From NCBI GenBank assembly GCA_902801465.1, contig CADCIH010000009.1:94314-158313 (forward strand): DNA of 64,000 bases. The letters are read 5' to 3'. Below, piece after piece: positions 1 to 64,000 of the stretch (the first letter of the stretch is position 1; every line of letters begins with the position of its first letter). This DNA comes from an uncultured Bacteroidia bacterium (GTDB taxonomy: Bacteria; Bacteroidota; Bacteroidia; Bacteroidales; F082). Position numbers and translations under genes: made by a program. A model generated the notes under the pieces. That model did no database searches, was not told where the DNA came from, and saw only the letters and a list, made by a program, of their open reading frames with translations.

Positions 1-355
1 CGCGGAAGATCACCTGGTAGTTGTCTTTGAAAGTCAGTATCAGCTCGTTGTATAGGTTTCTAATTTCACTTTTCTTATAAAAGGAAGCCTTTACCACCTC
101 GTCGGTGAAATGGTTTTGTGCCGTGAGCACCGTGGGATTCTTCCCCAGCACCGTGCCGTCGGTCAAGGTCATTGCAATGGGCGACTCGGCCAGCACCATG
201 GTGTTGATGTGCTTCACCGAGTAGTTCAGTTGCTTGTCGGCGTTGATGGTAACCAAGATTTTCTGGTTGGGCGATTGCAACTTAAACTGCTTCTGAGCGG
301 TTAGGTTGGCGCTGAGCAGCACAAGAAAAGTAAGAAAGAATACCTTGTTTTTCAT
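1..355 (-). CDS. Glycoside hydrolase family 97 protein, N-terminal part (runs off the left edge)
   Basis: Reading leftward from the ATG at 355, the first 118 residues start with a signal peptide (MKNKVFFLTFLVLLSANLTA). The SPNQKILVTINADKQLNYSV stretch that follows matches the N-terminal beta-sandwich of GH97 alpha-glucosidases/alpha-galactosidases of the SusB type, with a later TDGTVLGKNP segment also typical. These enzymes hydrolyse alpha-linked oligosaccharides in the periplasm of Bacteroidota. The catalytic barrel lies outside the window, so the retaining or inverting subtype cannot be decided. The gene is divergent from tatA. The identification rests on N-terminal similarity only. Confidence 0.75.
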   Translation of the reverse strand, partial: MKNKVFFLTFLVLLSANLTAQKQFKLQSPNQKILVTINADKQLNYSVKHINTMVLAESPIAMTLTDGTVLGKNPTVLTAQNHFTDEVVKASFYKKSEIRNLYNELILTFKDNYQVIFR

Positions 356-363
356 ATATTTAT

Positions 364-371
364 TATTTTTG
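364..371 (+). promoter_or_regulatory. Promoter -7 element (tatA)
   Basis: TATTTTTG matches the Bacteroidota primary sigma factor -7 consensus TAnnTTTG, 21 nt before the tatA ATG. No well-spaced -33 TTTG is evident. Confidence 0.5.
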
Positions 372-392
372 CATCAAATAAACTTTCAAACT

Positions 393-578
393 ATGCAACT
401 GTTATTCATCGGCACCACTGAAATCATCCTCATCGTATTTGTTGTATTACTGCTGTTCGGCGGTCGGAAGATTCCGGAGATGATGCGCGGTCTTGGAAAA
501 GGCGTAAAGAGCTTTAAAGATGGCGTGAACGGTAAGGACGAGGAAACGGAGAACGGAGAACGAAAAACGGAAAACTAA
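393..578 (+). CDS. tatA: Sec-independent protein translocase subunit TatA/TatE
   Basis: This 61-residue protein has one N-terminal membrane helix (TEIILIVFVVLLLFGGRKIP) followed by an amphipathic helix (EMMRGLGKGVKSFKDG), the standard TatA layout; TatA forms the twin-arginine translocation pore in the inner membrane. The FGG..IPE hinge is present. I start it at the ATG at 393, because upstream in-frame sequence belongs to the divergent GH97 leader. The last dozen residues ([11 protein letters not shown]) are encoded by an interspersed heptanucleotide repeat, so the C-terminal tail is repeat-derived. This tail is variable in the family, so function is probably unaffected. No tatC is nearby. 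Confidence 0.88.
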   Translation: MQLLFIGTTEIILIVFVVLLLFGGRKIPEMMRGLGKGVKSFKDGVNGKDEETENGERKTEN

Positions 579-610
579 AAACTTTCCACTTTCCACTTTC
601 CGTTTTCAAC
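542..610. repeat. Heptad palindromic repeat, copy 1 (tatA tail to pheS end)
   Basis: Units of the GGAAAAC/GGAGAAC type on the left face units of the TTTCCAC/TTTTCCG type on the right, forming an inverted repeat. The left arm encodes the end of TatA and contains its stop. The right arm ends just before the pheS stop codon. It may act as a bidirectional terminator between the convergent genes. Confidence 0.8.
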
Positions 611-1642
611 TTAACTCAACTCGAACTGTTCCAGGAACTTTAGGTCGTTCTCAAAGAACAAACGCAAGTCGTTGATGCCGTATTTGAGCATGGCAATACG
701 CTCCACGCCCATTCCGAAAGCGAATCCTGTGTATTTCTCAGGATCGATGCCGCTGGCAATCAAGATGTTGGGGTCGCACATGCCGCAACCCAGTATTTCC
801 ACCCAGCCCGTATGCTTGCAGATATTGCAGCCTGCACCTCCGCAGATGTTGCATGAGATGTCCATCTCCGCCGAGGTCTCGGTGAAGGGGAAGTAGGAGG
901 GACGGAAACGCACTTTGGTGCCTTCGCCGAAGAACTCCTGCACGAAGTGGTACAGGGTCTGCTTCAGGTCGGCAAACGACACGTTCTCGTCGATATAAAG
1001 GCCTTCGATCTGATGGAAGATACAGTGGGCGCGGGCCGAGATGGCTTCATTGCGGAACACGCGTCCAGGGGCTATGATGCGGATGGGCGGTTGTTTCTTT
1101 TCCATGGCCCTGACCTGCACACTCGAGGTATGTGTGCGAAGTAGCACGTCGGTGGGCTTGTTCTCGTTAGGGTCCTTCTCGATGAAGAAGGTGTCCTGCA
1201 TGTCACGTGCCGGATGGTCCAGGGCGAAGTTCAAGGCGGTGAACACGTGGTAATCGTCCTCAATCTCGGGACCCTCGGCGATGGTGAAGCCGAGATGTTC
1301 GAAAATCTCATTAATGTCGCGACGCACCACCGACAGAGGATGGCGTGAGCCACGCATCTCGCCGGCAGGCATGGTCATGTCGAAACCGGCATCGGAGGTG
1401 CTTTGGGTCTCGAAACGCTCCAGCTGTTCCTCCACCTTGGCGGTGACGGCGTTCTTCAGCTCGTTGAGCATCATGCCCATCTCCTTGCGGAGCTCGGGGG
1501 CGACGGTCTTAAAATCGGCGAACAAGGCAGGGATGACACCCTTCTTGCTCAGATACTTGATACGGAACTCTTCCAAAGCCTCCTTGCTCTCGGCCTGGAA
1601 GTCCTTCACTTCGTGAAGTATTTGTTCAATCTTCTCTTTCAT
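611..1642 (-). CDS. pheS: Phenylalanine--tRNA ligase alpha subunit
   Basis: This 343-residue protein is full length for bacterial PheS, which with PheT charges tRNA-Phe in an alpha2-beta2 complex. An N-terminal coiled-coil arm (about 1-85) precedes the class II aminoacyl-tRNA synthetase core. Motif 1 lies around HPLSVVRRDINEIFEHLGF, motif 2 contains RVFRNEAISARAHCIFHQIE, and motif 3 is GFAFGMGVERIAML. A cysteine cluster (CNICGGAGCNIC) precedes GWVEILGCGM, as in many bacterial PheS. pheT is not adjacent. The gene is followed closely on its upstream side by the cyclophilin gene, 9 nt away, suggesting cotranscription. Confidence 0.97.
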   Translation of the reverse strand: MKEKIEQILHEVKDFQAESKEALEEFRIKYLSKKGVIPALFADFKTVAPELRKEMGMMLNELKNAVTAKVEEQLERFETQSTSDAGFDMTMPAGEMRGSRHPLSVVRRDINEIFEHLGFTIAEGPEIEDDYHVFTALNFALDHPARDMQDTFFIEKDPNENKPTDVLLRTHTSSVQVRAMEKKQPPIRIIAPGRVFRNEAISARAHCIFHQIEGLYIDENVSFADLKQTLYHFVQEFFGEGTKVRFRPSYFPFTETSAEMDISCNICGGAGCNICKHTGWVEILGCGMCDPNILIASGIDPEKYTGFAFGMGVERIAMLKYGINDLRLFFENDLKFLEQFELS

Positions 1643-1651
1643 GGAAAAAAA

Positions 1652-2302
1652 TTAATGGCAGCAGCTTTTATCTGCGCTTTTCTCAACAGTAATTTTATTG
1701 ATGATCACAGGCTCCACCGGCACATCCATGTAACCGGTCTTGACTCTTGCGATCTTGTCGACGACCTCCAGTCCTTCGGTGACTTCGCCGAATACGGTAT
1801 AGTCGCCGTCGAGATGCGGGGTGCCACCCACGGTCTTGTAAGCTTGACGCTGTTTGGCGCTGAAGACCTTGCCCAAACGCTCCTCATAGAGGTCGAGTTT
1901 CTTGTCGTCGAACACAGTGCCTTGCACGATGTAGAACTGCGATCCGCTCGAAGCCTTCTTGGGATTCACCTGGTCGCCTTGACGGGCAGCACAAAGAGCA
2001 CCTTTCTGATGGAAGTGGTTTTCGCGGAACTCGGCGGGAACAGTGTAGCCGGGATCCATGCGACCGTCGGCATTTTGTCCGCCTTGAATCATGAAGTCCT
2101 TGATGACACGATGGAACGGCGAGCCGTTGTACCAGCCCTCATTCACCAGCTTCAGGAAATTGTCGCGGTGCAAGGGGGTGTCGTTGTACAACTTGGCCTT
2201 GATGGTTCCATAATTGGTCTCGATGACCACAATGGTCTCTTTCTGTTGCGCTTGGCCTACCAGCGCTGCAAAAATCAATGACATAATAAATAATTTCTTC
2301 AT
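1652..2302 (-). CDS. Exported cyclophilin-type peptidyl-prolyl cis-trans isomerase
   Basis: The 216-residue protein begins with a signal peptide (MKKLFIMSLIFAALVGQAQQ), so it probably acts in the periplasm, where it would catalyse proline isomerisation during protein folding. The cyclophilin core is clear: FHRVIKDFMIQGGQ with the catalytic Arg and Gln, then SGSQFYIV and a VFGEVTEGLEVVDKI segment. The length is slightly above the minimal cyclophilin. An unusual C-terminal CCH tail may bind metal, but this is only a guess. It lies between pheS and the DUF4270 gene, 12 nt from the latter, probably in one leftward transcript. Confidence 0.93.
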   Translation of the reverse strand: MKKLFIMSLIFAALVGQAQQKETIVVIETNYGTIKAKLYNDTPLHRDNFLKLVNEGWYNGSPFHRVIKDFMIQGGQNADGRMDPGYTVPAEFRENHFHQKGALCAARQGDQVNPKKASSGSQFYIVQGTVFDDKKLDLYEERLGKVFSAKQRQAYKTVGGTPHLDGDYTVFGEVTEGLEVVDKIARVKTGYMDVPVEPVIINKITVEKSADKSCCH

Positions 2303-2314
2303 GTTTATAATATT

Positions 2315-3679
2315 TTATTCTTTTACTATCGAATATTTGACCTCGCATCTCAAAGCTTGTTCCTGTGCTGATTCAGGACCCGCCATCACCCATCGCTGAG
2401 CGTTGAAAGAGGCACCGGTGATGGAAAGGTAGAGGCCTTGGCTGGTGTAGCTGCCAAGGATTAATTCCTGTAAATATTCTGAGACGCGGAAAGTGACGTT
2501 TTTCTTGTCGCTGGAGTAGTTGCCACCGTAATAACTGGTGCCTTCCAAATAGTCGGGGAGGAGGCTTGTAACGGTGTCGTTCTTGATGTTGAGCAAGGCG
2601 AGGGAGGTGGGAGGTGCCAACAACGTGTCGGATTCCGCGCCTCCGAAGGGAAGGACGAGTTTGGCCTCGTTGATGATGAGGTGTGAGCCTTCCTCTTTCA
2701 AGTTCTCGGCCCAGTCGAGCACGTCAGTGAAACGAAGGACACAGCGCACGCCGCCCATCGACTGGAGGTAGAGTTGCTGCTGACCCATCTCGGTTTGTCC
2801 GTCGATCACTTGTTGCATGAACTCAGGCGAACCCAAGGTGTAGTCGTGGAGATATTGGTTGAAATACACATCCTCGGAGGTGATGTAGAAGTAGTAGCGC
2901 ATCGGATTGGCGTCAGGAGTCTCTCGGTAATACACCTGCAATTGGGTGATGGTGTTGCTGGTGGGGTTGATGTAACTGATTGCACCGCCTTGATACACGC
3001 TCTCGCAGCAAATCTTCAGTCCGTAGAAATACTCTTTGAAACTTTCGGTGCTGCTGAATATTGAACTGTCGGCGGCGGCCAGCTGTTCTCCGAGACTGTT
3101 TGACAGCGGGATACGGATCACCGGGTAAGTCAAAGTGTCGTTGCCAACCACCGTGTTTTTGGTGCGGGGACGCGGACGGAACTGGAAGCCATTGGCCAGG
3201 TCCTCATATTTGGTATCAATGTCGCTAAACTGGTAATAACTCTCTGTCGCAGACAAGGTGTCGGCCAGTTCATAGACATGCACAGTCTGCCAGGTAGTGG
3301 TGTCGCCGTAATAGCCGGTGAGAGACAATTGGAGCACCACGGAGTCGATGACGGGATTGTCGCCAAAGTAATGGTTCGTTGACGAGAGGTGAAGCTGGGT
3401 GATGACGCCCGCGTCGGTCATGCCCATCACGGGGTCCATCATTGAGCCGAGCAATACCGTAGAATAGCCTTTGGTGGGCATGGAGTCAACCAACTGCGAA
3501 TAGCAGGCGATGTGTAGCGTGTCGGTAAAAGCCACGCCGATATGATCGCTGTCTGACAATAAACCGTTGCCGATGGTTTCCGTAGTCTTGCTACAAGAAA
3601 AACCAAAAATAGCCAAAACACTGACTATCAGTATTTTGAAAATATTAGAAAAAAACTGTGTTTTCACAATGCGTTTCAC
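2315..3679 (-). CDS. DUF4270 family lipoprotein
   Basis: This 454-residue protein has a lipoprotein signal ending in IFGFSC, so it is predicted to be anchored to a membrane through the Cys. The pattern of TDTLHI, the SMMDPVMG segment and repeated VIDSVVLQLSLTGYYGD-type strands is characteristic of DUF4270, a Bacteroidota family of unknown function. It overlaps the glycogen-synthase-like gene by 4 nt. This gene pair is commonly conserved in the phylum, so the two may be functionally linked, but no role is established. Confidence 0.85.
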   Translation of the reverse strand: MKRIVKTQFFSNIFKILIVSVLAIFGFSCSKTTETIGNGLLSDSDHIGVAFTDTLHIACYSQLVDSMPTKGYSTVLLGSMMDPVMGMTDAGVITQLHLSSTNHYFGDNPVIDSVVLQLSLTGYYGDTTTWQTVHVYELADTLSATESYYQFSDIDTKYEDLANGFQFRPRPRTKNTVVGNDTLTYPVIRIPLSNSLGEQLAAADSSIFSSTESFKEYFYGLKICCESVYQGGAISYINPTSNTITQLQVYYRETPDANPMRYYFYITSEDVYFNQYLHDYTLGSPEFMQQVIDGQTEMGQQQLYLQSMGGVRCVLRFTDVLDWAENLKEEGSHLIINEAKLVLPFGGAESDTLLAPPTSLALLNIKNDTVTSLLPDYLEGTSYYGGNYSSDKKNVTFRVSEYLQELILGSYTSQGLYLSITGASFNAQRWVMAGPESAQEQALRCEVKYSIVKE

Positions 3680-4491
3680 TTGCTTAAGATAGTGTCGTAA
3701 AAATCGTTATAGACCTCTGCGTAATTGTCGCTTGGCTGGTATTCCAAAATAGGTTTCTTGCAGGTCTTGAGATACTTTTCTACTTCAGGATTAATCTTTT
3801 CACTGCCGATGATGATGCCGTCGGAGAAGTCGATGGCGGCCTTGGTGAGGTTCAGGTAGTTGGGATCCTTGAAATATTTGAGGTCTTTTGTAGTGATGCC
3901 GGGAAGTTTGACTTTCTTGTCGAAGTCGTCACGCAGGGTCTCCTTGAAGGTGTCGTCATAAATGGAGTAAACCACTTTTGACTCATTGAACAGGGGGTTG
4001 TCTTTATAGGCTCGCTTGATGAAGAGGGGCATCAGAGCTGACATCCAACCGTGACAGTGGACGAGGTCGGGCGACCAGCTTTGTTTCTTCACCGTTTCAA
4101 GGACGCCGCGGTTGAAGAACACCAGACGGTTGTCGTTGTCCTCACAGAACTTGCCGTTGGAGTCGTATGCCGTATATTTCTTTTTAGTGAAGAAATCATC
4201 GTTGTCGATGAAATAAATCTGCATTCTAGCTTTCTGTATCGAGGCCACCCGGATGATCAAAGGGTGGTCAGTGTCGTTGATGATGAGGTTCATGCCCGAT
4301 AAACGGATAACCTCGTGCAACTGGTTACGCCGTTCGTTGATGTTGCCATAGCGTGGCATGAAGATCCTGATTTCTTTTCCGCTTTCCTGAGTTGCTTGGG
4401 GCAGGTTCCTTCCTATCAAGCTCATGGGTGTCTCGGGCAGATAGGGAGCGATTTCCTGATGTACAAAAAGTACTCGATACTTGTTAGTCAT
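3676..4491 (-). CDS. Glycogen/starch synthase-like protein, GT5 N-terminal domain only
   Basis: This is a 271-residue protein counted from MTNKYRVLFVHQEI; an alternative in-frame start 27 nt upstream overlaps the promoter and looks wrong. It resembles the N-terminal half of bacterial glycogen synthase: VLFVHQEIAPYLPETPMSL aligns with the start of the family, followed by IRIFMPRYG and PDLVHCHGWMSAL. The usual ADP-glucose-binding KxGGL segment is replaced by PETPM. The whole C-terminal nucleotide-sugar-binding domain is absent, since full enzymes are near 480 residues. I infer that it is probably not a standard glycogen synthase. It is cotranscribed with DUF4270 and divergent from meaB. Confidence 0.82.
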   Translation of the reverse strand: MTNKYRVLFVHQEIAPYLPETPMSLIGRNLPQATQESGKEIRIFMPRYGNINERRNQLHEVIRLSGMNLIINDTDHPLIIRVASIQKARMQIYFIDNDDFFTKKKYTAYDSNGKFCEDNDNRLVFFNRGVLETVKKQSWSPDLVHCHGWMSALMPLFIKRAYKDNPLFNESKVVYSIYDDTFKETLRDDFDKKVKLPGITTKDLKYFKDPNYLNLTKAAIDFSDGIIIGSEKINPEVEKYLKTCKKPILEYQPSDNYAEVYNDFYDTILSK

Positions 4492-4515
4492 TAGAGTGCA
4501 CTTATGGTTGAAACG

Positions 4516-4523
4516 CAAAATTA
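4516..4523 (-). promoter_or_regulatory. Promoter -7 element (glycogen-synthase-like/DUF4270 operon)
   Basis: On the minus strand this reads TAATTTTG, matching TAnnTTTG, 24 nt upstream of the chosen ATG. Its position supports the start at 4491. Confidence 0.45.
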
Positions 4524-4564
4524 CAAAAAATTTTTGAATTACGAAAAAAAATCTTTTTTAAGCT

Positions 4565-4572
4565 TATCTTTG
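4565..4572 (+). promoter_or_regulatory. Promoter -7 element (meaB)
   Basis: TATCTTTG is a perfect match to TAnnTTTG, 22 nt before the meaB ATG. It forms a divergent pair with the element at 4516-4523. Confidence 0.55.
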
Positions 4573-4594
4573 CCACTTGAAACAAAAGCAGACT

Positions 4595-5710
4595 ATGGAT
4601 ATCGAACATTTTGAAAATCAAGAACATGAGTGGGAATCGAACCTAAAAGTGGCTGAAGGAGTCGATCAACCGATGCAGGTGAACCCTCAAGCGTTGGAAC
4701 GCTTGCGCCGCAACCAACAGAAGCTGATGCCGGTCGATTGGTATATTGACGGCATCCTCAAAGGCGACCGTGTGGCGTTGAGCAAAGCCATCACCCTCGT
4801 GGAGAGCGCACTGCCGCAACACCAAGAGATTGCCCAACAGATTATCGCCGCCTGCTTGCCACATTCTGGCAAGGCCTTGCGTTTGGGCATCACGGGCGTC
4901 CCTGGCGCTGGCAAGAGTACCTTCATTGAGGCCTTGGGTATGTACCTCTGTCGCAACGACCACAAGCTGGCAGTGCTGGCCATCGACCCGTCGAGTCAAC
5001 GTTCCAAGGGTTCTATCTTAGGTGACAAGACTCGTATGGAAGAACTCTCGGTGCATCCTAATGCCTTTATCCGTCCTTCGGCTTCAGCGGGCACTTTAGG
5101 TGGCGTGGCCCGTAAGACCCGTGAGACGGTGATCCTCTGCGAAGCCGCGGGTTACGACACTATTTTCATTGAGACGGTCGGTGTCGGGCAGTCCGAAACC
5201 GCCGTGCATTCCATGGTCGATTTCTTCCTGTTGATCCTCATCAGCGGGGCAGGCGACGAACTTCAAGGCATCAAGCGTGGCATCATGGAGATGGCCGATG
5301 GCATCGCGGTCAACAAAGCCGATGGCGATAACGTCATGCGTGCCGAACGCGCCGCTGCCGAATGCCGTACCGCCCTGCATCTGTTCCCCATGCCCGAATC
5401 AGGCCAAGAGACCAAGGTGCTCACCTGCTCTTCTTTGACCGGCTACAACATCGAAGCCGTCTGGCAAATGGTCTACGACCACGTCCAGGCCATCCGCGAG
5501 AACGGCTTCCTCCAGCAAAAGCGCTCCCAACAGGATGTCCAGATGATGATCGACACCATGGAGTCTGCCCTCAAATCGGATTTCTACCAAAACCAGCTGG
5601 TCACCGACCTCCTTCCCCTCATCGAAAACGACGTCCGCAACCAACGTATGAGCGCCTACATCGGAGCCCAAAAACTGCTGGATGCTTATTTCAACATGTT
5701 GAAACGGTAG
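4595..5710 (+). CDS. meaB: Methylmalonyl-CoA mutase-associated GTPase MeaB
   Basis: The 371-residue protein belongs to the MeaB/ArgK G3E GTPase family, which protects and reloads adenosylcobalamin on methylmalonyl-CoA mutase. It shows the Walker A/P-loop GITGVPGAGKSTFIEAL, then the family signature LAVLAIDPSSQRSKGSILGD, a switch region ETVGVGQSE, and the base-specificity NKAD. An N-terminal helical extension and a C-terminal dimerisation helix region are present, so length is normal. The ATG at 4595 fits the upstream promoter better than the TTG at 4577. The mutase subunits are not nearby. Confidence 0.95.
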   Translation: MDIEHFENQEHEWESNLKVAEGVDQPMQVNPQALERLRRNQQKLMPVDWYIDGILKGDRVALSKAITLVESALPQHQEIAQQIIAACLPHSGKALRLGITGVPGAGKSTFIEALGMYLCRNDHKLAVLAIDPSSQRSKGSILGDKTRMEELSVHPNAFIRPSASAGTLGGVARKTRETVILCEAAGYDTIFIETVGVGQSETAVHSMVDFFLLILISGAGDELQGIKRGIMEMADGIAVNKADGDNVMRAERAAAECRTALHLFPMPESGQETKVLTCSSLTGYNIEAVWQMVYDHVQAIRENGFLQQKRSQQDVQMMIDTMESALKSDFYQNQLVTDLLPLIENDVRNQRMSAYIGAQKLLDAYFNMLKR

Positions 5711-5920
5711 TAGCGCCTCGGAGAGGCGCCACTTTATTAACCTCACACAAGCGCAGCGCAGTGTGGGGTTCCGAGACCTATCACATCTACTATGGCGTGC
5801 CGAAGGCACGCTACATCACTATGGACGGTAGCGTGTCTCCGACACGCAGCATCACAGGAGCATGTCATGCCCCCACACTGGCGTGTGGGGTTAATAAAGT
5901 AACGTGCCTCCGGCACGTTG
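5711..5920. repeat. REP/MITE-like array of short perfect hairpins
   Basis: About 210 bp after meaB contain at least five GC-rich hairpins with 3-4 nt loops: GCGCCTC-GGA-GAGGCGC (5713-5729), GCGTGCC-GAA-GGCACGC (5795-5811), GCGTGTC-TCC-GACACGC (5831-5847), CCCCACAC...GTGTGGGG (5871-5890) and AACGTGCC-TCC-GGCACGTT (5901-5919). An 18-nt inverted repeat beginning ACTTTATTAACC at 5731-5748 is mirrored at 5883-5900 with one mismatch, so the interior looks like one unit with matching ends. There is no convincing gene inside. Confidence 0.7.
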
Positions 5921-5954
5921 CCCTGTGCTGATGGCTTTTGACCTTGTAGGCCAG

Positions 5955-6137
5955 CTACTCATCCTTCACCAATCTGAAGAACGCTGAAATCTCCTCTTGA
6001 TCCAACACCATGCGCACGTCAAATTCCTTTTCTTGCGACATGTAGCCGTCCTTCTCGCAACGCAGGATGATACGCGTTGTTATTCTTATTTCTCGCAAAT
6101 ATATAAAATATTCTGAATAATCACAGCACCGCCGCAA
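5955..6137 (-). CDS. Short unidentified ORF, possibly a gene remnant
   Basis: This is a 60-codon reading frame whose first codons overlap the end of the higA-type gene by 17 nt. The part after an internal Met (MSQEKEFDVRMVLDQEEISA) looks protein-like and acidic, while the preceding stretch does not. I do not recognise it. It could be a small gene cotranscribed with the regulator, a decayed remnant, or chance. The neighbouring hairpin array argues that this segment has been rearranged. Confidence 0.2.
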   Translation of the reverse strand: MRRCCDYSEYFIYLREIRITTRIILRCEKDGYMSQEKEFDVRMVLDQEEISAFFRLVKDE

Positions 6138-6468
6138 TCTTTCGTATGGATTTTAACCGACGAGCGAAAACCGTGTCACGTTGGGCGGTAATCATATCAT
6201 AACGGGTTTGCATTGATAACAAAGGCTCTGCATCAATGTCCAAAGCGGCACCGATGAGCAAGGCCATTTCTGTATTCAGTGTGCGTTTGCCGTTGAGCAC
6301 TTCGTTCAATTGAGTATAGGAAACACCTATTTCTTCAGCTAACGCTCTTTGTGAAATGCCGCGATATTCTATTTCATCCTTGATTACCTCGCCGGGATGA
6401 GTCGGAATAAAAGGATTCATTTTATTTGCTTCTGTGGTGTTCATTTGTTCCTCAAACAAAACTTTCAT
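6121..6468 (-). CDS. higA: HigA-type XRE antitoxin/transcriptional regulator (orphan)
   Basis: The 115-residue protein carries the HigA signature HPGEVIKDEIEYRGISQRAL followed by a helix-turn-helix (ALAEEIGVSYTQLNEVLNGK), about residues 24-78, with a short C-terminal tail. HigA proteins bind their own promoter and neutralise a HigB mRNA-cleaving toxin encoded next to them. No HigB-like ORF is visible on either side: upstream is the glnA promoter region and downstream only a short unidentified ORF. It may therefore be a solitary regulator or the survivor of a broken module. The ATG at 6468 is taken from its distance to the promoter; a shorter start at MNPF is possible. Confidence 0.82.
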   Translation of the reverse strand: MKVLFEEQMNTTEANKMNPFIPTHPGEVIKDEIEYRGISQRALAEEIGVSYTQLNEVLNGKRTLNTEMALLIGAALDIDAEPLLSMQTRYDMITAQRDTVFARRLKSIRKIAAVL

Positions 6469-6487
6469 GTGTTATCTTTTTTCACCG

Positions 6488-6495
6488 CAAAAATA
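6488..6495 (-). promoter_or_regulatory. Promoter -7 element (higA-type gene)
   Basis: It reads TATTTTTG on the minus strand, 19 nt before the ATG at 6468. Confidence 0.45.
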
Positions 6496-6553
6496 CAAAC
6501 TTTTTTCAAATATTCACAAAAAAGTGAATGTAAATTTCAAAAAATGAAAAAAC

Positions 6554-6584
6554 TTGATTATTCCCAGAATAATCCCTATCTTTG
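6554..6584 (+). promoter_or_regulatory. glnA promoter (-33 and -7 elements)
   Basis: TTG at 6554-6556 and TATCTTTG at 6577-6584 are separated by 20 nt, the preferred Bacteroidota spacing. The element falls inside a longer in-frame reading frame, so it argues that glnA starts at 6625 and not at the upstream ATG at 6544. Confidence 0.65.
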
Positions 6585-6624
6585 CCCTCCCAATATTGAA
6601 ACAACAATCCTAAAAAATATCGTA

Positions 6625-8136
6625 ATGGATCAACGCATTGCAATGAACCCCAACCTGCTGGTGCAGTATCTGCAAAAACCAGCAGCTGAATTTACTCGCG
6701 CCGACATCATCCGCTACTGCGAGGAAAACGAAATCGAATTCGTGAATTTCCACTATTGTGGATGGGACGGCAAACTCAAAACCCTCAATTTTGTCATCCA
6801 TAGCGCCGAACACCTGGAGAACATCCTCTCCGCTGGCGAGCGTGTCGATGGCTCCAGCCTCTTCCCCTTCATCGAAGCCGGAAAGAGCGACCTCTATGTG
6901 GTGCCGAAATACCGCACCGCCTTCCGTAACCCCTTCGCCGAGGTGCCTACCCTCGACATCCTCTGCTCGTTCTACAACCGTGACGGCGAGCCCTTCGAGA
7001 GCTCACCGGAGTACATCCTCCGCAAGGCCCATCAGGTCTTCAAGAAGACCACAGGTCTCGAGATGCAGACCATGGGCGAGCTGGAATACTACATCATCGC
7101 CGATGACGAACAGATCTACGAAGTGCCTGACCAGCGTGGCTACCACGAGAGCGCCCCGTTCAACAAGTTCACCGAATACCGTGTGGAGGCCATGCGCCTC
7201 ATCGCCCAGGCCGGTGGCTTGATCAAATACGGTCACTCCGAGGTGGGTAACTTCACCCACGAAGGCAAGATCTACGAACAGAATGAAATCGAGTTCCTGC
7301 CCACCAACATCGAAGACGCCGCCGACCAGTTGGTCGTGGCCAAGTGGATCATGCGCCAGCTGGCTTACCAGTATGGCGTGGTGCTGACCTTCGCCCCGAA
7401 GATCACTGTGGGCAAAGCCGGTTCCGGTATGCACGTCCACTGCAAGTTCACAAGAAACGGCAAGAGCGTGATGGTGGAAAAAGGCGAGCTCAGCGACTAT
7501 GGCAAGAAGGCCATCGCCGGCTACATGGATGCCGGTACCTCACTGCCTGCCTTCGGTAACCCCAACCCGCTGTCGTTCCTCCGTCTGGTGCCCCATCAGG
7601 AAGCCCCGACCTCGTTGTGCTGGTCGTACAGCAACCGCAGCGCCTTGGTGCGTGTGCCGCTGGGCTGGATCAACAATGGCAAGGACATGGTGGCCGACTG
7701 CAACCCGATGGAGAAGAAGTCGAACCGCGACTTCAGCGACAAGCAGACCTTCGAATGGCGTGCCTCCGACGGCTGCGCCGACATGTACCTGCTGATGGCT
7801 GCCCTCTGCGCCGCCGCCCGTCACGGCTTCGAGATGCCTAACGCCCTTGAGGTGGCCGAGAAGACCTACGTCGGCCTCGGCGTGAACATCCACGACGCCA
7901 AGAACAAGAAGGTGCAGGAAGCCCTCGAACAGCTGCCCGACAGCTGCGTGGCCGCCGCCAAGGAACTCAAGAAGGACCGTGAGATCTACACCGCCAAAGG
8001 CGTGTTCTCCGATGCCATCATCGATTACATGATCAAGTTCCTCAGTGACTTCAAGGATGCCAACCTCCGCAAGGAACTCGGCAACGACACCGAGAAGATC
8101 ATGAAACTCGTGAATGACAATATCCACGTTGGATAG
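6625..8136 (+). CDS. glnA: Glutamine synthetase (type I fold)
   Basis: The 503-residue enzyme makes glutamine from glutamate, ammonia and ATP and is central to nitrogen assimilation. An N-terminal beta-grasp domain (about 20-110) is followed by the catalytic domain. Visible motifs include the metal ligands in GELEYYI, FTHEGKIYEQNEIEF, the ATP-binding histidine region GSGMHVHCKF, and FEWRASDGCADMYL near the end. The sequence is unlike the long type III enzymes and slightly longer than classical 470-residue GSI. Codon use is strongly biased to C-ending codons, consistent with high expression. The start at 6625 is set by the promoter at 6554-6584. Confidence 0.94.
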   Translation: MDQRIAMNPNLLVQYLQKPAAEFTRADIIRYCEENEIEFVNFHYCGWDGKLKTLNFVIHSAEHLENILSAGERVDGSSLFPFIEAGKSDLYVVPKYRTAFRNPFAEVPTLDILCSFYNRDGEPFESSPEYILRKAHQVFKKTTGLEMQTMGELEYYIIADDEQIYEVPDQRGYHESAPFNKFTEYRVEAMRLIAQAGGLIKYGHSEVGNFTHEGKIYEQNEIEFLPTNIEDAADQLVVAKWIMRQLAYQYGVVLTFAPKITVGKAGSGMHVHCKFTRNGKSVMVEKGELSDYGKKAIAGYMDAGTSLPAFGNPNPLSFLRLVPHQEAPTSLCWSYSNRSALVRVPLGWINNGKDMVADCNPMEKKSNRDFSDKQTFEWRASDGCADMYLLMAALCAAARHGFEMPNALEVAEKTYVGLGVNIHDAKNKKVQEALEQLPDSCVAAAKELKKDREIYTAKGVFSDAIIDYMIKFLSDFKDANLRKELGNDTEKIMKLVNDNIHVG

Positions 8137-8195
8137 TGGAAAGATGAAAGTGGAAAGTGGAGAGTTTTCCACTTTCCACTCTCCACTTTCCACTT
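8137..8195. repeat. Heptad palindromic repeat, copy 2 (between convergent genes)
   Basis: GTGGAAA-type units face TTTCCAC-type units, forming a long hairpin exactly between the glnA stop and the LytTR gene stop. The left end reads TAGTGGAAAG, with the glnA stop codon merging into the repeat, as happens with other copies. It probably serves as a bidirectional transcription barrier. Confidence 0.8.
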
Positions 8196-9000
8196 ATAAA
8201 ATCGCTGCAATCTGGTCGTAATAGTTCTTACTGACCGGAATGCGGGCAGTATTAGGCACATCCAGAATAGCATAGGTGAAGTCCTTCTCTTTTTGGAGGA
8301 CTTCAACTCTGTTTTTGTTGACGAAATAGGAACGATGACAGCGGATTAATCCGTTTTTGGCGCAAAGATCTTCAATGCGTTTCATCGAACTGCGCAAAAG
8401 GTAACTGGTGATCTTGCCCTCGTCGAGGTAATAGATGCGCAAGTAGTTTTCGTCCGACTGGATGTAAAGGATGGAAGCCTGAGCCACAATGAGTCTCACG
8501 TTTCCACGCTCGTCCATGAAACGAATCTTCTCACCGAAAGCCAACCGTCCCGCATTGTCGATGTCCTCCTCCTTCTCCAAAATGGTGAAATGCTGGTATA
8601 AAATGAGGTATGGCGCGACCATGGCCATTGCCAAATATACCATTGAATAGCCGAAAAACATGAAATATGCATCGGTCCTGTGGGTGGAAAGCCAGAGATA
8701 CAAAGCGCTGAAGCCAGAGCAAAACAGAACCTCAAACAAACACATGAACCAGTATTGGCGCTGTGTCGGCATGGTCTTGCGACTGACGAAAATCATGGGA
8801 AGCCTCGTGGCAAGCAACACCCCAAGGATGATACAAAAGATCATCACAATATGGAATGAATACCCTCCGAATGCAATATCGTAGCTTTTAAAGGCGAAAG
8901 GGCAAAACAACAACAGCAAGCCAAGCGCAAACAGCGGGATTCCGATGATGTGGCCCCAAAAGGCATTGAGCGAAAAGATGTTTTTCGGCGGTTGTTTCAT
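8194..9000 (-). CDS. Membrane-anchored LytTR DNA-binding regulator
   Basis: The 268-residue protein has about four N-terminal membrane helices (roughly 15-140) and a C-terminal LytTR DNA-binding domain (about 165-268). The domain shows ILYIQSDENYLRIYYLDEG, YLLRSSMKRIEDLC and the diagnostic IRCHRSYFVN. LytTR proteins bind direct repeats and regulate surface and stress genes; a membrane-tethered form without receiver domain presumably senses an envelope signal. It is the last gene of the leftward acpP-fabF-rnc-IPExxxVDY series and starts 6 nt after the preceding gene. Target genes are unknown. Confidence 0.88.
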   Translation of the reverse strand: MKQPPKNIFSLNAFWGHIIGIPLFALGLLLLFCPFAFKSYDIAFGGYSFHIVMIFCIILGVLLATRLPMIFVSRKTMPTQRQYWFMCLFEVLFCSGFSALYLWLSTHRTDAYFMFFGYSMVYLAMAMVAPYLILYQHFTILEKEEDIDNAGRLAFGEKIRFMDERGNVRLIVAQASILYIQSDENYLRIYYLDEGKITSYLLRSSMKRIEDLCAKNGLIRCHRSYFVNKNRVEVLQKEKDFTYAILDVPNTARIPVSKNYYDQIAAIL

Positions 9001-9006
9001 GGCACT

Positions 9007-9456
9007 TTAGGAGTTAAGGTTTTCCAGACAATGTCTTTCGTGCATCTCGATATGCTCCAGCAACACATCAAGTGCGGGAATCTTGCTCAAATCCATGAGA
9101 TAGGCGTAGGTCACGCCGCCAAGACCTCGGATGTTTTTCAGCAATAGGGTGAGTTTGTCCTCGATGATATGATTCCTGACGACGAGCAGATAATCGATCT
9201 GAGGGTTGAGCTTGACGCTGACATGCTCTTTGTGCCGAAGCGACACCAAGTTGAAGGCATTGTTGTTTTCACCGGCATTATAGTAAAAGAAAGCGTAGGG
9301 CAGATGGTTGTCCAATACGATTTCGTTTAATCGTATAAAATTGAACTTCAATGAGTTATTGAAGTTAAACGCCAACTTGTAATCGACAAGCGTGGAGTTG
9401 ATGCCGATCAGATGGATGTCGTCGAACGGGGCAACGGTCAGCTTGTTTTTTTTCAT
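9007..9456 (-). CDS. IPExxxVDY family protein
   Basis: This 149-residue protein has the family landmark near its start (STLVDYKLAFNFN) and the usual ending in EHIEMHERHCLEN. The family is restricted to Bacteroidota and has no known function. Its place directly after rnc, overlapping it by 4 nt, is the conserved position in the phylum, which supports the call. No membrane segment or signal peptide is visible, so it is probably cytoplasmic. Confidence 0.85.
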   Translation of the reverse strand: MKKNKLTVAPFDDIHLIGINSTLVDYKLAFNFNNSLKFNFIRLNEIVLDNHLPYAFFYYNAGENNNAFNLVSLRHKEHVSVKLNPQIDYLLVVRNHIIEDKLTLLLKNIRGLGGVTYAYLMDLSKIPALDVLLEHIEMHERHCLENLNS

Positions 9457-10214
9457 GGTTCCTTGGTTTGGTTCGGTTCGGTCTTAAGGATGTGTTGTTC
9501 CACCAACATGTTCCAGGTCTTCTCAGCGGCCAGTTGTTCGGCTCCTTTGATGGAATAATCGGCGCCGTGGCCGTATTCGATGTCATCGATAACCACCACC
9601 ACTTGGTAGAGGCGATCCTGACGGTTGTTTTTCTCGTTCAACAGCTTGAACACTAGATGGCGTTTCTCTTTCTGCGCCCATTCGAGGAGTTTGCTCTTGA
9701 AGTTTACGTCGGTCTGCTCGAGTTGCTCCAGGTCGATATGCACACGGATGATGCGGTCGATGATGATGTGTTTGGTGAAGTCGTATCCGCGGTCGAGATA
9801 AAGTGCCCCGACAAAGGCCTCGAAGGCGTTGCCTGTCATCGACTTAAAGCTGGAATGGGCATCGTGCGAATAATGAATCATCCGTTCGAAGCCGAGTTTT
9901 TGCGACAGTTTGTTGAGTGACTGGCGGCTTACGATGCGGGAGCGCATCTCGGTGAGGAAACCCTCAGCTTTGGTGGGGAAGAGCCTGAAGAGGTAGTCGG
10001 CCACCGCTGTGCTGAGCACTGCGTCGCCCAAATATTCAAGACGCTCGTTGTTGAGCTTGAAGTTGCCTATGGAGTTCTCTGAAGCCGACTTATGGGTGAA
10101 GGCCAGCTCGTATAACGCGATGTTGCGCGGATAAAAACCGAAATCGTTGTGGATAAATTCCGACAACGTCTTGTTTTTTGAGAAGCAATGTGCAAGATAG
10201 TCCCTTAATGCCAT
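9453..10214 (-). CDS. rnc: Ribonuclease III
   Basis: The 253-residue protein is a full RNase III, cleaving double-stranded RNA in rRNA and mRNA maturation. The catalytic signature NERLEYLGDAVLSTAVADYL and the second acidic site in AFEAFVGALYLDRGYD are both intact in the N-terminal endonuclease domain (about 25-160). A double-stranded-RNA-binding domain follows (about 165-240). It lies 11 nt downstream of fabF in the conserved acpP-fabF-rnc order. Confidence 0.96.
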   Translation of the reverse strand: MALRDYLAHCFSKNKTLSEFIHNDFGFYPRNIALYELAFTHKSASENSIGNFKLNNERLEYLGDAVLSTAVADYLFRLFPTKAEGFLTEMRSRIVSRQSLNKLSQKLGFERMIHYSHDAHSSFKSMTGNAFEAFVGALYLDRGYDFTKHIIIDRIIRVHIDLEQLEQTDVNFKSKLLEWAQKEKRHLVFKLLNEKNNRQDRLYQVVVVIDDIEYGHGADYSIKGAEQLAAEKTWNMLVEQHILKTEPNQTKEP

Positions 10215-10225
10215 TGCTTTCGTTT

Positions 10226-11473
10226 TTAAAGGGTGTATTTCTTGAAGAGGAGCGAGGTGTTCTGACCGCCGAAGCCGAAGGCGTTGCTCATGGCGTAGCG
10301 CAGTTCACGTTGACGTGCCTTGTTGAAGGTGAAGTCGAGTTCGGGGTCGATTTGTGGATCGTCCTCAAAGTGGTTGATGGTGGGGGGAACGATGCCGTCT
10401 CGCAATGCCATGATGGTGGCGATGGCCTCCACGGCACCAGTGCCTCCGAGCAGGTGTCCTGTCATCGACTTGGTGGAGTTGAGGCTGATGTTTTTGGCAT
10501 GGTCTCCAAACAGTTTCTTGATGGCGCCCACTTCGGCTAGGTCGCCTTGCGGAGTGGACGTGCCATGGGTGTTGATATGGTCGATCTCGGTGAGGTCGAT
10601 GCCGGCGTCCTTGATGGCGCGTTCCATGCTAAGGCAGGCGCCGTAGCCTTCAGGATGCGGGGCGGTGATGTGATAGGCGTCGCCCGACATGCCTACGCCG
10701 ACGAGCTCGGCATAGATGTCGGCGCCACGTTGCAAGGCGTGCTCCAGCTCTTCCATCACGACGCAACCGCCGCCTTCGCCCATCACGAAGCCGTCGCGAC
10801 CTTTGTCGAAAGGCCTCGAGGCAGTCAACGGGTCGTCGTTGCGCAGCGAGAGGGCATGCATGGCGTTGAATCCACCGATGCCAGCCTCGCAGATGCCAGC
10901 CTCGGCACCACCAGCCACCACCGCCACGGCCTTGCCGTAACGGATAAGGTCGAAAGCAGCCGCGATGGCGTGCGATGATGAGGCGCATGCCGACACAGTG
11001 GCGAAGTTGGGTCCCCTGAATCCGTGACGGATCGAGATCACCCCTGCCGGGATGTTCAAGATCATCTTCGGGATGTAATAGGGACTGAAACGGGGCACGC
11101 CATCACCTTTGGAGTGCTCCATCACTTCATTGTAAAAATGGGTGACACCGCCAATGCCGGCAGTGAGTACAACACCGACCTCGTCGAAGTTGGTGTTCAC
11201 CGGAGTGAGATGAGAGTTCTCAATGGCCTCTTCCGCCGCCACAATGTCGAACTGCGCATACAAGTCGTGCTTGCGCACATCTTTGCGGTCGAAGAAATCC
11301 AAAGGATCGTAATCCTTGACCTCGGCGGCGAAATGGGTCTTGTAGTTGGTGTGGTCGAAATGAGTAATCTCACCCACGCCGTTTTTCCCACTGACTAAGC
11401 CTTTCCAAAAGTCCTTAACAGTGTTTCCAACAGGCGTGATGGCCCCAAGGCCGGTGACTACTACTCTTTTCAT
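10226..11473 (-). CDS. fabF: Beta-ketoacyl-ACP synthase II
   Basis: The 415-residue condensing enzyme elongates acyl-ACP with malonyl-ACP in fatty acid synthesis. The thiolase-fold triad is complete: Cys in TVSACASSSHAI, His in NTHGTSTPQGD and His in SMTGHLLGGTGAVEA. N-terminal MKRVVVTGLGAITPVGN is typical. It is downstream of acpP, separated by 92 nt that contain a hairpin-forming repeat, and upstream of rnc. Confidence 0.97.
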   Translation of the reverse strand: MKRVVVTGLGAITPVGNTVKDFWKGLVSGKNGVGEITHFDHTNYKTHFAAEVKDYDPLDFFDRKDVRKHDLYAQFDIVAAEEAIENSHLTPVNTNFDEVGVVLTAGIGGVTHFYNEVMEHSKGDGVPRFSPYYIPKMILNIPAGVISIRHGFRGPNFATVSACASSSHAIAAAFDLIRYGKAVAVVAGGAEAGICEAGIGGFNAMHALSLRNDDPLTASRPFDKGRDGFVMGEGGGCVVMEELEHALQRGADIYAELVGVGMSGDAYHITAPHPEGYGACLSMERAIKDAGIDLTEIDHINTHGTSTPQGDLAEVGAIKKLFGDHAKNISLNSTKSMTGHLLGGTGAVEAIATIMALRDGIVPPTINHFEDDPQIDPELDFTFNKARQRELRYAMSNAFGFGGQNTSLLFKKYTL

Positions 11474-11497
11474 TGTACTAGGTGTTAAAAATTTTAA

Positions 11498-11553
11498 GAG
11501 TCAGAAGTCAGGAGACATGCCTTTCGGCTAAGTCTTCTGTCTTCTGACTCCTG
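11498..11553. repeat. Second-family palindromic repeat (AGTCAGAAGTCAGGAG type) between acpP and fabF
   Basis: GAGTCAGAAGTCAGGAGAC at 11498-11516 is followed by a complementary arm GTCTTCTGTCTTCTGACTCC at 11532-11551. It sits inside the acpP-fabF intergenic space, where a strong hairpin could change the acpP to fabF expression ratio. A related single-armed copy lies before pfkA's stop at 22777-22806. Confidence 0.7.
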
Positions 11554-11565
11554 TTTTCTTAATAA

Positions 11566-11808
11566 TTATTCGTTCTTTTGTTGTTCTTCGATCAAACGGA
11601 TCACATCACCAACGGTGACAATGTTTTCCTGCTGGTCGTCCGGAATGGCGATACCGAACTTCTTTTCGAAGTCGAGCATCAGCTCAACAGTGTCCAATGA
11701 GTCAGCACCAAGGTCGTTGGTGAAACTGGCATCCATAGTGACTTCTGATTCGTTAACGCCCAGCTTTTCGGCAATCATGGGCACAATTTGTTCTGCAATA
11801 GTTGACAT
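11566..11808 (-). CDS. acpP: Acyl carrier protein
   Basis: This 80-residue acidic protein carries growing acyl chains on a phosphopantetheine arm attached to the Ser in [12 protein letters not shown]. The sequence [17 protein letters not shown] is a normal ACP start, so I use the ATG at 11808 and not the in-frame Met three codons earlier. It heads the leftward fabF-rnc gene series and has its own good promoter. Confidence 0.96.
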
Positions 11809-11860
11809 AGTTTTCAAATTTTTGATTAAAAATAAAATCTCTCGTTTTCAAAATATCTGG

Positions 11861-11892
11861 CAAAGGTACGACAATTTTTATATATACTCCAA
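11861..11892 (-). promoter_or_regulatory. acpP promoter (-33 and -7 elements)
   Basis: On the minus strand TTTG (ending at 11890) and TACCTTTG (11868-11861) are about 21 nt apart. This matches Bacteroidota consensus and lies 52 nt before the acpP start. Confidence 0.6.
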
Positions 11893-11935
11893 ATTTTTCG
11901 GATTTTTTCCTAATTTTACACCAAAAATAACACCT

Positions 11936-14452
11936 ATGGACCAACCAGTCAAAAAGCTTTTTCTTCTTGATGCCTATGCTTTGATTTACAGGGCATTCTT
12001 TGCGATGAGCAAGCGTCCGGCCATCAACTCTAAAGGCCTGAACACCTCCGCGGTGATGGGATTTCTGAATACCTTGTATGATGTGTTGCGCAACGAAAAG
12101 CCCACCCATATCGGCGTGGCCTTTGACCTCCATGGCACTACCGTGCGTGCCCAGGAATTTTCCGAATACAAAGCCAACCGTGAAGCCATGCCCGACGACC
12201 TGAGGGCTTCGATACCTTATATTATAAGGCTGATTGAGGGCTTCAATATCCCGGTTTACGCCGCCGAAGGCTACGAAGCCGACGATGTCATCGGGACCCT
12301 TTCACGCAAAGCGGAACAAGAAGGCTTCATCACTTACATGATGACCCCCGACAAGGACTTCGGACAACTGGTCACCGACAAGGTGTTTATTTATAAACCC
12401 GCCAAGTTCGGCGCCCCGGCACAGGTGGTCGGTCCAAAGGAAGTCTGTGAGAAATACGGAATTGCCAAACCTTCCCAAGTGATAGATATCCTCGGGCTCT
12501 GGGGCGATGCCTCCGACAACATCCCAGGCATCCCGGGCATCGGCGAGAAAAACGCCTCCCTTCTGATTGGCAAATATGGCAGCGTGGAAGAGGTGATTGC
12601 CCACGCCGACGAACTCAAAGGAAAACAACAGGAAAACGTCCGCAACTTTGCCGAACAAGGCCTGATGTCGAAACATCTCGCCACCATTATGCTCGACGCC
12701 CCAGTGGATTTCAACGCCGAGGAACTGGAACTCAACGAACCAAACGTCCCGGCATTGCTCGAGTTGTTCGACGAATTGGAGTTCAGGACGTTCAAGCAGC
12801 GGTTTGTGAGAGACTATGGGGTAGTGGAAAGTGGAAAGTGGAAAACGGAAAACGGAGAGTTTTCCACTTTCCGTTCTCCGTTCTCCGTTTTCCACTCTCT
12901 CGTTCTTTCCCAGGATGAATTCCGCTGGGAATCGCATCGCGCCGAGATTGAGAATCCGGAAATCATCAAAGTGGGTTATAACCTGAAGCCCATCCTCGCA
13001 GGGCTGCGAAAAAAAGGCATTACCCCTCAAGGACCCCTCTTTGACGTGATGATCGCCCATTACCTTATCGAACCGGAACAACGCCATACGCTGGAGATAC
13101 TCTCCGAGGTCTATCTCCATAAGGAGTTCAATTCCATGGGCAACTTGTGGAACCCCGACGAGGGCGATGACATCGTGCGTGAGCTGTTCCAAGTGTTCCA
13201 ACCTATGCTGAAACAGAATGGCCTTGAGCGGCTGTTCTACGATATCGAGATGCCCCTCGTCCACGTGCTTGGCGTGATGGAGGAGAACGGGGTGAAGATC
13301 GACAGCCAGAACCTACATGCCATTAGCGAGGAATTTGGCGTCCATATACATCAACTGGAAGAAAACATCTACGAGATGGCCGGACTGCGATTCAATATCG
13401 CATCGCCTAAACAGCTAGGCGAGGTGCTCTTCGAACGCATGCAACTCGATGCCAAGGCCAAAAAGACCCGAACCGGTCAGTATGCCACCGGTGAAGAAGT
13501 CCTGCAAAAGCTGGCTGGAAAACATCCCATCATTAATGCGATTTTGGAGTACCGTTCCTACACGAAGCTGAAATCCACCTATTTGGACGCATTGCCGGCG
13601 CTGATCAACCCAAGAGACGGTCTGATCCATACCTCATTCAATCAGGCGGTCACCGCTACAGGACGTCTCAGCTCGAACAACCCCAACCTGCAAAACATCC
13701 CCGTGCGCACCGATAAGGGGCGGGAGATACGCCGTGCCTTCGTGCCACGCAGTCCCGAATATACCCTCATGGCTGCCGATTACTCGCAGATCGAATTGCG
13801 CATCATCGCTCATCTGAGCGGAGATCCGGCAATGATAGCCGACTTTCAGCTGGGGCATGACATCCATGCCGCCACAGCCGCCAAGGTGTTTCACGTGCCG
13901 CTCGACCAAGTCACCAAGGAGCAACGTAGCCGCGCCAAGGCGGTCAACTTCGGCATCATCTACGGCATGTCGGCTTTCGGCCTTGCCGAACGCATGGAAA
14001 TCTCCCGCGGCGAAGCTTCCGACATCATCAAGAAATACTTCGAGGAATACGCAGGCATCAAGGAGTATATGAACCGCAGCATCGCTCTCGCCAAAGAACG
14101 GGGTTACGCCGAGACCATCCTTGGGCGCCGACGCTACCTGCGTGATATTAATGCCGACAATGCCACCGTGCGTAACTTCGCCGAACGCAACGCCATCAAT
14201 GCGCCTATTCAAGGCTCCTCCGCCGATATGATAAAAATCGCCATGATCGGCATCCAAAGCGAACTGGAACGACTCCATCTGAAGTCAAAGATGATCCTGC
14301 AAGTCCACGACGAACTGGTCTTCGATGCACATCTCGATGAACTCGATGTATTAAAATCCTTGGTGAACGACAAAATGGTAAACGCCCTGCCGCTCTCAGT
14401 CCCGGTAATCGTGGAGATTAATACGGGCGAGAACTGGCTGGAAGCTCATTAA
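11936..14452 (+). CDS. polA: DNA polymerase I, proofreading domain degenerate and carrying an in-frame repeat
   Basis: The 838-residue protein starts at MDQPVKKLFLLDAYALIYRA. The 5'-3' exonuclease domain (about 1-290) has TPDKDFGQLV and the helix-hairpin-helix IPGIPGIGEKNA. The polymerase domain (about 435-838) has motif A AADYSQIELRIIAHLSGD, motif B RSRAKAVNFGIIYGMSAFG and motif C QVHDELVFD, so synthesis should be intact. The middle 3'-5' exonuclease region is only about 140 residues and lacks the first DxE motif; in its place (about 296-321) is a repeat-encoded peptide. The second motif is also altered (GYNLKPIL, no Asp). Proofreading is therefore probably absent. Bacteroides homologues are typically over 900 residues. 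The 3' end overlaps the convergent neighbour by 4 nt. Confidence 0.94.
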   Translation: MDQPVKKLFLLDAYALIYRAFFAMSKRPAINSKGLNTSAVMGFLNTLYDVLRNEKPTHIGVAFDLHGTTVRAQEFSEYKANREAMPDDLRASIPYIIRLIEGFNIPVYAAEGYEADDVIGTLSRKAEQEGFITYMMTPDKDFGQLVTDKVFIYKPAKFGAPAQVVGPKEVCEKYGIAKPSQVIDILGLWGDASDNIPGIPGIGEKNASLLIGKYGSVEEVIAHADELKGKQQENVRNFAEQGLMSKHLATIMLDAPVDFNAEELELNEPNVPALLELFDELEFRTFKQRFVRDYGVVESGKWKTENGEFSTFRSPFSVFHSLVLSQDEFRWESHRAEIENPEIIKVGYNLKPILAGLRKKGITPQGPLFDVMIAHYLIEPEQRHTLEILSEVYLHKEFNSMGNLWNPDEGDDIVRELFQVFQPMLKQNGLERLFYDIEMPLVHVLGVMEENGVKIDSQNLHAISEEFGVHIHQLEENIYEMAGLRFNIASPKQLGEVLFERMQLDAKAKKTRTGQYATGEEVLQKLAGKHPIINAILEYRSYTKLKSTYLDALPALINPRDGLIHTSFNQAVTATGRLSSNNPNLQNIPVRTDKGREIRRAFVPRSPEYTLMAADYSQIELRIIAHLSGDPAMIADFQLGHDIHAATAAKVFHVPLDQVTKEQRSRAKAVNFGIIYGMSAFGLAERMEISRGEASDIIKKYFEEYAGIKEYMNRSIALAKERGYAETILGRRRYLRDINADNATVRNFAERNAINAPIQGSSADMIKIAMIGIQSELERLHLKSKMILQVHDELVFDAHLDELDVLKSLVNDKMVNALPLSVPVIVEINTGENWLEAH
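12822..12896. repeat. Heptad palindromic repeat, copy 3 (in frame inside polA)
   Basis: Three GTGGAAA units and two GGAAAAC-type units are followed by the complementary TTTCCAC, TTCTCCG and TTTTCCAC units. The whole is read through in the polA frame as VESGKWK-, TENGE- and SPFSVF-like blocks. The left end again reads TAGTGGAAAG, here out of phase so that it gives no stop. Confidence 0.9.
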
Positions 14453-15606
14453 TCTTTATGTGTCAAGATGATGACCTTTCGCTCATCGGATAGCGTAGTG
14501 GCGAAAAGATAGGTCTGGTCGCCATCATTAATCTTTAGGCTCTTCCTTATTTCCGCAACAGTCATTGGAAAGTTGCGTACTGCAATGCTGGCCTTATCGA
14601 CATCCTTTAATAAATCCTTCGCCTTTTTGCCATAGATAGCCCATCCATCCACTTCGAAAATACGGCCAGGAAAATCTTGAATTAATGAATCAGAGGTGTA
14701 AAGATGGCTGTTTCGGTGAAGTTTCTTCAAAGCATAGCGCTGGCTCAGCATCTTATAGCAGCCGCCTTTCATCAGGGCGACGTTGGGCTCGTAGAGATAG
14801 TGACCAAGCTCTTTTGCGAGTTGCAATATTGCAACCCTCTCCTCTTCCATGCTGAAGGTTACGGCGGGCTGTCGGGTCTCAAGGTTGACGCACGTATAGG
14901 TCGGTTCGCCATCAAACGCCCGCTCCATAATGAACAACAACTCCTTGCATTCATTGCTGACAGCCACCACGTGGATTTCCTTGACATGTCTCAGTTCCTT
15001 AAGGGCTTGGCTGATGTCGAGCATGGGGGAGAGCTTCACCATCACTCGTTTCGCTTTTTGAAGCATCAGGTCTTGAAGCTCAACCACATTAGGGGTGCAG
15101 TCGCTGACGCTCACCACTTTTCTTCCGTGGACATCACGACGGGCCGGGTCGATGAAAAGACAGTCCAATGGTTCACATTGGTTGAGGAAGACCTCGGCTG
15201 AGTCGTTATGGACGACCATAGTCTTGGCCCCGAGGACCTCGTAGTTATGCCGTGCCAAAGCACAAAGCTCTGGGTTGTGCTCTACATAGTCGCTGTGTTG
15301 GAAGTTTTGCGAGATATAATAACAATCGATGCCCAACCCTCCGGTAAGGTCGGCAAACGATCCTCCTTTCATTAATGAGGCTTTATAATTGGCGGAAGCT
15401 TCCGAGGAGCATTGCTCGATGGAGAGGTGGGAGGGAAACAGCAGTTCGGGATTGGCGCTCCACGACGGCACTTTCTTGCGAAGCAGTTGCCGTGCCTCTA
15501 TTTGACGCAATGCCAAGGCCATATCGACCTTGGCATTGCTGTGTTTCAAAGCCAATTCATGAACATCGTCGTTGAGATGTTCCTCTATGAATTGCCTTGT
15601 GTCCAT
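14449..15606 (-). CDS. Class I SAM-dependent methyltransferase with THUMP-like domain
   Basis: This 385-residue protein matches the Bacteroidota family typified by P. gingivalis PG_1098. An N-terminal helical part (about 1-85) precedes a Rossmann methyltransferase core with SAM motif I FADLTGGLGIDCYYIS and motif IV FIDPARRD. The C-terminal region (about 290-385) corresponds to the THUMP-like RNA-binding domain. An RNA substrate is likely from the domain pairing, but the exact target is not known. The gene ends head to head with polA and its start touches the stop of the pseudouridine synthase gene, so those two are probably cotranscribed. Confidence 0.85.
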   Translation of the reverse strand: MDTRQFIEEHLNDDVHELALKHSNAKVDMALALRQIEARQLLRKKVPSWSANPELLFPSHLSIEQCSSEASANYKASLMKGGSFADLTGGLGIDCYYISQNFQHSDYVEHNPELCALARHNYEVLGAKTMVVHNDSAEVFLNQCEPLDCLFIDPARRDVHGRKVVSVSDCTPNVVELQDLMLQKAKRVMVKLSPMLDISQALKELRHVKEIHVVAVSNECKELLFIMERAFDGEPTYTCVNLETRQPAVTFSMEEERVAILQLAKELGHYLYEPNVALMKGGCYKMLSQRYALKKLHRNSHLYTSDSLIQDFPGRIFEVDGWAIYGKKAKDLLKDVDKASIAVRNFPMTVAEIRKSLKINDGDQTYLFATTLSDERKVIILTHKD

Positions 15607-16877
15607 CAGAGTCTCTTGAGTGCGGATACCTCAGCGTCGGTGAGGAAACGCCATTCACCGCGGGGCAGACGGTATTTGTCGAGACCGGCGAACATCACGC
15701 GGTCGAGCTTCAGGATGTCGTAACCGAAATGTTCGAAGATACGACGCACGATGCGGTTGCGGCCGGAGTGAAGCTTGATACCCACGCTCTTCTTGCTGTC
15801 GTCGTCGGCATCGTAGGCGATCTCGTCAGGGGTGATCAGTCCGTCGTCGAGCTCCACGCCGTCGGCAATACGGAGCATGTCGTTGCGGGTGAGAGGCTTG
15901 TCGAGGACTACGTGATAGAGCTTCGTGACTTCACTGCTGGGGTGGGTGAGGCGCTTGGCCAACTCGCCGTCGTTGGTGAGCAGCAGTAGTCCCGTGGTGT
16001 TTTTGTCGAGACGACCCACAGGGAAGATGCGCTCTGTGCAGGCATCACGAACCAACTCCATCACGGTTGTGCGACCCTCGGGGTCGTCGGCAGTGGTGAT
16101 GTAGCCTTTGGGCTTGTTGAGCAGGATGTAACGGAGCTTCTCACGGTTGAGGGTCTGGCCTCCGTACACCACCTTGTCGGTGGGTTTCACCTTGTATCCC
16201 ATGGTAGTGACCACCTCACCGTTCACGGTGACGCAGCCAGCCTTGATGAGCTCGTCGGCTTCACGGCGTGAGCACACGCCAGAGTCGGCCAAATATTTGT
16301 TCAGACGGATCTCGCCACTTGCGGCGGGACGGTCATACAACGGATCTTTTTCGCGGACGTAACCTTTGCGACCTCTTCTCGGGGCTTCTTCCTTTCGGTC
16401 TTCTCTACGATCAGAGGAACGACGGCGAGGTCTCTCCTCATCTCTGTCGTTGAATCTGCGGCGAGGTCTCTCTTCGTCTCTGTCGTTGAATCTGCGGCGA
16501 GGTCTCTCTTCATCTCTGTCGTTGAACCTGCGGCGAGGACGCTCGTCCTCCCTGTCATTGAACTTGCGGCGAGGTCTCTCCTCGTCACGGTCTTGGAATT
16601 TACGGCGAGGACGTTCGTCCTCTCTGTCATTGAACTTGCGACGAGGTCTCTCCTCATCTCTGTCGTTAAATCTGCGGCGAGGTCTCTCCTCGTCTCTGTC
16701 GTTGAACTTGCGGCGTTCACCTCTCGGCTTATCGCCAAACTTTCTCTCTTTACGTGGTCCTTCCTCGTCACCGTCACGGCGGGAGATTCTGAAGGACTTA
16801 CCCTGTAAGAACTCTTCCTTGTGTTCTACAGTTCTCCTGGTGCGCGGACGCTTACCAGTGCTTCCTTGTTCTGTCAT
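15606..16877 (-). CDS. rluB: rRNA large-subunit pseudouridine synthase, RluB/RsuA family, with long charged N-terminal repeat region
   Basis: The 423-residue protein has a low-complexity basic and acidic N-terminus (about 1-185), an S4 RNA-binding domain (about 190-240, RLNKYLADSGVCSRREADEL) and the RsuA-type catalytic domain with the Asp in FPVGRLDKNTTGLLLLTND. It converts a uridine of 23S rRNA to pseudouridine; RluB is more likely than RluE/F from overall layout but not proven. The N-terminus holds about nine 12-residue repeats of the FNDRDEERPRRR type. Such extensions are common in Bacteroidota homologues and probably bind RNA. Confidence 0.93.
   Translation of the reverse strand: MTEQGSTGKRPRTRRTVEHKEEFLQGKSFRISRRDGDEEGPRKERKFGDKPRGERRKFNDRDEERPRRRFNDRDEERPRRKFNDREDERPRRKFQDRDEERPRRKFNDREDERPRRRFNDRDEERPRRRFNDRDEERPRRRFNDRDEERPRRRSSDRREDRKEEAPRRGRKGYVREKDPLYDRPAASGEIRLNKYLADSGVCSRREADELIKAGCVTVNGEVVTTMGYKVKPTDKVVYGGQTLNREKLRYILLNKPKGYITTADDPEGRTTVMELVRDACTERIFPVGRLDKNTTGLLLLTNDGELAKRLTHPSSEVTKLYHVVLDKPLTRNDMLRIADGVELDDGLITPDEIAYDADDDSKKSVGIKLHSGRNRIVRRIFEHFGYDILKLDRVMFAGLDKYRLPRGEWRFLTDAEVSALKRL
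16392..16715 (-). repeat. Tandem 36-bp coding repeats in rluB N-terminus
   Basis: About nine head-to-tail copies of a 36-bp unit encode variants of RRKFNDREDERP. Third-position differences between copies show it is not a very recent expansion, but it is prone to copy-number change. Confidence 0.85.
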
Positions 16878-16905
16878 GTTATGGTATGTGAATTAAAATG
16901 GGCGG

Positions 16906-16913
16906 CAAAAGTA
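16906..16913 (-). promoter_or_regulatory. Promoter -7 element (rluB)
   Basis: TACTTTTG on the minus strand, 28 nt before the rluB ATG. Confidence 0.45.
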
Positions 16914-16931
16914 CTAAATTTTTTTTAAAAG

Positions 16932-16963
16932 TTGCCAATATTAAAGAAATCTTTTTATTTTTG
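16932..16963 (+). promoter_or_regulatory. Promoter driving a candidate small RNA
   Basis: TTG at 16932-16934 and TATTTTTG at 16956-16963 are 21 nt apart, a good Bacteroidota promoter pointing rightward, where no protein gene starts on this strand for over 1 kb. Confidence 0.5.
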
Positions 16964-16969
16964 ACGGCT

Positions 16970-17050
16970 CTAAGTGTATTCGCATCGCACAGTTACGTTC
17001 CATTAAGCCTGGAACTGCAAGGGTGTCTCTTCTAGGACACCCTTCTTTAT
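16970..17050 (+). ncRNA. Candidate small RNA between rluB and the SBF-type transporter gene
   Basis: An approximately 80-nt transcript would run from the promoter at 16932-16963 to an intrinsic terminator at 17019-17053. It contains a small hairpin GTTCC...GGAAC (16997-17015) and then the terminator stem. There is no ORF of note. The flanking genes are both leftward, so the rightward terminator is otherwise unexplained. It matches no RNA family that I recognise. Confidence 0.4.
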
Positions 17051-17053
17051 TTT
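17019..17053 (+). terminator. Intrinsic terminator, rightward
   Basis: AAGGGTGTC (17019-17027) pairs with GACACCCTT (17036-17044) and is followed by CTTTATTTTTTTA. The T-rich side is on the plus strand, so it ends a rightward transcript. Confidence 0.7.
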
Positions 17054-17054
17054 T

Positions 17055-17951
17055 TTATTGTTTTCGATCACGCTTTTCTTTCTGCATCATCTGGAAGCTG
17101 TTGTACAGGTTCTGCCAAATGACATATAGTGTGGGCACTATGCTGCACAAGGGAATAAGATAACTCTGGGCCATCCAAATGGCAAGCACCGTGTTCTTCT
17201 GGCCCAAAGCCTGACCGCCCGCCACACGGTCACCATAACGTTTCCCGATGAGATGCCCCACGAAAAACTGAAGAAAACACAAGAAAACCGAAATCACAAC
17301 CATCCACAAGAACATGATTCGATGCTCCTGAAACTCGTTGACCAACAAGCCGATGGCTCGTGAGATGACTACCGTAAGCGATACAGCCCAGACATAAAAG
17401 GAGAGACTCTTGTGACGATTGATGTATTCATTGGCTTTCGGCAAAAGCCAACGGGTGAACACAGCCAAAAGAAATGGTGCAATCAGTAAAGGAAACACCT
17501 TGCCCAAAATGGCTAAAAACGAACTCCAGAAGGAAATGTCAGGACTGGCCCCAATTAAGGTGAACGACAAAGGAGCCACTACAGCCACCATCAAATTGCA
17601 GGATATCAGATAGGTACTCATCATGCCAATGTTGGCCCCGAGGATGAGCGAGACCGCAATGGCAGCCGCGGCCGTTGGCGCCAACACCGTCACAAAAGCT
17701 CCCTCAGCAAGGGTCTCGTCGAAAGGCCTGATGATGAAATACATCCCCGTGGAAACCACCAATTGGAACAGTAAAAGCCAAAAGTCGAACATGGTGAACC
17801 GCATCGTTTTCACATCCAACGAGTTGAACGAAAAATACAACATCAAGAAGATGAAATAGGGCAACGCCGGCTGCAAAACCACGATGTATTCGTGGAAAAA
17901 GATGCCCAACACAATGGCAATCGGCAATATCCAACTCTTCAATCGCTGCAT
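17055..17951 (-). CDS. Bile acid:sodium symporter (SBF)-like membrane transporter
   Basis: The 298-residue protein has about nine hydrophobic helices. The overall pattern, including LAPTAAAAIAVSLILGANIG in the first half and GGQALGQKNTVLAIW in the second, resembles the BASS/SBF family of sodium-coupled organic anion transporters. The GQALGQKN segment corresponds to the second crossed-helix ion site. The substrate cannot be told from sequence; many bacterial members do not carry bile acids. It is divergent from tatD, each gene having a -7 element in the 40-nt gap. Confidence 0.75.
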   Translation of the reverse strand: MQRLKSWILPIAIVLGIFFHEYIVVLQPALPYFIFLMLYFSFNSLDVKTMRFTMFDFWLLLFQLVVSTGMYFIIRPFDETLAEGAFVTVLAPTAAAAIAVSLILGANIGMMSTYLISCNLMVAVVAPLSFTLIGASPDISFWSSFLAILGKVFPLLIAPFLLAVFTRWLLPKANEYINRHKSLSFYVWAVSLTVVISRAIGLLVNEFQEHRIMFLWMVVISVFLCFLQFFVGHLIGKRYGDRVAGGQALGQKNTVLAIWMAQSYLIPLCSIVPTLYVIWQNLYNSFQMMQKEKRDRKQ

Positions 17952-17969
17952 GGATGTTTAATTTGTCGG

Positions 17970-17977
17970 CAAAATTA
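17970..17977 (-). promoter_or_regulatory. Promoter -7 element (SBF-like gene)
   Basis: TAATTTTG on the minus strand, 18 nt before the ATG at 17951. Confidence 0.4.
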
Positions 17978-17979
17978 GT

Positions 17980-17987
17980 TATTTTTG
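17980..17987 (+). promoter_or_regulatory. Promoter -7 element (tatD), almost touching the start codon
   Basis: TATTTTTG ends only 4 nt before the tatD ATG at 17992, so a transcript from it would have almost no 5' leader. Confidence 0.4.
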
Positions 17988-17991
17988 CCTC

Positions 17992-18675
17992 ATGATCACC
18001 CAAGAAGTTCCTTTTATTGATATCCATACACATCGGCAGCAATCCATCTGTTTTGGATATACCTATGGCGTCCATCCATGGAAATTGTCCAGCATGACTC
18101 CTTTGGAAACACTTCTTAAGGAAAACAAAATCGTCGCCATCGGGGAAACTGGTCTCGACCGTTCCCATAATGACACCTACGACCGTCAACTGGAAGTCTT
18201 TGAACAACACATCCTCCTCTCCGAACAATACCGGAAACCCTTGATCATCCATTGCGTAAAAGCCACCTCGGATGTTTTGAGACTGCATAAAAAACACCAA
18301 CCAAGCCAGACCTGGATCATTCATGGCTTCAATGGAAACGCCGACGAAATCCGTCAACTCACCGGCCACGACATCTGTCTCTCCGTCGGGGAAGCCATAT
18401 TTTATCAAAATAGGAAAATCACAAAAACCATATCATCCATACCTTTGGATTATCTCTTTCTTGAGACAGATGTCTCTGAAAAGACCATACAACAAGTCTA
18501 TGAGAAGGCCTCGGAGTTACTGAACATGCCGCTGAACCAGTTGAAAGATAGTGTTTTCGCTAACTTTACACGGTTAAAACTCTCCCCACGGAAGACTGAA
18601 AACAATGCCCCCGACTATGCATCGGCGACGATGGCGTTGATTAACTTGGACGAAGTCACAGGCTCTTCTTGGTGA
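17992..18675 (+). CDS. TatD family metal-dependent hydrolase
   Basis: The 227-residue protein has the TatD landmarks: N-terminal metal ligands FIDIHTHR, the GETGLDR glutamate, PLIIHC, the HGFNGN histidine and the LETDVS aspartate. The family are TIM-barrel nucleases/phosphoesterases. It is shorter than the 255-265 residues of E. coli TatD, with the N-terminal part compressed (YTYGVHPW soon after the first motif), as seen in Bacteroidota homologues. The 3' end overlaps the convergent hydrolase gene by 20 nt. Confidence 0.88.
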   Translation: MITQEVPFIDIHTHRQQSICFGYTYGVHPWKLSSMTPLETLLKENKIVAIGETGLDRSHNDTYDRQLEVFEQHILLSEQYRKPLIIHCVKATSDVLRLHKKHQPSQTWIIHGFNGNADEIRQLTGHDICLSVGEAIFYQNRKITKTISSIPLDYLFLETDVSEKTIQQVYEKASELLNMPLNQLKDSVFANFTRLKLSPRKTENNAPDYASATMALINLDEVTGSSW

Positions 18676-20710
18676 CCAAAAACACAGCGTCGCCAAAGGT
18701 GTTATTAATGTGCCCTCCTTCCACGTCCCTGATGGACGAGGGGAATTGGATGGTGATGCGTTTGCTCCTGAACAAAGGCCTCCTGACGGTTACTGTCGTG
18801 GCCTCCTCAACCAGCTCCAGTCCCGTCTCGGCATCAAACCATCTGACAAGGTACTCGGTGCCTCGGGGTTGGTTTTTGATGGGCAATACGATGCTGTTGT
18901 CGTCGGAACTCGGTGCCGGACGCTTGGCGGGGTTCAGTGTATAGACGTATCCGTTGGAATCGAACACCCCATCATCGACAAAATGCCCGTTATTTCCTTT
19001 ACGATCGGTTAAATGACGAAGCGACTGGTAGCTAAACACTGTATCCTGACACCATCCGACAAGGGTGTCGTAGTCGGCATTCACCAAATAATAGGTCTCC
19101 AGATTGTTCGGGAACACCAACGATCTGCCCCGCTCGCTGCCCGTGGTTTGTGCAGTGAACGAATCCGAAAGCACCGGAAGACTATGCATGAAGACCGTCA
19201 CCGGACGGAAAAGGCCGTACCAGTTCTTTTTGTCAAGCACCTCCCAATACCAGAAAGAAGCAGGGCCCATCGAGCCGGAAAAAGCTGACGACCAAAGGGA
19301 ATTGTGCAGGTCGATACCCCAAGGGTCCTTGTCCTCATATTTTGGCCTTGTGCCACCCTGTCCGAAAGCAAACTCACCCATGAAAAAAGGCTTGTCAGGA
19401 TAGTCGCGTCTCGCTTTCTTTGTTTCCTTGTAAAGGACATTGGAAAACTGCTCGCTCGACTTCGCTTTCTGGATGTTCTGATAGTTGTGGTCTTGGACGA
19501 TGTCCAGGTTATAAAACATTTTTCTAAGGGTATCAATGTTGCCCGAGCCCAACGAAGTGGAGATGGGATGGCGATAGGGGTCGAGGGTATGGATGTAATC
19601 CACCATTTGGATATGCCATCTGACCATGTCTTCCTGGATTTCCCCGGAGATGTCCTCTCCTTCTGACATATTGGCAAGTTCGTTCCATAGTTCCCAACAA
19701 AGTACATTGGTTGCATATCCCCAACGAGCCACGATGTAACGGATCATGTTCTTGGTGATTCTTATCGCCTGTGGGTCGGAAAAGAAATCGTAGCGTGAGG
19801 GCAAGCCCAAAATGACATTGAAAGGATTGTTGGTCCAATCGCTGGGTCTGGCTGTCTTTCCATTGGTTCCAGTAGGTGTTCCGCTTTTATGAATGAAATC
19901 CCTGAAGTTGAAAATACACATCATCAAAGCGATGTTGTGCTCTTTGGCGTTTTCAACGATATAGTCGAGTTCAGCCGCGTCTTTTTGGTTCAGTGTGTTG
20001 TCAAAATACATCTTTGTCTTGCCGTCATCGGTCCCAGCATGTTCCGGACCGTAAAGCGACAAAAACTGGTAGCGGTTAAGCCATATACGCACATAGTTGG
20101 CATTGCCCGAAAGCGACTCGAAATACTTCTTGTAATCATAGATGCCATAAGGCTTTTGGTACTTGTCGTGGTCAGCGGCTTCATACCACGGTACGTTGGG
20201 GCCAACAGGGTAGAAGGAGTGGCTTTTTCGCTGGCTGTTCACGAAGGCTTCACGCTTCAGGTACTTACTGTTGGCGATCTGGATGAAACCTTCGGCATCT
20301 TTGCTTTGACAATTGAACGACAACTCTTTGCTTATCCGTTCACCGTCTTTGTCGATGGCGTGAATCACAAAGGTCCAGCGTCCAGGCGTATCAGGCGTGA
20401 AACGAATCTTCCAAAGGTCACCTTCACGCCTGTATTGCGACACTTCGTAGTTTTGTTTTTTGGTGAGAATGTAATCTTCGTAATAAAAGCCGATGGAGCG
20501 AACACTACGACCGTTGGGAGAGATGAAGTCGGCATACACGTCAATCACTTCGGGGTCGTATGGGTTATCGTATGTCCCCAGAAGGAAGGAGATTTCGTAT
20601 TTGTCGTAAACACCTACCGTGGAAGGGACGTTGGTCACAAGGATGGCTGTCTGGCTGAAGCCCATGGTTACAAAGGCCATTAGAGACAGCAGCAGTAAGG
20701 CTTTTCTCAT
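18656..20710 (-). CDS. Exported DUF5060 + GH5-like glycoside hydrolase
   Basis: The 684-residue protein has a signal peptide (MRKALLLLSLMAFVTMGFSQ), an immunoglobulin-like DUF5060 domain (about 22-130) and a TIM-barrel of the GH5/clan A kind. The acid/base Glu is in CWELWNEL near residue 343 and the likely nucleophile Glu is in FFMGEFAFGQ near 445. Such proteins cleave beta-linked plant or host polysaccharides; the substrate cannot be assigned. A beta-rich C-terminal domain (about 560-684) follows. No SusC/SusD pair is adjacent. Its ATG overlaps the stop of the L,D-transpeptidase gene by one base. Confidence 0.82.
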   Translation of the reverse strand: MRKALLLLSLMAFVTMGFSQTAILVTNVPSTVGVYDKYEISFLLGTYDNPYDPEVIDVYADFISPNGRSVRSIGFYYEDYILTKKQNYEVSQYRREGDLWKIRFTPDTPGRWTFVIHAIDKDGERISKELSFNCQSKDAEGFIQIANSKYLKREAFVNSQRKSHSFYPVGPNVPWYEAADHDKYQKPYGIYDYKKYFESLSGNANYVRIWLNRYQFLSLYGPEHAGTDDGKTKMYFDNTLNQKDAAELDYIVENAKEHNIALMMCIFNFRDFIHKSGTPTGTNGKTARPSDWTNNPFNVILGLPSRYDFFSDPQAIRITKNMIRYIVARWGYATNVLCWELWNELANMSEGEDISGEIQEDMVRWHIQMVDYIHTLDPYRHPISTSLGSGNIDTLRKMFYNLDIVQDHNYQNIQKAKSSEQFSNVLYKETKKARRDYPDKPFFMGEFAFGQGGTRPKYEDKDPWGIDLHNSLWSSAFSGSMGPASFWYWEVLDKKNWYGLFRPVTVFMHSLPVLSDSFTAQTTGSERGRSLVFPNNLETYYLVNADYDTLVGWCQDTVFSYQSLRHLTDRKGNNGHFVDDGVFDSNGYVYTLNPAKRPAPSSDDNSIVLPIKNQPRGTEYLVRWFDAETGLELVEEATTVTVRRPLFRSKRITIQFPSSIRDVEGGHINNTFGDAVFLVTKKSL

Positions 20711-21309
20711 TATTCGTCTTTTAGGATGATTACTTTCATGCCCACGAAAGCATACTTCGACTTGAGTTCGTCGAGGTCATCGTTGAGCAGGCGGATGCAG
20801 CCTTCGCTGCCACGGCCTGGGACTGAACTTTCGTTGTTGGTGCTGCCGTGGATGCCGATGCCTTTGTGTCCCGGAGTCTTGAGTCGCATGAACCAGTTGC
20901 CGTAAGCCAGGATATCGCCACGTCCGTCACCAAAATCGTGTGTCCAGCTCGAAGCGTCCTTGATTTCAGTGATGCTGAACGGGTTTTCGAAGGTGCACTC
21001 AGGGGTCTTCATGTCGCCCGACTTCTCCTTTTGGCCGTAGTTCTTGCCCACACACACTGGATAACGGGCAATCAGCACCGTGTCGCCGTCTTGGTTTTCA
21101 TACACACTCAATTGCAGTGCCGGCTTGTCAACCACGATAAAACAGTTGTCGCGGTTCATCATCTCCCCGAACACCACGGGCTGTTCCTTTTGAACCGTGT
21201 CAAGCAACGGTTCCTGTTCTTGTTGTTTTGAGTTGTTGGCTTTTCCGCCACATGCAGTTGCCATGGCAATCATCACAACCCATAATAATCTAAACATCAC
21301 CTGTTTCAT
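20710..21309 (-). CDS. L,D-transpeptidase (YkuD) family lipoprotein
   Basis: The 199-residue protein has a lipoprotein signal ending MATAC. The YkuD catalytic motif is complete: His154 in GIGIHGST and the catalytic Cys171 in SEGCIRL with the conserved Ser before it. YkuD enzymes form 3-3 crosslinks or attach proteins to peptidoglycan. The domain covers about residues 55-199. It precedes the glycoside hydrolase gene with a stop/start overlap, so the two are cotranscribed. An upstream single-armed heptad repeat separates it from the next gene. Confidence 0.9.
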   Translation of the reverse strand: MKQVMFRLLWVVMIAMATACGGKANNSKQQEQEPLLDTVQKEQPVVFGEMMNRDNCFIVVDKPALQLSVYENQDGDTVLIARYPVCVGKNYGQKEKSGDMKTPECTFENPFSITEIKDASSWTHDFGDGRGDILAYGNWFMRLKTPGHKGIGIHGSTNNESSVPGRGSEGCIRLLNDDLDELKSKYAFVGMKVIILKDE

Positions 21310-21310
21310 A

Positions 21311-21339
21311 ACTATCCGTTTTCCGTTCTCCGTTCTCCA
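21311..21339. repeat. Heptad repeat, copy 4 (single arm)
   Basis: Four units of the TTTTCCG/TTCTCCG type fill the space between the L,D-transpeptidase start and the stop of the zinc-ribbon gene. No complementary arm is present. Confidence 0.75.
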
Positions 21340-22080
21340 TTACCCCGTCACCATAAACACCCTCGGGTCTTTCCATTTCAAATGTCTTAGTATCTCGCTG
21401 GTGAAGTGGGTCCTACTTGTTTTGTTTTCCAACAAGGACTTTGACTTGTCGAACTGCCGCAGTTCACGGTAGATCTCTGGTACCTCCAGGTCGAACCGCT
21501 CCTCGGGGTGCTTCTCCAGCAAGGCAAGCAGTCGGTTGAGGTTCTCGTTGAAATCCTTGAGGTTCTTGATGAAGAGCCGTTCACCTTCAAGCAACATTCT
21601 TCGGTAGTTGGCCCAAACGCCATAGCTCATGAAACCGTTGAGGAAGTATTTCAGGCGGACGTAATGGAAGTTGCGGTGTAAGTCGTTGTAGGCCCACCAC
21701 AGCAGTCGCCGGAGATAAATCTCTTTCTTCGGGTCGTAATGGCTTTTGGCCAGAAACAGCTTGTAATGGGTGATTAGGGCCAATTTTCCCTTGTTGTCGC
21801 TGAAGTTGATACCATAAAACCTCCAGGTGTTCCACGAGTACGGGATAACTGGTGGCACTTCTGTGGTGATGAAGGGCTCCTCGGGTTTCTCCACCCAGTA
21901 ATTGTGACCGCACGAGGGGCATTGGATCATCTTCTGCGGGGTGGTGATGTAGTTGTCGTACAAAATCTTCCCGTCGGAGTAAAGAATGGCCTCGTTCACC
22001 AGTTCCGACTTCAGGTTGCGGCCTTCGAGCCACGCCTTGCAGTTGGGACATTGGAAGTAATATGAGTCGTATTTCAGCAT
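21340..22080 (-). CDS. Uncharacterised protein with N-terminal zinc ribbon
   Basis: This 246-residue protein starts at MLKYDSYYFQCPNCKAWLEG; the start is fixed by an ATG 21 nt after a -7 element. Two CxxC pairs (CPNC near residue 10 and CPSC near residue 57) form a probable zinc ribbon within the first 65 residues. The rest is helical, rich in aromatic and basic residues (for example NDLHRNFHYVRLKYFL), with no catalytic motif that I recognise. It has no signal peptide. A nucleic-acid or protein-binding role is plausible from the zinc ribbon but unproven. Confidence 0.7.
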   Translation of the reverse strand: MLKYDSYYFQCPNCKAWLEGRNLKSELVNEAILYSDGKILYDNYITTPQKMIQCPSCGHNYWVEKPEEPFITTEVPPVIPYSWNTWRFYGINFSDNKGKLALITHYKLFLAKSHYDPKKEIYLRRLLWWAYNDLHRNFHYVRLKYFLNGFMSYGVWANYRRMLLEGERLFIKNLKDFNENLNRLLALLEKHPEERFDLEVPEIYRELRQFDKSKSLLENKTSRTHFTSEILRHLKWKDPRVFMVTG

Positions 22081-22101
22081 CTTTTTTAAGGGATTACAGC
22101 G

Positions 22102-22109
22102 CAAAGATA
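22102..22109 (-). promoter_or_regulatory. Promoter -7 element (zinc-ribbon gene)
   Basis: TATCTTTG on the minus strand. It overlaps the last codons region downstream of the RNase H gene stop at 22111, so the zinc-ribbon gene can be transcribed separately. Confidence 0.45.
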
Positions 22110-22110
22110 A

Positions 22111-22776
22111 TTATTTCCTGCCAAAATCAGCAGGGATTTCCCCCCAGATTTCGGTTTTCCATTTCAAAACGGGGATGGTGGCGCTATTTTCCTTTATCCA
22201 CCCATCGTTCTCTCGAAGCCAGTTCTCGGCTCTTTCGATGAGTTCAAAGAGATAGGCGTTTTTTTCGTTGGGCTGAAGTTTGGTTCGACATTTTTTTTCT
22301 CGGACCCATTTTTGTGCGTTGACAGAGTCGCTATAAACCGGAAAGGCGGTGTGTTTTTGTTTTTGCCAGGCCAAGGCGTGGACGATGGCCAGGAACTCAC
22401 CGATGTTGTTGGTTCCGTTTTCAAACACCGGACTCTTGAATAAGGTCGTCGTTACCGGCTGTTCCTCTCCAAGAGCCACAAACACCCCTTGGTATTCCAT
22501 CTTGCCAGGGTTGCCTGAGCAAGCGGCATCGACGGCGATGAAAACGGAGAACGGAAAACGGAGAACGGAAAACTTCCCATTCTCCGTTTTCCGTTTTCCG
22601 TTTTCCGTTTTCTCAAATCCAGCGAAGCCCTTGGCGTAAGCCGCCTCGGCACTGGCACGGTCGGGGAAGCCTTTATATAGTGCCCCCTGGAAGCCTTCCA
22701 CTTCCTTTTTGCAGACCTCCCAGTTGTCATAGATGCCCGGGGTACGGCCTTTCCAGACGACATAATATTTTTTCAT
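22111..22776 (-). CDS. Ribonuclease H with N-terminal viroplasmin-like domain and in-frame repeat
   Basis: The 221-residue protein has an N-terminal viroplasmin/RNase H1 hybrid-binding domain (about 1-50, YYVVWKGRTPGIYDNW, YKGFPDRASAEAAY) and an RNase HI domain (about 80-221). Catalytic acids are visible: Asp in IAVDAACSGNPG, Glu in NNIGEFLAI, Asp in YSDSVNAQKW, and a C-terminal Asp. The enzyme degrades RNA in RNA-DNA hybrids. Residues about 55-79 are encoded by a heptad palindromic repeat inserted exactly in the linker, so that its FSVF end runs into the first beta-strand of the catalytic domain. Confidence 0.9.
   Translation of the reverse strand: MKKYYVVWKGRTPGIYDNWEVCKKEVEGFQGALYKGFPDRASAEAAYAKGFAGFEKTENGKRKTENGKFSVLRFPFSVFIAVDAACSGNPGKMEYQGVFVALGEEQPVTTTLFKSPVFENGTNNIGEFLAIVHALAWQKQKHTAFPVYSDSVNAQKWVREKKCRTKLQPNEKNAYLFELIERAENWLRENDGWIKENSATIPVLKWKTEIWGEIPADFGRK
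22541..22613. repeat. Heptad palindromic repeat, copy 5 (in frame inside the RNase H gene)
   Basis: GGAAAAC/GGAGAAC units on the left pair with TTTTCCG units on the right. On the coding strand it reads as repeated KTENGKR and FRFPFSV heptads. Confidence 0.9.
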
Positions 22777-22806
22777 AGAAGTCAGAAGACAGAAGCAAGA
22801 AGTCAG
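22777..22806. repeat. Second-family repeat (AGAAGTCAGAAG type), single arm
   Basis: It fills the gap between the pfkA stop and the RNase H start. The pfkA stop codon lies inside the repeat (CTTCTGACTTC on the coding strand), so the repeat supplies the end of that gene. Confidence 0.65.
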
Positions 22807-23897
22807 AAGCCCAAGGAGATGTCAACGCCTTTGGCGGTATTCACCAGGTCGCTGTCGATGGTGACGAGATTCGGTTTGGCGATGGCCACGGCCAACGGTA
22901 CGGCCACGAGGTTGGGGTGGTGGTAGGCCACCATCTGACCAAACTGTCCGTTGAGCACCATCTCGAAGGCCTTCACGCCGAACTCTGATGAAAGCACACG
23001 GTCGTAGGCAATCGGCACGCCACCACGTTGCAGGTGACCCAGGATGGTTTCTCGCATGTCGTGTTTGAATCCTGCTGCCTTCAGCTGGTCAATTAAAGCC
23101 CGGCCGATACCACCCAACTTCTTGTTTTCGTAGCCCACCTCGGTGCTGATTTCATAGATCTGTTGTCCATCCTTCGGACGAGCGCCCTCGGAAGCCACGA
23201 TGACGGCAAAGCCACGATCGTGGTTAAATCGGCGTTCCAGGCGTTCCTTCACCACGTTGATGTCGTAAGGGAACTCAGGTAGGAGGCAAACTTCGGCGCC
23301 GCCGGCGATGGCCGAGTGCAGGGCGATCCAGCCTGCATCACGGCCCATCACTTCAAGAATGAAAACACGATTATGTGATGCCGCTGTGGTGACCAGCTTA
23401 TCGACGGCCTCGGTGGCAATCTGCACGGCGGTCTGGAAACCGAAGGTGCATTCCGTCATGGAGAGGTCGTTGTCGATGGTCTTGGGCACACCTATAATAT
23501 TCAAGCCCTTCTCGTAGAGCTTCTGCGAAATACGCTGTGAGCCGTCGCCGCCGATGCTGATGACCGCGTCGATGCCCATGTATTGCAACTTGCGGAGCAT
23601 TTCGTCAGAGCGATCCACGGTGCTCCAGGTGCCGTCGTTGTTCTTGACGGGCCAGTTGAACGGGCCGCCCTTGTTGGTAGTCTCGATGATGGTGCCGCCG
23701 CGGAAGTGGATGCCGCGCACCGTTTCTGGCGTCAGCCTGACCACCTCGGTGGGTTCCCATAGGATGCCGTTGTAGGCTTGTATACTGCCGAGCACTTCCC
23801 AGTCTTTCTCTTGGGCGGCTCGCTTAACGATGGCGCGAATCACCGCGTTGAGGCCTGGGCAGTCACCGCCTCCGGTAAGGACCAATAGTCTTTTCAT
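22803..23897 (-). CDS. pfkA: 6-phosphofructokinase
   Basis: The 364-residue enzyme phosphorylates fructose 6-phosphate in glycolysis. It shows LTGGGDCPGLNAVIRA, the phosphate-donor site GGDGS, the catalytic PKTIDND and FILEVMGRDAGWIALHSA. The Gly in GGDGS predicts use of ATP, whereas the Lys in PKTIDND is the residue seen in PPi-type and mixed (group III) enzymes. It therefore most resembles the ATP-using members of the mixed group. Length is a little over the 320 residues of E. coli PfkA, consistent with that group. Confidence 0.93.
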   Translation of the reverse strand: MKRLLVLTGGGDCPGLNAVIRAIVKRAAQEKDWEVLGSIQAYNGILWEPTEVVRLTPETVRGIHFRGGTIIETTNKGGPFNWPVKNNDGTWSTVDRSDEMLRKLQYMGIDAVISIGGDGSQRISQKLYEKGLNIIGVPKTIDNDLSMTECTFGFQTAVQIATEAVDKLVTTAASHNRVFILEVMGRDAGWIALHSAIAGGAEVCLLPEFPYDINVVKERLERRFNHDRGFAVIVASEGARPKDGQQIYEISTEVGYENKKLGGIGRALIDQLKAAGFKHDMRETILGHLQRGGVPIAYDRVLSSEFGVKAFEMVLNGQFGQMVAYHHPNLVAVPLAVAIAKPNLVTIDSDLVNTAKGVDISLGF

Positions 23898-23919
23898 ATT
23901 TAGTTGTTATTTGTAAAAC

Positions 23920-24654
23920 TCAAAAACCAAAAATCTTGTTCGTTGCCTCAATGCTAGTAGTAATATTGAAGTACATGGATTCCAACCCATATTCATTCTC
24001 CTCCAATTCCATCACATCGTATGATTGACCTTTGTCCTCAACCAATGATTGCATCTTGGGCGAAAAGCCAAAAATCTCCATGATGCCATATTCGTCAGAG
24101 ACGTTTATCACATGAAATGCTAATTCTTTCGAGCTCCCGTCACCGGTGGAGGTCACCGCCGATAGAAGCATCACAACCTGATTATAGGCATCAGCGGTCT
24201 TTTCTGAATCTGGACCATACAAGTTACTATAGATAATTTGTTTATACCAGTGAAACCTGATATTCGTCGGGTCTGTTTCCAACTCCTTATCAATTTCCTT
24301 GGCAGCTTTTTTCCAATCCTCCTTGCTCAAGGCTTCGCGCAAAGCATCGATTTTGGCCCTCTTATAGGGGTTATAATCCGAACGGGTGGCAGTCCCATAA
24401 TAAAAGTGTCGTATTTGCTCAAGGCTCAATGTGGTATCCGCCGCTTGGAAGCGTCTCAACAATTCGGGATAATAGAATTCGCTTTCTTTTGTGTTGATTT
24501 CTTTCTTGATCCTCTTATAGTCAGGAGCGTTTGCGGTAATGCTCGCCTCACCTTTTAGCGTGGTTGTCTTTTTGCTTGTGGAACATGAATCCAAGATCAA
24601 CAAAGCCGCCAGTGACAGAAATGCGACCAACATGAAAGATACAACCTTTTTCAT
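23920..24654 (-). CDS. DUF4919-like lipoprotein
   Basis: This 244-residue protein is counted from MKKVVSFMLVAFLSLAALLI; upstream in-frame codons overlap the promoter. The signal ends in a possible lipobox (LDSC). The segment FYYPELLRRFQAADTTLSLE followed by RHFYYGTATRSDYNPYKR is the recognisable core of DUF4919, a Bacteroidota family of unknown function. It is 22 nt upstream of pfkA on the same strand, but a functional link is not obvious. Confidence 0.75.
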   Translation of the reverse strand: MKKVVSFMLVAFLSLAALLILDSCSTSKKTTTLKGEASITANAPDYKRIKKEINTKESEFYYPELLRRFQAADTTLSLEQIRHFYYGTATRSDYNPYKRAKIDALREALSKEDWKKAAKEIDKELETDPTNIRFHWYKQIIYSNLYGPDSEKTADAYNQVVMLLSAVTSTGDGSSKELAFHVINVSDEYGIMEIFGFSPKMQSLVEDKGQSYDVMELEENEYGLESMYFNITTSIEATNKIFGF

Positions 24655-24705
24655 ATTCAGCCATTTATTATTAATACTAGATTTGGTATTCAATGTTTTA
24701 AAATT

Positions 24706-24713
24706 CAAAAGTA
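24706..24713 (-). promoter_or_regulatory. Promoter -7 element (DUF4919 gene)
   Basis: TACTTTTG on the minus strand, 51 nt before the ATG at 24654. Confidence 0.4.
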
Positions 24714-24769
24714 GGGAAAAAAAACGATACGTAGGATGAAAATAGTTGTTTTTTAAAAGACATGGTTTC

Positions 24770-25022
24770 AAAAGCGAACATGGAACATTTCAATAGGGCA
24801 AGGCTTTTCAAACGGCCCGCAGGGCCAAAAGCATTAATCGGCGAACACATACCGTTCATCATGCAAAATGCTTATATCCATCATCGATAGTCTAGGCTGC
24901 TATTTCGTTTCACCTATTCCACATGGCTTTGATGGCTTTTGCCCTTTCAGGGCGTTATGGAATTCGTGTTGTTTTCGCCACGGGCGTTGCCCGAGGCTAA
25001 TAGCTCAATGGCCTTTCAGGCC
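24770..25022. repeat. Gene-free region with four short GC hairpins (REP-like cluster)
   Basis: The roughly 420-bp gap between the DUF4919 and aspS genes has no ORF. It holds four 13-nt hairpins with 3-nt loops: GGCCC-GCA-GGGCC (24814-24826), GCCCT-TTC-AGGGC (24941-24953), CGGGC-GTT-GCCCG (24981-24993) and GGCCT-TTC-AGGCC (25010-25022). The pattern resembles intergenic repeats dispersed in Bacteroidota genomes. Confidence 0.6.
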
Positions 25023-25033
25023 GCGCCCCATCG

Positions 25034-25066
25034 AATAAAAAAGGGCTGCCATGCTATGACAGCCCT
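25034..25066 (-). terminator. Intrinsic terminator of aspS
   Basis: On the minus strand AGGGCTG (25066-25060) pairs with CAGCCCT (25048-25042), with additional pairing in the loop, and is followed by TTTTTTATT. It lies directly after the aspS stop. Confidence 0.8.
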
Positions 25067-25077
25067 ATTATTCATTT

Positions 25078-26832
25078 TCATTTCAAATTCAACGCAATCT
25101 GCAACTCATCCAGTTGCTCCTGAGCGATGGGCGCAGGTGAGCCGCTCATCACGTCGCGACCGGCGTTGTTCTTCGGGAATGCGATGAAGTCGCGGATCGA
25201 GTCGGCGCCGCCGAAGAGCGAGCAAAGACGGTCGAATCCGAAGGCCAGACCAGCGTGAGGCGGAGCACCATACTCGAAGGCGCCCATCAGGAAGCCGAAC
25301 TGCTCCTGCGCCTTCTCATCGGTGAAGCCCAAGGTGTGGAACATCTTGTTTTGCAAGGTGCGGTCGTGGATACGGATGGAACCACCGCCGACCTCTACGC
25401 CGTTCATGACGATGTCGTAGGCGTTGGCGCGGATGTCACCCCACTTCGTCGGATCGTCAAGCAAGGCTTCGTCTTCAGGCTTGGGTGCCGTGAAAGGATG
25501 GTGCATGGCGTAATAGCGCTGCGTCTCCTCGTCCCATTCCAACAACGGGAAGTCGATGACCCACAAAGGAGCATACACGTCGGGGTTGCGCAGACCCAGC
25601 TGGTTGCCCATCTCCAGTCGCAAAGCGTTCAATTGCACACGGGTCTTCATGGCCTCGCCGCAAAGAATCAGCATCAAGTCGCCTGGCTTGGCGCCAAACT
25701 TGTCGGCAATTGACATTAAATCATCAGAAGTATAGAATTTGTCTACCGAAGACTTGAAGGTGCCATCGGTGTTGTATTTGATGTAGACCATGCCGCTGGC
25801 GCCCACTTGGGGACGTTTCACGAACTCGGTGAGCTGGTCGAGTTGCTTGCGGGTATATTCGGAGCAGCCCTCGGCGCAGATACCCACCACGAGGTCAGCG
25901 TTGTCGAAGAGACCGAAGCCCTTGCCTTTCACCACATCGTTGAGTTCCACGAACTTCATACCGAAGCGGATATCAGGTTTGTCGGAGCCGTAGTATTTCA
26001 TGGCATCGTGCCATGTCATGCGTGGGAACTTGTCGAATTCCAAGCCTTTCATCTCCTTGAAGAGGTGTTTGGCCAGGCCTTCGAAGGTGTTGAGCACGTC
26101 TTCTTGCTCCACGAAGCTCATCTCACAGTCGATCTGTGTGAACTCTGGCTGACGATCGGCGCGGAGGTCCTCGTCACGGAAACAGCGCACAATCTGGAAG
26201 TAACGGTCCATGCCAGCCACCATAAGCAATTGCTTGTACTGCTGCGGACTTTGCGGCAGGGCATAGAACTCGCCTGGGTTCATGCGGCTCGGCACCACGA
26301 AGTCGCGGGCACCCTCTGGAGTGCTCTTGATGAGCATGGGAGTCTCTATCTCAAGGAAACCGAGGTTGCTCAGGTAGTTGCGAACCAGCATGGCCATGCG
26401 GTGGCGCAGCTCGAGGTTCTGCCGAACGGGGTTGCGGCGAATGTCAAGATAACGGTATTTCATGCGAAGGTCGTCGCCACCGTCGCTCACATCCTCGATG
26501 GTGAAGGGAGGAGTCTTACTCTTATTTAATAAAGTAAAACCATTCACCTTCAGCTCAATCTCGCCTGTGGGCATGTTGGGGTTCTTCGATTCGCGTTCAA
26601 TCACCGTGCCTTTGGCCTGAATCACGAATTCACGCCCGAAGGAACGGGCCTGCTCCAAGAGCTTCGGGTCACTGCTGCCATCCAAAAAGAGTTGGGTGAT
26701 GCCATAACGGTCGCGGAGGTCGATCCACACCAATGAACCTTTATCGCGGGTGCGCTGCACCCATCCTGCCAATGTCACTTCCTTGCCGGCGTCGGCAAGA
26801 CGAAGTTCGCCACAAGTATGTGTTCTGTACAT
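25078..26832 (-). CDS. aspS: Aspartate--tRNA ligase
   Basis: The 584-residue protein is full length for bacterial AspRS. An N-terminal OB-fold anticodon-binding domain ([20 protein letters not shown]) is followed by the class II core. Motif 2 is [18 protein letters not shown] and motif 3 is [15 protein letters not shown], with the bacterial GAD insertion between them. The C-terminal [12 protein letters not shown] tail is typical. Whether it is discriminating or non-discriminating cannot be judged here. A terminator follows and a divergent promoter pair precedes it. Confidence 0.97.
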
Positions 26833-26833
26833 A

Positions 26834-26869
26834 TTTTAGAGATTTTAGAATTCAGAATTTAGAATTAAG
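26834..26869. repeat. AT-rich direct repeat (TTTAGAATT type)
   Basis: TTTTAGA, TTTTAGAATT, CAGAATTTAGAATTAA follow one another between the aspS start and its promoter. It resembles a third short-repeat family found in the leader of a gene. Confidence 0.45.
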
Positions 26870-26873
26870 AGGG

Positions 26874-26881
26874 CAAAATTA
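26874..26881 (-). promoter_or_regulatory. Promoter -7 element (aspS)
   Basis: TAATTTTG on the minus strand, 41 nt before the aspS ATG, with the AT-rich repeat forming most of the leader. Confidence 0.4.
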
Positions 26882-26892
26882 CAACTTTTTCA

Positions 26893-26900
26893 TACTTTTG
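26893..26900 (+). promoter_or_regulatory. Promoter -7 element (Big_5 lipoprotein gene)
   Basis: TACTTTTG ends 5 nt before the ATG at 26906, implying a nearly leaderless transcript. Confidence 0.4.
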
Positions 26901-26905
26901 CATCG

Positions 26906-28507
26906 ATGAAAGACAAAAAACTATTCCTACTGTTGATTCTCGCCGCGTTTTTGCTGACGCGATGCGCCAATGTGGTGGCTCCCACCGGCGGGGCTAAGGA
27001 CATCACCCCGCCCAAGGTCACCGAAGCGAATCCTGTTAACAAAGGCAAAGCTTTCAACGGAAGGAAGATAGAACTCACCTTCGACGAATACGTCACCCTC
27101 AACAATGCCAGCCAACAGGTGCTTTTCTCGCCGCCGCTGGCCAACAAGCCTGACATCAAGCTAAGCAATAAGACGGTTGTCATCAAACTCAAGGAGGACC
27201 TCCGGCCCAACACCACCTATACCATCGACCTCGGCGACGCCGTCAAGGACCTCCATGAGGGCAATGTCTTCAAGGACTATACCTACACCTTCTCCACAGG
27301 CGACGTCCTCGACACCCTCAATCTCCACGGTACCGTGCTCGACGCGGAGTCACAGAAACCCGTCGAGAAACTTTACGTGGGTCTTTATGACGCTTCGTCG
27401 GTAACAGAGGATAGCCTTTTCCTCCTCCCATGCCAACAGGCACCCGACTACCTCGCTCGCACCGACAAAGAGGGTCATTTCCATCTCCATGGACTCCCCG
27501 ATGTGCCTTTCCTCGTCTTCGCCCTCGAGGACATGAACGCCAACCTCTATTACGACCTGCCCAACGAACGGGTCGCCTTCCTTGATACTCTGGTCTGTCC
27601 TTCCGACTCGGTCAGCCTCACCCTGGCCGTCTTCACCGAAGTCGACACCAACCAGATGCTCCTCGAGAGCAAGTTGGTGGAGGAGGGGCTGCTCCGCTTT
27701 GTCTTCCGCAGGCCTGCCGACAACGTTGCCATCGACATGGAGCACCCAGCCATCGACTCATTCCAAATGGTCAAGGTGTGGTCGGCTCTTCACGATACCC
27801 TCAACTGCTGGTTCACCCCAAATGTGCTCGACTCGTTGAGAGTCAATATCCAATACGATACCTTAATTAATATAAATAATAACTTCAACCTCCGTTTTCG
27901 CGAGACCAGGACCAACCGAAGACCCGATTCAAAGACCCTTAAGGTAGGCAACAACCTGAAAAACAAGATGCTGATGCAGGGTGACGGTTTTCTGCTGAGG
28001 TTTCCCGAACCTATCACTATTAATAAGGATACTTGTTTCGAGCAAGCCGATGGTGATGGCATGGTGTTCCGGCTTACCGAGACTGCCTCGCGTCAAATCG
28101 ACTCGGTTAACGCCATTCATCTCAGCGACTCAATGTTTTTCAGTGTCCGGGGCCGTACCAACGACTCGATCGACTTCAAGTTCCGTCGCGCCCAAGAAAG
28201 CGATTTGGGTAATATATATATTAAGGTGTGTCCTCCTGAAGGAAAACAGGTGGTGGTCCAACTGACCGACAACAAGGGCAAAGTGCTCGACCAGCGTGTC
28301 ATCGACAGCGTTGCCAAGGTTGGCTTTACCCAGCTGATCCCCGATAAATACAAGCTTCAAGCGATTATCGACTCCGACCGCGATGGCCAGTGGAGCCCCG
28401 GCAATTTCCACAAACGTTTTCTCCCCGAAACGGTTATCCTTTATAAAGATGCCTTGGAAGTCAAAGCAGGTTGGGATATCGACCTGGATGACGTTTGGAA
28501 ACTCTAA
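26906..28507 (+). CDS. Ig-like (Big_5) domain lipoprotein
   Basis: The 533-residue protein has an N-terminal hydrophobic signal with Cys20 (FLLTRC, a non-standard lipobox because of the Arg). ANVVAPTGGAKDITPPKV follows, the usual start of a Bacteroidota outer-membrane-associated family. The Big_5 Ig-like domain covers about residues 35-135 (IELTFDEYV, LRPNTTYTIDLG, DYTYTFSTGD). The rest consists of beta-rich segments of unknown function. It is divergent from aspS and followed by the giant adhesin gene with its own promoter. Confidence 0.82.
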   Translation: MKDKKLFLLLILAAFLLTRCANVVAPTGGAKDITPPKVTEANPVNKGKAFNGRKIELTFDEYVTLNNASQQVLFSPPLANKPDIKLSNKTVVIKLKEDLRPNTTYTIDLGDAVKDLHEGNVFKDYTYTFSTGDVLDTLNLHGTVLDAESQKPVEKLYVGLYDASSVTEDSLFLLPCQQAPDYLARTDKEGHFHLHGLPDVPFLVFALEDMNANLYYDLPNERVAFLDTLVCPSDSVSLTLAVFTEVDTNQMLLESKLVEEGLLRFVFRRPADNVAIDMEHPAIDSFQMVKVWSALHDTLNCWFTPNVLDSLRVNIQYDTLININNNFNLRFRETRTNRRPDSKTLKVGNNLKNKMLMQGDGFLLRFPEPITINKDTCFEQADGDGMVFRLTETASRQIDSVNAIHLSDSMFFSVRGRTNDSIDFKFRRAQESDLGNIYIKVCPPEGKQVVVQLTDNKGKVLDQRVIDSVAKVGFTQLIPDKYKLQAIIDSDRDGQWSPGNFHKRFLPETVILYKDALEVKAGWDIDLDDVWKL

Positions 28508-28526
28508 GGATTTTTCCTTTTTTTTA
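28506..28526 (+). terminator. Possible weak terminator after the Big_5 gene
   Basis: AAGGA...TCCTT forms a 5-bp stem overlapping the stop codon, followed by a run of about eight T. The stem is short, so termination may be partial. Confidence 0.35.
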
Positions 28527-28571
28527 ATCAACAAAGTTTTCAACAATCGAGAAAATTTTTTGCGTTTTTAT

Positions 28572-28600
28572 TTGCGCAATTGTTTTTTTTACTATTTTTG
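28572..28600 (+). promoter_or_regulatory. Promoter of the first giant adhesin gene
   Basis: TTTG ending at 28574 and TATTTTTG at 28593-28600 have 18 nt between them. A leader of about 95 nt, AT-rich and without a clear structure, precedes the ATG at 28701. Confidence 0.55.
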
Positions 28601-28700
28601 CGAGTTAAAGTATGTATTGTGTATAGGAAGCATTATAAAATCACATAAACAACATATAATTAGGTAATTAACATTTATATTAACAAAATCAATCAAAGTT

Positions 28701-31700
28701 ATGAGAAAGAAACTTATTCTCTTCTTGATGTTAGCTCTGTTTGGAAGCACCAGCTTCCTGAGAGCTGACGTAGTTGAAATCGGCGATGGTACTGGAACAA
28801 CGTACTATGGCCCTTACAACTCACTTTGGGGCTATTCCTTCGTGGAGCAAATCTACACTGCTGACGAAATCGGAATGGCTGGAACTATTAATTCCATCGC
28901 TTTCAAACTTCGAGACTCTGATGCTGCAGCAACCTGTGACATCGTGGTTTACATGAAGAATGTAAGCAAAAGTGCCTTTGCAGGCGCAGACGATTACGAA
29001 AACGTTACTCCTGCTGATGTTGTGTTTGATGGATCGTTTACATTCCAACCTGGTTGGTCGACCATCATTCTTGACACACCATTTGCTTATGACGGAACCA
29101 GCAATTTGTTGATTGGTATCGACGAAAACACTTCTGGCTACAGCACCCGTTATTTCTATTACACAGCTGTTACGGGAGGACTTTTCTCTGCACACAGCGA
29201 TTCCGAAAACCCAGATCCCACCAATGTGGCTGCGTTTTCTGGAACCAAATACACGCAGAACTACCGCAACAACATCCAGATTGACATTACTCCTGGCGGC
29301 GGCGGTGGTGGCACATCAGGTGAACTCACAGTTCATGATGGCACAGGCACCAATGCCTATGTACCCATTTACGGTTTCTATGCCGATGCTTACCTGAAAT
29401 GCGAAATGGTTTATCCCGCTGCTGAACTGGCAGCCATGAACGGTAGCACCATCAATAGCATGAAGTTCTATCCAAGCAGCCCTGCAACTGATGCTTGGAC
29501 TAGCACTTGGCAAGTCTTTGTTAGTGAAGTGACTGATGCTACCATTAGCGATTTTGCTGGTCCTGGTACAGTCGTTTATGAAGGTCCCCTCGATGGCACA
29601 CAATCTGAGATGGAGATTACCTTCACTACTCCTTATCAATACAACGGCGGCAACTTGTTGGTTGGTGTGTACAATATCACTACTGGTAACTACAAGAGCG
29701 TAACATGGGCCGGTGAGGCAGTTACTGGTGCTTCAGTGCAAGGTTACAACTACAGCAGTTTGAGTAGCGTCACTGCTTCTCAGCGCGACTTCCTGCCCAA
29801 GACCACCTTTGCCTACACCACTGCTGGTGGTGGCGGCGGTAGCTGGAACCCCAACCAAAGCATTCCTGTTGCTGAAGTCATTCTCACCGCTCCTGAGTTC
29901 AACGCTCAGAACGTGGCCAGCCCTGTGACCCTCACTTGGGAAAACGACGACAACGGCTTTGAGTATAAAGTGGAATTCGGTACTACCTACGGTAGCCAAG
30001 AAGTCATCATCGATTGGGATACCATCACCAGCAAGGTTGGTAGCACCCAGGTGACCCTGAACCCGAACACCCGCTACTTCTGGAAAGTGTATAATAGAAA
30101 CACCGCTACTGGTGTGGATGGTGTCGCCAGCGAAATGGGCGTGTTCACCTCCGAATTCAACACTCCTACCAACGTGAAAGTTGTTCCTACCGAGATCTTC
30201 ACCGACGGCTCAACCGTCGTGAAATGGAGCATCGTGGGCGGCGCCGTCGGCGAACTCCCCGAGACTACCATCGGTTCCGGCTCTGGCACCAGCGGCTATC
30301 TGCCCTGCTACAACCTTTACAACTACTCACTGACTCAGCAACTTTTCTCTGTCGATGAAATCGGCAGCGCCGGTCTCATCAACAGCATCACCTTCAAACC
30401 TCAAGGTTCCATCACCCGTAACCTTCAGGTCTATATGGTGAATACCGATAAGGCCTCATTCTCGGGCAATTCCGACTGGATTACCGTCACCGCCGACGAC
30501 CTCGTGTTCTCTGGCAACGTGGCCATGGCCAGCCCTCAAACCACCATCACCCTTGAAGATCCCTTCATGTTCGACGGCGATCACCTCGCCATCATCGTGA
30601 ACGACCTCACCGGCACCTGGACCAGCACCGTTTCCTATGCTACTTTCGATGCCACGGCTCAGGGTATCTATATCTATCAGGATGCCGCGGCCTACAACCC
30701 GCTTGCTCCTACTGGCTATAGCGGCACAGTGGCGAATTTCAAGAACCAGATCATCATCAACAAAGAACGTGGCGCCGCTCCCGCCAACCGCGACCTCGTC
30801 GGCTGCAACGTCTATGTTGTCCCGGATACCGAAAATCCCGACAGCAGAGTGCTGATGAACGTTGACGGTCCTATCACCGAACGTCAATACACCCTCACCG
30901 CTGCCCACATGGCAGAACTGGGTGTCACCCCATACAACATGCCTGATGGTATCCAAGTCGCCGTCACTGGCGTCTACGACTACGGCGAGTCCAACATGAC
31001 CTATGCCAACAGCGCTCTCTTCATCTCCGGTTACGGCCTCGTCGCCGGTAACGTGAAAGAGCTCATGACCGCTGAGAACCTGGCTGGCGTCACCGTGAAA
31101 CTCGATGGTAAAGACGAATTCAATAACACTGTCCACTACCAAGCCACTACTACCGCTGCTGGCACCTACATGCTCAGCAACGTGAAGTTTGGTACCTATA
31201 CCATCACCGCCTCTAAGGAAGGTTATGAGGACGCCGTGGTCGAAGACTTCGCCGTCGTCTCCACCGTTCCTGTGAACACTCCCGACATTATCTACATGCA
31301 CGAAGGTTACAATCCTGTGTATAAAGTCTTCGCCGCTGAAGGCGATGTGCTTGGCGCTCAAGTAGCCGACGTCATCTGGTCGTTCAACAACTTCACCGAT
31401 CCTACTCCTGGTACCGGCGGCGGCACCGGCGGTGGCGGTGGCACTGGCGGCGGTACTACCACCACCTGGTCAGATGACTTCGAAGATGGCGCCCTCACCA
31501 ACTGGACCACCATCGACGCTGACGGCGACGGCGACACCTGGCAAAATGCCACTCCCGAAGCTTATGCTATCGGTGCAGCCCACAGCGGAACCAACTGCGC
31601 CAGCTCATGGTCATGGAACAACTATTCCATGGATCCTGACAACTATATGATTTCACCTCTGAGTGAAAACGCCACCAGCATCCAATACTACGTGGCCACC

Positions 31701-34253
31701 AACACTGGTTATCCGGATCACTATGGCATCTTTGCCTCCTCAACTGGCACCAACGCCTCCGACTTCACCCTCGTGTTCGAAGAGACCGCTGGCAGCAAGG
31801 GCGTTGCTGGTGTGAAGAGCTCAATGACCCAAGCCGGCACTCGCGACATGAGCGCTTGGAACCTGAAGAACATCACCCTGCCCGCTGGCACCAAGTATGT
31901 GGCCTTCCGTCACTACAACAGCTACGACATGAACTACCTCTTCATCGATGATGTCACCATCACGATGGGTGGCTCGAAGAGCAACAGCACCGCCGACGAA
32001 TGCGGCATGCACAAAGCCTCTGCCGGTAGCAGAGAGATGTGGGATGTCCTCGCTTCGTTCAACGCAGCTGAAGCCGCTCAATATGGCGTTGTTACCGATG
32101 GTAACTTCATCTACACCAGCAACTGGGGCTACGCCAGCGCTACTCACAACTTCTTTAAGTATGACATGGAAGGCAACATGATCGAAGGCTTCGATATTTC
32201 TGGTTGCGGTACCCTCCGCGGCATGACCTATGACGGCGAATACTTCTACGGCGTGGCCAACAGCAGCACCATCTACTGCGTTGACTTCGAAAACAAGACC
32301 GTGGTTGGCACTATTTCGTCAGCCTATGGTGCTATGCGTGGCATTACCTACGACGCTACTAACGACGGCTTCTGGGTCATCGGTAACTGGTCAGGCAACC
32401 TGACCCGCATCGACCGCACCGGTGCTGTCCAATTCGCTGGTCCTGAACCGGATGGCGCTTCCGACCTGGCCTACTTCACCGACGAAAGCGGCGAAGAGCA
32501 CGTCTACTGCTTCATCAACTCCACCAACGATATCGATGACTATAACATCACCACTGGCACCTATACTACTGCCGTGTTTAACGTCAGCTCTGCTCCTGGC
32601 TTCGACGGTGGTTCTAGCGGCGGTTGCCATATTGCCAACTATGGCGACAAGCTCGCTTTCTATGCTGACATCCAACAAGATCCCAACCTCATCGTTATCT
32701 ACGAACTCGGAGCAGCCCAAGGCGGTGGCAGCGTTGTCTCTGGCGGCAGCCAGCTCGCTACCGACGACCACTACTTCCAAGTGTGGCGTAGACCCGTGCT
32801 CCAGGAGAACATGCCTACCGATCCCGATGAAATCGCCGCTCTGGCTATCCAGATTGCCGAAACCGACCATGAACTCGGCTTCAGCGACACCCTCTATACC
32901 GATATGACCTATGCCGAGCTTCCCGCTGGTATCTATGAATACGGTATCGCCGCTGTCTATCCTTGGATGGAGAGAAACGACAACAACGTCACCGGTATCG
33001 TCTGGTCAAACGACCTCGAACATAACATGACCGGTAACTTCACCATCAACACTACCTGCGGTCTCGGTCTCAACCAAATCGCCAGCGCTGTGGTGACCCT
33101 CGACAACAATAACGAAAACGTCAACTACACCGCTGAATTCGATGAAGAAGGCACCTGGTCAACTGAAGAATTCCGTAAAGGTGACTACACCCTCACCGTT
33201 GACATGCCTGGCTTTAAGGCTATCGTCAATGATGAAGAAGTTCCTGCCGATGGTCTCGTGATGAACCTCTGGAACACCAACGAAATCACCATCGACTTCG
33301 TTGAAGACTTCGCTCCCGTCAGCAGCCTCGTGGTGTCACAGACCGGCTTCGCCCGCTGGACCGACATGCTGCCTCACGACAGAGTGGCTCAACGCTACCA
33401 TGTCCTCTGCGACGAAATCTTCCAGGGTGAAACCACCAACAACTACATGATCCTCAACACCGATAACCTCGTCGCTGGCGAGACCTACACCGCCGCTGTG
33501 GCAGTGGTCTATGAGACCGGTATGAGTGACTTCGTCACCGCCGACTTCACCTATATGCCTTGCGATGCCGTCGCTGGACAAGTTGAAGACCTCGAAAGCG
33601 ATGTCAACCTCGCCGACGTCACCCTCACCTGGACTGGCGGTACCGGCAGTGGTATCACACCTCCTCCGGTTGGCGGTGCTACCACCTTCACCGAAGGCTT
33701 CGAAAGCGGCCTGCCCACTGGCTGGACCGTCGTCGACGGTAACAACGATGGTTGGACCTGGTGCTTGACTAGCGCTATTCCTTCCACTTGGACTTACTAC
33801 ACCATGGCCATCGACTGGTACCGCACTGGCAGCAACGCCATCTGCAGCGGTTCCTACATCAATGGTGTGGGCGCCCTGACCCCGAACGAATACCTCGTCA
33901 CCGATCAAGTGACCCTCGTTCCTGGTTCAACCTTCAGCTTCTGGGCTGCTGCTTGCGACGCCAGCTATCCTGCCGACCACTTCGGCGTGTTCATCTCCGA
34001 CGACGCCAACAACTGGACCTCAGTCCAAGAGTGGACGCTGACTGGCAAGGGTGGTAACGACGGCGGCCGCGCTTCACGCAACGGCAACGGCGCCAAACTC
34101 GGCACCTGGTACAACTACAGCGTCGACCTCAGCGCCTACGCTGGTCAGAAGTACATCGCCATCCGTCACTTCAACTGCACCTGGCAAGGGTGGCAACACC
34201 TTCGCTGCCGCTGGCCATGGCTACGGCATCGCCAACAACGCCCTCACCGATGA
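28701..34253 (+). CDS. Giant T9SS-secreted adhesin A, 5' part (frame broken near 34180)
   Basis: A signal peptide (MRKKLILFLMLALFGSTSFL) opens a secreted multidomain protein. In order: a beta-sandwich module EIGDGTGTTYYGPYNSLWGY (about 25-197) repeated in diverged form at about 204-373 and 520-690; fibronectin-like parts; a carboxypeptidase-regulatory-like domain (about 770-860); a gingipain/HagA-type Cleaved_Adhesin domain (about 922-1090, ending YLFIDDVTI); a beta-propeller-like stretch (about 1111-1340); more fibronectin-like modules; and a second Cleaved_Adhesin domain (from about 1660). Glycine-rich or PPP linkers mark the borders. After residue about 1826 (AIRHFNC) the frame is lost and a nonsense tail runs to 34253. 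The remainder of the protein continues in the +1 frame. Confidence 0.85.
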   Translation: MRKKLILFLMLALFGSTSFLRADVVEIGDGTGTTYYGPYNSLWGYSFVEQIYTADEIGMAGTINSIAFKLRDSDAAATCDIVVYMKNVSKSAFAGADDYENVTPADVVFDGSFTFQPGWSTIILDTPFAYDGTSNLLIGIDENTSGYSTRYFYYTAVTGGLFSAHSDSENPDPTNVAAFSGTKYTQNYRNNIQIDITPGGGGGGTSGELTVHDGTGTNAYVPIYGFYADAYLKCEMVYPAAELAAMNGSTINSMKFYPSSPATDAWTSTWQVFVSEVTDATISDFAGPGTVVYEGPLDGTQSEMEITFTTPYQYNGGNLLVGVYNITTGNYKSVTWAGEAVTGASVQGYNYSSLSSVTASQRDFLPKTTFAYTTAGGGGGSWNPNQSIPVAEVILTAPEFNAQNVASPVTLTWENDDNGFEYKVEFGTTYGSQEVIIDWDTITSKVGSTQVTLNPNTRYFWKVYNRNTATGVDGVASEMGVFTSEFNTPTNVKVVPTEIFTDGSTVVKWSIVGGAVGELPETTIGSGSGTSGYLPCYNLYNYSLTQQLFSVDEIGSAGLINSITFKPQGSITRNLQVYMVNTDKASFSGNSDWITVTADDLVFSGNVAMASPQTTITLEDPFMFDGDHLAIIVNDLTGTWTSTVSYATFDATAQGIYIYQDAAAYNPLAPTGYSGTVANFKNQIIINKERGAAPANRDLVGCNVYVVPDTENPDSRVLMNVDGPITERQYTLTAAHMAELGVTPYNMPDGIQVAVTGVYDYGESNMTYANSALFISGYGLVAGNVKELMTAENLAGVTVKLDGKDEFNNTVHYQATTTAAGTYMLSNVKFGTYTITASKEGYEDAVVEDFAVVSTVPVNTPDIIYMHEGYNPVYKVFAAEGDVLGAQVADVIWSFNNFTDPTPGTGGGTGGGGGTGGGTTTTWSDDFEDGALTNWTTIDADGDGDTWQNATPEAYAIGAAHSGTNCASSWSWNNYSMDPDNYMISPLSENATSIQYYVATNTGYPDHYGIFASSTGTNASDFTLVFEETAGSKGVAGVKSSMTQAGTRDMSAWNLKNITLPAGTKYVAFRHYNSYDMNYLFIDDVTITMGGSKSNSTADECGMHKASAGSREMWDVLASFNAAEAAQYGVVTDGNFIYTSNWGYASATHNFFKYDMEGNMIEGFDISGCGTLRGMTYDGEYFYGVANSSTIYCVDFENKTVVGTISSAYGAMRGITYDATNDGFWVIGNWSGNLTRIDRTGAVQFAGPEPDGASDLAYFTDESGEEHVYCFINSTNDIDDYNITTGTYTTAVFNVSSAPGFDGGSSGGCHIANYGDKLAFYADIQQDPNLIVIYELGAAQGGGSVVSGGSQLATDDHYFQVWRRPVLQENMPTDPDEIAALAIQIAETDHELGFSDTLYTDMTYAELPAGIYEYGIAAVYPWMERNDNNVTGIVWSNDLEHNMTGNFTINTTCGLGLNQIASAVVTLDNNNENVNYTAEFDEEGTWSTEEFRKGDYTLTVDMPGFKAIVNDEEVPADGLVMNLWNTNEITIDFVEDFAPVSSLVVSQTGFARWTDMLPHDRVAQRYHVLCDEIFQGETTNNYMILNTDNLVAGETYTAAVAVVYETGMSDFVTADFTYMPCDAVAGQVEDLESDVNLADVTLTWTGGTGSGITPPPVGGATTFTEGFESGLPTGWTVVDGNNDGWTWCLTSAIPSTWTYYTMAIDWYRTGSNAICSGSYINGVGALTPNEYLVTDQVTLVPGSTFSFWAAACDASYPADHFGVFISDDANNWTSVQEWTLTGKGGNDGGRASRNGNGAKLGTWYNYSVDLSAYAGQKYIAIRHFNCTWQGWQHLRCRWPWLRHRQQRPHR
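34081..34180 (+). repeat. Exact 100-bp repeat shared by the two adhesin genes, copy 1
   Basis: These 100 bases are identical to 41585-41684. The bases on both sides differ, and the shared block ends exactly where the reading frame of both genes breaks. It encodes the end of the Cleaved_Adhesin domain (WYNYSVDLSAYAGQKYIAI). Confidence 0.95.
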
Positions 34254-35178
34254 CGGTAACTGGTACTACTATGACAATGGTTCCAACGAGGATGCCATCG
34301 GCACTGGTGGTGGTAACTTCTGGTGGGCCATCATGCTGCCTGCCGGTAGCTATGAAGGCACCAGCCTGACCAAGGTCGCCGCTTACGATTATATGGCCAT
34401 GACCGGTACCGCTTCGATCTACCAAGGTGGCACCACCGCTCCCGCTGGCAGCGCCCTCGGCACTGTTAACGTGACCTTCACTGGATCAAGCGACTTCGTC
34501 GAATTCACCTTCGCCGAGCCTGTCACCATCGATCCTTCACAGAACGTTTGGGTGGTGTTCTATAATGGTAGCGGTGCTACATATCCTGCTGCTGTCTGCG
34601 CCAACACTGGCGACGCCAACGGTCGTTGGGTGTCACTCGACGGTACTACTTGGGAAGACATGGCTATCTATAGCCTCAACTACACCTTCATGATCCGTGC
34701 CTATATCGAAAACGGCGGTGTCACACCTCCTCCGACTCCTGGCACTGTGGCCGTCACTCCTAACGCCTTCAACATCTTCATGGACGGTGAACTCATCGGT
34801 GCCACTACCGACACTACCTTCACCTACACCTGCAACGATGCTGAAGAACATCAGTACTGCGTGATGTTCATTGACGCCAACTACAACGTGTCCTGCGCAC
34901 AGTGCATCAATGTCGTCGCTGATCCTGATGGTATTGGCCAATACAACGTCGTGAGCGCCATCTATCCTAACCCGACCAACGGCAACCTCTACATCAACAC
35001 CAACGCCAACATGAAGAGCATCAGCATCGTCAATGTCCTTGGCCAGGTTGTTTACAACAAGGTTACCGAAGGCACTGAGACCATCGTCGACATGGCTCAG
35101 TTCGGCAACGGAATCTATATGGTGAACATCGTTACTGAAAACGGTACCAGCGTCAACCGCATCATCGTTAACAAGTAA
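34181..35178 (+). CDS. Giant adhesin A, 3' part with T9SS sorting domain
   Basis: This is the continuation of adhesin A in the next frame, which is open from upstream of the break. It begins GKGGNTFAAAGHGYGIANN and forms a beta-sandwich module (about 34190-34715), then a PPPTPG linker, a short fibronectin-like module, and a type A C-terminal sorting domain: IYPNPTNGNLYIN, SIVNVLGQVVY and a final RIIVNK. This signal directs passage through the type IX system and attachment to the cell surface. With the frame restored the full protein would be about 2,160 residues. Confidence 0.82.
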
Positions 35179-35190
35179 TCGATCTATATA

Positions 35191-35230
35191 CAACGTGGAG
35201 CGTCACCCTCAAAGGTGACGCCCCGCGTTG
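35191..35230 (+). other. Hairpin between the two adhesin genes
   Basis: GCGTCACC (35200-35207) pairs with GGTGACGC (35214-35221), with an outer CAACG/CGTTG pair. No T-run follows, so it is either a weak terminator or an mRNA-stabilising or processing structure in a bicistronic transcript. No clear promoter precedes the second adhesin gene. Confidence 0.5.
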
Positions 35231-35286
35231 ACTTCAAAATTGAAAATTAATCAATCAAACAATAAGTATTAACCAAATTTTCAATC

Positions 35287-38200
35287 ATGAAAAAAGTATT
35301 TCTAACCCTAACGATGCTTTTGTTTGCCTTCTTTGGCACAATGAAAGCTGGTGTAGTTGTGGAGATTGGAGCTGGTGTGACAAGTACCACTAGTTATTAT
35401 CCGACCTACGCTTACTACAATTACAGTATCGCTCAAGAGATTTTTACTGCTAGTGAAATCGGCTTGACCGGAGAAATCAACAAGTTTGGTTTCAATGTCT
35501 ATGCTAACAGTGCAACCAGAAATCTCAAGATTTTCATGAAAGAAGTGTCTTACGATGAATTTGCAAGCACTTCCGCATGGGAAACTTTTACTGCCAGTGA
35601 GGTTCTATTTGATGGTACCGTTGACATTGCCCCAGGTTGGGTTGATGTCGTACTTGACACACCATTTAACTATGAAGGAGGAAACCTTCTCGTTTGTATT
35701 GTGGATGAAACCGGAGGATATGTAAGCTCCAGTCCTTCTTACTATTCATGGAACCAAAACACGGTCTATTGCCGTATGCATAAATATAGAGATGATAGTG
35801 CATTTGACTTTACCAATCCTGGAGTTACTGGTTCTAGATCCAAATGGAAAAACAATGTCAGATTTGATATTACTCCTATTTTGGGTCCCGCTGAAATTGT
35901 AGCTACCCCCAATGTAATTGATTTGGGTTATCGTCCGCTTGGCGCATGGATGGCTCCTGCCACTGTTAGCTTAAGTAATACCGGTAATGATGCTACTGTT
36001 TCAACCGTCACTACTGAAAATGATTTCTTTGTCACCGACGTCGAAGTTCCTTTCACTTTGAGCTTCTTTGACGAAGAACCTTTCACTTTTGAGGTTTCAA
36101 CAGGAACCGCCGACGAAGGTGTTCAAAATGGCAACATCGTCGTGGTTTACACCGAAGACAGAAGCGCTACCTTGATTCCCATTAGCGCCTACGCCTACAC
36201 CCCCGTTGACGGTGACGTGTTTGAGAATGCCATCGCTGTGACTTCATTCCCTTACAATGATAATGCCCCCGCTGGTATCTATCACAACTATGAAATCCTC
36301 GGTGGTAGTGCTGATGGAAATGACGCTGTTTACGAAGTGACCTTCGACAACGACGTGCTGTTCAGCGCTAGTACTACTGGTGCCAACGGAGCTGCCGCTC
36401 TCTACGCCCAAGATTTCCAAGGCGAAGAAGGACCTATGATTGACAACTACTACACTGGTCCTGAAATCGGCCCCGGCCCCGTCAACTACTGGTTCTACCA
36501 TAATTATTCTGGCGGTGAAACCTTCTTTGGCACCTCAGCAGGCGGCGGTCTTTATTTCGGATATAAGATTCCTGCCTCCTTCATTGCTGAATTAGGACTT
36601 GCCGGTACTACTATCACCACTATCGAAACAGCCGCTTATGAAGCATATCCTTACGAATGCTATATTTTCAAAGGTGGTGAAACTCCTTTCGACGGCCAAC
36701 TCTCAGGCTATGGTATAGCGGAAAATACTGAGAGTGGGTATTTCTTTGACATCAATCTTGAACAGACCACTCTCGTTAATGAAGGTGATGACCTCTGGGT
36801 TATCTTCTATTCCGAGAGCCCGTTTGCTGCTTATTGCGGTATATCGCCTGTTGATGTTCAAAACGGTAAGGTTTGGTATTACCTTCCTAATTCCACTTCT
36901 CCGGCCTGGGCAAGCTCCGCCAGCTATACTCCCCTTATCTTCACCCGTTTCATTGAGCTTCCTACCGGTCGTGAGGTGACTGTTGACCTCAGCAATATGG
37001 AAGTTAAGAAACCTGGTAATGGTGTTGACAGCAGTGTTGCAACTATCGACGGTAAGGTCCTTGGCACTCCTAGAGCTATGAAGGCCAACCGTGGCAACCG
37101 CGCTTCAGAGATTGATCAGCAGTTTGTGGAGGCTGGTACCTACTACGTGGTTGTTTCTTCCACCGACGACAATTTCCCGGTTGAAATGATGACCGAAGAA
37201 GTTCCTGTCCCGGAACCTGTATTGGTCTATTCTCCTTACGACACTCAGACTGGAGTTGAAGCTCCTTATCTCGTGGAATACCTCCTGGGTAACTACACTA
37301 CCGAGATGCAAGTGCTCTTCGGTTCTGTGTATCCTCCCACCACTCCTCTCATTGACTGGACAAGCGACCTTGTTGAGTCGTTCTTCTTGACTGAACTTCA
37401 GCACAACAAGACCTACTTCCTCCAGATCAACGAGCGCAACGCCGCTGGTACCACCGAGGGCGACATCATCGGCTTCACCACCGTGATTGACGGTGTTGAT
37501 GGCTTTACCGCCGATCGTACTGAGATCTTTAACGACGAAACCGTCACCTTCACTTGGACTGCCAACCGTAGCCTCCAAGGTTACAACATCTATCGTGATG
37601 GTGTGAAGGTCAATGAAACACCTATCACCGGCACCAGCTTCACCGATGGTCCTCTGGACTACAACATGCTTGGTTACGAATACCAAATCGCTGCTGCCTA
37701 CGACGAAGGTGAATCCACAATGTCAGATCCTATTACTGTCTTCGTCTCTGGTTATGGAGAAGTCAGCGGCCATGCTTGGGAGATCGATAGCATCACTCCT
37801 ATTTACAATGCTAGCATCGTGCTCCAAGGTTTGAACGAATTCGGTGAAGAAGAAACCATCACCCTCGAAGAGAACACCAACCCGAGCGGCGCCTTCTCAG
37901 GCCAAGTCCACGCCGGTACCTACACCGCCATTGGTCTGAAGGACGGTTACATGGACAACCCGACACCTGAATTCGACGTTGTCTACGATCTGAGCACCGA
38001 TGACATCAACGTCATCATGCTTGAAGCCACCAACCCGCTGGGCATGATTACCGCTACCGAAGAAGAGAACGACGTTCTCGTCGAATGGAGCTGGAATCCT
38101 GCTTCACTGATTGTTGACTTCGAGACTGGCGACTTCAGCCAGGCTGAGTTCACTCTGCCCGCCACCTATCCTTGGGCTATCACCAATAGCCAGGCCCACG

Positions 38201-41200
38201 AAGGCACCTATGCCATGAAGTCGACCTGCGAAGGTGTTGCTAGCGGCAGCTCTATCATCCAGGCTACCGTTGATGTTCCTTACGACGGCAAGATGAGCTT
38301 CTATGTCAAAGTCTCCACCGAGGCCAGCTACGACAAGTTCTTCTTCTATATCGACGGTGTCCAGCAAGGTGCTGCCCTTAGCGGCGCAGCTGACTGGGTT
38401 CTGAAGGAATTCGACGTGACCGAAGGTACTCACACTTACAAGTGGGAATACACCAAGGACAGCTCTGTCAACAGCAACGACGACTGCGTGTATGTTGACG
38501 ATATCACCATGTATCGCTTCGTAGAACCGCTGCCGCCTCTCGTAGGTGCCACTGCCTATAACTTCGACGACGGTTTCCAAGGTTGGACCTCACTCGATGC
38601 CAACAACGACGGTTATGGCTGGGTGCTTGGCTCAGAAATCGGTGGTGTTTACCTGGTCTCTGGCGCCAGCCTCGCCGGTAGTGGTCACAACTCATCCAAT
38701 GACATGGTTTGCTCTGGCTCCTACAGCAACGCCACTAACCAAGCCATCACTCCTGACAACTACCTCGTGTCACCCACTCAGATCTCTGCCTCGAATGGTG
38801 CTCAGATCAACTTCTGGGCTTGCGCTCAGGATGCCAGCTATGCAGCTGAACACTTCGGCGTGGCTGTGTCCACAACCACCGCTACCGCTTCGGCCTTCAC
38901 CACCATCCAGGAATGGACGATGACCGCCAAGGGTGTTCAGGGTCGTACCGCTGAAAGCGAATTCGATGTCCGTGGTACCCGCGACCAAGGTGCTTGGTAT
39001 CAATATTCCGTCGACCTCAGCAGCTATGCCGGTCAAGACATCTGGGTTGCCATCCGCCACTTCAACTGCAACGACCAGTTCATCCTCAATGTGGATGATA
39101 TCACTCTTGCCGATGGCTCTGCCAAAGCTATTGAAGACAACCGTCAGCTCATGGGTTACAACCTCTATCGTAGAAACCTCTACGGTGATGGTGACACCAC
39201 CCTGATTGCCACTCCCGGTGTCGATGTCATGAGCTACATCGACAACGAATGGCCCAACCTGCCCTTCGGTGTTTACTCATGGGGTATCCAGGCCAAATAC
39301 GAAGGCAACCACCACTATGCTGAAAAGGGCCGCGACATCATCGAAATCGGTGACGGCACCTCTACTACCTATGTCACTCCTTTCAACTCACTGTGGGGCT
39401 ACTCCTTCGTTGAGCAGATCTACACCGCTGAGGAAATCGGAAGCGCCGGTACAATCAACTCCATCAGCTTCAACCTTAACTCTGGTTCACAAACCAACAA
39501 CATTGATGTGTTCATGAAGAACGTCTCAAGAAGTACGTTTGCCTCTGCCACCGACTTTGAAACTGTTGAAGCCACCGACATGGTCTTTAGCGGATCTGTT
39601 ACATTCAACGCTGGTTGGACTACCATCACTCTTGACACTCCGTTCTACTATGATGGTACAAGCAACCTGATGATTGGTATGCATGAATACACTTCAGGTT
39701 ACAGCACCCTGTATTTCAACTACACTTCTGCTGCCGACAAGGTCCTTAGCTATCACAGCGATAGCGCTGACCCGAATCCTTATGACCTGGGTTCCTATAG
39801 CGGTAACAAATACGTCTCACCTAACCGTGCCAACATCCAGATCGATCTGACTGCTGGTGGTGGCGGCGGCGCTGCTGGTGGCGGTCTGTCCGACATCCTC
39901 TGGTCCAACGAGATCGAAAAGGATATGGAAGCTGAAGTCACCTTCAACATCGCCCTCAACAACGACCAAGATCCTGCTGGTGCTACCATCGAGATGGTTG
40001 GTCCTGAAGAGACCTACAATGGTACCTTCGAAGAAGCAACCCTCGTGTTCGATGCTGTCCGCAAGGGCACTTACACTGTCTCCGTTGAACTCGCTGGCTA
40101 TGAGTCTGTCAGCACCGAGTTGGAGATTACTGCCGACGCTTCTTACGATATCTTCCTTGAGGAAGTCCTCGAAGTGGTTGACAACCTCTATGTGTCACCC
40201 ACTGGCTGGGCTGTCTGGGAAAGCTCCAATGCTACCAGCGGAACGACTGCCGGTAGCGGCAGCTCCATCGGTGGTTCCACCGGTGGCGGTGGTGGCGGCG
40301 GCGGTGGCACCGGTTCCGGTGACACCTTCAGCTTCGACTTCGCAAGCGACTTCGCTGGCTGGACCAGCATTGACGCCGATGGCGATGGTAATAACTGGGC
40401 TCACAGTAGCAACAGCGTCTCTGTCTCTGGCTATGACTATACCGGTCTCGGCCACGGCAGCACTAACGGCTTTGTCTACTCTCAGTCATACACCGACCTC
40501 ACATACACATCATTCGATCCCGATAACTACCTGATCAGCCCTGCCCAATATAACATCGTCGCTGGTTCTACCCTGACCTTCTGGGCCGACTATGCCAACG
40601 ACAGCTATCCTGACCACTTCGGTGTCGCAGTTGCTACTACAGCCAGCCCGACTGCCAGCGACTTCACCATGGTTTGGGAAGGTAGCGCCAAGAACGGCAA
40701 TGGCAACAAAGCCGCTGTCCGTCACAACGACAGCCGCTATGAGAACTGGCGTGAACACAGCATTGACCTCAGCGCTTATGCCGGTCAGTCAGTGTGGATC
40801 GCCTTCCGTCACTACAACAGCTATGACATGTATGAGGTCTGGATTGACGACGTTGAACTGACCGCTGGCAGCAAGGGCGACCGTTACGCTGTCCGCTACA
40901 AAGTCGAACTCGACGGTGTCTATGAAGGTGAAACCCCGAACATGTTCTGGCAACATGATGTCACTGGCTTCGAAGAAGGTGAAACACACGTTACCCGTGT
41001 GGCTCCCGTCTATGCCACTGGTATGGGCGACTGGGTTGAATACACCTGGACCTATCAGGATTGCAGCAACTTCGTTGGTGCTACCAATGTGACTGCTTCC
41101 GAGAACGAACCTGGTACCGCTGTTGAAATCAGCTGGACTATGCCTGAAGGCGGTGTCACACCTCCTCCGACTGGCGGCGCTACCACCTTCACCGAAGGCT

Positions 41201-41724
41201 TCGAAAGCGGCATGCCTACTGGCTGGACCATCGTCGACGATAACAACGATGGTTGGACCTGGTGCATGACCAGCGATATTCCTTCCACTTGGACCTACTA
41301 TGCTGGCATGACTCTCGACTGGTATCGCTCTGGCAGCAATGCCATCTGCAGCGGTTCCTACATCAACGGTGTGGGTGCCCTGACCCCGAACGAATACCTC
41401 GTCACCGATCAAGTGACCCTCGCTGCTGGCTCAACCTTCAGCTTCTGGGCTGCTGCTACCGACGCCAGCTATCCTGCTGACCACTTCGGCGTGTTCGTCT
41501 CCGACGACGCCACCACCTGGACCTCAGTCCAAGAGTGGACGCTGACTGGCAAGGGTGGTAACGATGGTGGCCGCGCTTCACGCGACGGCAACGGCGCCAA
41601 ACTCGGCACCTGGTACAACTACAGCGTCGACCTCAGCGCCTACGCTGGTCAGAAGTACATCGCCATCCGTCACTTCAACTGCACGCGCCATGTGGGATCT
41701 CGTTGCTTCGTTCACCGGCACTAG
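35287..41724 (+). CDS. Giant T9SS-secreted adhesin B, 5' part (frame broken near 41684)
   Basis: A signal peptide (MKKVFLTLTMLLFAFFGTMK) is followed by the same beta-sandwich module as in adhesin A (about 22-195), an ASPM/Hydin-like segment (VIDLGYRPLGAWMAPATVSL), further beta modules, and fibronectin-like and carboxypeptidase-regulatory-like domains. Next come an MAM-like segment (LIVDFETGDFSQAEF), Cleaved_Adhesin domain 1 (about 1092-1278), another copy of the sandwich module (about 1353-1523) closest to the N-terminal module of adhesin A, Cleaved_Adhesin domain 2 (about 1680-1861) after a glycine-rich linker, and Cleaved_Adhesin domain 3 (from about 1967). The frame is lost after AIRHFNC at the same point as in adhesin A. 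It is a tandem paralogue. Confidence 0.85.
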   Translation: MKKVFLTLTMLLFAFFGTMKAGVVVEIGAGVTSTTSYYPTYAYYNYSIAQEIFTASEIGLTGEINKFGFNVYANSATRNLKIFMKEVSYDEFASTSAWETFTASEVLFDGTVDIAPGWVDVVLDTPFNYEGGNLLVCIVDETGGYVSSSPSYYSWNQNTVYCRMHKYRDDSAFDFTNPGVTGSRSKWKNNVRFDITPILGPAEIVATPNVIDLGYRPLGAWMAPATVSLSNTGNDATVSTVTTENDFFVTDVEVPFTLSFFDEEPFTFEVSTGTADEGVQNGNIVVVYTEDRSATLIPISAYAYTPVDGDVFENAIAVTSFPYNDNAPAGIYHNYEILGGSADGNDAVYEVTFDNDVLFSASTTGANGAAALYAQDFQGEEGPMIDNYYTGPEIGPGPVNYWFYHNYSGGETFFGTSAGGGLYFGYKIPASFIAELGLAGTTITTIETAAYEAYPYECYIFKGGETPFDGQLSGYGIAENTESGYFFDINLEQTTLVNEGDDLWVIFYSESPFAAYCGISPVDVQNGKVWYYLPNSTSPAWASSASYTPLIFTRFIELPTGREVTVDLSNMEVKKPGNGVDSSVATIDGKVLGTPRAMKANRGNRASEIDQQFVEAGTYYVVVSSTDDNFPVEMMTEEVPVPEPVLVYSPYDTQTGVEAPYLVEYLLGNYTTEMQVLFGSVYPPTTPLIDWTSDLVESFFLTELQHNKTYFLQINERNAAGTTEGDIIGFTTVIDGVDGFTADRTEIFNDETVTFTWTANRSLQGYNIYRDGVKVNETPITGTSFTDGPLDYNMLGYEYQIAAAYDEGESTMSDPITVFVSGYGEVSGHAWEIDSITPIYNASIVLQGLNEFGEEETITLEENTNPSGAFSGQVHAGTYTAIGLKDGYMDNPTPEFDVVYDLSTDDINVIMLEATNPLGMITATEEENDVLVEWSWNPASLIVDFETGDFSQAEFTLPATYPWAITNSQAHEGTYAMKSTCEGVASGSSIIQATVDVPYDGKMSFYVKVSTEASYDKFFFYIDGVQQGAALSGAADWVLKEFDVTEGTHTYKWEYTKDSSVNSNDDCVYVDDITMYRFVEPLPPLVGATAYNFDDGFQGWTSLDANNDGYGWVLGSEIGGVYLVSGASLAGSGHNSSNDMVCSGSYSNATNQAITPDNYLVSPTQISASNGAQINFWACAQDASYAAEHFGVAVSTTTATASAFTTIQEWTMTAKGVQGRTAESEFDVRGTRDQGAWYQYSVDLSSYAGQDIWVAIRHFNCNDQFILNVDDITLADGSAKAIEDNRQLMGYNLYRRNLYGDGDTTLIATPGVDVMSYIDNEWPNLPFGVYSWGIQAKYEGNHHYAEKGRDIIEIGDGTSTTYVTPFNSLWGYSFVEQIYTAEEIGSAGTINSISFNLNSGSQTNNIDVFMKNVSRSTFASATDFETVEATDMVFSGSVTFNAGWTTITLDTPFYYDGTSNLMIGMHEYTSGYSTLYFNYTSAADKVLSYHSDSADPNPYDLGSYSGNKYVSPNRANIQIDLTAGGGGGAAGGGLSDILWSNEIEKDMEAEVTFNIALNNDQDPAGATIEMVGPEETYNGTFEEATLVFDAVRKGTYTVSVELAGYESVSTELEITADASYDIFLEEVLEVVDNLYVSPTGWAVWESSNATSGTTAGSGSSIGGSTGGGGGGGGGTGSGDTFSFDFASDFAGWTSIDADGDGNNWAHSSNSVSVSGYDYTGLGHGSTNGFVYSQSYTDLTYTSFDPDNYLISPAQYNIVAGSTLTFWADYANDSYPDHFGVAVATTASPTASDFTMVWEGSAKNGNGNKAAVRHNDSRYENWREHSIDLSAYAGQSVWIAFRHYNSYDMYEVWIDDVELTAGSKGDRYAVRYKVELDGVYEGETPNMFWQHDVTGFEEGETHVTRVAPVYATGMGDWVEYTWTYQDCSNFVGATNVTASENEPGTAVEISWTMPEGGVTPPPTGGATTFTEGFESGMPTGWTIVDDNNDGWTWCMTSDIPSTWTYYAGMTLDWYRSGSNAICSGSYINGVGALTPNEYLVTDQVTLAAGSTFSFWAAATDASYPADHFGVFVSDDATTWTSVQEWTLTGKGGNDGGRASRDGNGAKLGTWYNYSVDLSAYAGQKYIAIRHFNCTRHVGSRCFVHRH
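41585..41684 (+). repeat. Exact 100-bp repeat shared by the two adhesin genes, copy 2
   Basis: Identical to 34081-34180. The similarity continues upstream, at lower identity, back to about 41160 (33660 in adhesin A) but stops abruptly on the downstream side, where the frame also breaks. Confidence 0.95.
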
Positions 41725-42844
41725 CGCTGGTCAGCAGGCCGTCGCTACCGATGGTAACTTCATCTACACCGCAAGCTGGCAAGCCACTCCTACCGGTGGT
41801 CACACCTTCTACAAGTATGACCTCGAAGGCAACTTCGTTGAAGGCTTCGACATCGCTGGCGCCACTGGCATCCGCGACCTCACCTCTGACGGCGACTACT
41901 TCTATGGTACTTCTGGCGGTGCTCAGATCTTCATCCTTGACCTCGCCAACAAGACCATGGTGGGCACCATGAACTTCTCTGGCTGCACCTCACGTCACAT
42001 CTCCTACGATCCTGAACGTGATGGCTTCTGGTGTGGTAACTGGTCAACTTTGGCCCTGTACGATCGTAGCGGTAATGTCGTCCAGAACGGCGCCGCTCCG
42101 ACCAGCGCTTACGGTTCGGCTTACTACAAGGATCAAGACGGTGTTGAACACCTCTTCCTGTTCTGCCAGCCCAGCAGCGATGCTAAAGTCTTTGACTACA
42201 ATATCGCCACCAACACCATCTCTGGTCCTGTCTTCGACTTCGCAGTCACTCCTGGATTCGATGGTATCGCTGGCGGTTGCTTCATCGCCAACTACGGTGG
42301 TAAGCTCTGCTGGTTTGGTAACTCACAGCAAGATCCTAACCTCGTCGGTATCTACGAGCTCGAAGCTGGTGTCACTCCTCCTCCGACTCCTGTTGAAGGT
42401 ATCATGGGTTCCGTCCTGCTCCGTGACGGCGAAGTTATCGCCCTCTTCCTCGGCGACGAAGCTGGTACCAACAGCTATGTTGACGAAGGTATGGAAATCG
42501 GCGAACACGAGTACTGCGTGAGAGTGATCTACGGTGGCGAACCTGATGTGACCCTCTGGGCCATGTCTTGCCCCGAATGCGCTACTGTCAACTACACCAG
42601 CATTGTTGAAAACGATGTTGTTGACAACCTCTACCCGAACCCGACTTACGGCATGGTGACCATCGAGGCTCAAGGTATGAACCACATCACTGTGGTCAAC
42701 ACCCTCGGCCAGGTCGTCTATGACGCCGACGTCAATGCTGACATGATGCAGCTGAACCTTGGCCAATACAAGGCCGGTCTCTACCTGATCCGTGTCAACA
42801 CTGAAAACGGTGTAAGCGTGAAACGCGTGACGGTTGTCAAGTAA
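41685..42844 (+). CDS. Giant adhesin B, 3' part: propeller-like region and T9SS sorting domain
   Basis: The +1-frame continuation of adhesin B opens with AMWDLVASFTGTSAGQQAVA, homologous to the propeller-like block of adhesin A at 32034-32720 (MWDVLASFNAAEAAQYGVVT). A PPPTP linker, a short fibronectin-like module and a type A sorting domain follow (LYPNPTYGMVTIE, VVNTLGQVVYD, KRVTVVK). In adhesin A about 35 residues lie between the adhesin motif and the MWD start; here they are missing, so roughly 100 bp seem to be lost at the junction. The whole protein would be about 2,520 residues. Confidence 0.82.
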
Positions 42845-42864
42845 TTGACAAGTTCGCTTGAACG

Positions 42865-42900
42865 AAAAAAGGGTGGCCAATTGGCCACCCTTTTTTATTT
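42865..42900. terminator. Bidirectional intrinsic terminator
   Basis: GGGTGGCCAA pairs perfectly with TTGGCCACCC, flanked by A-runs on the left and T-runs on the right. It serves adhesin B rightward and ade leftward. Confidence 0.9.
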
Positions 42901-42917
42901 GTAACTTTTATTAGTAA

Positions 42918-44552
42918 CTAAATGGTTAACGAGGTAAACCCAAAATGCTTGACATCAAACAATCCCTTGTCGCTCAACTTCAATTCAGGAATGACCAACA
43001 ACGCCATGAACGAGAGTGTCATGAAAGGACTGTAAAGGGTGCAACCGAACTCATGGGCCAGTCTGTCGGCACGCTCATAATCCTCGGCAACCCGCCAACC
43101 ATCCTCCAGACTCATTAAGCCGGCCACAGGCAAAGGCAGCAAGGCAAACTCCGTGTCGCTGCATGCCACCATGCCGCCCTTGGTCTCAACCAAAAGATTG
43201 ATGGCTCGGGCGATTTCCTCGTCGGTACACCCTACTGCCACGATATTATGGCTGTCATGTGCCACCGAAGTGGCAATGGCCCCGTGTTTCAATCCGAAAT
43301 TATTAATGAAAGCGATGGCCGGCGGCGCCTGTTGGTATCGGTTGAGCACCACCATCTTGAGAATGTCGCGTGAGGTGTCGCTAACGATGTTGCCGTCAAC
43401 CACCTTGGGTGTGGCGATGATGGTGTTGGTGATCAAGTTGTTGTCCACGCTGGCAATGACCTTGATTTGTCGACCTTGGTAGGGAACCTTCAATGCCTCC
43501 GCTTCGATATGCGAAGCGTGGAAATTGTTGATGGCTTCTTCCTTTCGCCACTGCACCAGCGAAATACCGTTTTCTGCCATCATACGGCCTTTGATATAGG
43601 TCTGCATCACATTGAAGTCGTTGAGGTTGTCCACCACGATGAAATCGGCATCGTCACCCGCTTGCAACAGACCCACATCGAGATGATAATGCCTTACGGT
43701 ATTGAGCGAAGCGGCCCGAAGCACGTCCATGAGCTTATAGCCTTTTTGTAAGGCGCGTTTCACCATCAGGTTGATATGGCCTTTGATCAGGTCGTTGGGG
43801 TGTTTGTCGTCGGAACAGAACATGAGCATCTCCGGGTGTTTGGCCATCAGAGGGATGAGGGTCTCGAAGTTTTTCGCCGCACTGCCTTCGCGGATAAGGA
43901 TTTTCATGCCCAACTGGATTTTCTCAACGGCATCCTCGAGGACATAGCATTCGTGGTCGGTGCTGATGCCCGAGCCGATGTATTTGCGGATGTCGTCGCC
44001 CATGACCATCGGCGCATGTCCGTCGATGGGCTTGCCATGCTTCTTGGCGGCTTCCAGTTTCTTCATCACGTCAGGGAGCTCGGCCAACACGCCTGGATAG
44101 TTCATCATCTCAGCCAGATAATAGATGTCGTCCCGTGCCATCAGTTGTTCGATGGCATCGGCGTCGAGGGTGCATCCCGAGGTCTCAAACGGGGTGGCCG
44201 GCACACAGCTAGGGGCGCCGAAATAGAATTTGAAATGTCCCCGTCTCCCGCTTTTAATCATATAGTCGATACCTTCAACACCCATTACATTCGCAATCTC
44301 GTGAGGGTCGCTCACCGTGGCCACCGTTCCGTGGCACACCGCCATGCGGGCAAATTCCGTCGGAGGCACCATGGAGCTCTCAATGTGAATGTGGGCATCA
44401 ACGAAGCCCGGCATGATGTAACGCATCTCCGCTGAAGACAATTCGGTGATTTCAGCTATCTTGCCGTCTTGGACCGTGATGGCCCCTGGAAAAATGCGGG
44501 ATTGAACCAAATCGATGATCTGACCGCTCAAGGTAAAGGTGTTGTCGCTCAT
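42918..44552 (-). CDS. ade: Adenine deaminase
   Basis: The 544-residue amidohydrolase converts adenine to hypoxanthine and ammonia in purine salvage. It has the metal-binding FVDAHIHIESSM, the VSDPHEIANVMG stretch, IDGHAPMVMG and FCSDDKHPNDL, all diagnostic of bacterial Ade. I take MSDNTFTLSGQ as the start, because upstream in-frame codons overlap the promoter. It is divergent from the RlmI-like gene. Confidence 0.95.
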   Translation of the reverse strand: MSDNTFTLSGQIIDLVQSRIFPGAITVQDGKIAEITELSSAEMRYIMPGFVDAHIHIESSMVPPTEFARMAVCHGTVATVSDPHEIANVMGVEGIDYMIKSGRRGHFKFYFGAPSCVPATPFETSGCTLDADAIEQLMARDDIYYLAEMMNYPGVLAELPDVMKKLEAAKKHGKPIDGHAPMVMGDDIRKYIGSGISTDHECYVLEDAVEKIQLGMKILIREGSAAKNFETLIPLMAKHPEMLMFCSDDKHPNDLIKGHINLMVKRALQKGYKLMDVLRAASLNTVRHYHLDVGLLQAGDDADFIVVDNLNDFNVMQTYIKGRMMAENGISLVQWRKEEAINNFHASHIEAEALKVPYQGRQIKVIASVDNNLITNTIIATPKVVDGNIVSDTSRDILKMVVLNRYQQAPPAIAFINNFGLKHGAIATSVAHDSHNIVAVGCTDEEIARAINLLVETKGGMVACSDTEFALLPLPVAGLMSLEDGWRVAEDYERADRLAHEFGCTLYSPFMTLSFMALLVIPELKLSDKGLFDVKHFGFTSLTI

Positions 44553-44574
44553 GATGTTTGTATTTTTTGTACTG

Positions 44575-44582
44575 CAAAAATA
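44575..44582 (-). promoter_or_regulatory. Promoter -7 element (ade)
   Basis: TATTTTTG on the minus strand, 22 nt before the ATG at 44552. It pairs with the divergent element at 44594-44601. Confidence 0.5.
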
Positions 44583-44593
44583 ATTCATTTTCG

Positions 44594-44601
44594 TATTTTT
44601 G
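44594..44601 (+). promoter_or_regulatory. Promoter -7 element (RlmI-like gene)
   Basis: TATTTTTG, 15 nt before the ATG at 44617, which argues against the in-frame TTG at 44599. Confidence 0.5.
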
Positions 44602-44616
44602 CAAAAACTCATTCTC

Positions 44617-45819
44617 ATGAAAGAAACTCCCCTTTATCCCGTCATACGCCTTTTGAAAGGCAAAGAAGATGCTGCACGCCGCTTCCACCCCTGGGTCTTC
44701 TCAGGAGCCATCGAGGAAGGTCCAGAAGGCCTTCAGGCAGGCGATACCGTAACAGTGACCGACCATTCAGGAAACATCCTCGGTACTGGTTTTTGCGAGT
44801 CGGACAGCATCGCTGTGAAACTGTTGTGTTTCGACAACTGCAAGATCGACGAGTGGTTCTTTTTGGACAAGCTGCAACGCGCCCTTGAGGTACGGCGTAG
44901 TATGGGTTTGGTGGGCAATCCCAACACCAATTGCTATCGTTTGGCCCATTCGGAGGGCGATGGCCTTCCAGGGCTCATCATCGATATTTACGGACATACC
45001 GCCGTGGTACAGGCGCAAACCGAAGGTATGGCACTGCATCTGAAAGAGATTGTCAGGGCTTTGAAGCTGATACCTGATTTGGAATTGAAGTCCGTTTACA
45101 ACAAAAGCGCCGAAGCGATGCGTCGCATGGGCAAGGAAGATGCCGTTGACGATGGTTACCTGCTGGGGGAACATGTCGAAGAAGACCTGCTGGAAAACGG
45201 TTGCCTCTATCATATCGACTGGGAGAATGGCCAAAAAACGGGGTTTTTCCTCGACCAGCGCGAGAACCGCGAGCTGGTGCGGCAACTGGTCAAAGGGAAG
45301 AAGGTGCTGAATGCCTTCGGCTACACGGGAGGTTTCTCGGTGGCCGCTTTGAAAGGCGGCGCCCAACGGGTAGTCACGGTGGATGCCTCGCAAAAGGCTT
45401 TGGATGTGGCGGCGGTCAACTTGAATCTGAACGGCTTCTCGGTGGAAGACAATCCTTGTCTGGTAAGCGACATGAAGGATTATGTCAAAGAGATTAATGA
45501 AAATGATTTTGACATGATCATCTTGGACCCACCGGCGTTTGCCAAGCGACATCAGGACCGTCATCGCGGATTGCAAGGCTATCGTTTCATCAATGCAGAG
45601 GCCATCCGTCGCATTGCCAAAGGGGGGCTGCTGTTCACATTCAGCTGTTCGCAAGCCATCGACAAGGGCATGTTCCAAAGCATCGTTACAGCCGCTGCCA
45701 TTGAGGTCGGACGCAATGTGCGCATCCTTTATCAGCTCTCGCAGCCAGCCGACCATCCCATCAATATCTACCATCCAGAAGGGGCTTATCTGAAGGGCTT
45801 GGTCCTTTTGGTGGAATAG
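44617..45819 (+). CDS. rlmI: Class I SAM-dependent rRNA methyltransferase, RlmI-like
   Basis: The 400-residue protein has an N-terminal PUA RNA-binding domain (about 1-85, including RRFHPWVFSGAI), a middle domain with CYRLAHSEGDGLPGLIID, and a Rossmann methyltransferase. SAM motif I is NAFGYTGGFSVAAL, motif IV is DPPAFAK and a Cys lies in FTFSCSQA. This arrangement is that of RlmI, which makes 5-methylcytosine in 23S rRNA; the exact target in this organism is inferred from the family. It is divergent from ade and nearly abuts the convergent DUF5618 gene. Confidence 0.88.
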   Translation: MKETPLYPVIRLLKGKEDAARRFHPWVFSGAIEEGPEGLQAGDTVTVTDHSGNILGTGFCESDSIAVKLLCFDNCKIDEWFFLDKLQRALEVRRSMGLVGNPNTNCYRLAHSEGDGLPGLIIDIYGHTAVVQAQTEGMALHLKEIVRALKLIPDLELKSVYNKSAEAMRRMGKEDAVDDGYLLGEHVEEDLLENGCLYHIDWENGQKTGFFLDQRENRELVRQLVKGKKVLNAFGYTGGFSVAALKGGAQRVVTVDASQKALDVAAVNLNLNGFSVEDNPCLVSDMKDYVKEINENDFDMIILDPPAFAKRHQDRHRGLQGYRFINAEAIRRIAKGGLLFTFSCSQAIDKGMFQSIVTAAAIEVGRNVRILYQLSQPADHPINIYHPEGAYLKGLVLLVE

Positions 45820-45823
45820 TCCG

Positions 45824-46222
45824 TCAAGCAGCTGACAACATCACCGCACAGCGGTTGATGATCTCATTGGCAAGACGGAAGCCATCATCACAGGTGGCTT
45901 TGCGCTGAACACCATCATAGCCCATCTGTAGGTGAAGGATTTCGTAGCTGTCATTGACCAAGGTGAGTAATTTTAGGTCGCGCTTTCGCACAGCGTCACG
46001 GTAAGCATCGATGTCTACGCGGGTACGGCGGTCTTTTCTGACGTGAAAGACAGCATCAAGCATGATGAGAACAGCATGCCAAAGGTAATGGCCGGCGGCA
46101 CGAACGTATTTCCGATCATTATACCGATGGAGGGAAGCGTCGTATTCACCGTTTTCGACAAGTGTTTCATTGGCGTTATCCACATAACGTCGGGCTTCTT
46201 CAATAGGGTTTTTCTTCTCCAT
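45824..46222 (-). CDS. DUF5618 family protein
   Basis: The 132-residue all-helical protein starts MEKKNPIEEARRYVDNANET, and the RKYVRAAGHYLWHAVLIMLD and LHLQMGYDGV segments fit DUF5618. The fold predicted for the family is a HEPN-like helical bundle; its function is not established. It stands alone here with its own promoter. No nucleotidyltransferase partner of a HEPN/MNT module is adjacent, so a toxin-antitoxin role is not supported. Confidence 0.75.
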   Translation of the reverse strand: MEKKNPIEEARRYVDNANETLVENGEYDASLHRYNDRKYVRAAGHYLWHAVLIMLDAVFHVRKDRRTRVDIDAYRDAVRKRDLKLLTLVNDSYEILHLQMGYDGVQRKATCDDGFRLANEIINRCAVMLSAA

Positions 46223-46246
46223 GTTGTGTGGTTTAAATATTCGCCA

Positions 46247-46254
46247 CAAAGATA
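46247..46254 (-). promoter_or_regulatory. Promoter -7 element (DUF5618 gene)
   Basis: TATCTTTG on the minus strand, 24 nt before the ATG at 46222. Confidence 0.5.
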
Positions 46255-46332
46255 ATAGTATTATTCAATATAAAAATAAAATAATGGAAAATTTTTTATT
46301 TATTATAGTGAAAATATTAATTAATACTATTA

Positions 46333-47559
46333 TTATCGTTTGATGAATTTCCGGATGATTCCGTCAACGTTTAGGAAATACACCCCCGAAGCCAAACACG
46401 AGACGTCGATATTTTGGCTTTCATGGCCAGTCAACATAATCTGCCCGAAGACATTGGTGATGCGATAATCCCCGTTGATGGTGACGGAGATCTGGTCGTC
46501 AGCGGGATTGGGATAAACCAAAAAGCTTTCTCCAAGGTGTTCGTCCACATCCAGATGGGCGAAAACGGAGAGTTTCAGCGTCACGGGCAGATGGTCCGAA
46601 CCGTCGAACAAAGCTTCGGCCACGACAGGAGGCACCGCATCGTTGCCGTTTTGGTCGATGCTCTGGTCGAAATGCCGTCCGTCGTTGCCCACGGCATGGA
46701 AAGATTCGTTAAGGTATTTGATTCTGTTGAAGCCCATATAAATCTCGTCCGACATCAGGATGAAATCGAAACGATCGTCCAAACCGCCGCTCGAGAAGCA
46801 TTCATCGGAATACCTTCGCGTGGATTGGGTGTGGAAGGGAGCGAACTGGATGTTGCTGTTCCACTCGCCTACGCCACCGGCATTGGCCAAAGGATCCACA
46901 AACAGCACGTTGGGATTGCTGTAGGTCCGAGTGAGTAGCTGATATCCAGTCTCGCTGGCCCCATACATGTTGAAATCTCCCATGATCAGCACGTTGTCGT
47001 CGGCATAATGTGTGTTTACGTAGTCCATGGCCACCTGCATCAAGGCACGGCGTTCGGATTGATAGTTCATGCCCGCCTTGGGATGGGCCACGATACAGAC
47101 CAACTTGATGGTGTCGCCAGCCACCAGACTGGGCGTTTTCATGTACAATTCATACACGTCGGTGTCGCGGGGATTGGTGCGAAGCGCCACATGCTTCTTC
47201 AATGCCATCTTGCGGGAATCGTAGAAGATGTGGTTGATGATGTTGCTATGGGCGTAGTTGATGATGTCGTCGGACTGCCAATAGTCAGGCAGGTTGTGGC
47301 GCATGAAGTTGTCGAGCAGGGCCTGTGTCGCACCAAACTCACATACGGTGAGGATGTCGGGCTTCACATAATCCATCAAAGTGCGGATGCATTCGTCCTT
47401 GCGTTGCGTGTTGTTGTTGGTCTCGTAGCAATCGGCAAAACCGCTCTGGTAGTTGCCATATTCCAGCAGGTTGTACTGCATCACGGTGATGGTCTCCTGG
47501 CCGCTGAGTGCAGTTCCCAGCAGGAGCAAAAGGGTCCAAAGAATAAAAAAACGTCTCAT
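46333..47559 (-). CDS. T9SS-exported endonuclease/exonuclease/phosphatase family protein
   Basis: The 408-residue protein has a signal peptide (MRRFFILWTLLLLLGTALSG), an endonuclease/exonuclease/phosphatase domain (about 22-325) and a type A T9SS sorting domain (YPNPADDQISVTI, ending IIRKFIKR). The fold is shown by TVMQYNLLEYGN at the start, GDFNMYG in the centre and DHLPVTL at the end, covering the metal and catalytic residues. It could be a secreted DNase or a phosphatase; the family does not tell. I start at the ATG at 47559 and not at the TTG one codon earlier. Confidence 0.87.
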   Translation of the reverse strand: MRRFFILWTLLLLLGTALSGQETITVMQYNLLEYGNYQSGFADCYETNNNTQRKDECIRTLMDYVKPDILTVCEFGATQALLDNFMRHNLPDYWQSDDIINYAHSNIINHIFYDSRKMALKKHVALRTNPRDTDVYELYMKTPSLVAGDTIKLVCIVAHPKAGMNYQSERRALMQVAMDYVNTHYADDNVLIMGDFNMYGASETGYQLLTRTYSNPNVLFVDPLANAGGVGEWNSNIQFAPFHTQSTRRYSDECFSSGGLDDRFDFILMSDEIYMGFNRIKYLNESFHAVGNDGRHFDQSIDQNGNDAVPPVVAEALFDGSDHLPVTLKLSVFAHLDVDEHLGESFLVYPNPADDQISVTINGDYRITNVFGQIMLTGHESQNIDVSCLASGVYFLNVDGIIRKFIKR

Positions 47560-47577
47560 CAAAGCTTATTTTATATG

Positions 47578-47585
47578 CAAAAATA
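47578..47585 (-). promoter_or_regulatory. Promoter -7 element (T9SS nuclease gene)
   Basis: TATTTTTG on the minus strand, 18 nt before the ATG at 47559. Confidence 0.45.
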
Positions 47586-47587
47586 AC

Positions 47588-47595
47588 TATTTTTG
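47588..47595 (+). promoter_or_regulatory. Promoter -7 element (lipoprotein gene at 47623)
   Basis: TATTTTTG, 27 nt before the ATG. It forms a tight divergent pair with the element at 47578-47585, only 2 nt apart. Confidence 0.45.
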
Positions 47596-47622
47596 CCAAC
47601 TGTAACCTAAAATCTTGAAATA

Positions 47623-48222
47623 ATGAAGAAACTGTCCATTTTAACCGCCGTTATGATGCTTGCCATCGTTTTGGCTTCTTGCGGAAAAGATTATTCGGCT
47701 TTTGTCGGCACCTGGGGCGTGGAGCGTATCGATTACTACAATGTTGACTATTGGGGAAATCCCATCGAGGCCACCATGGAGACCTACCATTTCACTCCTG
47801 GCGACATGACTGACGGAATCGACCTCGTTTTCAGGGCTGATAAGACCGGTGAAATGCGCGACCGTAGCCGCGATACATTGTTTCTTTCAGATATCATCGA
47901 GGGCGACACCATCCTCGATACCATCATCTGTCCAGATACCACACTGATCACCCAATACACCTATTCTTACGATTCCGATGAGAAGATTCTCTACATGAAC
48001 ATGAAGGTGACCCATCCTTTCACCTATCGCATGGAGATTGACTTCATCGATGAAAAGACTTTTGATTACGTGAACCAATACGATGTGACCGTGGAAGAGG
48101 GATACAGTGTGATTTACGTTGAGAAGGCCCGCATGGTGCGTTACAGCACAGAGACCCGTGGCGCCAAATCAAAGCCTGTCAGCATGAAACGCCATCCCGG
48201 GTCCGTTTTCTCTAATTATTGA
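47623..48222 (+). CDS. Lipocalin-like lipoprotein of unknown function
   Basis: The 199-residue protein has a clear lipoprotein signal (MLAIVLASCGKDYSAFVGTW). The FVGTWGVERI start and the alternating beta pattern resemble the small lipocalin-like proteins of Bacteroidota, but there is no specific motif. A ligand-binding beta-barrel at the outer membrane or periplasmic face is an inference. The Asp/Thr-rich middle (DTLFLSDIIEGDTILD) is unusual. It is convergent with map, 7 nt apart. Confidence 0.6.
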   Translation: MKKLSILTAVMMLAIVLASCGKDYSAFVGTWGVERIDYYNVDYWGNPIEATMETYHFTPGDMTDGIDLVFRADKTGEMRDRSRDTLFLSDIIEGDTILDTIICPDTTLITQYTYSYDSDEKILYMNMKVTHPFTYRMEIDFIDEKTFDYVNQYDVTVEEGYSVIYVEKARMVRYSTETRGAKSKPVSMKRHPGSVFSNY

Positions 48223-48229
48223 TCCCGCA

Positions 48230-49090
48230 TTAATGCGTTAACACTTCCACTCCCGTTTCAGTCATGAGCAACGTATGCTCCCACTGAGCGGAAGGCAGCT
48301 CGTCTTCAGTGACGACGGTCCAGCCGTCGTCGCTGTCTATAAACACCTTCCATGTGCCCATGTTGATCATCGGCTCGATGGTGAACACCATGCCAGGGAC
48401 CAGTAGCATTCCGGTGCCTTTGCGGCCATAGTGCAGCACCTCGGGCTCATCGTGGAACTTCACTCCCACGCCGTGCCCGCAGAGGTCGCGCACCACACTG
48501 AAACCGTATTTATGGGCGTGACGCTCGATGGCGTTGCCGATGTCGCCCACAAAGCTGAAAGGCTTGGCTGCCTCCATGCCGATTTCAAGACATTCCTTGG
48601 CGACCTCCACCAGCTGCTTCTTGCGCGGGGTGGTCTCGCCGATGATGAACATGCGTGAAGCGTCGGCATAATAGCCATCGAGGATGGTGGTGCAGTCTAC
48701 ATTAATGATGTCGCCTTCCTTCAGGATCTCGTGGGCCGAAGGGATGCCGTGGCATACCACTTCGTTGATAGAGGTGCACACGCTCTTTGGGAAGCCCTCG
48801 TAGCCAAGACAAGCAGGGATGGCACCATGCTCGATGGTGTAGTCGTACACGAGTTTGTCGATTTCCAAAGTGCTCATGCCAGCATGGATTCGTTCACCCA
48901 CAAGGTCAAGGATGGCGGTGTTGATGACTCCGCTCTTGCGAATGCCCTCGATCTGCTCTGGGGTGCGTATCAGGTTGCGTTTCGGCACCAAGGCGCCTTG
49001 TTTCTCATAAAACATCACTTTGCGGTCGAGCTCGGTGGGTTCCTGACCCGCCGGCACACGCCATCTCTTTCGGTTGTTGAAAATTGCCAT
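48230..49090 (-). CDS. map: Methionine aminopeptidase, type I
   Basis: The 286-residue enzyme removes the initiator Met from new proteins. Metal ligands are visible in NVDCTTILDGYYADASRMF (two Asp), GHGVGVKFHDEP (His), TIEPMI (Glu) and AQWEHTLL (Glu). It has an N-terminal extension of about 40 residues before RTPEQIEGIRKSG compared with the E. coli enzyme, as in other Bacteroidota. It follows dnaG by 15 nt and is probably cotranscribed with it. Confidence 0.95.
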   Translation of the reverse strand: MAIFNNRKRWRVPAGQEPTELDRKVMFYEKQGALVPKRNLIRTPEQIEGIRKSGVINTAILDLVGERIHAGMSTLEIDKLVYDYTIEHGAIPACLGYEGFPKSVCTSINEVVCHGIPSAHEILKEGDIINVDCTTILDGYYADASRMFIIGETTPRKKQLVEVAKECLEIGMEAAKPFSFVGDIGNAIERHAHKYGFSVVRDLCGHGVGVKFHDEPEVLHYGRKGTGMLLVPGMVFTIEPMINMGTWKVFIDSDDGWTVVTEDELPSAQWEHTLLMTETGVEVLTH

Positions 49091-49105
49091 TTGTATCTCG
49101 ATTTA

Positions 49106-51064
49106 TTATTTTGCGATTACTATACCCAAAACTTTGTTGATCTGTACCCGCAGGTCGTCCCAGTGTTTTTTCTTTTTTAATAAAATCAACTGATTGTCAG
49201 GGTCTTGTTCTTCTTTTAACTGTTTTTCGATCTCTTTGCGCTTGGAGTCGATGATTTGGTCCTTGTAGCGTAGCAAGGCACTTTTCACCGCTGTCATCAG
49301 CATGTCTTCCTCGCGTTTCACGAAGATGCCGTGCTTCTCCCATTGGTCAAGCTTGTAGGGTGAAGTCAGCAAGTCGATGGCCAACTGGGCCACCTGTTCG
49401 TTTTCGTGACTGGTGAAATACTGGTCGTTGGGCAGCTCCTCCGTGTCGAGAGCATGATCAAAGGCGTCGAAGACGATACGGTTGACCGGGTCGATGAAGG
49501 TGATCTCGTCGTTGATGAGGTCGTCGACGATCATCTGGGCCACACTCTCCTGCTCTTCAACTGTTTCGCCTTCCTCGTTGGTGTATCGGTTCACGAGCAT
49601 CTCGGAGCCATATAGCAACAACAGCTTTACCAACTCTCGTTCCTGATAGAATCCGACGGGCAGCGTCTCCTCTTCGGGTTGTTCTTGAGGTGGACTGACC
49701 ACAGGCTCGTCGGGGATGACCTCGCCTTCGACACCGAGCGACTTCTTGAACTTGGCCCTGAGCATCTTGTTGAGCTCAGTCATCAGGGTCTCCTCAGGCA
49801 TGTCAAGCTGTCGGCTGGTCTCCTTGACGTAGGCGATACGAAAGATGGGGTCGGGCACCACCGAGATGGTCTCCACCACACTGCGTACCACTTGACCCTT
49901 CTTGATGGGGTCGTTGGCGGCATCCTTGAGCAGCAACTCAGTCTTGAAACGCACGAAGTCCTTGGCGTTATTGCTCAGGTAGCTGACGACCTCATCGGTA
50001 GGATAGTCCTTGCCGAAGCTGTCGGGGTCGTGTTCGGGAGGCAGCACCACCACACGCACGTTCATGCCCTCGGCGAGGATCATGTCGGTGCCGCGCAAGG
50101 CGGCATGAAGTCCGGCAGCATCGCCGTCATAGAGCATGGTGATATTTCGTGTGTATCGTTTTACTAAACGAATCTGTTCAATTGTAAGAGACGTTCCGGA
50201 GCTGGCTACGACATTCTCAATGCCGAGTTGGTGCATGCGCAGCACGTCGAAATAACCTTCCACCAGGATGCACTCGTCCTTGTTGACGATGGCGCTCTTG
50301 GCGAAATAGATACCGTAAAGGGTCTCTTTCTTTTGGTAGATCTCCGATTCCGGGGAGTTTTGGTATTTGGCCAGTTTTTTCTCGGGGTCGGACTGAAGGA
50401 TGCGTCCGCCGAAGCCGATGACTTTACCGGTGAGGTTGTGGATGGGAAACATCACACGGCCATGGTAACGGTCGTAATACTCACCGTTCTGTCGTTTGAT
50501 GGAGAACCCCACTTTCTCTAGAAACTCAGGGTTGTAACCATTTTGTTTGGCGTAGTCGGTGAAGGCTTCCCATTTCGATGGACTGTAGCCCAATTGGAAA
50601 CGTTCGATGATGGGGTTGAGGAAGCCGCGCTCGCGGAAATACTCCAGACCCACCGACTTGCCCTCGTCGGTATTCCAAAGCGTGTCGGTGAAGTATTTGT
50701 TGGCGAAAGCGTTGATGTTGAACATCTTCTCGCGCTCGGTCTGGGCCATCTGTTCCTCGGGTGTGAGTTCCTTCTCCTCGATGGGGATGTTGTATTTTTT
50801 GGCGAGATAGCGTAAGGCCTCAGGGTAGGTGAGGTGTTCGTGCTCCATCAGAAACCTGGCCGAGTCGCCGCCCTTGCCGCAGCCGAAACATTTGAAAATA
50901 TTACGGGCGGGGTTGACACTAAAGGACGGTGTTTTCTCGTTATGGAAAGGACAGTTGCCCCATAGGTTCGCACCGCGCTTCTTGAGCGTCACGAACTCGC
51001 CGACCACCTCCTCAATGCGGGCGGTCTGCAAAATCAGGTCAACGGTCTCTCTCGGTATCGGCAT
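49106..51064 (-). CDS. dnaG: DNA primase
   Basis: The 652-residue primase makes RNA primers at the replication fork. The N-terminal zinc-binding domain is CPFHNEKTPSFSVNPAR followed by FKCFGCGKGGD. The RNA polymerase/TOPRIM core includes IGFGGRIL, ECILVEGYFDVLRMHQLG and LYDGDAAGLHAA, and a C-terminal helicase-binding region follows. Length is normal. Its own promoter lies divergent to that of the GldFG gene; map is downstream. Confidence 0.96.
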   Translation of the reverse strand: MPIPRETVDLILQTARIEEVVGEFVTLKKRGANLWGNCPFHNEKTPSFSVNPARNIFKCFGCGKGGDSARFLMEHEHLTYPEALRYLAKKYNIPIEEKELTPEEQMAQTEREKMFNINAFANKYFTDTLWNTDEGKSVGLEYFRERGFLNPIIERFQLGYSPSKWEAFTDYAKQNGYNPEFLEKVGFSIKRQNGEYYDRYHGRVMFPIHNLTGKVIGFGGRILQSDPEKKLAKYQNSPESEIYQKKETLYGIYFAKSAIVNKDECILVEGYFDVLRMHQLGIENVVASSGTSLTIEQIRLVKRYTRNITMLYDGDAAGLHAALRGTDMILAEGMNVRVVVLPPEHDPDSFGKDYPTDEVVSYLSNNAKDFVRFKTELLLKDAANDPIKKGQVVRSVVETISVVPDPIFRIAYVKETSRQLDMPEETLMTELNKMLRAKFKKSLGVEGEVIPDEPVVSPPQEQPEEETLPVGFYQERELVKLLLLYGSEMLVNRYTNEEGETVEEQESVAQMIVDDLINDEITFIDPVNRIVFDAFDHALDTEELPNDQYFTSHENEQVAQLAIDLLTSPYKLDQWEKHGIFVKREEDMLMTAVKSALLRYKDQIIDSKRKEIEKQLKEEQDPDNQLILLKKKKHWDDLRVQINKVLGIVIAK

Positions 51065-51093
51065 GTCCTTCGTTCAATTGAAATGCAAAGCTA

Positions 51094-51101
51094 CAAAAAT
51101 A
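51094..51101 (-). promoter_or_regulatory. Promoter -7 element (dnaG-map)
   Basis: TATTTTTG on the minus strand, 29 nt before the dnaG ATG. Confidence 0.5.
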
Positions 51102-51124
51102 AAACGAGAGCAAGGAAAAATTTG

Positions 51125-51132
51125 TATTTTTG
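51125..51132 (+). promoter_or_regulatory. Promoter -7 element (gldFG operon)
   Basis: TATTTTTG, 21 nt before the ATG at 51154; divergent with the dnaG element. Confidence 0.5.
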
Positions 51133-51153
51133 CAAGTTTAATCCCCATTAGGA

Positions 51154-53598
51154 ATGTACGCACTTTTTAAGAAAGAGATAAACAATTTTTTGAGTTCCCT
51201 GATCGGCATCATGGTCATCGTGGTGTTTCTGTTGATTACGGGACTGTTTTTGTGGGTGTTCCAAAGCGACTTCAACCTGCTCACTTACGGCTATGCCAAC
51301 CTCGACGGACTCTTCATCCTGGCGCCATGGGTGTTTCTGTTCCTCGTTCCGGCGGTCACCATGCGCAGCTTTGCCGAAGAAAACCGTACCGGCACCATCG
51401 AGATGTTGGCCACCAAACCCCTTTCGGATTGGCAGATCATAGTAGCGAAGTTCCTCGCCAGTGTCGTACTGGTGCTTCTGGCCTTGATTCCCACCGCCGT
51501 GTATTATTTCTCGGTGTATCGACTAGGCTTCCCGATGGGTAACCTCGACACGGGAGGCATCCTGGGTTCCTACATCGGACTGTTCCTGCTGAGCGCCAGC
51601 TTCGTCTCCATAGGCGTCTTCTGTTCCTCCATCACCAACAACCAGATCTTGGCATTTATCCTGGCCGTGTTCCTTTGTGGATTTATGTATATCGGTTTTG
51701 AGCTGATTTATTCACTTTCACTCTTCGGTCCCATCGACCTCTTCATCCAGCGGTTAGGCATGGCGGCGCATTACAGTTCCATCAGCCGTGGTGTGGTAGA
51801 TACCCGCGATGTGCTCTATTTCCTGAGCGTGATAGCGGTCTTCCTCTGCATGACCAAACTGGTGTTGGCCAGCCGCAAATGGCTGACGGCATTCCTTGTC
51901 ACCTTGGTCATCATCGGTGCCGTCAACACCATCGGCTCGTTTGTGTTCACCCGTTTCGACCTCACCGCCGAAAAGCGCTATACCCTGTCCGATACAACCA
52001 AGGAAACCCTCCGCAACCTTGATGACTATGTCTATTTCAAAGTCTATCTCGAAGGTGAGTTCCCTGCCGGCTTCAAGAAACTACGCCGGGAGACCAAGGA
52101 GATGCTCGATGAGTTCAGGGCTTATTCAAAATATATCGACTACGAATTCATCAATCCCTCCGCCGATTCCGACCCGAACGAGCTTGCCGAGACCTATCAG
52201 ACACTCTACCAACAGGGATTGAACCCCACCAACCTCATCGAGCAGAACCCTGACGGCAGCAGCAGCCAAAGGGTCATCTGGCCTGGTGCCTTGGTGAGCT
52301 ATCGTAATGATACGGAAATCGCCATCGGCTTACTTGAGAACCAAATCGGTTTGTCTGACGAGGAAGCCCTCAACGCCTCGATGCAGAACCTTGAATACCG
52401 TCTGCTCGATGCCGTTGTCAAGGTGACCCGCGCCCAAAAGCCTAGCATTGGCTTCATTGAAGGCCATGGCGAGCTTGACGAAAACGACGTATGGGACATC
52501 ACCCAATCCCTCAAGAAGAACTATCATGTCACCCGCGGCGAGATAGCAGGCAAGGTGGATGCCTTGATAGAACGTTACGAGGACTCGAAAGGGGAGTTGC
52601 ACGCCAAAATCAAGTTCGACGCCTTGGTCATCGCCAAACCTACTGAGCCTTTCGACGAGCGCGACAAGTTCCTCCTCGACCAATACATCATGCACGGTGG
52701 CAAGGTACTGTGGCTCGTGGAACCCGTTTATGCCACCATGGATAGCCTCACCTCACAGGAATCGACGGTCGGCGTGGATCAGGATGTGAATCTAGAGGAC
52801 ATGCTGTTCCGCTATGGCGTGCGACTCAACCACAACCTACTGCTCGACATGAACTGCGCCGCACTGCCCGTCCGCACCGGCCAAGTGGCAGGCCAAGCCC
52901 AACTTGAGTTCTATCGCTGGTTCTATTTCCCGCTGGCACAAGCAGCGTCAAACCATCCGATGGTACGCCACCTCAACGCCGTGAAGATGGACTTCGTGAG
53001 CTCCATCGACGCTACCACTTCTGACGGCAACATCGTGAAGACCCCTCTTCTGATGACCTCCGACTATACCAAGGTCTCGGGAACCCCAGTGTTCATCAGC
53101 CTCGCCATGCTGCGCCAGAGTCCCGACAAACGGATGTTCCCACAAAGGAGCCAGAACGTGGCTTACCTGCTTAAAGGCACCTTCCCGTCGCTTTATGCAA
53201 ATCGTATCAATCCAGAGATTGTGGAAAGCAAAGAGATGGATTTCCTTGCCGAGAGTGTGCCCACCTCCATGATCGTGGTGGCCGACGGCGACGTCATCCG
53301 AAACCAGATAGACATCCTAAACAAAAAACCCTTGCCTTTGGGTTACGACCAATATACACAAAACACCTACGGTAACAAGGATTTCATCGAGAACGCCATC
53401 AGCTACCTCGTTGAGGGAGAGAATCTTATCGCTATCCGTTCACGCGAGTTCAAGATCCGACTCCTCGATCCCGACAAGAGGGTCCACCAACGACTGCGCT
53501 GGCAACTCGTCAATATCCTCGTTCCCGTGGGCTCAGTCATCCTCTTCGGTCTTGTCATGGCCTTCGTCAGAAAAAAGAAATACGCTACATTGAAATGA
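51154..53598 (+). CDS. gldG: GldF-GldG fusion, gliding-motility-type ABC transporter permease plus GldG
   Basis: The 814-residue protein joins two proteins that are separate in Flavobacterium. Residues about 1-245 are an ABC-2 type permease like GldF (MYALFKKEINNFLSSLIGIM, FAEENRTGTIEMLATKPLSD, six membrane helices). Residues about 246-814 are GldG: a membrane helix, RFDLTAEKRYTLSDTTKETL, a large extracytoplasmic domain with KPSIGFIEGHGELDE, and a C-terminal anchor helix. The frame is continuous across the join, with no sign of a lost stop. The ATPase GldA is not in the window. It starts an operon with DUF4340 and rlmH through 4-nt overlaps. Its role in motility is unproven for this organism. 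Confidence 0.88.
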   Translation: MYALFKKEINNFLSSLIGIMVIVVFLLITGLFLWVFQSDFNLLTYGYANLDGLFILAPWVFLFLVPAVTMRSFAEENRTGTIEMLATKPLSDWQIIVAKFLASVVLVLLALIPTAVYYFSVYRLGFPMGNLDTGGILGSYIGLFLLSASFVSIGVFCSSITNNQILAFILAVFLCGFMYIGFELIYSLSLFGPIDLFIQRLGMAAHYSSISRGVVDTRDVLYFLSVIAVFLCMTKLVLASRKWLTAFLVTLVIIGAVNTIGSFVFTRFDLTAEKRYTLSDTTKETLRNLDDYVYFKVYLEGEFPAGFKKLRRETKEMLDEFRAYSKYIDYEFINPSADSDPNELAETYQTLYQQGLNPTNLIEQNPDGSSSQRVIWPGALVSYRNDTEIAIGLLENQIGLSDEEALNASMQNLEYRLLDAVVKVTRAQKPSIGFIEGHGELDENDVWDITQSLKKNYHVTRGEIAGKVDALIERYEDSKGELHAKIKFDALVIAKPTEPFDERDKFLLDQYIMHGGKVLWLVEPVYATMDSLTSQESTVGVDQDVNLEDMLFRYGVRLNHNLLLDMNCAALPVRTGQVAGQAQLEFYRWFYFPLAQAASNHPMVRHLNAVKMDFVSSIDATTSDGNIVKTPLLMTSDYTKVSGTPVFISLAMLRQSPDKRMFPQRSQNVAYLLKGTFPSLYANRINPEIVESKEMDFLAESVPTSMIVVADGDVIRNQIDILNKKPLPLGYDQYTQNTYGNKDFIENAISYLVEGENLIAIRSREFKIRLLDPDKRVHQRLRWQLVNILVPVGSVILFGLVMAFVRKKKYATLK

Positions 53599-54686
53599 AA
53601 AAGAATAAATTCGCCATCGTCCTGGCTATCATCCTGATTGCCATTGCAGTGCTCCTTATTTGGAATAACCGTTATCTCACCACCTTGCGCGGCGACTCTG
53701 CCGACTTCCAGGTCTGGGACACCGCCTCCATCACCAAAGTCTATCTCGCTGACCGCAGGGATAACGAGACCTTGCTCGAACGTACTGAAACAGGCTGGAC
53801 CCTTAACACCGATTACAAAGCCCACCCAAAGAAGATCGACCAGTTGTTTTATACACTGTATAAAGTCCGTGTGAGAATGCCTGTGTCAAAGGCCTCGCAC
53901 GACAATATCATCACCCAGATGGCAAGCCGTAGCACCAAGGTGGAAGTCTATCAGATCGTGCCTCGCATTAATCTTTTCAACAAGATCAAGCTCTTCCCAC
54001 ACGAAACCCGTACCAAAGTGTTTTACGTAGGTGAGTCCACCATGGACAACAGCGGTACCTTTATGCTCCGCGAAGGCGCCGACAAGGCTTATATCGTCTA
54101 TATCCCAGGCTTCCGTGGCTATATCTCCACCCGTTTTACCGCCGATCCCGACGACTGGCGCGACCACACCATCTTCCATGAATCACTCGCCGATATCCAG
54201 TCACTCACCCTCGAATTTGGCGGTGAACCCATGCGCAGCTTCCGCATCGAAAACACAGGAAAACACCAATACCAACTTACCCGCCTCGGCGACAACCAAG
54301 TGCTGCCTATCGACACCCTCAAGGTGATCAACCTGCTCTCCTCGTTTAACGACGTGCGCTTCGAGGCACTCATCAACAACATCACCCCACAGCAACGCTT
54401 GGACTCCATCCTGAACTCACAGTTCCTGCACCGCATCACCCTCGTCAACAAAGAAGGCGAGTCAGTGTCGATGAAAACCTATAGCAAGCGCGTGCAGACC
54501 ATCAATCTCATTCCCGAAGAAGACCGCGACATCGATGTGGACCGCATGTATGCCTTCATTAATGATGACCGCGACTTCGTGCTGGTGCAATACTATATCT
54601 TCGACAAGATGCTGCGCGACGTGAACTATTACGTGGCAGGCAACCCCATCCAATACGAGATCGATCACTATCAAATCCTTCCATGA
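53595..54686 (+). CDS. DUF4340 domain membrane-anchored protein
   Basis: This 363-residue protein has one N-terminal membrane helix (FAIVLAIILIAIAVLLIW) and a long extracytoplasmic beta-rich part with the DUF4340 pattern (VYLADRRDNETLLERTETGW, then DYKAHPKKIDQLFYTL). DUF4340 proteins often follow GldG-like genes and presumably form part of the same envelope complex. Its ATG overlaps the GldFG stop by 4 nt and its stop overlaps the rlmH start by 4 nt. Confidence 0.85.
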   Translation: MKKNKFAIVLAIILIAIAVLLIWNNRYLTTLRGDSADFQVWDTASITKVYLADRRDNETLLERTETGWTLNTDYKAHPKKIDQLFYTLYKVRVRMPVSKASHDNIITQMASRSTKVEVYQIVPRINLFNKIKLFPHETRTKVFYVGESTMDNSGTFMLREGADKAYIVYIPGFRGYISTRFTADPDDWRDHTIFHESLADIQSLTLEFGGEPMRSFRIENTGKHQYQLTRLGDNQVLPIDTLKVINLLSSFNDVRFEALINNITPQQRLDSILNSQFLHRITLVNKEGESVSMKTYSKRVQTINLIPEEDRDIDVDRMYAFINDDRDFVLVQYYIFDKMLRDVNYYVAGNPIQYEIDHYQILP

Positions 54687-55156
54687 AGATACTCCTGCTC
54701 GTCATCGGAAAAACCGACGAGGATTACCTCGTGACCGGCATCAAGAAATATGTCGGACGCCTAGGCCATTACGCCTCGTTCGAGCTCAAGGAGATCCCCG
54801 ATATTCGTAACCGCAAGACGCTGAGCGAGGACCAACAGAAAAAGGCTGAGAGCTTCTTGCTATTGCAACAGTTGCAACCCTCCGATCAGGTGGTTTTGTT
54901 GGATGAAAGAGGAAAACAATACACTTCTGTTGAATTTTCAGAAATTATTAAAAAATGGACTGCTTCGGGAACAAAGCGCATCGTGTTCATCATAGGTGGC
55001 CCTTACGGCTTCGCACAAGAGGTATACGACCGCGCCGACGCCCAGATGTCGCTCTCACCGATGACCTTCTCGCATCAGATGGTGCGATTAATATTCGTTG
55101 AGCAGTTATATAGAGCATTTACGATTTTAAAAAACGAACCCTATCATCATAATTAA
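54683..55156 (+). CDS. rlmH: 23S rRNA (pseudouridine1915-N3)-methyltransferase
   Basis: The 157-residue SPOUT enzyme methylates pseudouridine 1915 of 23S rRNA in complete ribosomes. Motifs are VVLLDERGKQYTSVEFSEII, FIIGGPYGFAQEVYDRAD and the C-terminal knot LSPMTFSHQMVRLIFVEQLYRA. Full length. It overlaps the DUF4340 gene by 4 nt and is followed directly by a tandem hairpin repeat. Confidence 0.96.
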   Translation: MKILLLVIGKTDEDYLVTGIKKYVGRLGHYASFELKEIPDIRNRKTLSEDQQKKAESFLLLQQLQPSDQVVLLDERGKQYTSVEFSEIIKKWTASGTKRIVFIIGGPYGFAQEVYDRADAQMSLSPMTFSHQMVRLIFVEQLYRAFTILKNEPYHHN

Positions 55157-55371
55157 CAACCCCAAAACGCTCCGCACCCCATCGGGGTGCCACATCGGTA
55201 AAACAAACAAAAACAACCCAAAACGCTCCGCACCCCATCGGGGTGCCACATCGGTAAAACAAACAAAAACAACCCCAAAACGCTCCGCACCCCATCGGGG
55301 TGCCACATCGGTAAAAAAACAAAAACAACCCCAAACGCTCCGCACCCCATCGGGGTGCCACATCGGTAGAA
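55156..55371. repeat. Four tandem ~56-bp hairpin repeats
   Basis: Four copies with periods of 56, 57 and 55 bp follow the rlmH stop. Each contains CGCTCC and the perfect hairpin GCACCCC-ATC-GGGGTGC followed by CACATCGGTA and an A/C-rich spacer (AAACAAACAAAAACAACC). Only the spacer length varies. The minus strand has short open frames of the WHPDGVRSV kind in this repeat, which I take as chance. The last copy ends 1 nt before the ATG of the GIN-domain gene. Confidence 0.95.
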
Positions 55372-55372
55372 A

Positions 55373-56206
55373 ATGAAAAGGATATTGTATTTATTAATCG
55401 TTGTTCTATTCACGCTGTCCTCCTGCCGTGACAAGGACCTCGACATGACCTTGATGAGCAAGACCATCTACGAAGGCGCTGTGATCAACGAAATCACCGC
55501 TTCCGACGCATGGCATGTCACCGTCATACAAGATGAAAACACCTTTGTGGAACTGGAATATTCCGCTTTCTTGGAAGAATACCTTCGGGTTACGAATTCG
55601 GATTCGGAATTGAAAATCGGTTTCAGCAGAAGCCTTAACATCCCGTCCAATACCGTGATGAACGCCACTGTCCATACGCCTTCGTTACAAAAGGTCCATC
55701 TCTCCGAAGCGGTCAGTGCCGTCTTGGATGGCCATTTTCCCGAGGCTTCCTTGACGATGGAGCTGGAAGATGCCGCAACTTGCAAAGGCGGGGATTTCAG
55801 TGGTAGGGCTGACGTGAAGCTGAGTTCCGCTTCGACGCTGGTCGACTGCTACTTCCATGGCCCATTGTGCAACATCGAACTCGATGACGCTTCCGTCTTT
55901 AAAGGCTGGTTCACCGAAGACTCTTTGTTTGTTAAATTGAATGGCGCTTCACGGCTGACCACCTATGGTGGTGTTGTGGGTGGCGCCAATGTGGAAGTCA
56001 GTGAAGCAAGTTCCCTGAACATGCTGCAGACTTATATCAGCAGAATGATGTTCATCGTGGTTCAAGATGCCTCCGAGGCTTCGGTCGCCGTTACAAGACC
56101 CGCCATCTTGGAAGGCTTTGTGATGAACGCCTCTACGCTCCATTATCAAGGGAACCCCATCTTAGACGTCGCCTGCGACGCCACCTCCACCCTCAGTCCC
56201 TTATAG
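55373..56206 (+). CDS. GIN-domain (DUF2807) lipoprotein
   Basis: The 277-residue protein has a lipoprotein signal (LFTLSSC) and the head-GIN/DUF2807 beta-helix pattern: ASDAWHVTVIQDENTFVELE, SEAVSAVLDG, and repeating DAATCKGG, SASTLVDC, DDASVFKG, NGASRLTT strands. Such proteins are surface or periplasmic and their function is unknown. The start follows the tandem hairpin repeat immediately, so its ribosome-binding region is repeat-derived. Its stop TAG runs into a heptad repeat. Confidence 0.87.
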   Translation: MKRILYLLIVVLFTLSSCRDKDLDMTLMSKTIYEGAVINEITASDAWHVTVIQDENTFVELEYSAFLEEYLRVTNSDSELKIGFSRSLNIPSNTVMNATVHTPSLQKVHLSEAVSAVLDGHFPEASLTMELEDAATCKGGDFSGRADVKLSSASTLVDCYFHGPLCNIELDDASVFKGWFTEDSLFVKLNGASRLTTYGGVVGGANVEVSEASSLNMLQTYISRMMFIVVQDASEASVAVTRPAILEGFVMNASTLHYQGNPILDVACDATSTLSPL

Positions 56207-56236
56207 TTTTCCACTTTCCACTTTCAACTTTCCACT
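56207..56236. repeat. Heptad repeat, copy 6 (single arm before HMG-CoA reductase)
   Basis: Four TTTCCAC/TTTCAAC-type units occupy all 33 nt between the GIN gene's TAG and the ATG at 56240. No purine-rich ribosome-binding site is left, so the repeat forms the upstream region of the HMG-CoA reductase start. Confidence 0.75.
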
Positions 56237-56239
56237 CCC

Positions 56240-57559
56240 ATGGTCTCCCGCATAAAAAAAGGTTTCTCCAAGCTCCTCAAGGAAGAGAAGCTGAAAGCTA
56301 TTGCCAATTACTTTGAGAATCCCGGCGAGGTTATTAGCCTGCTGAAGAGTTTCTGGCACTCCGACTCACGACAGCAACAGCTGTTCGACGAGTTCAGCGA
56401 GAACACCATTACCAACTACATCATGCCTTATGGCATCTCGCCCAATGTAACCATTAATGGGAAAGACTATATCGTCCCGATGGTCATCGAGGAGAGTTCG
56501 GTGGTGGCTGCCGCTTCTGCCGCCGCCAAGTTCTGGGGCGAGCGAGGAGGGTTTCACGCCGAAGTGCCCGATGTGCGTAAGGTGGGTCAGGTGCACTTTG
56601 GATGGAAAGGCAGTTTGGAACTTCTAGAAAATCTCTTCCCTGCCATCAAACAGCGTCTGCTGAATGACACCGACACCATCACCGCCAACATGAAGAAACG
56701 CGGAGGCGGCATCCTTGACATACAGCTGATCGACTATACCGACAAGATTCCCGATTACTATCAACTTAGGGTGGAGTTCAACACCTGCGACTCGATGGGT
56801 GCCAACTTCATCAATACCGTGCTCGAACAGTTTGGGCATAGCTTGCAGGACTTCTTCGCTGAGCGTAACGAACTGCCCGAAGAGCTCCGTCAGTGTGAGA
56901 TCATCATGACCATCCTCTCCAACAACACGCCCGACTGTCGGGTGAAGGTGTGGGTGGAATGTCCCGTGGAACAACTGGACGGCATCGATGAGCATCTCAC
57001 AGGTGCCGAGTTTGCCATCAAATTCAAGAAAGCCGTTGACATCGCCCATATCGACACCGACCGTGCAACCACACACAACAAAGGTATCTACAACGGCATC
57101 GATGCCGTGATTTTGGCTACTGGCAACGACTTCCGTGCCGTGGAGGCCGCGGGTCACACCTATGCCTCGCGCAACGGCCACTACGAAAGCCTCTCCACCG
57201 TCACCATCACCGACGGCATCTTCCACTTCGAGCTGGAGGTGCCTATGGCCCTCGGCACCGTGGGTGGCCTCACCAGCCTGCACCCCCTGGCCAAGAAATC
57301 GCTCGAGCTGCTGGGCAACCCCACTGCCCCCGAGCTGATGATGATTGCCGCTACCATGGGCCTGGCCAACAACTTCTCAGCCGTGCGTTCCCTGACCACC
57401 AAAGGCATCCAAGCCGGGCACATGAAGATGCACCTCAACAACATCCTCAACCAGCTGCAAGCCTCCGACGAGGACAAACGGCAGGCCCGAGAGTACTTTA
57501 AGGACAAGACCGTCTCCTACGCTGCCGTGGAACAATTCCTCAAAAGCCTCCATCAATGA
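56240..57559 (+). CDS. mvaA: Hydroxymethylglutaryl-CoA reductase, degradative-type (class II) sequence
   Basis: The 439-residue enzyme interconverts HMG-CoA and mevalonate. Motifs are PMVIEESSVVAAASAAAKFW (catalytic Glu), DSMGANFINT, the Asn/Asp-rich NKGIYNGIDAVILATGNDFR (catalytic Lys and Asp nearby), and GTVGG with GIQAGHMKMHLNN (catalytic His) at the end. Although named degradative, class II enzymes serve biosynthesis in many bacteria. The downstream mevalonate genes, beginning with a 4-nt overlap, imply that here. It is the first gene of the isoprenoid operon. Confidence 0.94.
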   Translation: MVSRIKKGFSKLLKEEKLKAIANYFENPGEVISLLKSFWHSDSRQQQLFDEFSENTITNYIMPYGISPNVTINGKDYIVPMVIEESSVVAAASAAAKFWGERGGFHAEVPDVRKVGQVHFGWKGSLELLENLFPAIKQRLLNDTDTITANMKKRGGGILDIQLIDYTDKIPDYYQLRVEFNTCDSMGANFINTVLEQFGHSLQDFFAERNELPEELRQCEIIMTILSNNTPDCRVKVWVECPVEQLDGIDEHLTGAEFAIKFKKAVDIAHIDTDRATTHNKGIYNGIDAVILATGNDFRAVEAAGHTYASRNGHYESLSTVTITDGIFHFELEVPMALGTVGGLTSLHPLAKKSLELLGNPTAPELMMIAATMGLANNFSAVRSLTTKGIQAGHMKMHLNNILNQLQASDEDKRQAREYFKDKTVSYAAVEQFLKSLHQ

Positions 57560-58464
57560 AAAGCTTCAGCGCACACGGAAAACTGCTGCTTACCGGCGAA
57601 TATCTGGTGTTGCATGGCGCCACTGCCCTGGCCCTGCCTACCAAGTTGGGACAATCGATGGCCGTCGAGACAACGCTCTCGCCGTCTCTTCAATGGAACG
57701 CCTCCACACCTTCGGGTCACTGGTTCTCCGCCACCATCCATCCGGAAACGCTTGAGGCCATCACTACCGACGATCCCGGCAAAGCCGCCAAGCTCTGCCA
57801 GATACTTAAAGCTGTCCGAAAACTCAACCCCTCAGCATTCCAACAAGGCCTCCGCTTTGAGACCCATCTTGAGTTCAATACCGATTGGGGCCTGGGAAGC
57901 AGCTCCACACTGCTCAGCCTGCTTTCACAATGGGCCAAGGTGAATCCATACGAACTCCTTAAGATGACCATGGGAGGCTCGGGCTACGACATCGCCTGTG
58001 CCACCGCATCCTCGGCAATACATTACCGTCTCGATAAAGACCAACCTCTGGTGCAACCTGCGGCGTTCAATCCTCCGTTTGTCGATCGTCTGTTTTTCGT
58101 TTACCAAGGCAAAAAACAACATTCCTCCGATGAAGTGAAAGCCTTCAACCGACATTGGGCTGAAGCCGACCTCTCATCGGAACTCCAAACGATTTCGGAA
58201 CTGAGCATGGCCTTGCCTTCCGTGACCTATTTCGAGGATTTCTGCACCTTGCTCCAAGTTCACGAGAACATCCTTTCCCATTGCCTCGACCGCAAACCTG
58301 TCAAAACACAGTTTCCCGACTTTGAAGGCTCAATGAAGTCGCTCGGTGCCTGGGGCGGCGATTTCCTGCTGGCCGCTACCGAGTTGCCTTTTGAGGAAGT
58401 ATGTAATTACTTTAAAACCAAAGGTTTGACAACCATTTTCAAATACCAAGACCTGATCCTATGA
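57556..58464 (+). CDS. GYDIA family GHMP kinase, probable phosphomevalonate kinase
   Basis: This 302-residue protein has the GHMP-kinase fold: HGKLLLTGEYLVLHGATALA at the start, the ATP loop DWGLGSSSTLLSLLSQW, and GGSGYDIACATASSAIHY, which names the family. The C-terminal GHMP motif is LGAWGGDFLLA. It lies between HMG-CoA reductase and diphosphomevalonate decarboxylase with 4-nt overlaps on both sides. Since mevalonate kinase is a separate gene downstream, phosphorylation of phosphomevalonate is the step left for it. That function is inferred from context. Confidence 0.85.
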   Translation: MKSFSAHGKLLLTGEYLVLHGATALALPTKLGQSMAVETTLSPSLQWNASTPSGHWFSATIHPETLEAITTDDPGKAAKLCQILKAVRKLNPSAFQQGLRFETHLEFNTDWGLGSSSTLLSLLSQWAKVNPYELLKMTMGGSGYDIACATASSAIHYRLDKDQPLVQPAAFNPPFVDRLFFVYQGKKQHSSDEVKAFNRHWAEADLSSELQTISELSMALPSVTYFEDFCTLLQVHENILSHCLDRKPVKTQFPDFEGSMKSLGAWGGDFLLAATELPFEEVCNYFKTKGLTTIFKYQDLIL

Positions 58465-59501
58465 ACGAAACGAACCTACACGGCGGAGTCAAATGGCAGA
58501 GTCCCTCCAACATCGCCCTCGTGAAATATTGGGGGAAGTCTCCCAAAGGGGTGCAGATTCCGCAAAATCCCTCCATCAGCCTCACGCTGAGCCAATGCCG
58601 TACCGAGACCTCGGTGTTCTACGAGGAGTCGGACCGTTTTGGCCTCCACTTCCGCTTTGATGGAAAGGAAAACCCTGAGTTTCAAACCAAAATCGCTGAC
58701 TTCTTGAAAAGCCAGATGCCGCGTTTTTCTTTCCTTAACAAGATGGACCTCCACATCGAATCGCATAACTCGTTCCCGCATTCGTCGGGCATCGCCTCCT
58801 CGGCCTCCTCGATGAGCGCCTTGGTGCTGTGTCTACTCGACATCGAGAGGATGGTAACCGGTGCCTCTGGCATCGACATGAAGGAAGCCTCCCGCATTGC
58901 CCGTCTGGCCTCGGGTAGCGCCTGTCGCTCGGTGTTTCCCAAATCGTCCTTGTGGGGTCTTACTGAAGCTTTTGCTGGAAGCTCTGACGAATATGCAGTG
59001 TCGCTTGAGAATGAGATACACCCTGTCTTCAAGACCTTACACGACAGCATCCTCATCGTGAGCGACGCCAAAAAAGCGGTCTCAAGCCGCGCAGGCCATG
59101 CCCTGATGGACACCAACCCATACGCCACCACTCGGTATACCGTGGCCAACCGTAACATCGCCGACCTGAGTGCCGCCCTTAGATCGGGCGACCTGGAGGC
59201 TTTCATAAAGATTACCGAGTCGGAAGCCATGCAACTTCACGCCTTGATGATGTGCTCCAACCCGTCGTTTATCCTGATGAAACCCAACACTTTGCGCATT
59301 GTCAATACGCTTTATGAGTTCCGCCGTGAGACGGATATCCCTGTGTGTTTCACCCTCGACGCGGGTCCCAACGTGCACCTTCTTTATCCCGACCAACACG
59401 CCGAGATGGTGGAGCGTTTCATCATGGACGAACTGGAACGCTATTGCCACGAGGGTCGGTGGATTCCCGACCAGGTGGGTGACGGACCTTCAAGATGCTG
59501 A
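58461..59501 (+). CDS. mvaD: Diphosphomevalonate decarboxylase
   Basis: The 346-residue enzyme converts mevalonate diphosphate to isopentenyl diphosphate with ATP. The family signatures are present: NIALVKYWGKSPKGVQIPQN near the start, ESHNSFPHSSGIASSASSMS (ATP loop), ARLASGSACRSVFP, and the catalytic Asp region FTLDAGPNVHLLY. It overlaps the GYDIA kinase by 4 nt and is 3 nt from mevalonate kinase. Confidence 0.95.
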   Translation: MNETNLHGGVKWQSPSNIALVKYWGKSPKGVQIPQNPSISLTLSQCRTETSVFYEESDRFGLHFRFDGKENPEFQTKIADFLKSQMPRFSFLNKMDLHIESHNSFPHSSGIASSASSMSALVLCLLDIERMVTGASGIDMKEASRIARLASGSACRSVFPKSSLWGLTEAFAGSSDEYAVSLENEIHPVFKTLHDSILIVSDAKKAVSSRAGHALMDTNPYATTRYTVANRNIADLSAALRSGDLEAFIKITESEAMQLHALMMCSNPSFILMKPNTLRIVNTLYEFRRETDIPVCFTLDAGPNVHLLYPDQHAEMVERFIMDELERYCHEGRWIPDQVGDGPSRC

Positions 59502-59504
59502 ACC

Positions 59505-60392
59505 ATGAGCGAGCGGATTTACCATAGCAAAGTCATCCTCTTCGGCGAGTATTCCATGATATTCGACGCCACCGCCTTGATGGTGCCGCTGAACCGTTTC
59601 TCAGCCCAGTGGCGCAACGCTTCGCACCTGTCGCCCGAAGCTGCCGCTTCCAATGCCAGCTTGAAACGTTTTGCCGACTACCTCTCCTCACTCGATGAGG
59701 CCAAGAACATCCTTGACATTCAGAGGTTTGACCACGAACTGAACCACAACCTCTTCCTCGACTCCGACGTGCCCTCAGGCTATGGTCTCGGTAGCTCAGG
59801 GGTGCTGGTTGCCGCCGTTTATGACCGCTATGCGCCATGCAAATCCGATGATCTTTTGCAGTTGAAGACCCTCTTCGGCAAAATGGAGAGCTTCTTCCAT
59901 GGCAGCAGTTCAGGCATCGACCCCCTGCAATGCTATATCGGAAAGCCTTTCCGCATCAGCGCCGAAGGGGTGACTCTGCTCCCCGACGACTTCATCCCTG
60001 ACGATATTCATGTGTTTCTTGCCGATACCGGCAAAAAAAGCAATACCAAGCCCTTGGTGCAATACTTCAAAACCAAACGCGAGGATCCGAGCTATCTGGT
60101 TGGTTTCCAAACCAATTACGTTCCATGCGTCACTGCCTGCATCGAGCATCTGATCCAAGGGGAGAAGGCGGCATTCTTCGCCTCGCTTCGCCAGCTTACC
60201 CAAGGCCAACTGAAGTTCCTCCGCCCGATGATTACCGACAACAGCATCGACCTCTTTCTCGAGCAGCCCGACTTCAACCTCGGTTTCAAGATCTCCGGCT
60301 CGGGTGGTGGCGGCTATGTGTTGGGCTTTACCGATGACATTAATAAAACCAAGGCCTTCATGGAAGGCTATGACATCATTTGGGTATCATGA
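59505..60392 (+). CDS. mvk: Mevalonate kinase
   Basis: The 295-residue GHMP kinase has KVILFGEYSMIFDATALMVP, the ATP loop DVPSGYGLGSSGVLVAAVYD, FFHGSSSGIDPLQCYIGKP with the catalytic Asp, and KISGSGGGGYVLGF at the C-terminal motif. It phosphorylates mevalonate. Together with the preceding three genes it completes the route from HMG-CoA to isopentenyl diphosphate; HMG-CoA synthase and the isomerase are outside the window. Confidence 0.9.
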   Translation: MSERIYHSKVILFGEYSMIFDATALMVPLNRFSAQWRNASHLSPEAAASNASLKRFADYLSSLDEAKNILDIQRFDHELNHNLFLDSDVPSGYGLGSSGVLVAAVYDRYAPCKSDDLLQLKTLFGKMESFFHGSSSGIDPLQCYIGKPFRISAEGVTLLPDDFIPDDIHVFLADTGKKSNTKPLVQYFKTKREDPSYLVGFQTNYVPCVTACIEHLIQGEKAAFFASLRQLTQGQLKFLRPMITDNSIDLFLEQPDFNLGFKISGSGGGGYVLGFTDDINKTKAFMEGYDIIWVS

Positions 60393-60925
60393 GTTGGATT
60401 CGCAACATAGAACAACGCATCGAGAAGCTGCTGATTACGGTCATCGACTTCTTCTATCCGCCCTTTAGGAAGCTGATGCCTTTGGATCTGTTTCGTTACG
60501 GATGCTGCGGGGGACTGAATTTAGCCCTTGAATGGGTGTTATATTACATTTTCTATCACTATGTGTTCCACGCAGAGGTGTTCGACTTGGGTTTCGTTGC
60601 CTTCACCCCCCATATCGCCGCCTTTGTGTTCAAGTTCCCCATCACATTTCTAACAGGCTTTTGGATGGCACGGCATATCAGTTTCAGAGGTTCAACACTA
60701 CGGGGAAGGACCCAGATAGTCCGCTACCTACTGGTGACCTTGGGCAACATTCTTATCAATTATCTAGGCCTGAAACTCTTTGTCGAAGTCTTCCAATGGT
60801 GGCCGACGGTATCTTATGTGATTATTTCTATTATCTGTGTGACTTTCAGTTATTTAACTAATAAATACTTCTCTTTCAAGAAAAACAAAGCGAACGATGG
60901 ATACTCTTCAGTTGATCAAGAATAA
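60389..60925 (+). CDS. GtrA family membrane protein
   Basis: The 178-residue protein has four membrane helices and the GtrA pattern ([46 protein letters not shown] at the end). GtrA proteins help move lipid-linked sugars across the membrane in O-antigen or polysaccharide modification. The ATG at 60389 overlaps the mevalonate kinase stop (ATGA). Its tail overlaps the rfaE2 start by 29 nt. Placement after isoprenoid genes fits a link to polyprenyl-phosphate carriers. Confidence 0.85.
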
Positions 60926-61379
60926 GATATATTCTTCCGTTTTCCGTTCTCCGTTTTCCGTTTTCCATGCCCAAGGCTCGAAAGTGGTCTTCACCAATGG
61001 CTGTTTCGACATCCTGCACCGTGGTCATGTGGAGTATTTGGCGAAAGCTGCGGACATGGGTGACGTGTTGGTGGTGGGATTGAATACCGATGCATCGGTC
61101 AGGCGCTTGAAAGGGGAGAGCCGACCCGTCAATAATCAAGAGGCCCGGGCCCTGGTGCTGGCTTCGTTGAGCTTTGTGGATGCCGTTGTTTTGTTTGACG
61201 AGGACACTCCATACGAGTTAATCAAGGCCGTTCGTCCCGATGTCCTGGTGAAAGGCGCCGACTACAAACCTGAAGAAATTGTCGGTTACGACATCGTGAC
61301 TTCTTACGGCGGCAAAGTGGAGGTGGTCGATTTAGTGGAAGGTTACTCCACAACCCAACTTTTATCTCTTATCTCTTAA
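60897..61379 (+). CDS. rfaE2: D-glycero-beta-D-manno-heptose 1-phosphate adenylyltransferase, N-terminus partly repeat-derived
   Basis: The 160-residue nucleotidyltransferase activates heptose for lipopolysaccharide core synthesis. Motifs are [19 protein letters not shown] (HxGH), [33 protein letters not shown] and a C-terminal YSTTQLL. In relatives the residues before VVFTNGCF form a conserved helix segment. Here residues about 13-24 ([11 protein letters not shown]) are encoded by a heptad repeat, replacing that segment. The start ATG lies inside gtrA, and a later start would remove the repeat but no good ATG with proper context is seen before the motif. Confidence 0.92.
60935..60966. repeat. 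Heptad repeat, copy 7 (in frame inside rfaE2, single arm)
   Basis: Units of TTTTCCG/TTCTCCG type over 32 nt, read through as FRSPFSVF. No complementary arm follows. Confidence 0.85.
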
Positions 61380-61389
61380 CTTTTATCTT

Positions 61390-63495
61390 TCAACCGATCT
61401 GACTCCAGTCGAAAGTCTGCGCGAACAACTCCTTGTAATGCTCGCGGAGCATCCAGTTCTCGGGCTTGATCAATTTGGGATCGTCGTTCAAGATGCGGAT
61501 GGCGGCCTCGCGTACCTGGGGTATCAGCGCCCCATCCTTCTGCAAGTCGCCGATGAGCATCTCGATTTGGCCTGATTGACGTAATCCGCCGGTCTCGCCG
61601 GGACCGCGCAACTGCAAGTCGACCTCGGCAATCTGGAACCCGTCGCTGGTCGAACACATGGTCTTCATGCGGGTCTTGCCATCGTCGGTAAGCTTGTGGT
61701 CGGTTACCAAAATGCAATACGACTGGTCGGCACCACGACCCACACGGCCACGCAATTGGTGCAGTTGCGACAAGCCGAAACGGTTGGCGTTCTCGATGAT
61801 CATGACGCTGGCGTTGGGCACGTTAACCCCGACCTCGATCACCGTGGTGGCCACCATGATCTGGGTGTTTCGGGTGATGAAACGTTGCATCTCGAAATCC
61901 TTGTCCTCGGGCTTCAGCTGGCCGTGGCACACGGATATTTTATACTCGGGCTCAGGGAAGTCCCTCAACAGCGCCTCGTAGCCTTCCTGCAAGGCGATCA
62001 TGTCGGTTTTCTCCGATTCCTTGATCAAGGGATAAACCACGTAAATTTGCCTTCCCTTGGCAATCTGCTGTTTCATGAACATGACAATACGGTAACGGTC
62101 GTCGTCATACACATGATAGGTCTCCACGGGTTTGCGACCTGGTGGCAACTCGTCGATTTTCGACACGTCGAGGTCGCCATATTGGGTCATGGCCAGGGTG
62201 CGGGGGATAGGGGTGGCTGTCATCACCAGCATGTGGGGAGGCCGTTCTGTCTTCTCCCAGAACTTGGAGCGTTGGGCTACCCCGAAGCGGTGTTGCTCGT
62301 CGATGATGGCCAACCCCAGGTTCTTGAAAATCACATTATCCTCGATCAGGGCATGTGTGCCCACGATGATCTGCAAACTTCCGTCCTCCAAGCCTTCGTG
62401 GATCTCACGGCGTTCTTTTGTCTTAGTGGAGCCGGTAAGCAAGGCAAACTTCACGGGCATGTCCTTGAGCTGTTCCTTTAGGGTGGCGTAATGCTGTTGT
62501 GCCAGAATCTCAGTAGGTGCCATCATGCAGGCCTGATATCCGTTGTCCAACGCCAACAGCATCACCATCAGGGCCACGATGGTCTTGCCACTGCCCACAT
62601 CGCCTTGCAACAGACGGTTCATCTGATGTCCGCTGCCCATGTCGATGCGGATTTCCCTAATCACTCGTTTTTGGGCATTGGTTAAAGGGAAGGGGAGGTG
62701 CTCCCTGTAAAACGTATTGAAAAAATCGCCTACTTGCCCGAACACATATCCCCTGTTGAGGCTCTCGCGACGCTTCTTGGCCCTTAATAGCTTAAGTTGG
62801 AAGAAGAGATGCTCCTCGTATTTGAGCCTCCGGGTGGCTTGTTGTATCTCGACCGTATTGGCGGGAATATGGATCTGGTAGTAGGCGAATTTTCTAGGAA
62901 TGAGTTGCTCCTGCCGAAGCAAGTCGCTGGGCAGGGTTTCTGGAATGAAGTCCATCACCTGTTGAAGAATTTGGCGCTGTATCTTGGCTATCTGACGCGT
63001 GCCGAGGCCGTGGTCCTTCATCTTCTCGGTAGTGTTGTACACCCCTTGCAAGCCCTCGCCAATCAAAGGGTCATTAGGGTTATATTCTTCTATTTCGGGA
63101 TGAACGAAGTTGAAGTTATGGTTGAACTCGCTGGCTTTGCCGAACAACACGTATTTCTTGCCGGGTTTGAAGCGGTCTTTGATCCATCTCAGACCTTTGA
63201 AGAACACGATTTCTATGGACCCGGTCTCGTCGGTGAACCTGGCGGTGGCTCTTGTGGCCCTTGGCGCACCTATGAGTTGTACCTGGCTGATGGTCCCGAT
63301 GAGTTGGTAATACACCAGGTCATCGTTCACCTGTGCCACCTTGTGGATCTGGCTCTTGTCGATATACCTGAAGGGGAACTGGTTGAGCATGTCCATGTAG
63401 GTGAACACCTTGAGCTCTTTGCCCAGGATCTCCGCCTTCTTTGGCCCGACGCCCTTCAGGTAGCTGATATTCGTTTGCAGCAGGTTATATTCCAT
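61390..63495 (-). CDS. recG: ATP-dependent DNA helicase RecG
   Basis: The 701-residue helicase regresses stalled forks and branch-migrates junctions. An N-terminal wedge/OB domain (about 1-230, VAQVNDDLVYYQLIGTISQV) precedes the helicase core: Walker A LLQGDVGSGKTIVALM, a DEQH box in LAIIDEQHRFGV, TATPIPRTLAMTQYGDLDVS and HQLRGRVGRGADQSYC near the end. Length is normal for Bacteroidota. It is convergent with rfaE2 and its start overlaps the upstream membrane protein gene by 11 nt. Confidence 0.97.
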   Translation of the reverse strand: MEYNLLQTNISYLKGVGPKKAEILGKELKVFTYMDMLNQFPFRYIDKSQIHKVAQVNDDLVYYQLIGTISQVQLIGAPRATRATARFTDETGSIEIVFFKGLRWIKDRFKPGKKYVLFGKASEFNHNFNFVHPEIEEYNPNDPLIGEGLQGVYNTTEKMKDHGLGTRQIAKIQRQILQQVMDFIPETLPSDLLRQEQLIPRKFAYYQIHIPANTVEIQQATRRLKYEEHLFFQLKLLRAKKRRESLNRGYVFGQVGDFFNTFYREHLPFPLTNAQKRVIREIRIDMGSGHQMNRLLQGDVGSGKTIVALMVMLLALDNGYQACMMAPTEILAQQHYATLKEQLKDMPVKFALLTGSTKTKERREIHEGLEDGSLQIIVGTHALIEDNVIFKNLGLAIIDEQHRFGVAQRSKFWEKTERPPHMLVMTATPIPRTLAMTQYGDLDVSKIDELPPGRKPVETYHVYDDDRYRIVMFMKQQIAKGRQIYVVYPLIKESEKTDMIALQEGYEALLRDFPEPEYKISVCHGQLKPEDKDFEMQRFITRNTQIMVATTVIEVGVNVPNASVMIIENANRFGLSQLHQLRGRVGRGADQSYCILVTDHKLTDDGKTRMKTMCSTSDGFQIAEVDLQLRGPGETGGLRQSGQIEMLIGDLQKDGALIPQVREAAIRILNDDPKLIKPENWMLREHYKELFAQTFDWSQIG

Positions 63496-64000
63496 CTCTT
63501 CGCCATACGCTGTTTTTTTCTATCGTATTTTTCTCCCGAATATCGTCGAGCGCATTGTAGCTGCCAATGGTGCTGCCGCCAGAAGAGCTCGACGTGGAGT
63601 ACTTGGTAAACAATTGATCCAGGCCGAGAAAACTACCCACCTTGCCGAAGGTATAAACAATCACCACCAGTAACACAATGTCAATAACGACGGCCAGTAC
63701 CATGGATACGGCCATGGATTGACGCACGGCAGTAACCAGTACTAACAAGGCGACCATAGCCGATGGAATGCTCATCAGTACAGTGGAGGGTGTAACTTTA
63801 GCCTTGAGCCAGATGGTAAGCAGGTAAAGAATCGGCAGACCTAGGAATACCATTGTCGCCCAGAGGTTAAGTTGCCAGAATCGGATCATCAGGAAAGCAA
63901 TCCCATATGCCATGCCCATGACGATCACAAGCATGTTGAACTGTCCCACCCTTATCTTTTCGCCTTTTTTCAAGGGCTTGGGGCGGCAGACCAAGGTGAG
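63485..64000 (-). CDS. C-terminal part of an unidentified membrane protein (runs off the right edge)
   Basis: About 170 residues are visible, open to the window end. There are four or so hydrophobic helices (for example FNMLVIVMGMAYGIAFLM, MVFLGLPILYLLTIWL, VLAVVIDIVLLVVIVYTFG) and a hydrophilic tail with a Ser-rich patch (STSSSSGGSTIG). I do not recognise the family. It overlaps recG by 11 nt, so the two are likely cotranscribed. Confidence 0.6.
   Translation of the reverse strand, partial: LTLVCRPKPLKKGEKIRVGQFNMLVIVMGMAYGIAFLMIRFWQLNLWATMVFLGLPILYLLTIWLKAKVTPSTVLMSIPSAMVALLVLVTAVRQSMAVSMVLAVVIDIVLLVVIVYTFGKVGSFLGLDQLFTKYSTSSSSGGSTIGSYNALDDIREKNTIEKNSVWRRDGI

Follow-up and report, generated by a model that had tools for sequence, protein, structure and literature searches.

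Dispersed heptanucleotide arrays in an uncultured Bacteroidia bacterium, and the differing units found at their sites in related species

Arrays in the window and the genes around them

The DNA studied is a stretch of 64,000 nt (the window) from an uncultured Bacteroidia bacterium (F082), assembly GCA_902801465.1, contig CADCIH010000009.1, positions 94,314-158,313. It carries seven arrays built from 7-bp units, four of them two-armed and three one-armed, which are given below together with one weaker array.

542-610, no strand: two-armed heptad hairpin, a GGARAAC arm followed by an ACTTTCC/GTTTTCA arm, spanning the last codons and the stop of a short gene
8137-8195, no strand: two-armed GTGGAAA hairpin between the convergent genes of glutamine synthetase (6397-8136, plus) and a LytTR regulator (8194-9000, minus)
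12822-12896, no strand: two-armed in-frame array in polA (11615-14452, plus), in the linker from the 5'-3' exonuclease to the RNase-H-like/polymerase part
21311-21339, minus: one-armed array with the purine strand as mRNA strand, filling the gap from the stop of 21340-22104 (minus) to the start of the L,D-transpeptidase gene 20710-21309 (minus)
22541-22613, no strand: two-armed in-frame array in the RNase HI gene (22111-22776, minus), in the linker from the N-terminal (Cauli_VI) to the RNase H domain
56207-56236, plus: one-armed array with the pyrimidine strand on the mRNA, between a DUF2807 gene and the start of the HMG-CoA reductase gene (56240-57559, plus)
60935-60966, plus: one-armed in-frame array encoding 12 residues at the N-terminus of the HldE (rfaE domain II) adenylyltransferase (60897-61379, plus)
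61357-61390, no strand: weak further period-7 array between the convergent ORFs 60897-61379 (plus) and 61390-63495 (minus), found with the low-threshold detector alone

The short gene that ends in the first hairpin is tatA-like by eye and is convergent with pheS (611-1642, minus). The polA array would encode peptides such as VESGKWKTENGEFSTFR. An earlier note on this DNA had listed the seven copies as scattered members of one family, most of them palindromic, that occurs both between and within genes and can be read in frame. All seven are real: a regular expression for heptad arrays found 11 arms, confined to these seven places, and gave a single match altogether in 20 first-order Markov sequences. 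The family character and the in-frame reading were also borne out. A looser detector added three weak period-7 arrays (22777-22802, 26840-26871 and 61357-61390), which are individually weak because the same detector also yields two at lag 6 and one at lag 9 in the window; arrays map to the last of these places also in relatives G025, G049 and G013. The two-armed copies fold as RNA better than their shuffles (z of -3.1 for 542-608, -6.4 for 8137, -7.5 for 12822 and -7.8 for 22541), and the one-armed window copies no better than theirs.

Abundance, unit make-up and host genes

The earlier note had pointed to a genome-wide search for heptads as a check on the family, and such a search returned hundreds of overlapping matches, with reversed-pattern controls of 0-2. 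Two GTGGAAA units with at most one mismatch matched 83 times (control 2), two GGARAAC units 398 times (control 2) and three exact GGARARY units 223 times (control 0), counts that overlap, so that the true number of arrays is smaller. In a sample of 296 kb of the same genome 33 elements were found; 60 kb of this sample (contig C4, 12 elements) was chosen after the list of matches had shown many there. Period 7 is unique among periods 4-12 in these 296 kb, with 34 runs at lag 7 vs 0-2 at each of lags 4-6 and 8-12. At the level of the order, searched for the GGARARY dialect only, the triple occurs sporadically, in 37 of 392 genomes, and its matches span 0 to 238 across species of one genus. The reversed control is high in some relatives (214 in G065 vs 73 for the GGARARY pattern, and likewise in G013, G032, G038, G002 and G073). 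These counts probably reflect other dialects, since GGTGA-type arrays were seen in stretches of some such relatives.

Arm length peaks at four units (39 of the 75 arms of at least three units); simple slippage predicts a falling distribution, and the peak speaks against a slippage model. Dialects are mixed within single arrays on one 7-nt lattice. The order of the arms is purine then pyrimidine in all 16 two-armed elements of this genome, neighbours within 40 bp are RY in 15 cases and YR in none (samples of three genomes), and the centre spacing is 2 mod 7 in 18 of 20. The two heptads first described, GGAAAAC and GTGGAAA, are indeed free of stops, as had been claimed, but the family is not: 36 of the 325 units in arms begin with TGA and further dialects of this genome contain stops, e.g. 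GGAATTA and AGAATTT. Being stop-free is a filter on which arrays can sit in genes.

The left border TAGTGGAAAG, earlier thought to be shared by several copies, was found in only two of the seven window copies (8137 and 12822). Inspection of 75 arms with their flanks revealed no constant ends apart from a degenerate outer unit, and a comparison with species-level relatives no target-site duplication. Four-unit words common to different arms numbered 48, vs 31.6 +- 6.2 in a within-array shuffle (3 of 300 shuffles reach 48). This excess, sought as a trace of copy-paste by shared words, is modest.

Within genes, arrays lie in frame in polA, RNase HI and the HldE adenylyltransferase domain in the window, and elsewhere in topA and cysQ; further hosts are an MBOAT protein, a DcuC-type transporter, a U32 peptidase and RNase R. 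In topA a complete two-armed array replaces a segment that 12 of 12 alignable relatives retain, and in topA as in HldE the array substitutes for native codons. Of the 33 elements sampled, 18 lie inside heuristic ORFs, called by a method that overestimates coding (94%). Outside the window 9 of 13 array-bearing ORFs were above the Pfam cut-off (the array-bearing ORF L216:3724-4986 lay outside the family-library search), so that even well-supported coding hosts are numerous.

Orthologous sites in related species

The seven window sites were compared with 14 related species, giving 98 pairs of which 18 were unalignable and dropped. Arrays were present in 42 of the 80 orthologous gaps, 24 of them in another seven-base dialect. 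The controls gave arrays in 12 of 231 junction gaps and at 0 of 493 in-gene points; the junction gaps had padding of 45 bp per side and the sites of 10 bp, a difference in favour of the control. The relatives are species-level and some are close (G025 and G073), so counts over them are not independent. The strict dialect counter misses short arrays (seen by eye in G079 and G025 at site 542), and the mixed polA locus of G041 was scored as own dialect.

At site 542, 8 of the 12 alignable relatives carry arrays, in four dialects. At 8137, alignable in 10 of 14, there are six heptad hairpins in three dialects; the site is empty in G038, near-empty in G090 and degenerate in G013, and holds a GC-rich hairpin instead of heptads in G079. 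At the polA site the strict counter finds heptads in 4 of 14 relatives, and several more have other palindromes there; site 22541 has arrays in 5 of 14, in two dialects. At 21311 arrays occur in 7 of 13 alignable relatives and at 56207 in 3 of 5 (5 of 14 alignable), with the same polarity in all at both sites. Site 60935 carries arrays in 9 of 12 alignable relatives, the three others (G026, G065 and G090) having native sequence. According to the earlier note, few copies without empty orthologous sites, or one sequence fixed at the same place in all relatives, would refute its reading. The outcome is intermediate: copies are many and some sites are empty or native, but most window sites are common to several relatives, with the sequence altered.

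At the three one-armed sites the one-armed arrays of relatives lie on the same strand in 15 of 15 cases, 11 of which are of another dialect. Moreover, among the 24 other-dialect arrays there are 10 in which each strand carries one or more units of that dialect. In the polA linker of G041 a GGARAAC left arm and a GGAGT right arm surround a nested element, the start and junction of which are common to G025, where both arms are GGAGT. This chimeric locus, half one dialect and half another, is a single case, and the polA locus of G073 lay outside that comparison. G025 and G073, which are 85.6% identical, have arrays that differ by a single unit at two sites and by two at a third, and a loop in one is exactly the reverse complement of that in the other.

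Described repeats and the origin of the arrays

The heptanucleotide repeats in the P6b stem of the cyanobacterial tRNA-Leu(UAA) intron are reportedly treated by Costa et al. 2002 and in papers on STRRs, and Rickettsia palindromic elements (RPEs) by Ogata et al. 2000. The closest described kind is the GGGANTN heptamers of Xanthomonas, GGGAATC or (GGGANTN)n, for which Rehm et al. 2015 (PMC4692102) report 186 and 183 arrays in two genomes, a clear preference for four units, 70 and 75 inverted pairs that are convergent and always one per strand, and a position near stop codons, 7-8% lying between divergent ORFs and 89-93% being intergenic. The present arrays resemble them in the dispersed 7-bp unit with variable positions, the four-unit preference, the inverted pairs in one orientation and the proximity to stop codons; the earlier opinion that nothing of the kind had been described must therefore be given up, as heptameric repeats with inverted pairs were already known from that report (PMC4692102). 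There the repeats are treated as G-quadruplex formers with G-tracts of three and one dialect is followed, whereas the units here have only GG (GGARAAC and GGARAGT hold two G, without the tracts of at least three that a quadruplex would require), several dialects occur per genome and change at conserved sites, and many arrays lie in frame within enzymes with native codons replaced, not predominantly between genes. The same paper describes heptameric repeats as over-represented in many bacterial genomes with a sparse detailed literature, and quotes the idea of polymerase-footprint slippage as an explanation for their excess.

TAACTGA repeats, reported from Beggiatoaceae, Cyanobacteria and a few Bacteroidetes (MacGregor 2015, PMC4679880), are likewise dispersed short heptamer arrays and in some Bacteroidetes stand beside other heptamers, with a few inside ORFs. 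Unlike the present arrays they are described as direct repeats that in the main genome lie mostly just upstream of start codons, with related heptamers rarely repeated and one indirect repeat vs 169 direct-repeat sets. The degenerate P6b repeats, of variable copy number and with other elements inserted, resemble the four two-armed window copies that fold in having heptads on both arms of an RNA hairpin, but are presented as one intronic RNA locus and not as a genome-wide set (PMC3488679). RPEs, which PMC10969869 summarises as discrete, ~150 bp long and carrying an ORF for a conserved peptide, are also palindromic, present in many copies and read in frame within protein genes, whereas the arrays here have no fixed consensus or ends, replace codons and show dialect turnover. 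In our searches of the open-licence PMC literature no description was found of heptad dialect turnover at conserved sites, of polarity kept across dialects, of a two-dialect locus or of in-frame arrays replacing codons in enzymes.

The comparison of relatives shows 7-bp steps in unit number, an inverted hairpin loop, and position and strand polarity kept while the unit differs. Relatives often keep the sites but rewrite the seven-base word, a pattern that suggests continuing copying and not ordinary jumping genes. Judging from these sequences, it is on balance probable that the arrays arise by three processes, filtered by tolerance: slippage by seven bases at a time, template switching from one hairpin arm to the other, and ectopic template switching through which a dominant dialect spreads. 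Arrays would be held at semi-fixed tolerant sites (gene 3' ends, convergent or co-directional gaps, protein linkers and loops), where replication slippage would add or remove units. Intrastrand template switching in the hairpin would copy arm to arm and flip the loop, so that both arms tend to share one dialect. Between arrays, ectopic template switching or gene conversion would spread the dominant dialect of the genome, overwriting older arrays and at times replacing native sequence, a step inferred from a comparison of species, not strains. Selection would purge gene-breaking arrays, so that inside genes only dialects without stops in the used frame would persist, and a dedicated transposase would be unnecessary. 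Some intergenic hairpins may additionally act as bidirectional terminators. Since dialects differ at fixed sites in this clade, candidate steps are visible, namely the gain of units, the copying of arms, the inversion of a loop and the overwriting of a dialect; the clade also gives a measurable route from non-coding repeats to new peptides in core enzymes such as DNA polymerase I and topoisomerase I. In favour of this explanation are the lone period of 7, the arrays at orthologous sites, many in another dialect, the constant polarity of one-armed arrays, the chimeric G041 locus, the unit steps and inverted loop between G025 and G073, the dialect mosaics on one lattice, the uniform arm order and centre spacing, and the replaced topA segment. 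Against it are the peak of arm length at four units, the modest excess of shared four-unit words, the non-heptad palindromes at the same sites in some relatives and the complete topA element at a site that is native in 12 of 12 alignable relatives; the chimeric locus, moreover, is a single case.

More tentatively, the arrays may belong to a single superfamily that maintains itself on a common 7-nt lattice. The dominant word of a genome would be copied between sites and, one arm at a time, overwrite in situ the older word at positions that are conserved between species. Hundreds of tiny dispersed repeats would thereby evolve in concert and would, in replacing native codons, also add new in-frame peptides to core enzymes.

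The likeness to RPEs as discrete insertions, drawn in the earlier note, was not upheld: these are dispersed heptanucleotide arrays, often inverted pairs, that do not look like a discrete mobile palindrome. RPE- or MITE-type elements, moving as whole hairpins of ~60-75 bp or half elements of ~30 bp by a trans-acting transposase into hot spots, with each genome amplifying its own family, are rather unlikely. They would leave constant ends, absent in 75 arms, and native codons split, not replaced as in topA and HldE; the chimeric G041 locus, the dialect mosaics on one lattice and the unchanged one-armed polarity across dialects also oppose them. An arm size preference of 4-5 units and the variation of GGARARY triple matches within one genus do suit them, and the non-heptad palindrome families at the same sites in some relatives make repeated insertion at hot spots possible. 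The complete topA element, at a private site, also fits the arrival of a whole element.

It is improbable that the arrays are mainly functional hairpins under selection, as bidirectional transcription terminators or mRNA 3'-end stabilisers whose sequence drifts freely while the stem is kept. Four of the six two-armed elements outside ORFs do lie between convergent ORFs, a changed dialect is often common to both arms, and G079 has its ordinary GC-rich hairpin at site 8137. None of 15 outside-ORF elements lies between divergent ORFs vs 39 of 227 ORF pairs that are divergent, a depletion that is weak at this n. Yet more than half of the sampled elements lie within heuristic ORFs, several of them conserved enzymes, one-armed copies do not fold, and a terminator-pattern scan of 7900-8450 reported two other sites and not the 8137 hairpin.

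An origin as REP-type elements mobilised by a REP-associated tyrosine transposase (Y1_Tnp) is very improbable and was rejected, as counts in 99 genomes and array distances for seven genes show no link. In its favour, Y1_Tnp genes occur in 70 of the 99 genus genomes, one of them in the present genome. Against it, G082, G017 and G038 have window-site arrays and no Y1_Tnp found (in assemblies 73-90% complete, where the gene may be missing), no array lies <1.2 kb from any of the seven inspected genes, a minority of those found (nearest 1,246 bp), and the sole Y1_Tnp gene of the present genome is 2,553 bp from its nearest array.

Heptad arrays in the window and the genome

The earlier note described seven copies of a palindromic element made of 7-bp units, and all are present in the window as described. 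Those starting at 542, 8137, 12822 and 22541 consist of two inverted arms, each a run of units, and the remaining three (21311, 56207 and 60935) of one arm. The heptad-array regular expression found one match overall in 20 first-order Markov sequences of the window. RNA folding of the two-armed copies gave z values of -3.1 to -7.8, and no such folding was found by this test for the one-armed copies.

In the genome (GCA_902801465.1) two GTGGAAA units with at most one mismatch gave 83 overlapping matches against 2 for the reversed pattern, two GGARAAC units 398 against 2, and three exact GGARARY units 223 against 0. A period scan of 296,186 bases found 34 runs at lag 7 and 0-2 at each of lags 4-6 and 8-12. 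This sample comprised the window, the rest of its contig C9 and 60 kb of contig C4; element density in it is biased upward because the C4 part, which holds 12 of the 33 sampled elements, was picked after the GGARAAC search listed many matches there.

The unit word, or dialect, of the window has GGARA as its core and AC or GT, also AT or GC, as its last two bases, with T as first base in 36 of 325 units. Further dialects, in this genome or in relatives, are built in much the same way, from a mostly fixed core and variable bases:

GGAAT + GC, TA or TC
AGAAT + TT or TA
AGAAG + AC or TC
ARAGG + TT or TG
GGAGT + TA or GA
AAAAG + AT or TT
AGTTAGC (seen in the comparison of genomes G025 and G073)

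Several arrays mix dialects on one 7-nt lattice (e.g. G073 at L194:17777). A purine arm precedes a pyrimidine arm in all 16 two-armed elements of the own-genome sample, and neighbouring arms in samples of three genomes showed this order 15 times and the reverse 0 times. The 7-nt phase continues across the element centre, where 18 of 20 spacings are 2 mod 7, and arms of exactly 4 units make up 39 of the 75.

The exact GGARARY triple occurs in 18 of 99 genomes of the genus, five of them exceeding 60 matches, and in 37 of 392 genomes of the order, mostly in few copies; it is more abundant in some other genera (e.g. 117 in G387 and 58 in G287). Among related species it ranges from 0 (G079) to 238 matches (G041). 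The reversed control is itself high in some relatives, reaching 214 against 73 in G065, the one case of a control well above a high pattern count. These control matches probably represent other dialects.

Orthologous sites in related species

The seven sites were compared in the 14 relatives whose polA matched best (76-81% DNA identity), and 80 of 98 site-relative pairs were alignable. A heptad array was found in 42 of these 80, in another dialect in 24 and in the window's own in 18. As controls, 32 junctions that lack an array in the window gave arrays in 12 of 231 gaps, nine of these 12 coming from two junctions, and in-gene points gave 0 of 493. The dialect differs while site and polarity are conserved: at 21311, 56207 and 60935 the one-armed arrays in relatives, 15 in number, all keep the polarity, 11 of them in another dialect, and at 60935 four further arrays are two-armed. 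Two junctions that are array-free in the window have AGAAG or AGAATT arrays in relatives, 11473-11615 in four of them and 55156-55373 in five.

At 8137 six relatives have heptad hairpins in three dialects. In G038 the stop codons overlap with nothing between, G090 is near-empty and G013 degenerate. G079 (stretch L193) carries in place of heptads a GC-rich hairpin of another kind, AAAATTTAGGGCCGC-AACC-GCGGCCCTAAATTTT, which resembles an ordinary bidirectional terminator. Heptads are less frequent in the linkers of polA (4 of 14 relatives) and RNase HI (5 of 14), where a number of relatives carry palindromes of another kind or lack a repeat.

The close species G025 and G073, which share 85.6% identity across 111.6 kb of alignment, have an array in one or both at 19 sites. 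At two sites the arrays are one unit apart in length, at a third two units apart, and some are equal. At one site the loops are reverse complements of each other. At further sites one of the two carries another dialect, a different palindrome or nothing that is clearly an array. In the polA linker of G041 the left arm is GGARAAC and the right arm GGAGT, with a nested CGTCATTGCGAG element between them whose start and left junction are common to G025; that genome has GGAGT on both sides and a shorter nested element. The simplest history of this single case would be that one arm switched dialect in place. Beside polA on contig C12 of G073 (site A:58184 of the comparison) lies a stretch of about 550 bp that contains AATTCGCCGTTA-type repeats; the corresponding place in G025 is taken by a short heptad array.

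Host genes and replaced codons

A crude ORF caller, which overestimates coding (94%), places 18 of the 33 own-genome elements in ORFs, 10 between co-directional and 5 between convergent ORFs, and none between divergent ORFs, which form 39 of 227 ORF pairs. The host genes in the window are polA, RNase HI and that of an HldE domain II protein. The other 15 in-ORF elements are distributed over 13 ORFs, 12 of which were taken into the family search. Nine of the 13 exceeded the Pfam cut-off:

peptidyl-arginine-deiminase-like secreted protein
CysQ (inositol monophosphatase family)
TopA
Vsr, array after the Vsr domain
EamA, array near an uncertain start
U32 peptidase, two arrays
MBOAT, two arrays
DcuC carrier
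RNase R, C-terminal part

Some in-ORF arrays, as in Vsr, are outside the matched domain. For the remaining ORFs the family search gave no more than a DltB match below the cut-off in one, a weak match, likewise below it, in another, and no match in a third.

The alignments indicate that the arrays in topA and HldE are a replacement of native codons and not a plain insertion. The topA array occurs in this genome only among those compared; about 22 array-encoded residues (count read from the translation) stand in frame at the place of a conserved native segment that is kept in 12 of 12 aligned relatives, the topA search having given no match in two. In HldE the native segment is retained in G026, G065 and G090, and arrays occupy its place in 9 of 12 aligned relatives. 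The cysQ site is common to relatives; judged by eye, 6 of 10 aligned have heptads, one a short remnant, two a CGTCATTGCGAG palindrome and one neither.

In polA of this clade (window 12822-12896 and the relatives' linkers) the 3'-5' exonuclease part is much shorter than in distant relatives (e.g. L098 and L100), and the shortened linker houses many different repeats. Palindromes of the family GCATCCCC....GGGGATGC occur in the polA linkers of L189, L193 and L200 and in L283 at about 4828 (G025); those in polA encode SASPLGDA-like peptides in frame. A CGTCATTGCGAGGAGCG-type palindrome is found at in-gene sites of the heptads, in polA (L192, L194, L195 and L204), where it is nested within the heptad palindrome, in RNase HI (L263) and in cysQ (L297 and L301). 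Similar repeats occur in other bacteria.

Possible origin and relation to known repeats

The changes seen in the sequences are unit-step length differences, loop inversion, differing dialects where site and polarity are kept, one chimeric locus and codon replacement. Slippage would change the unit number, template switching may act between the arms of a hairpin and, ectopically, between sites, and selection would be for tolerance. The 0-238 range of GGARARY counts in related species favours site-to-site copying, since sites drifting separately could scarcely converge on one word. Three observations speak against this mechanism and fit an inserted element: arm length peaks at 4 units, the topA array is complete and two-armed, and sites are shared with unrelated palindromes.

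Rickettsia palindromic elements are likewise read in frame (PMC10969869) but are discrete elements. The heptamers of Xanthomonas agree with the present arrays in unit size and preference for 4 units, in inverted pairs of a single orientation, in lying close to stop codons and in conservation of position (PMC4692102). That study followed one heptamer word, so that dialect turnover could not show. On this comparison the present arrays are probably best seen as a variant of the heptamer-repeat type already described, nearest to the Xanthomonas heptamers. A view quoted in the same study links heptamer abundance to the stretch of DNA that lies in the active site of the polymerase (PMC4692102).
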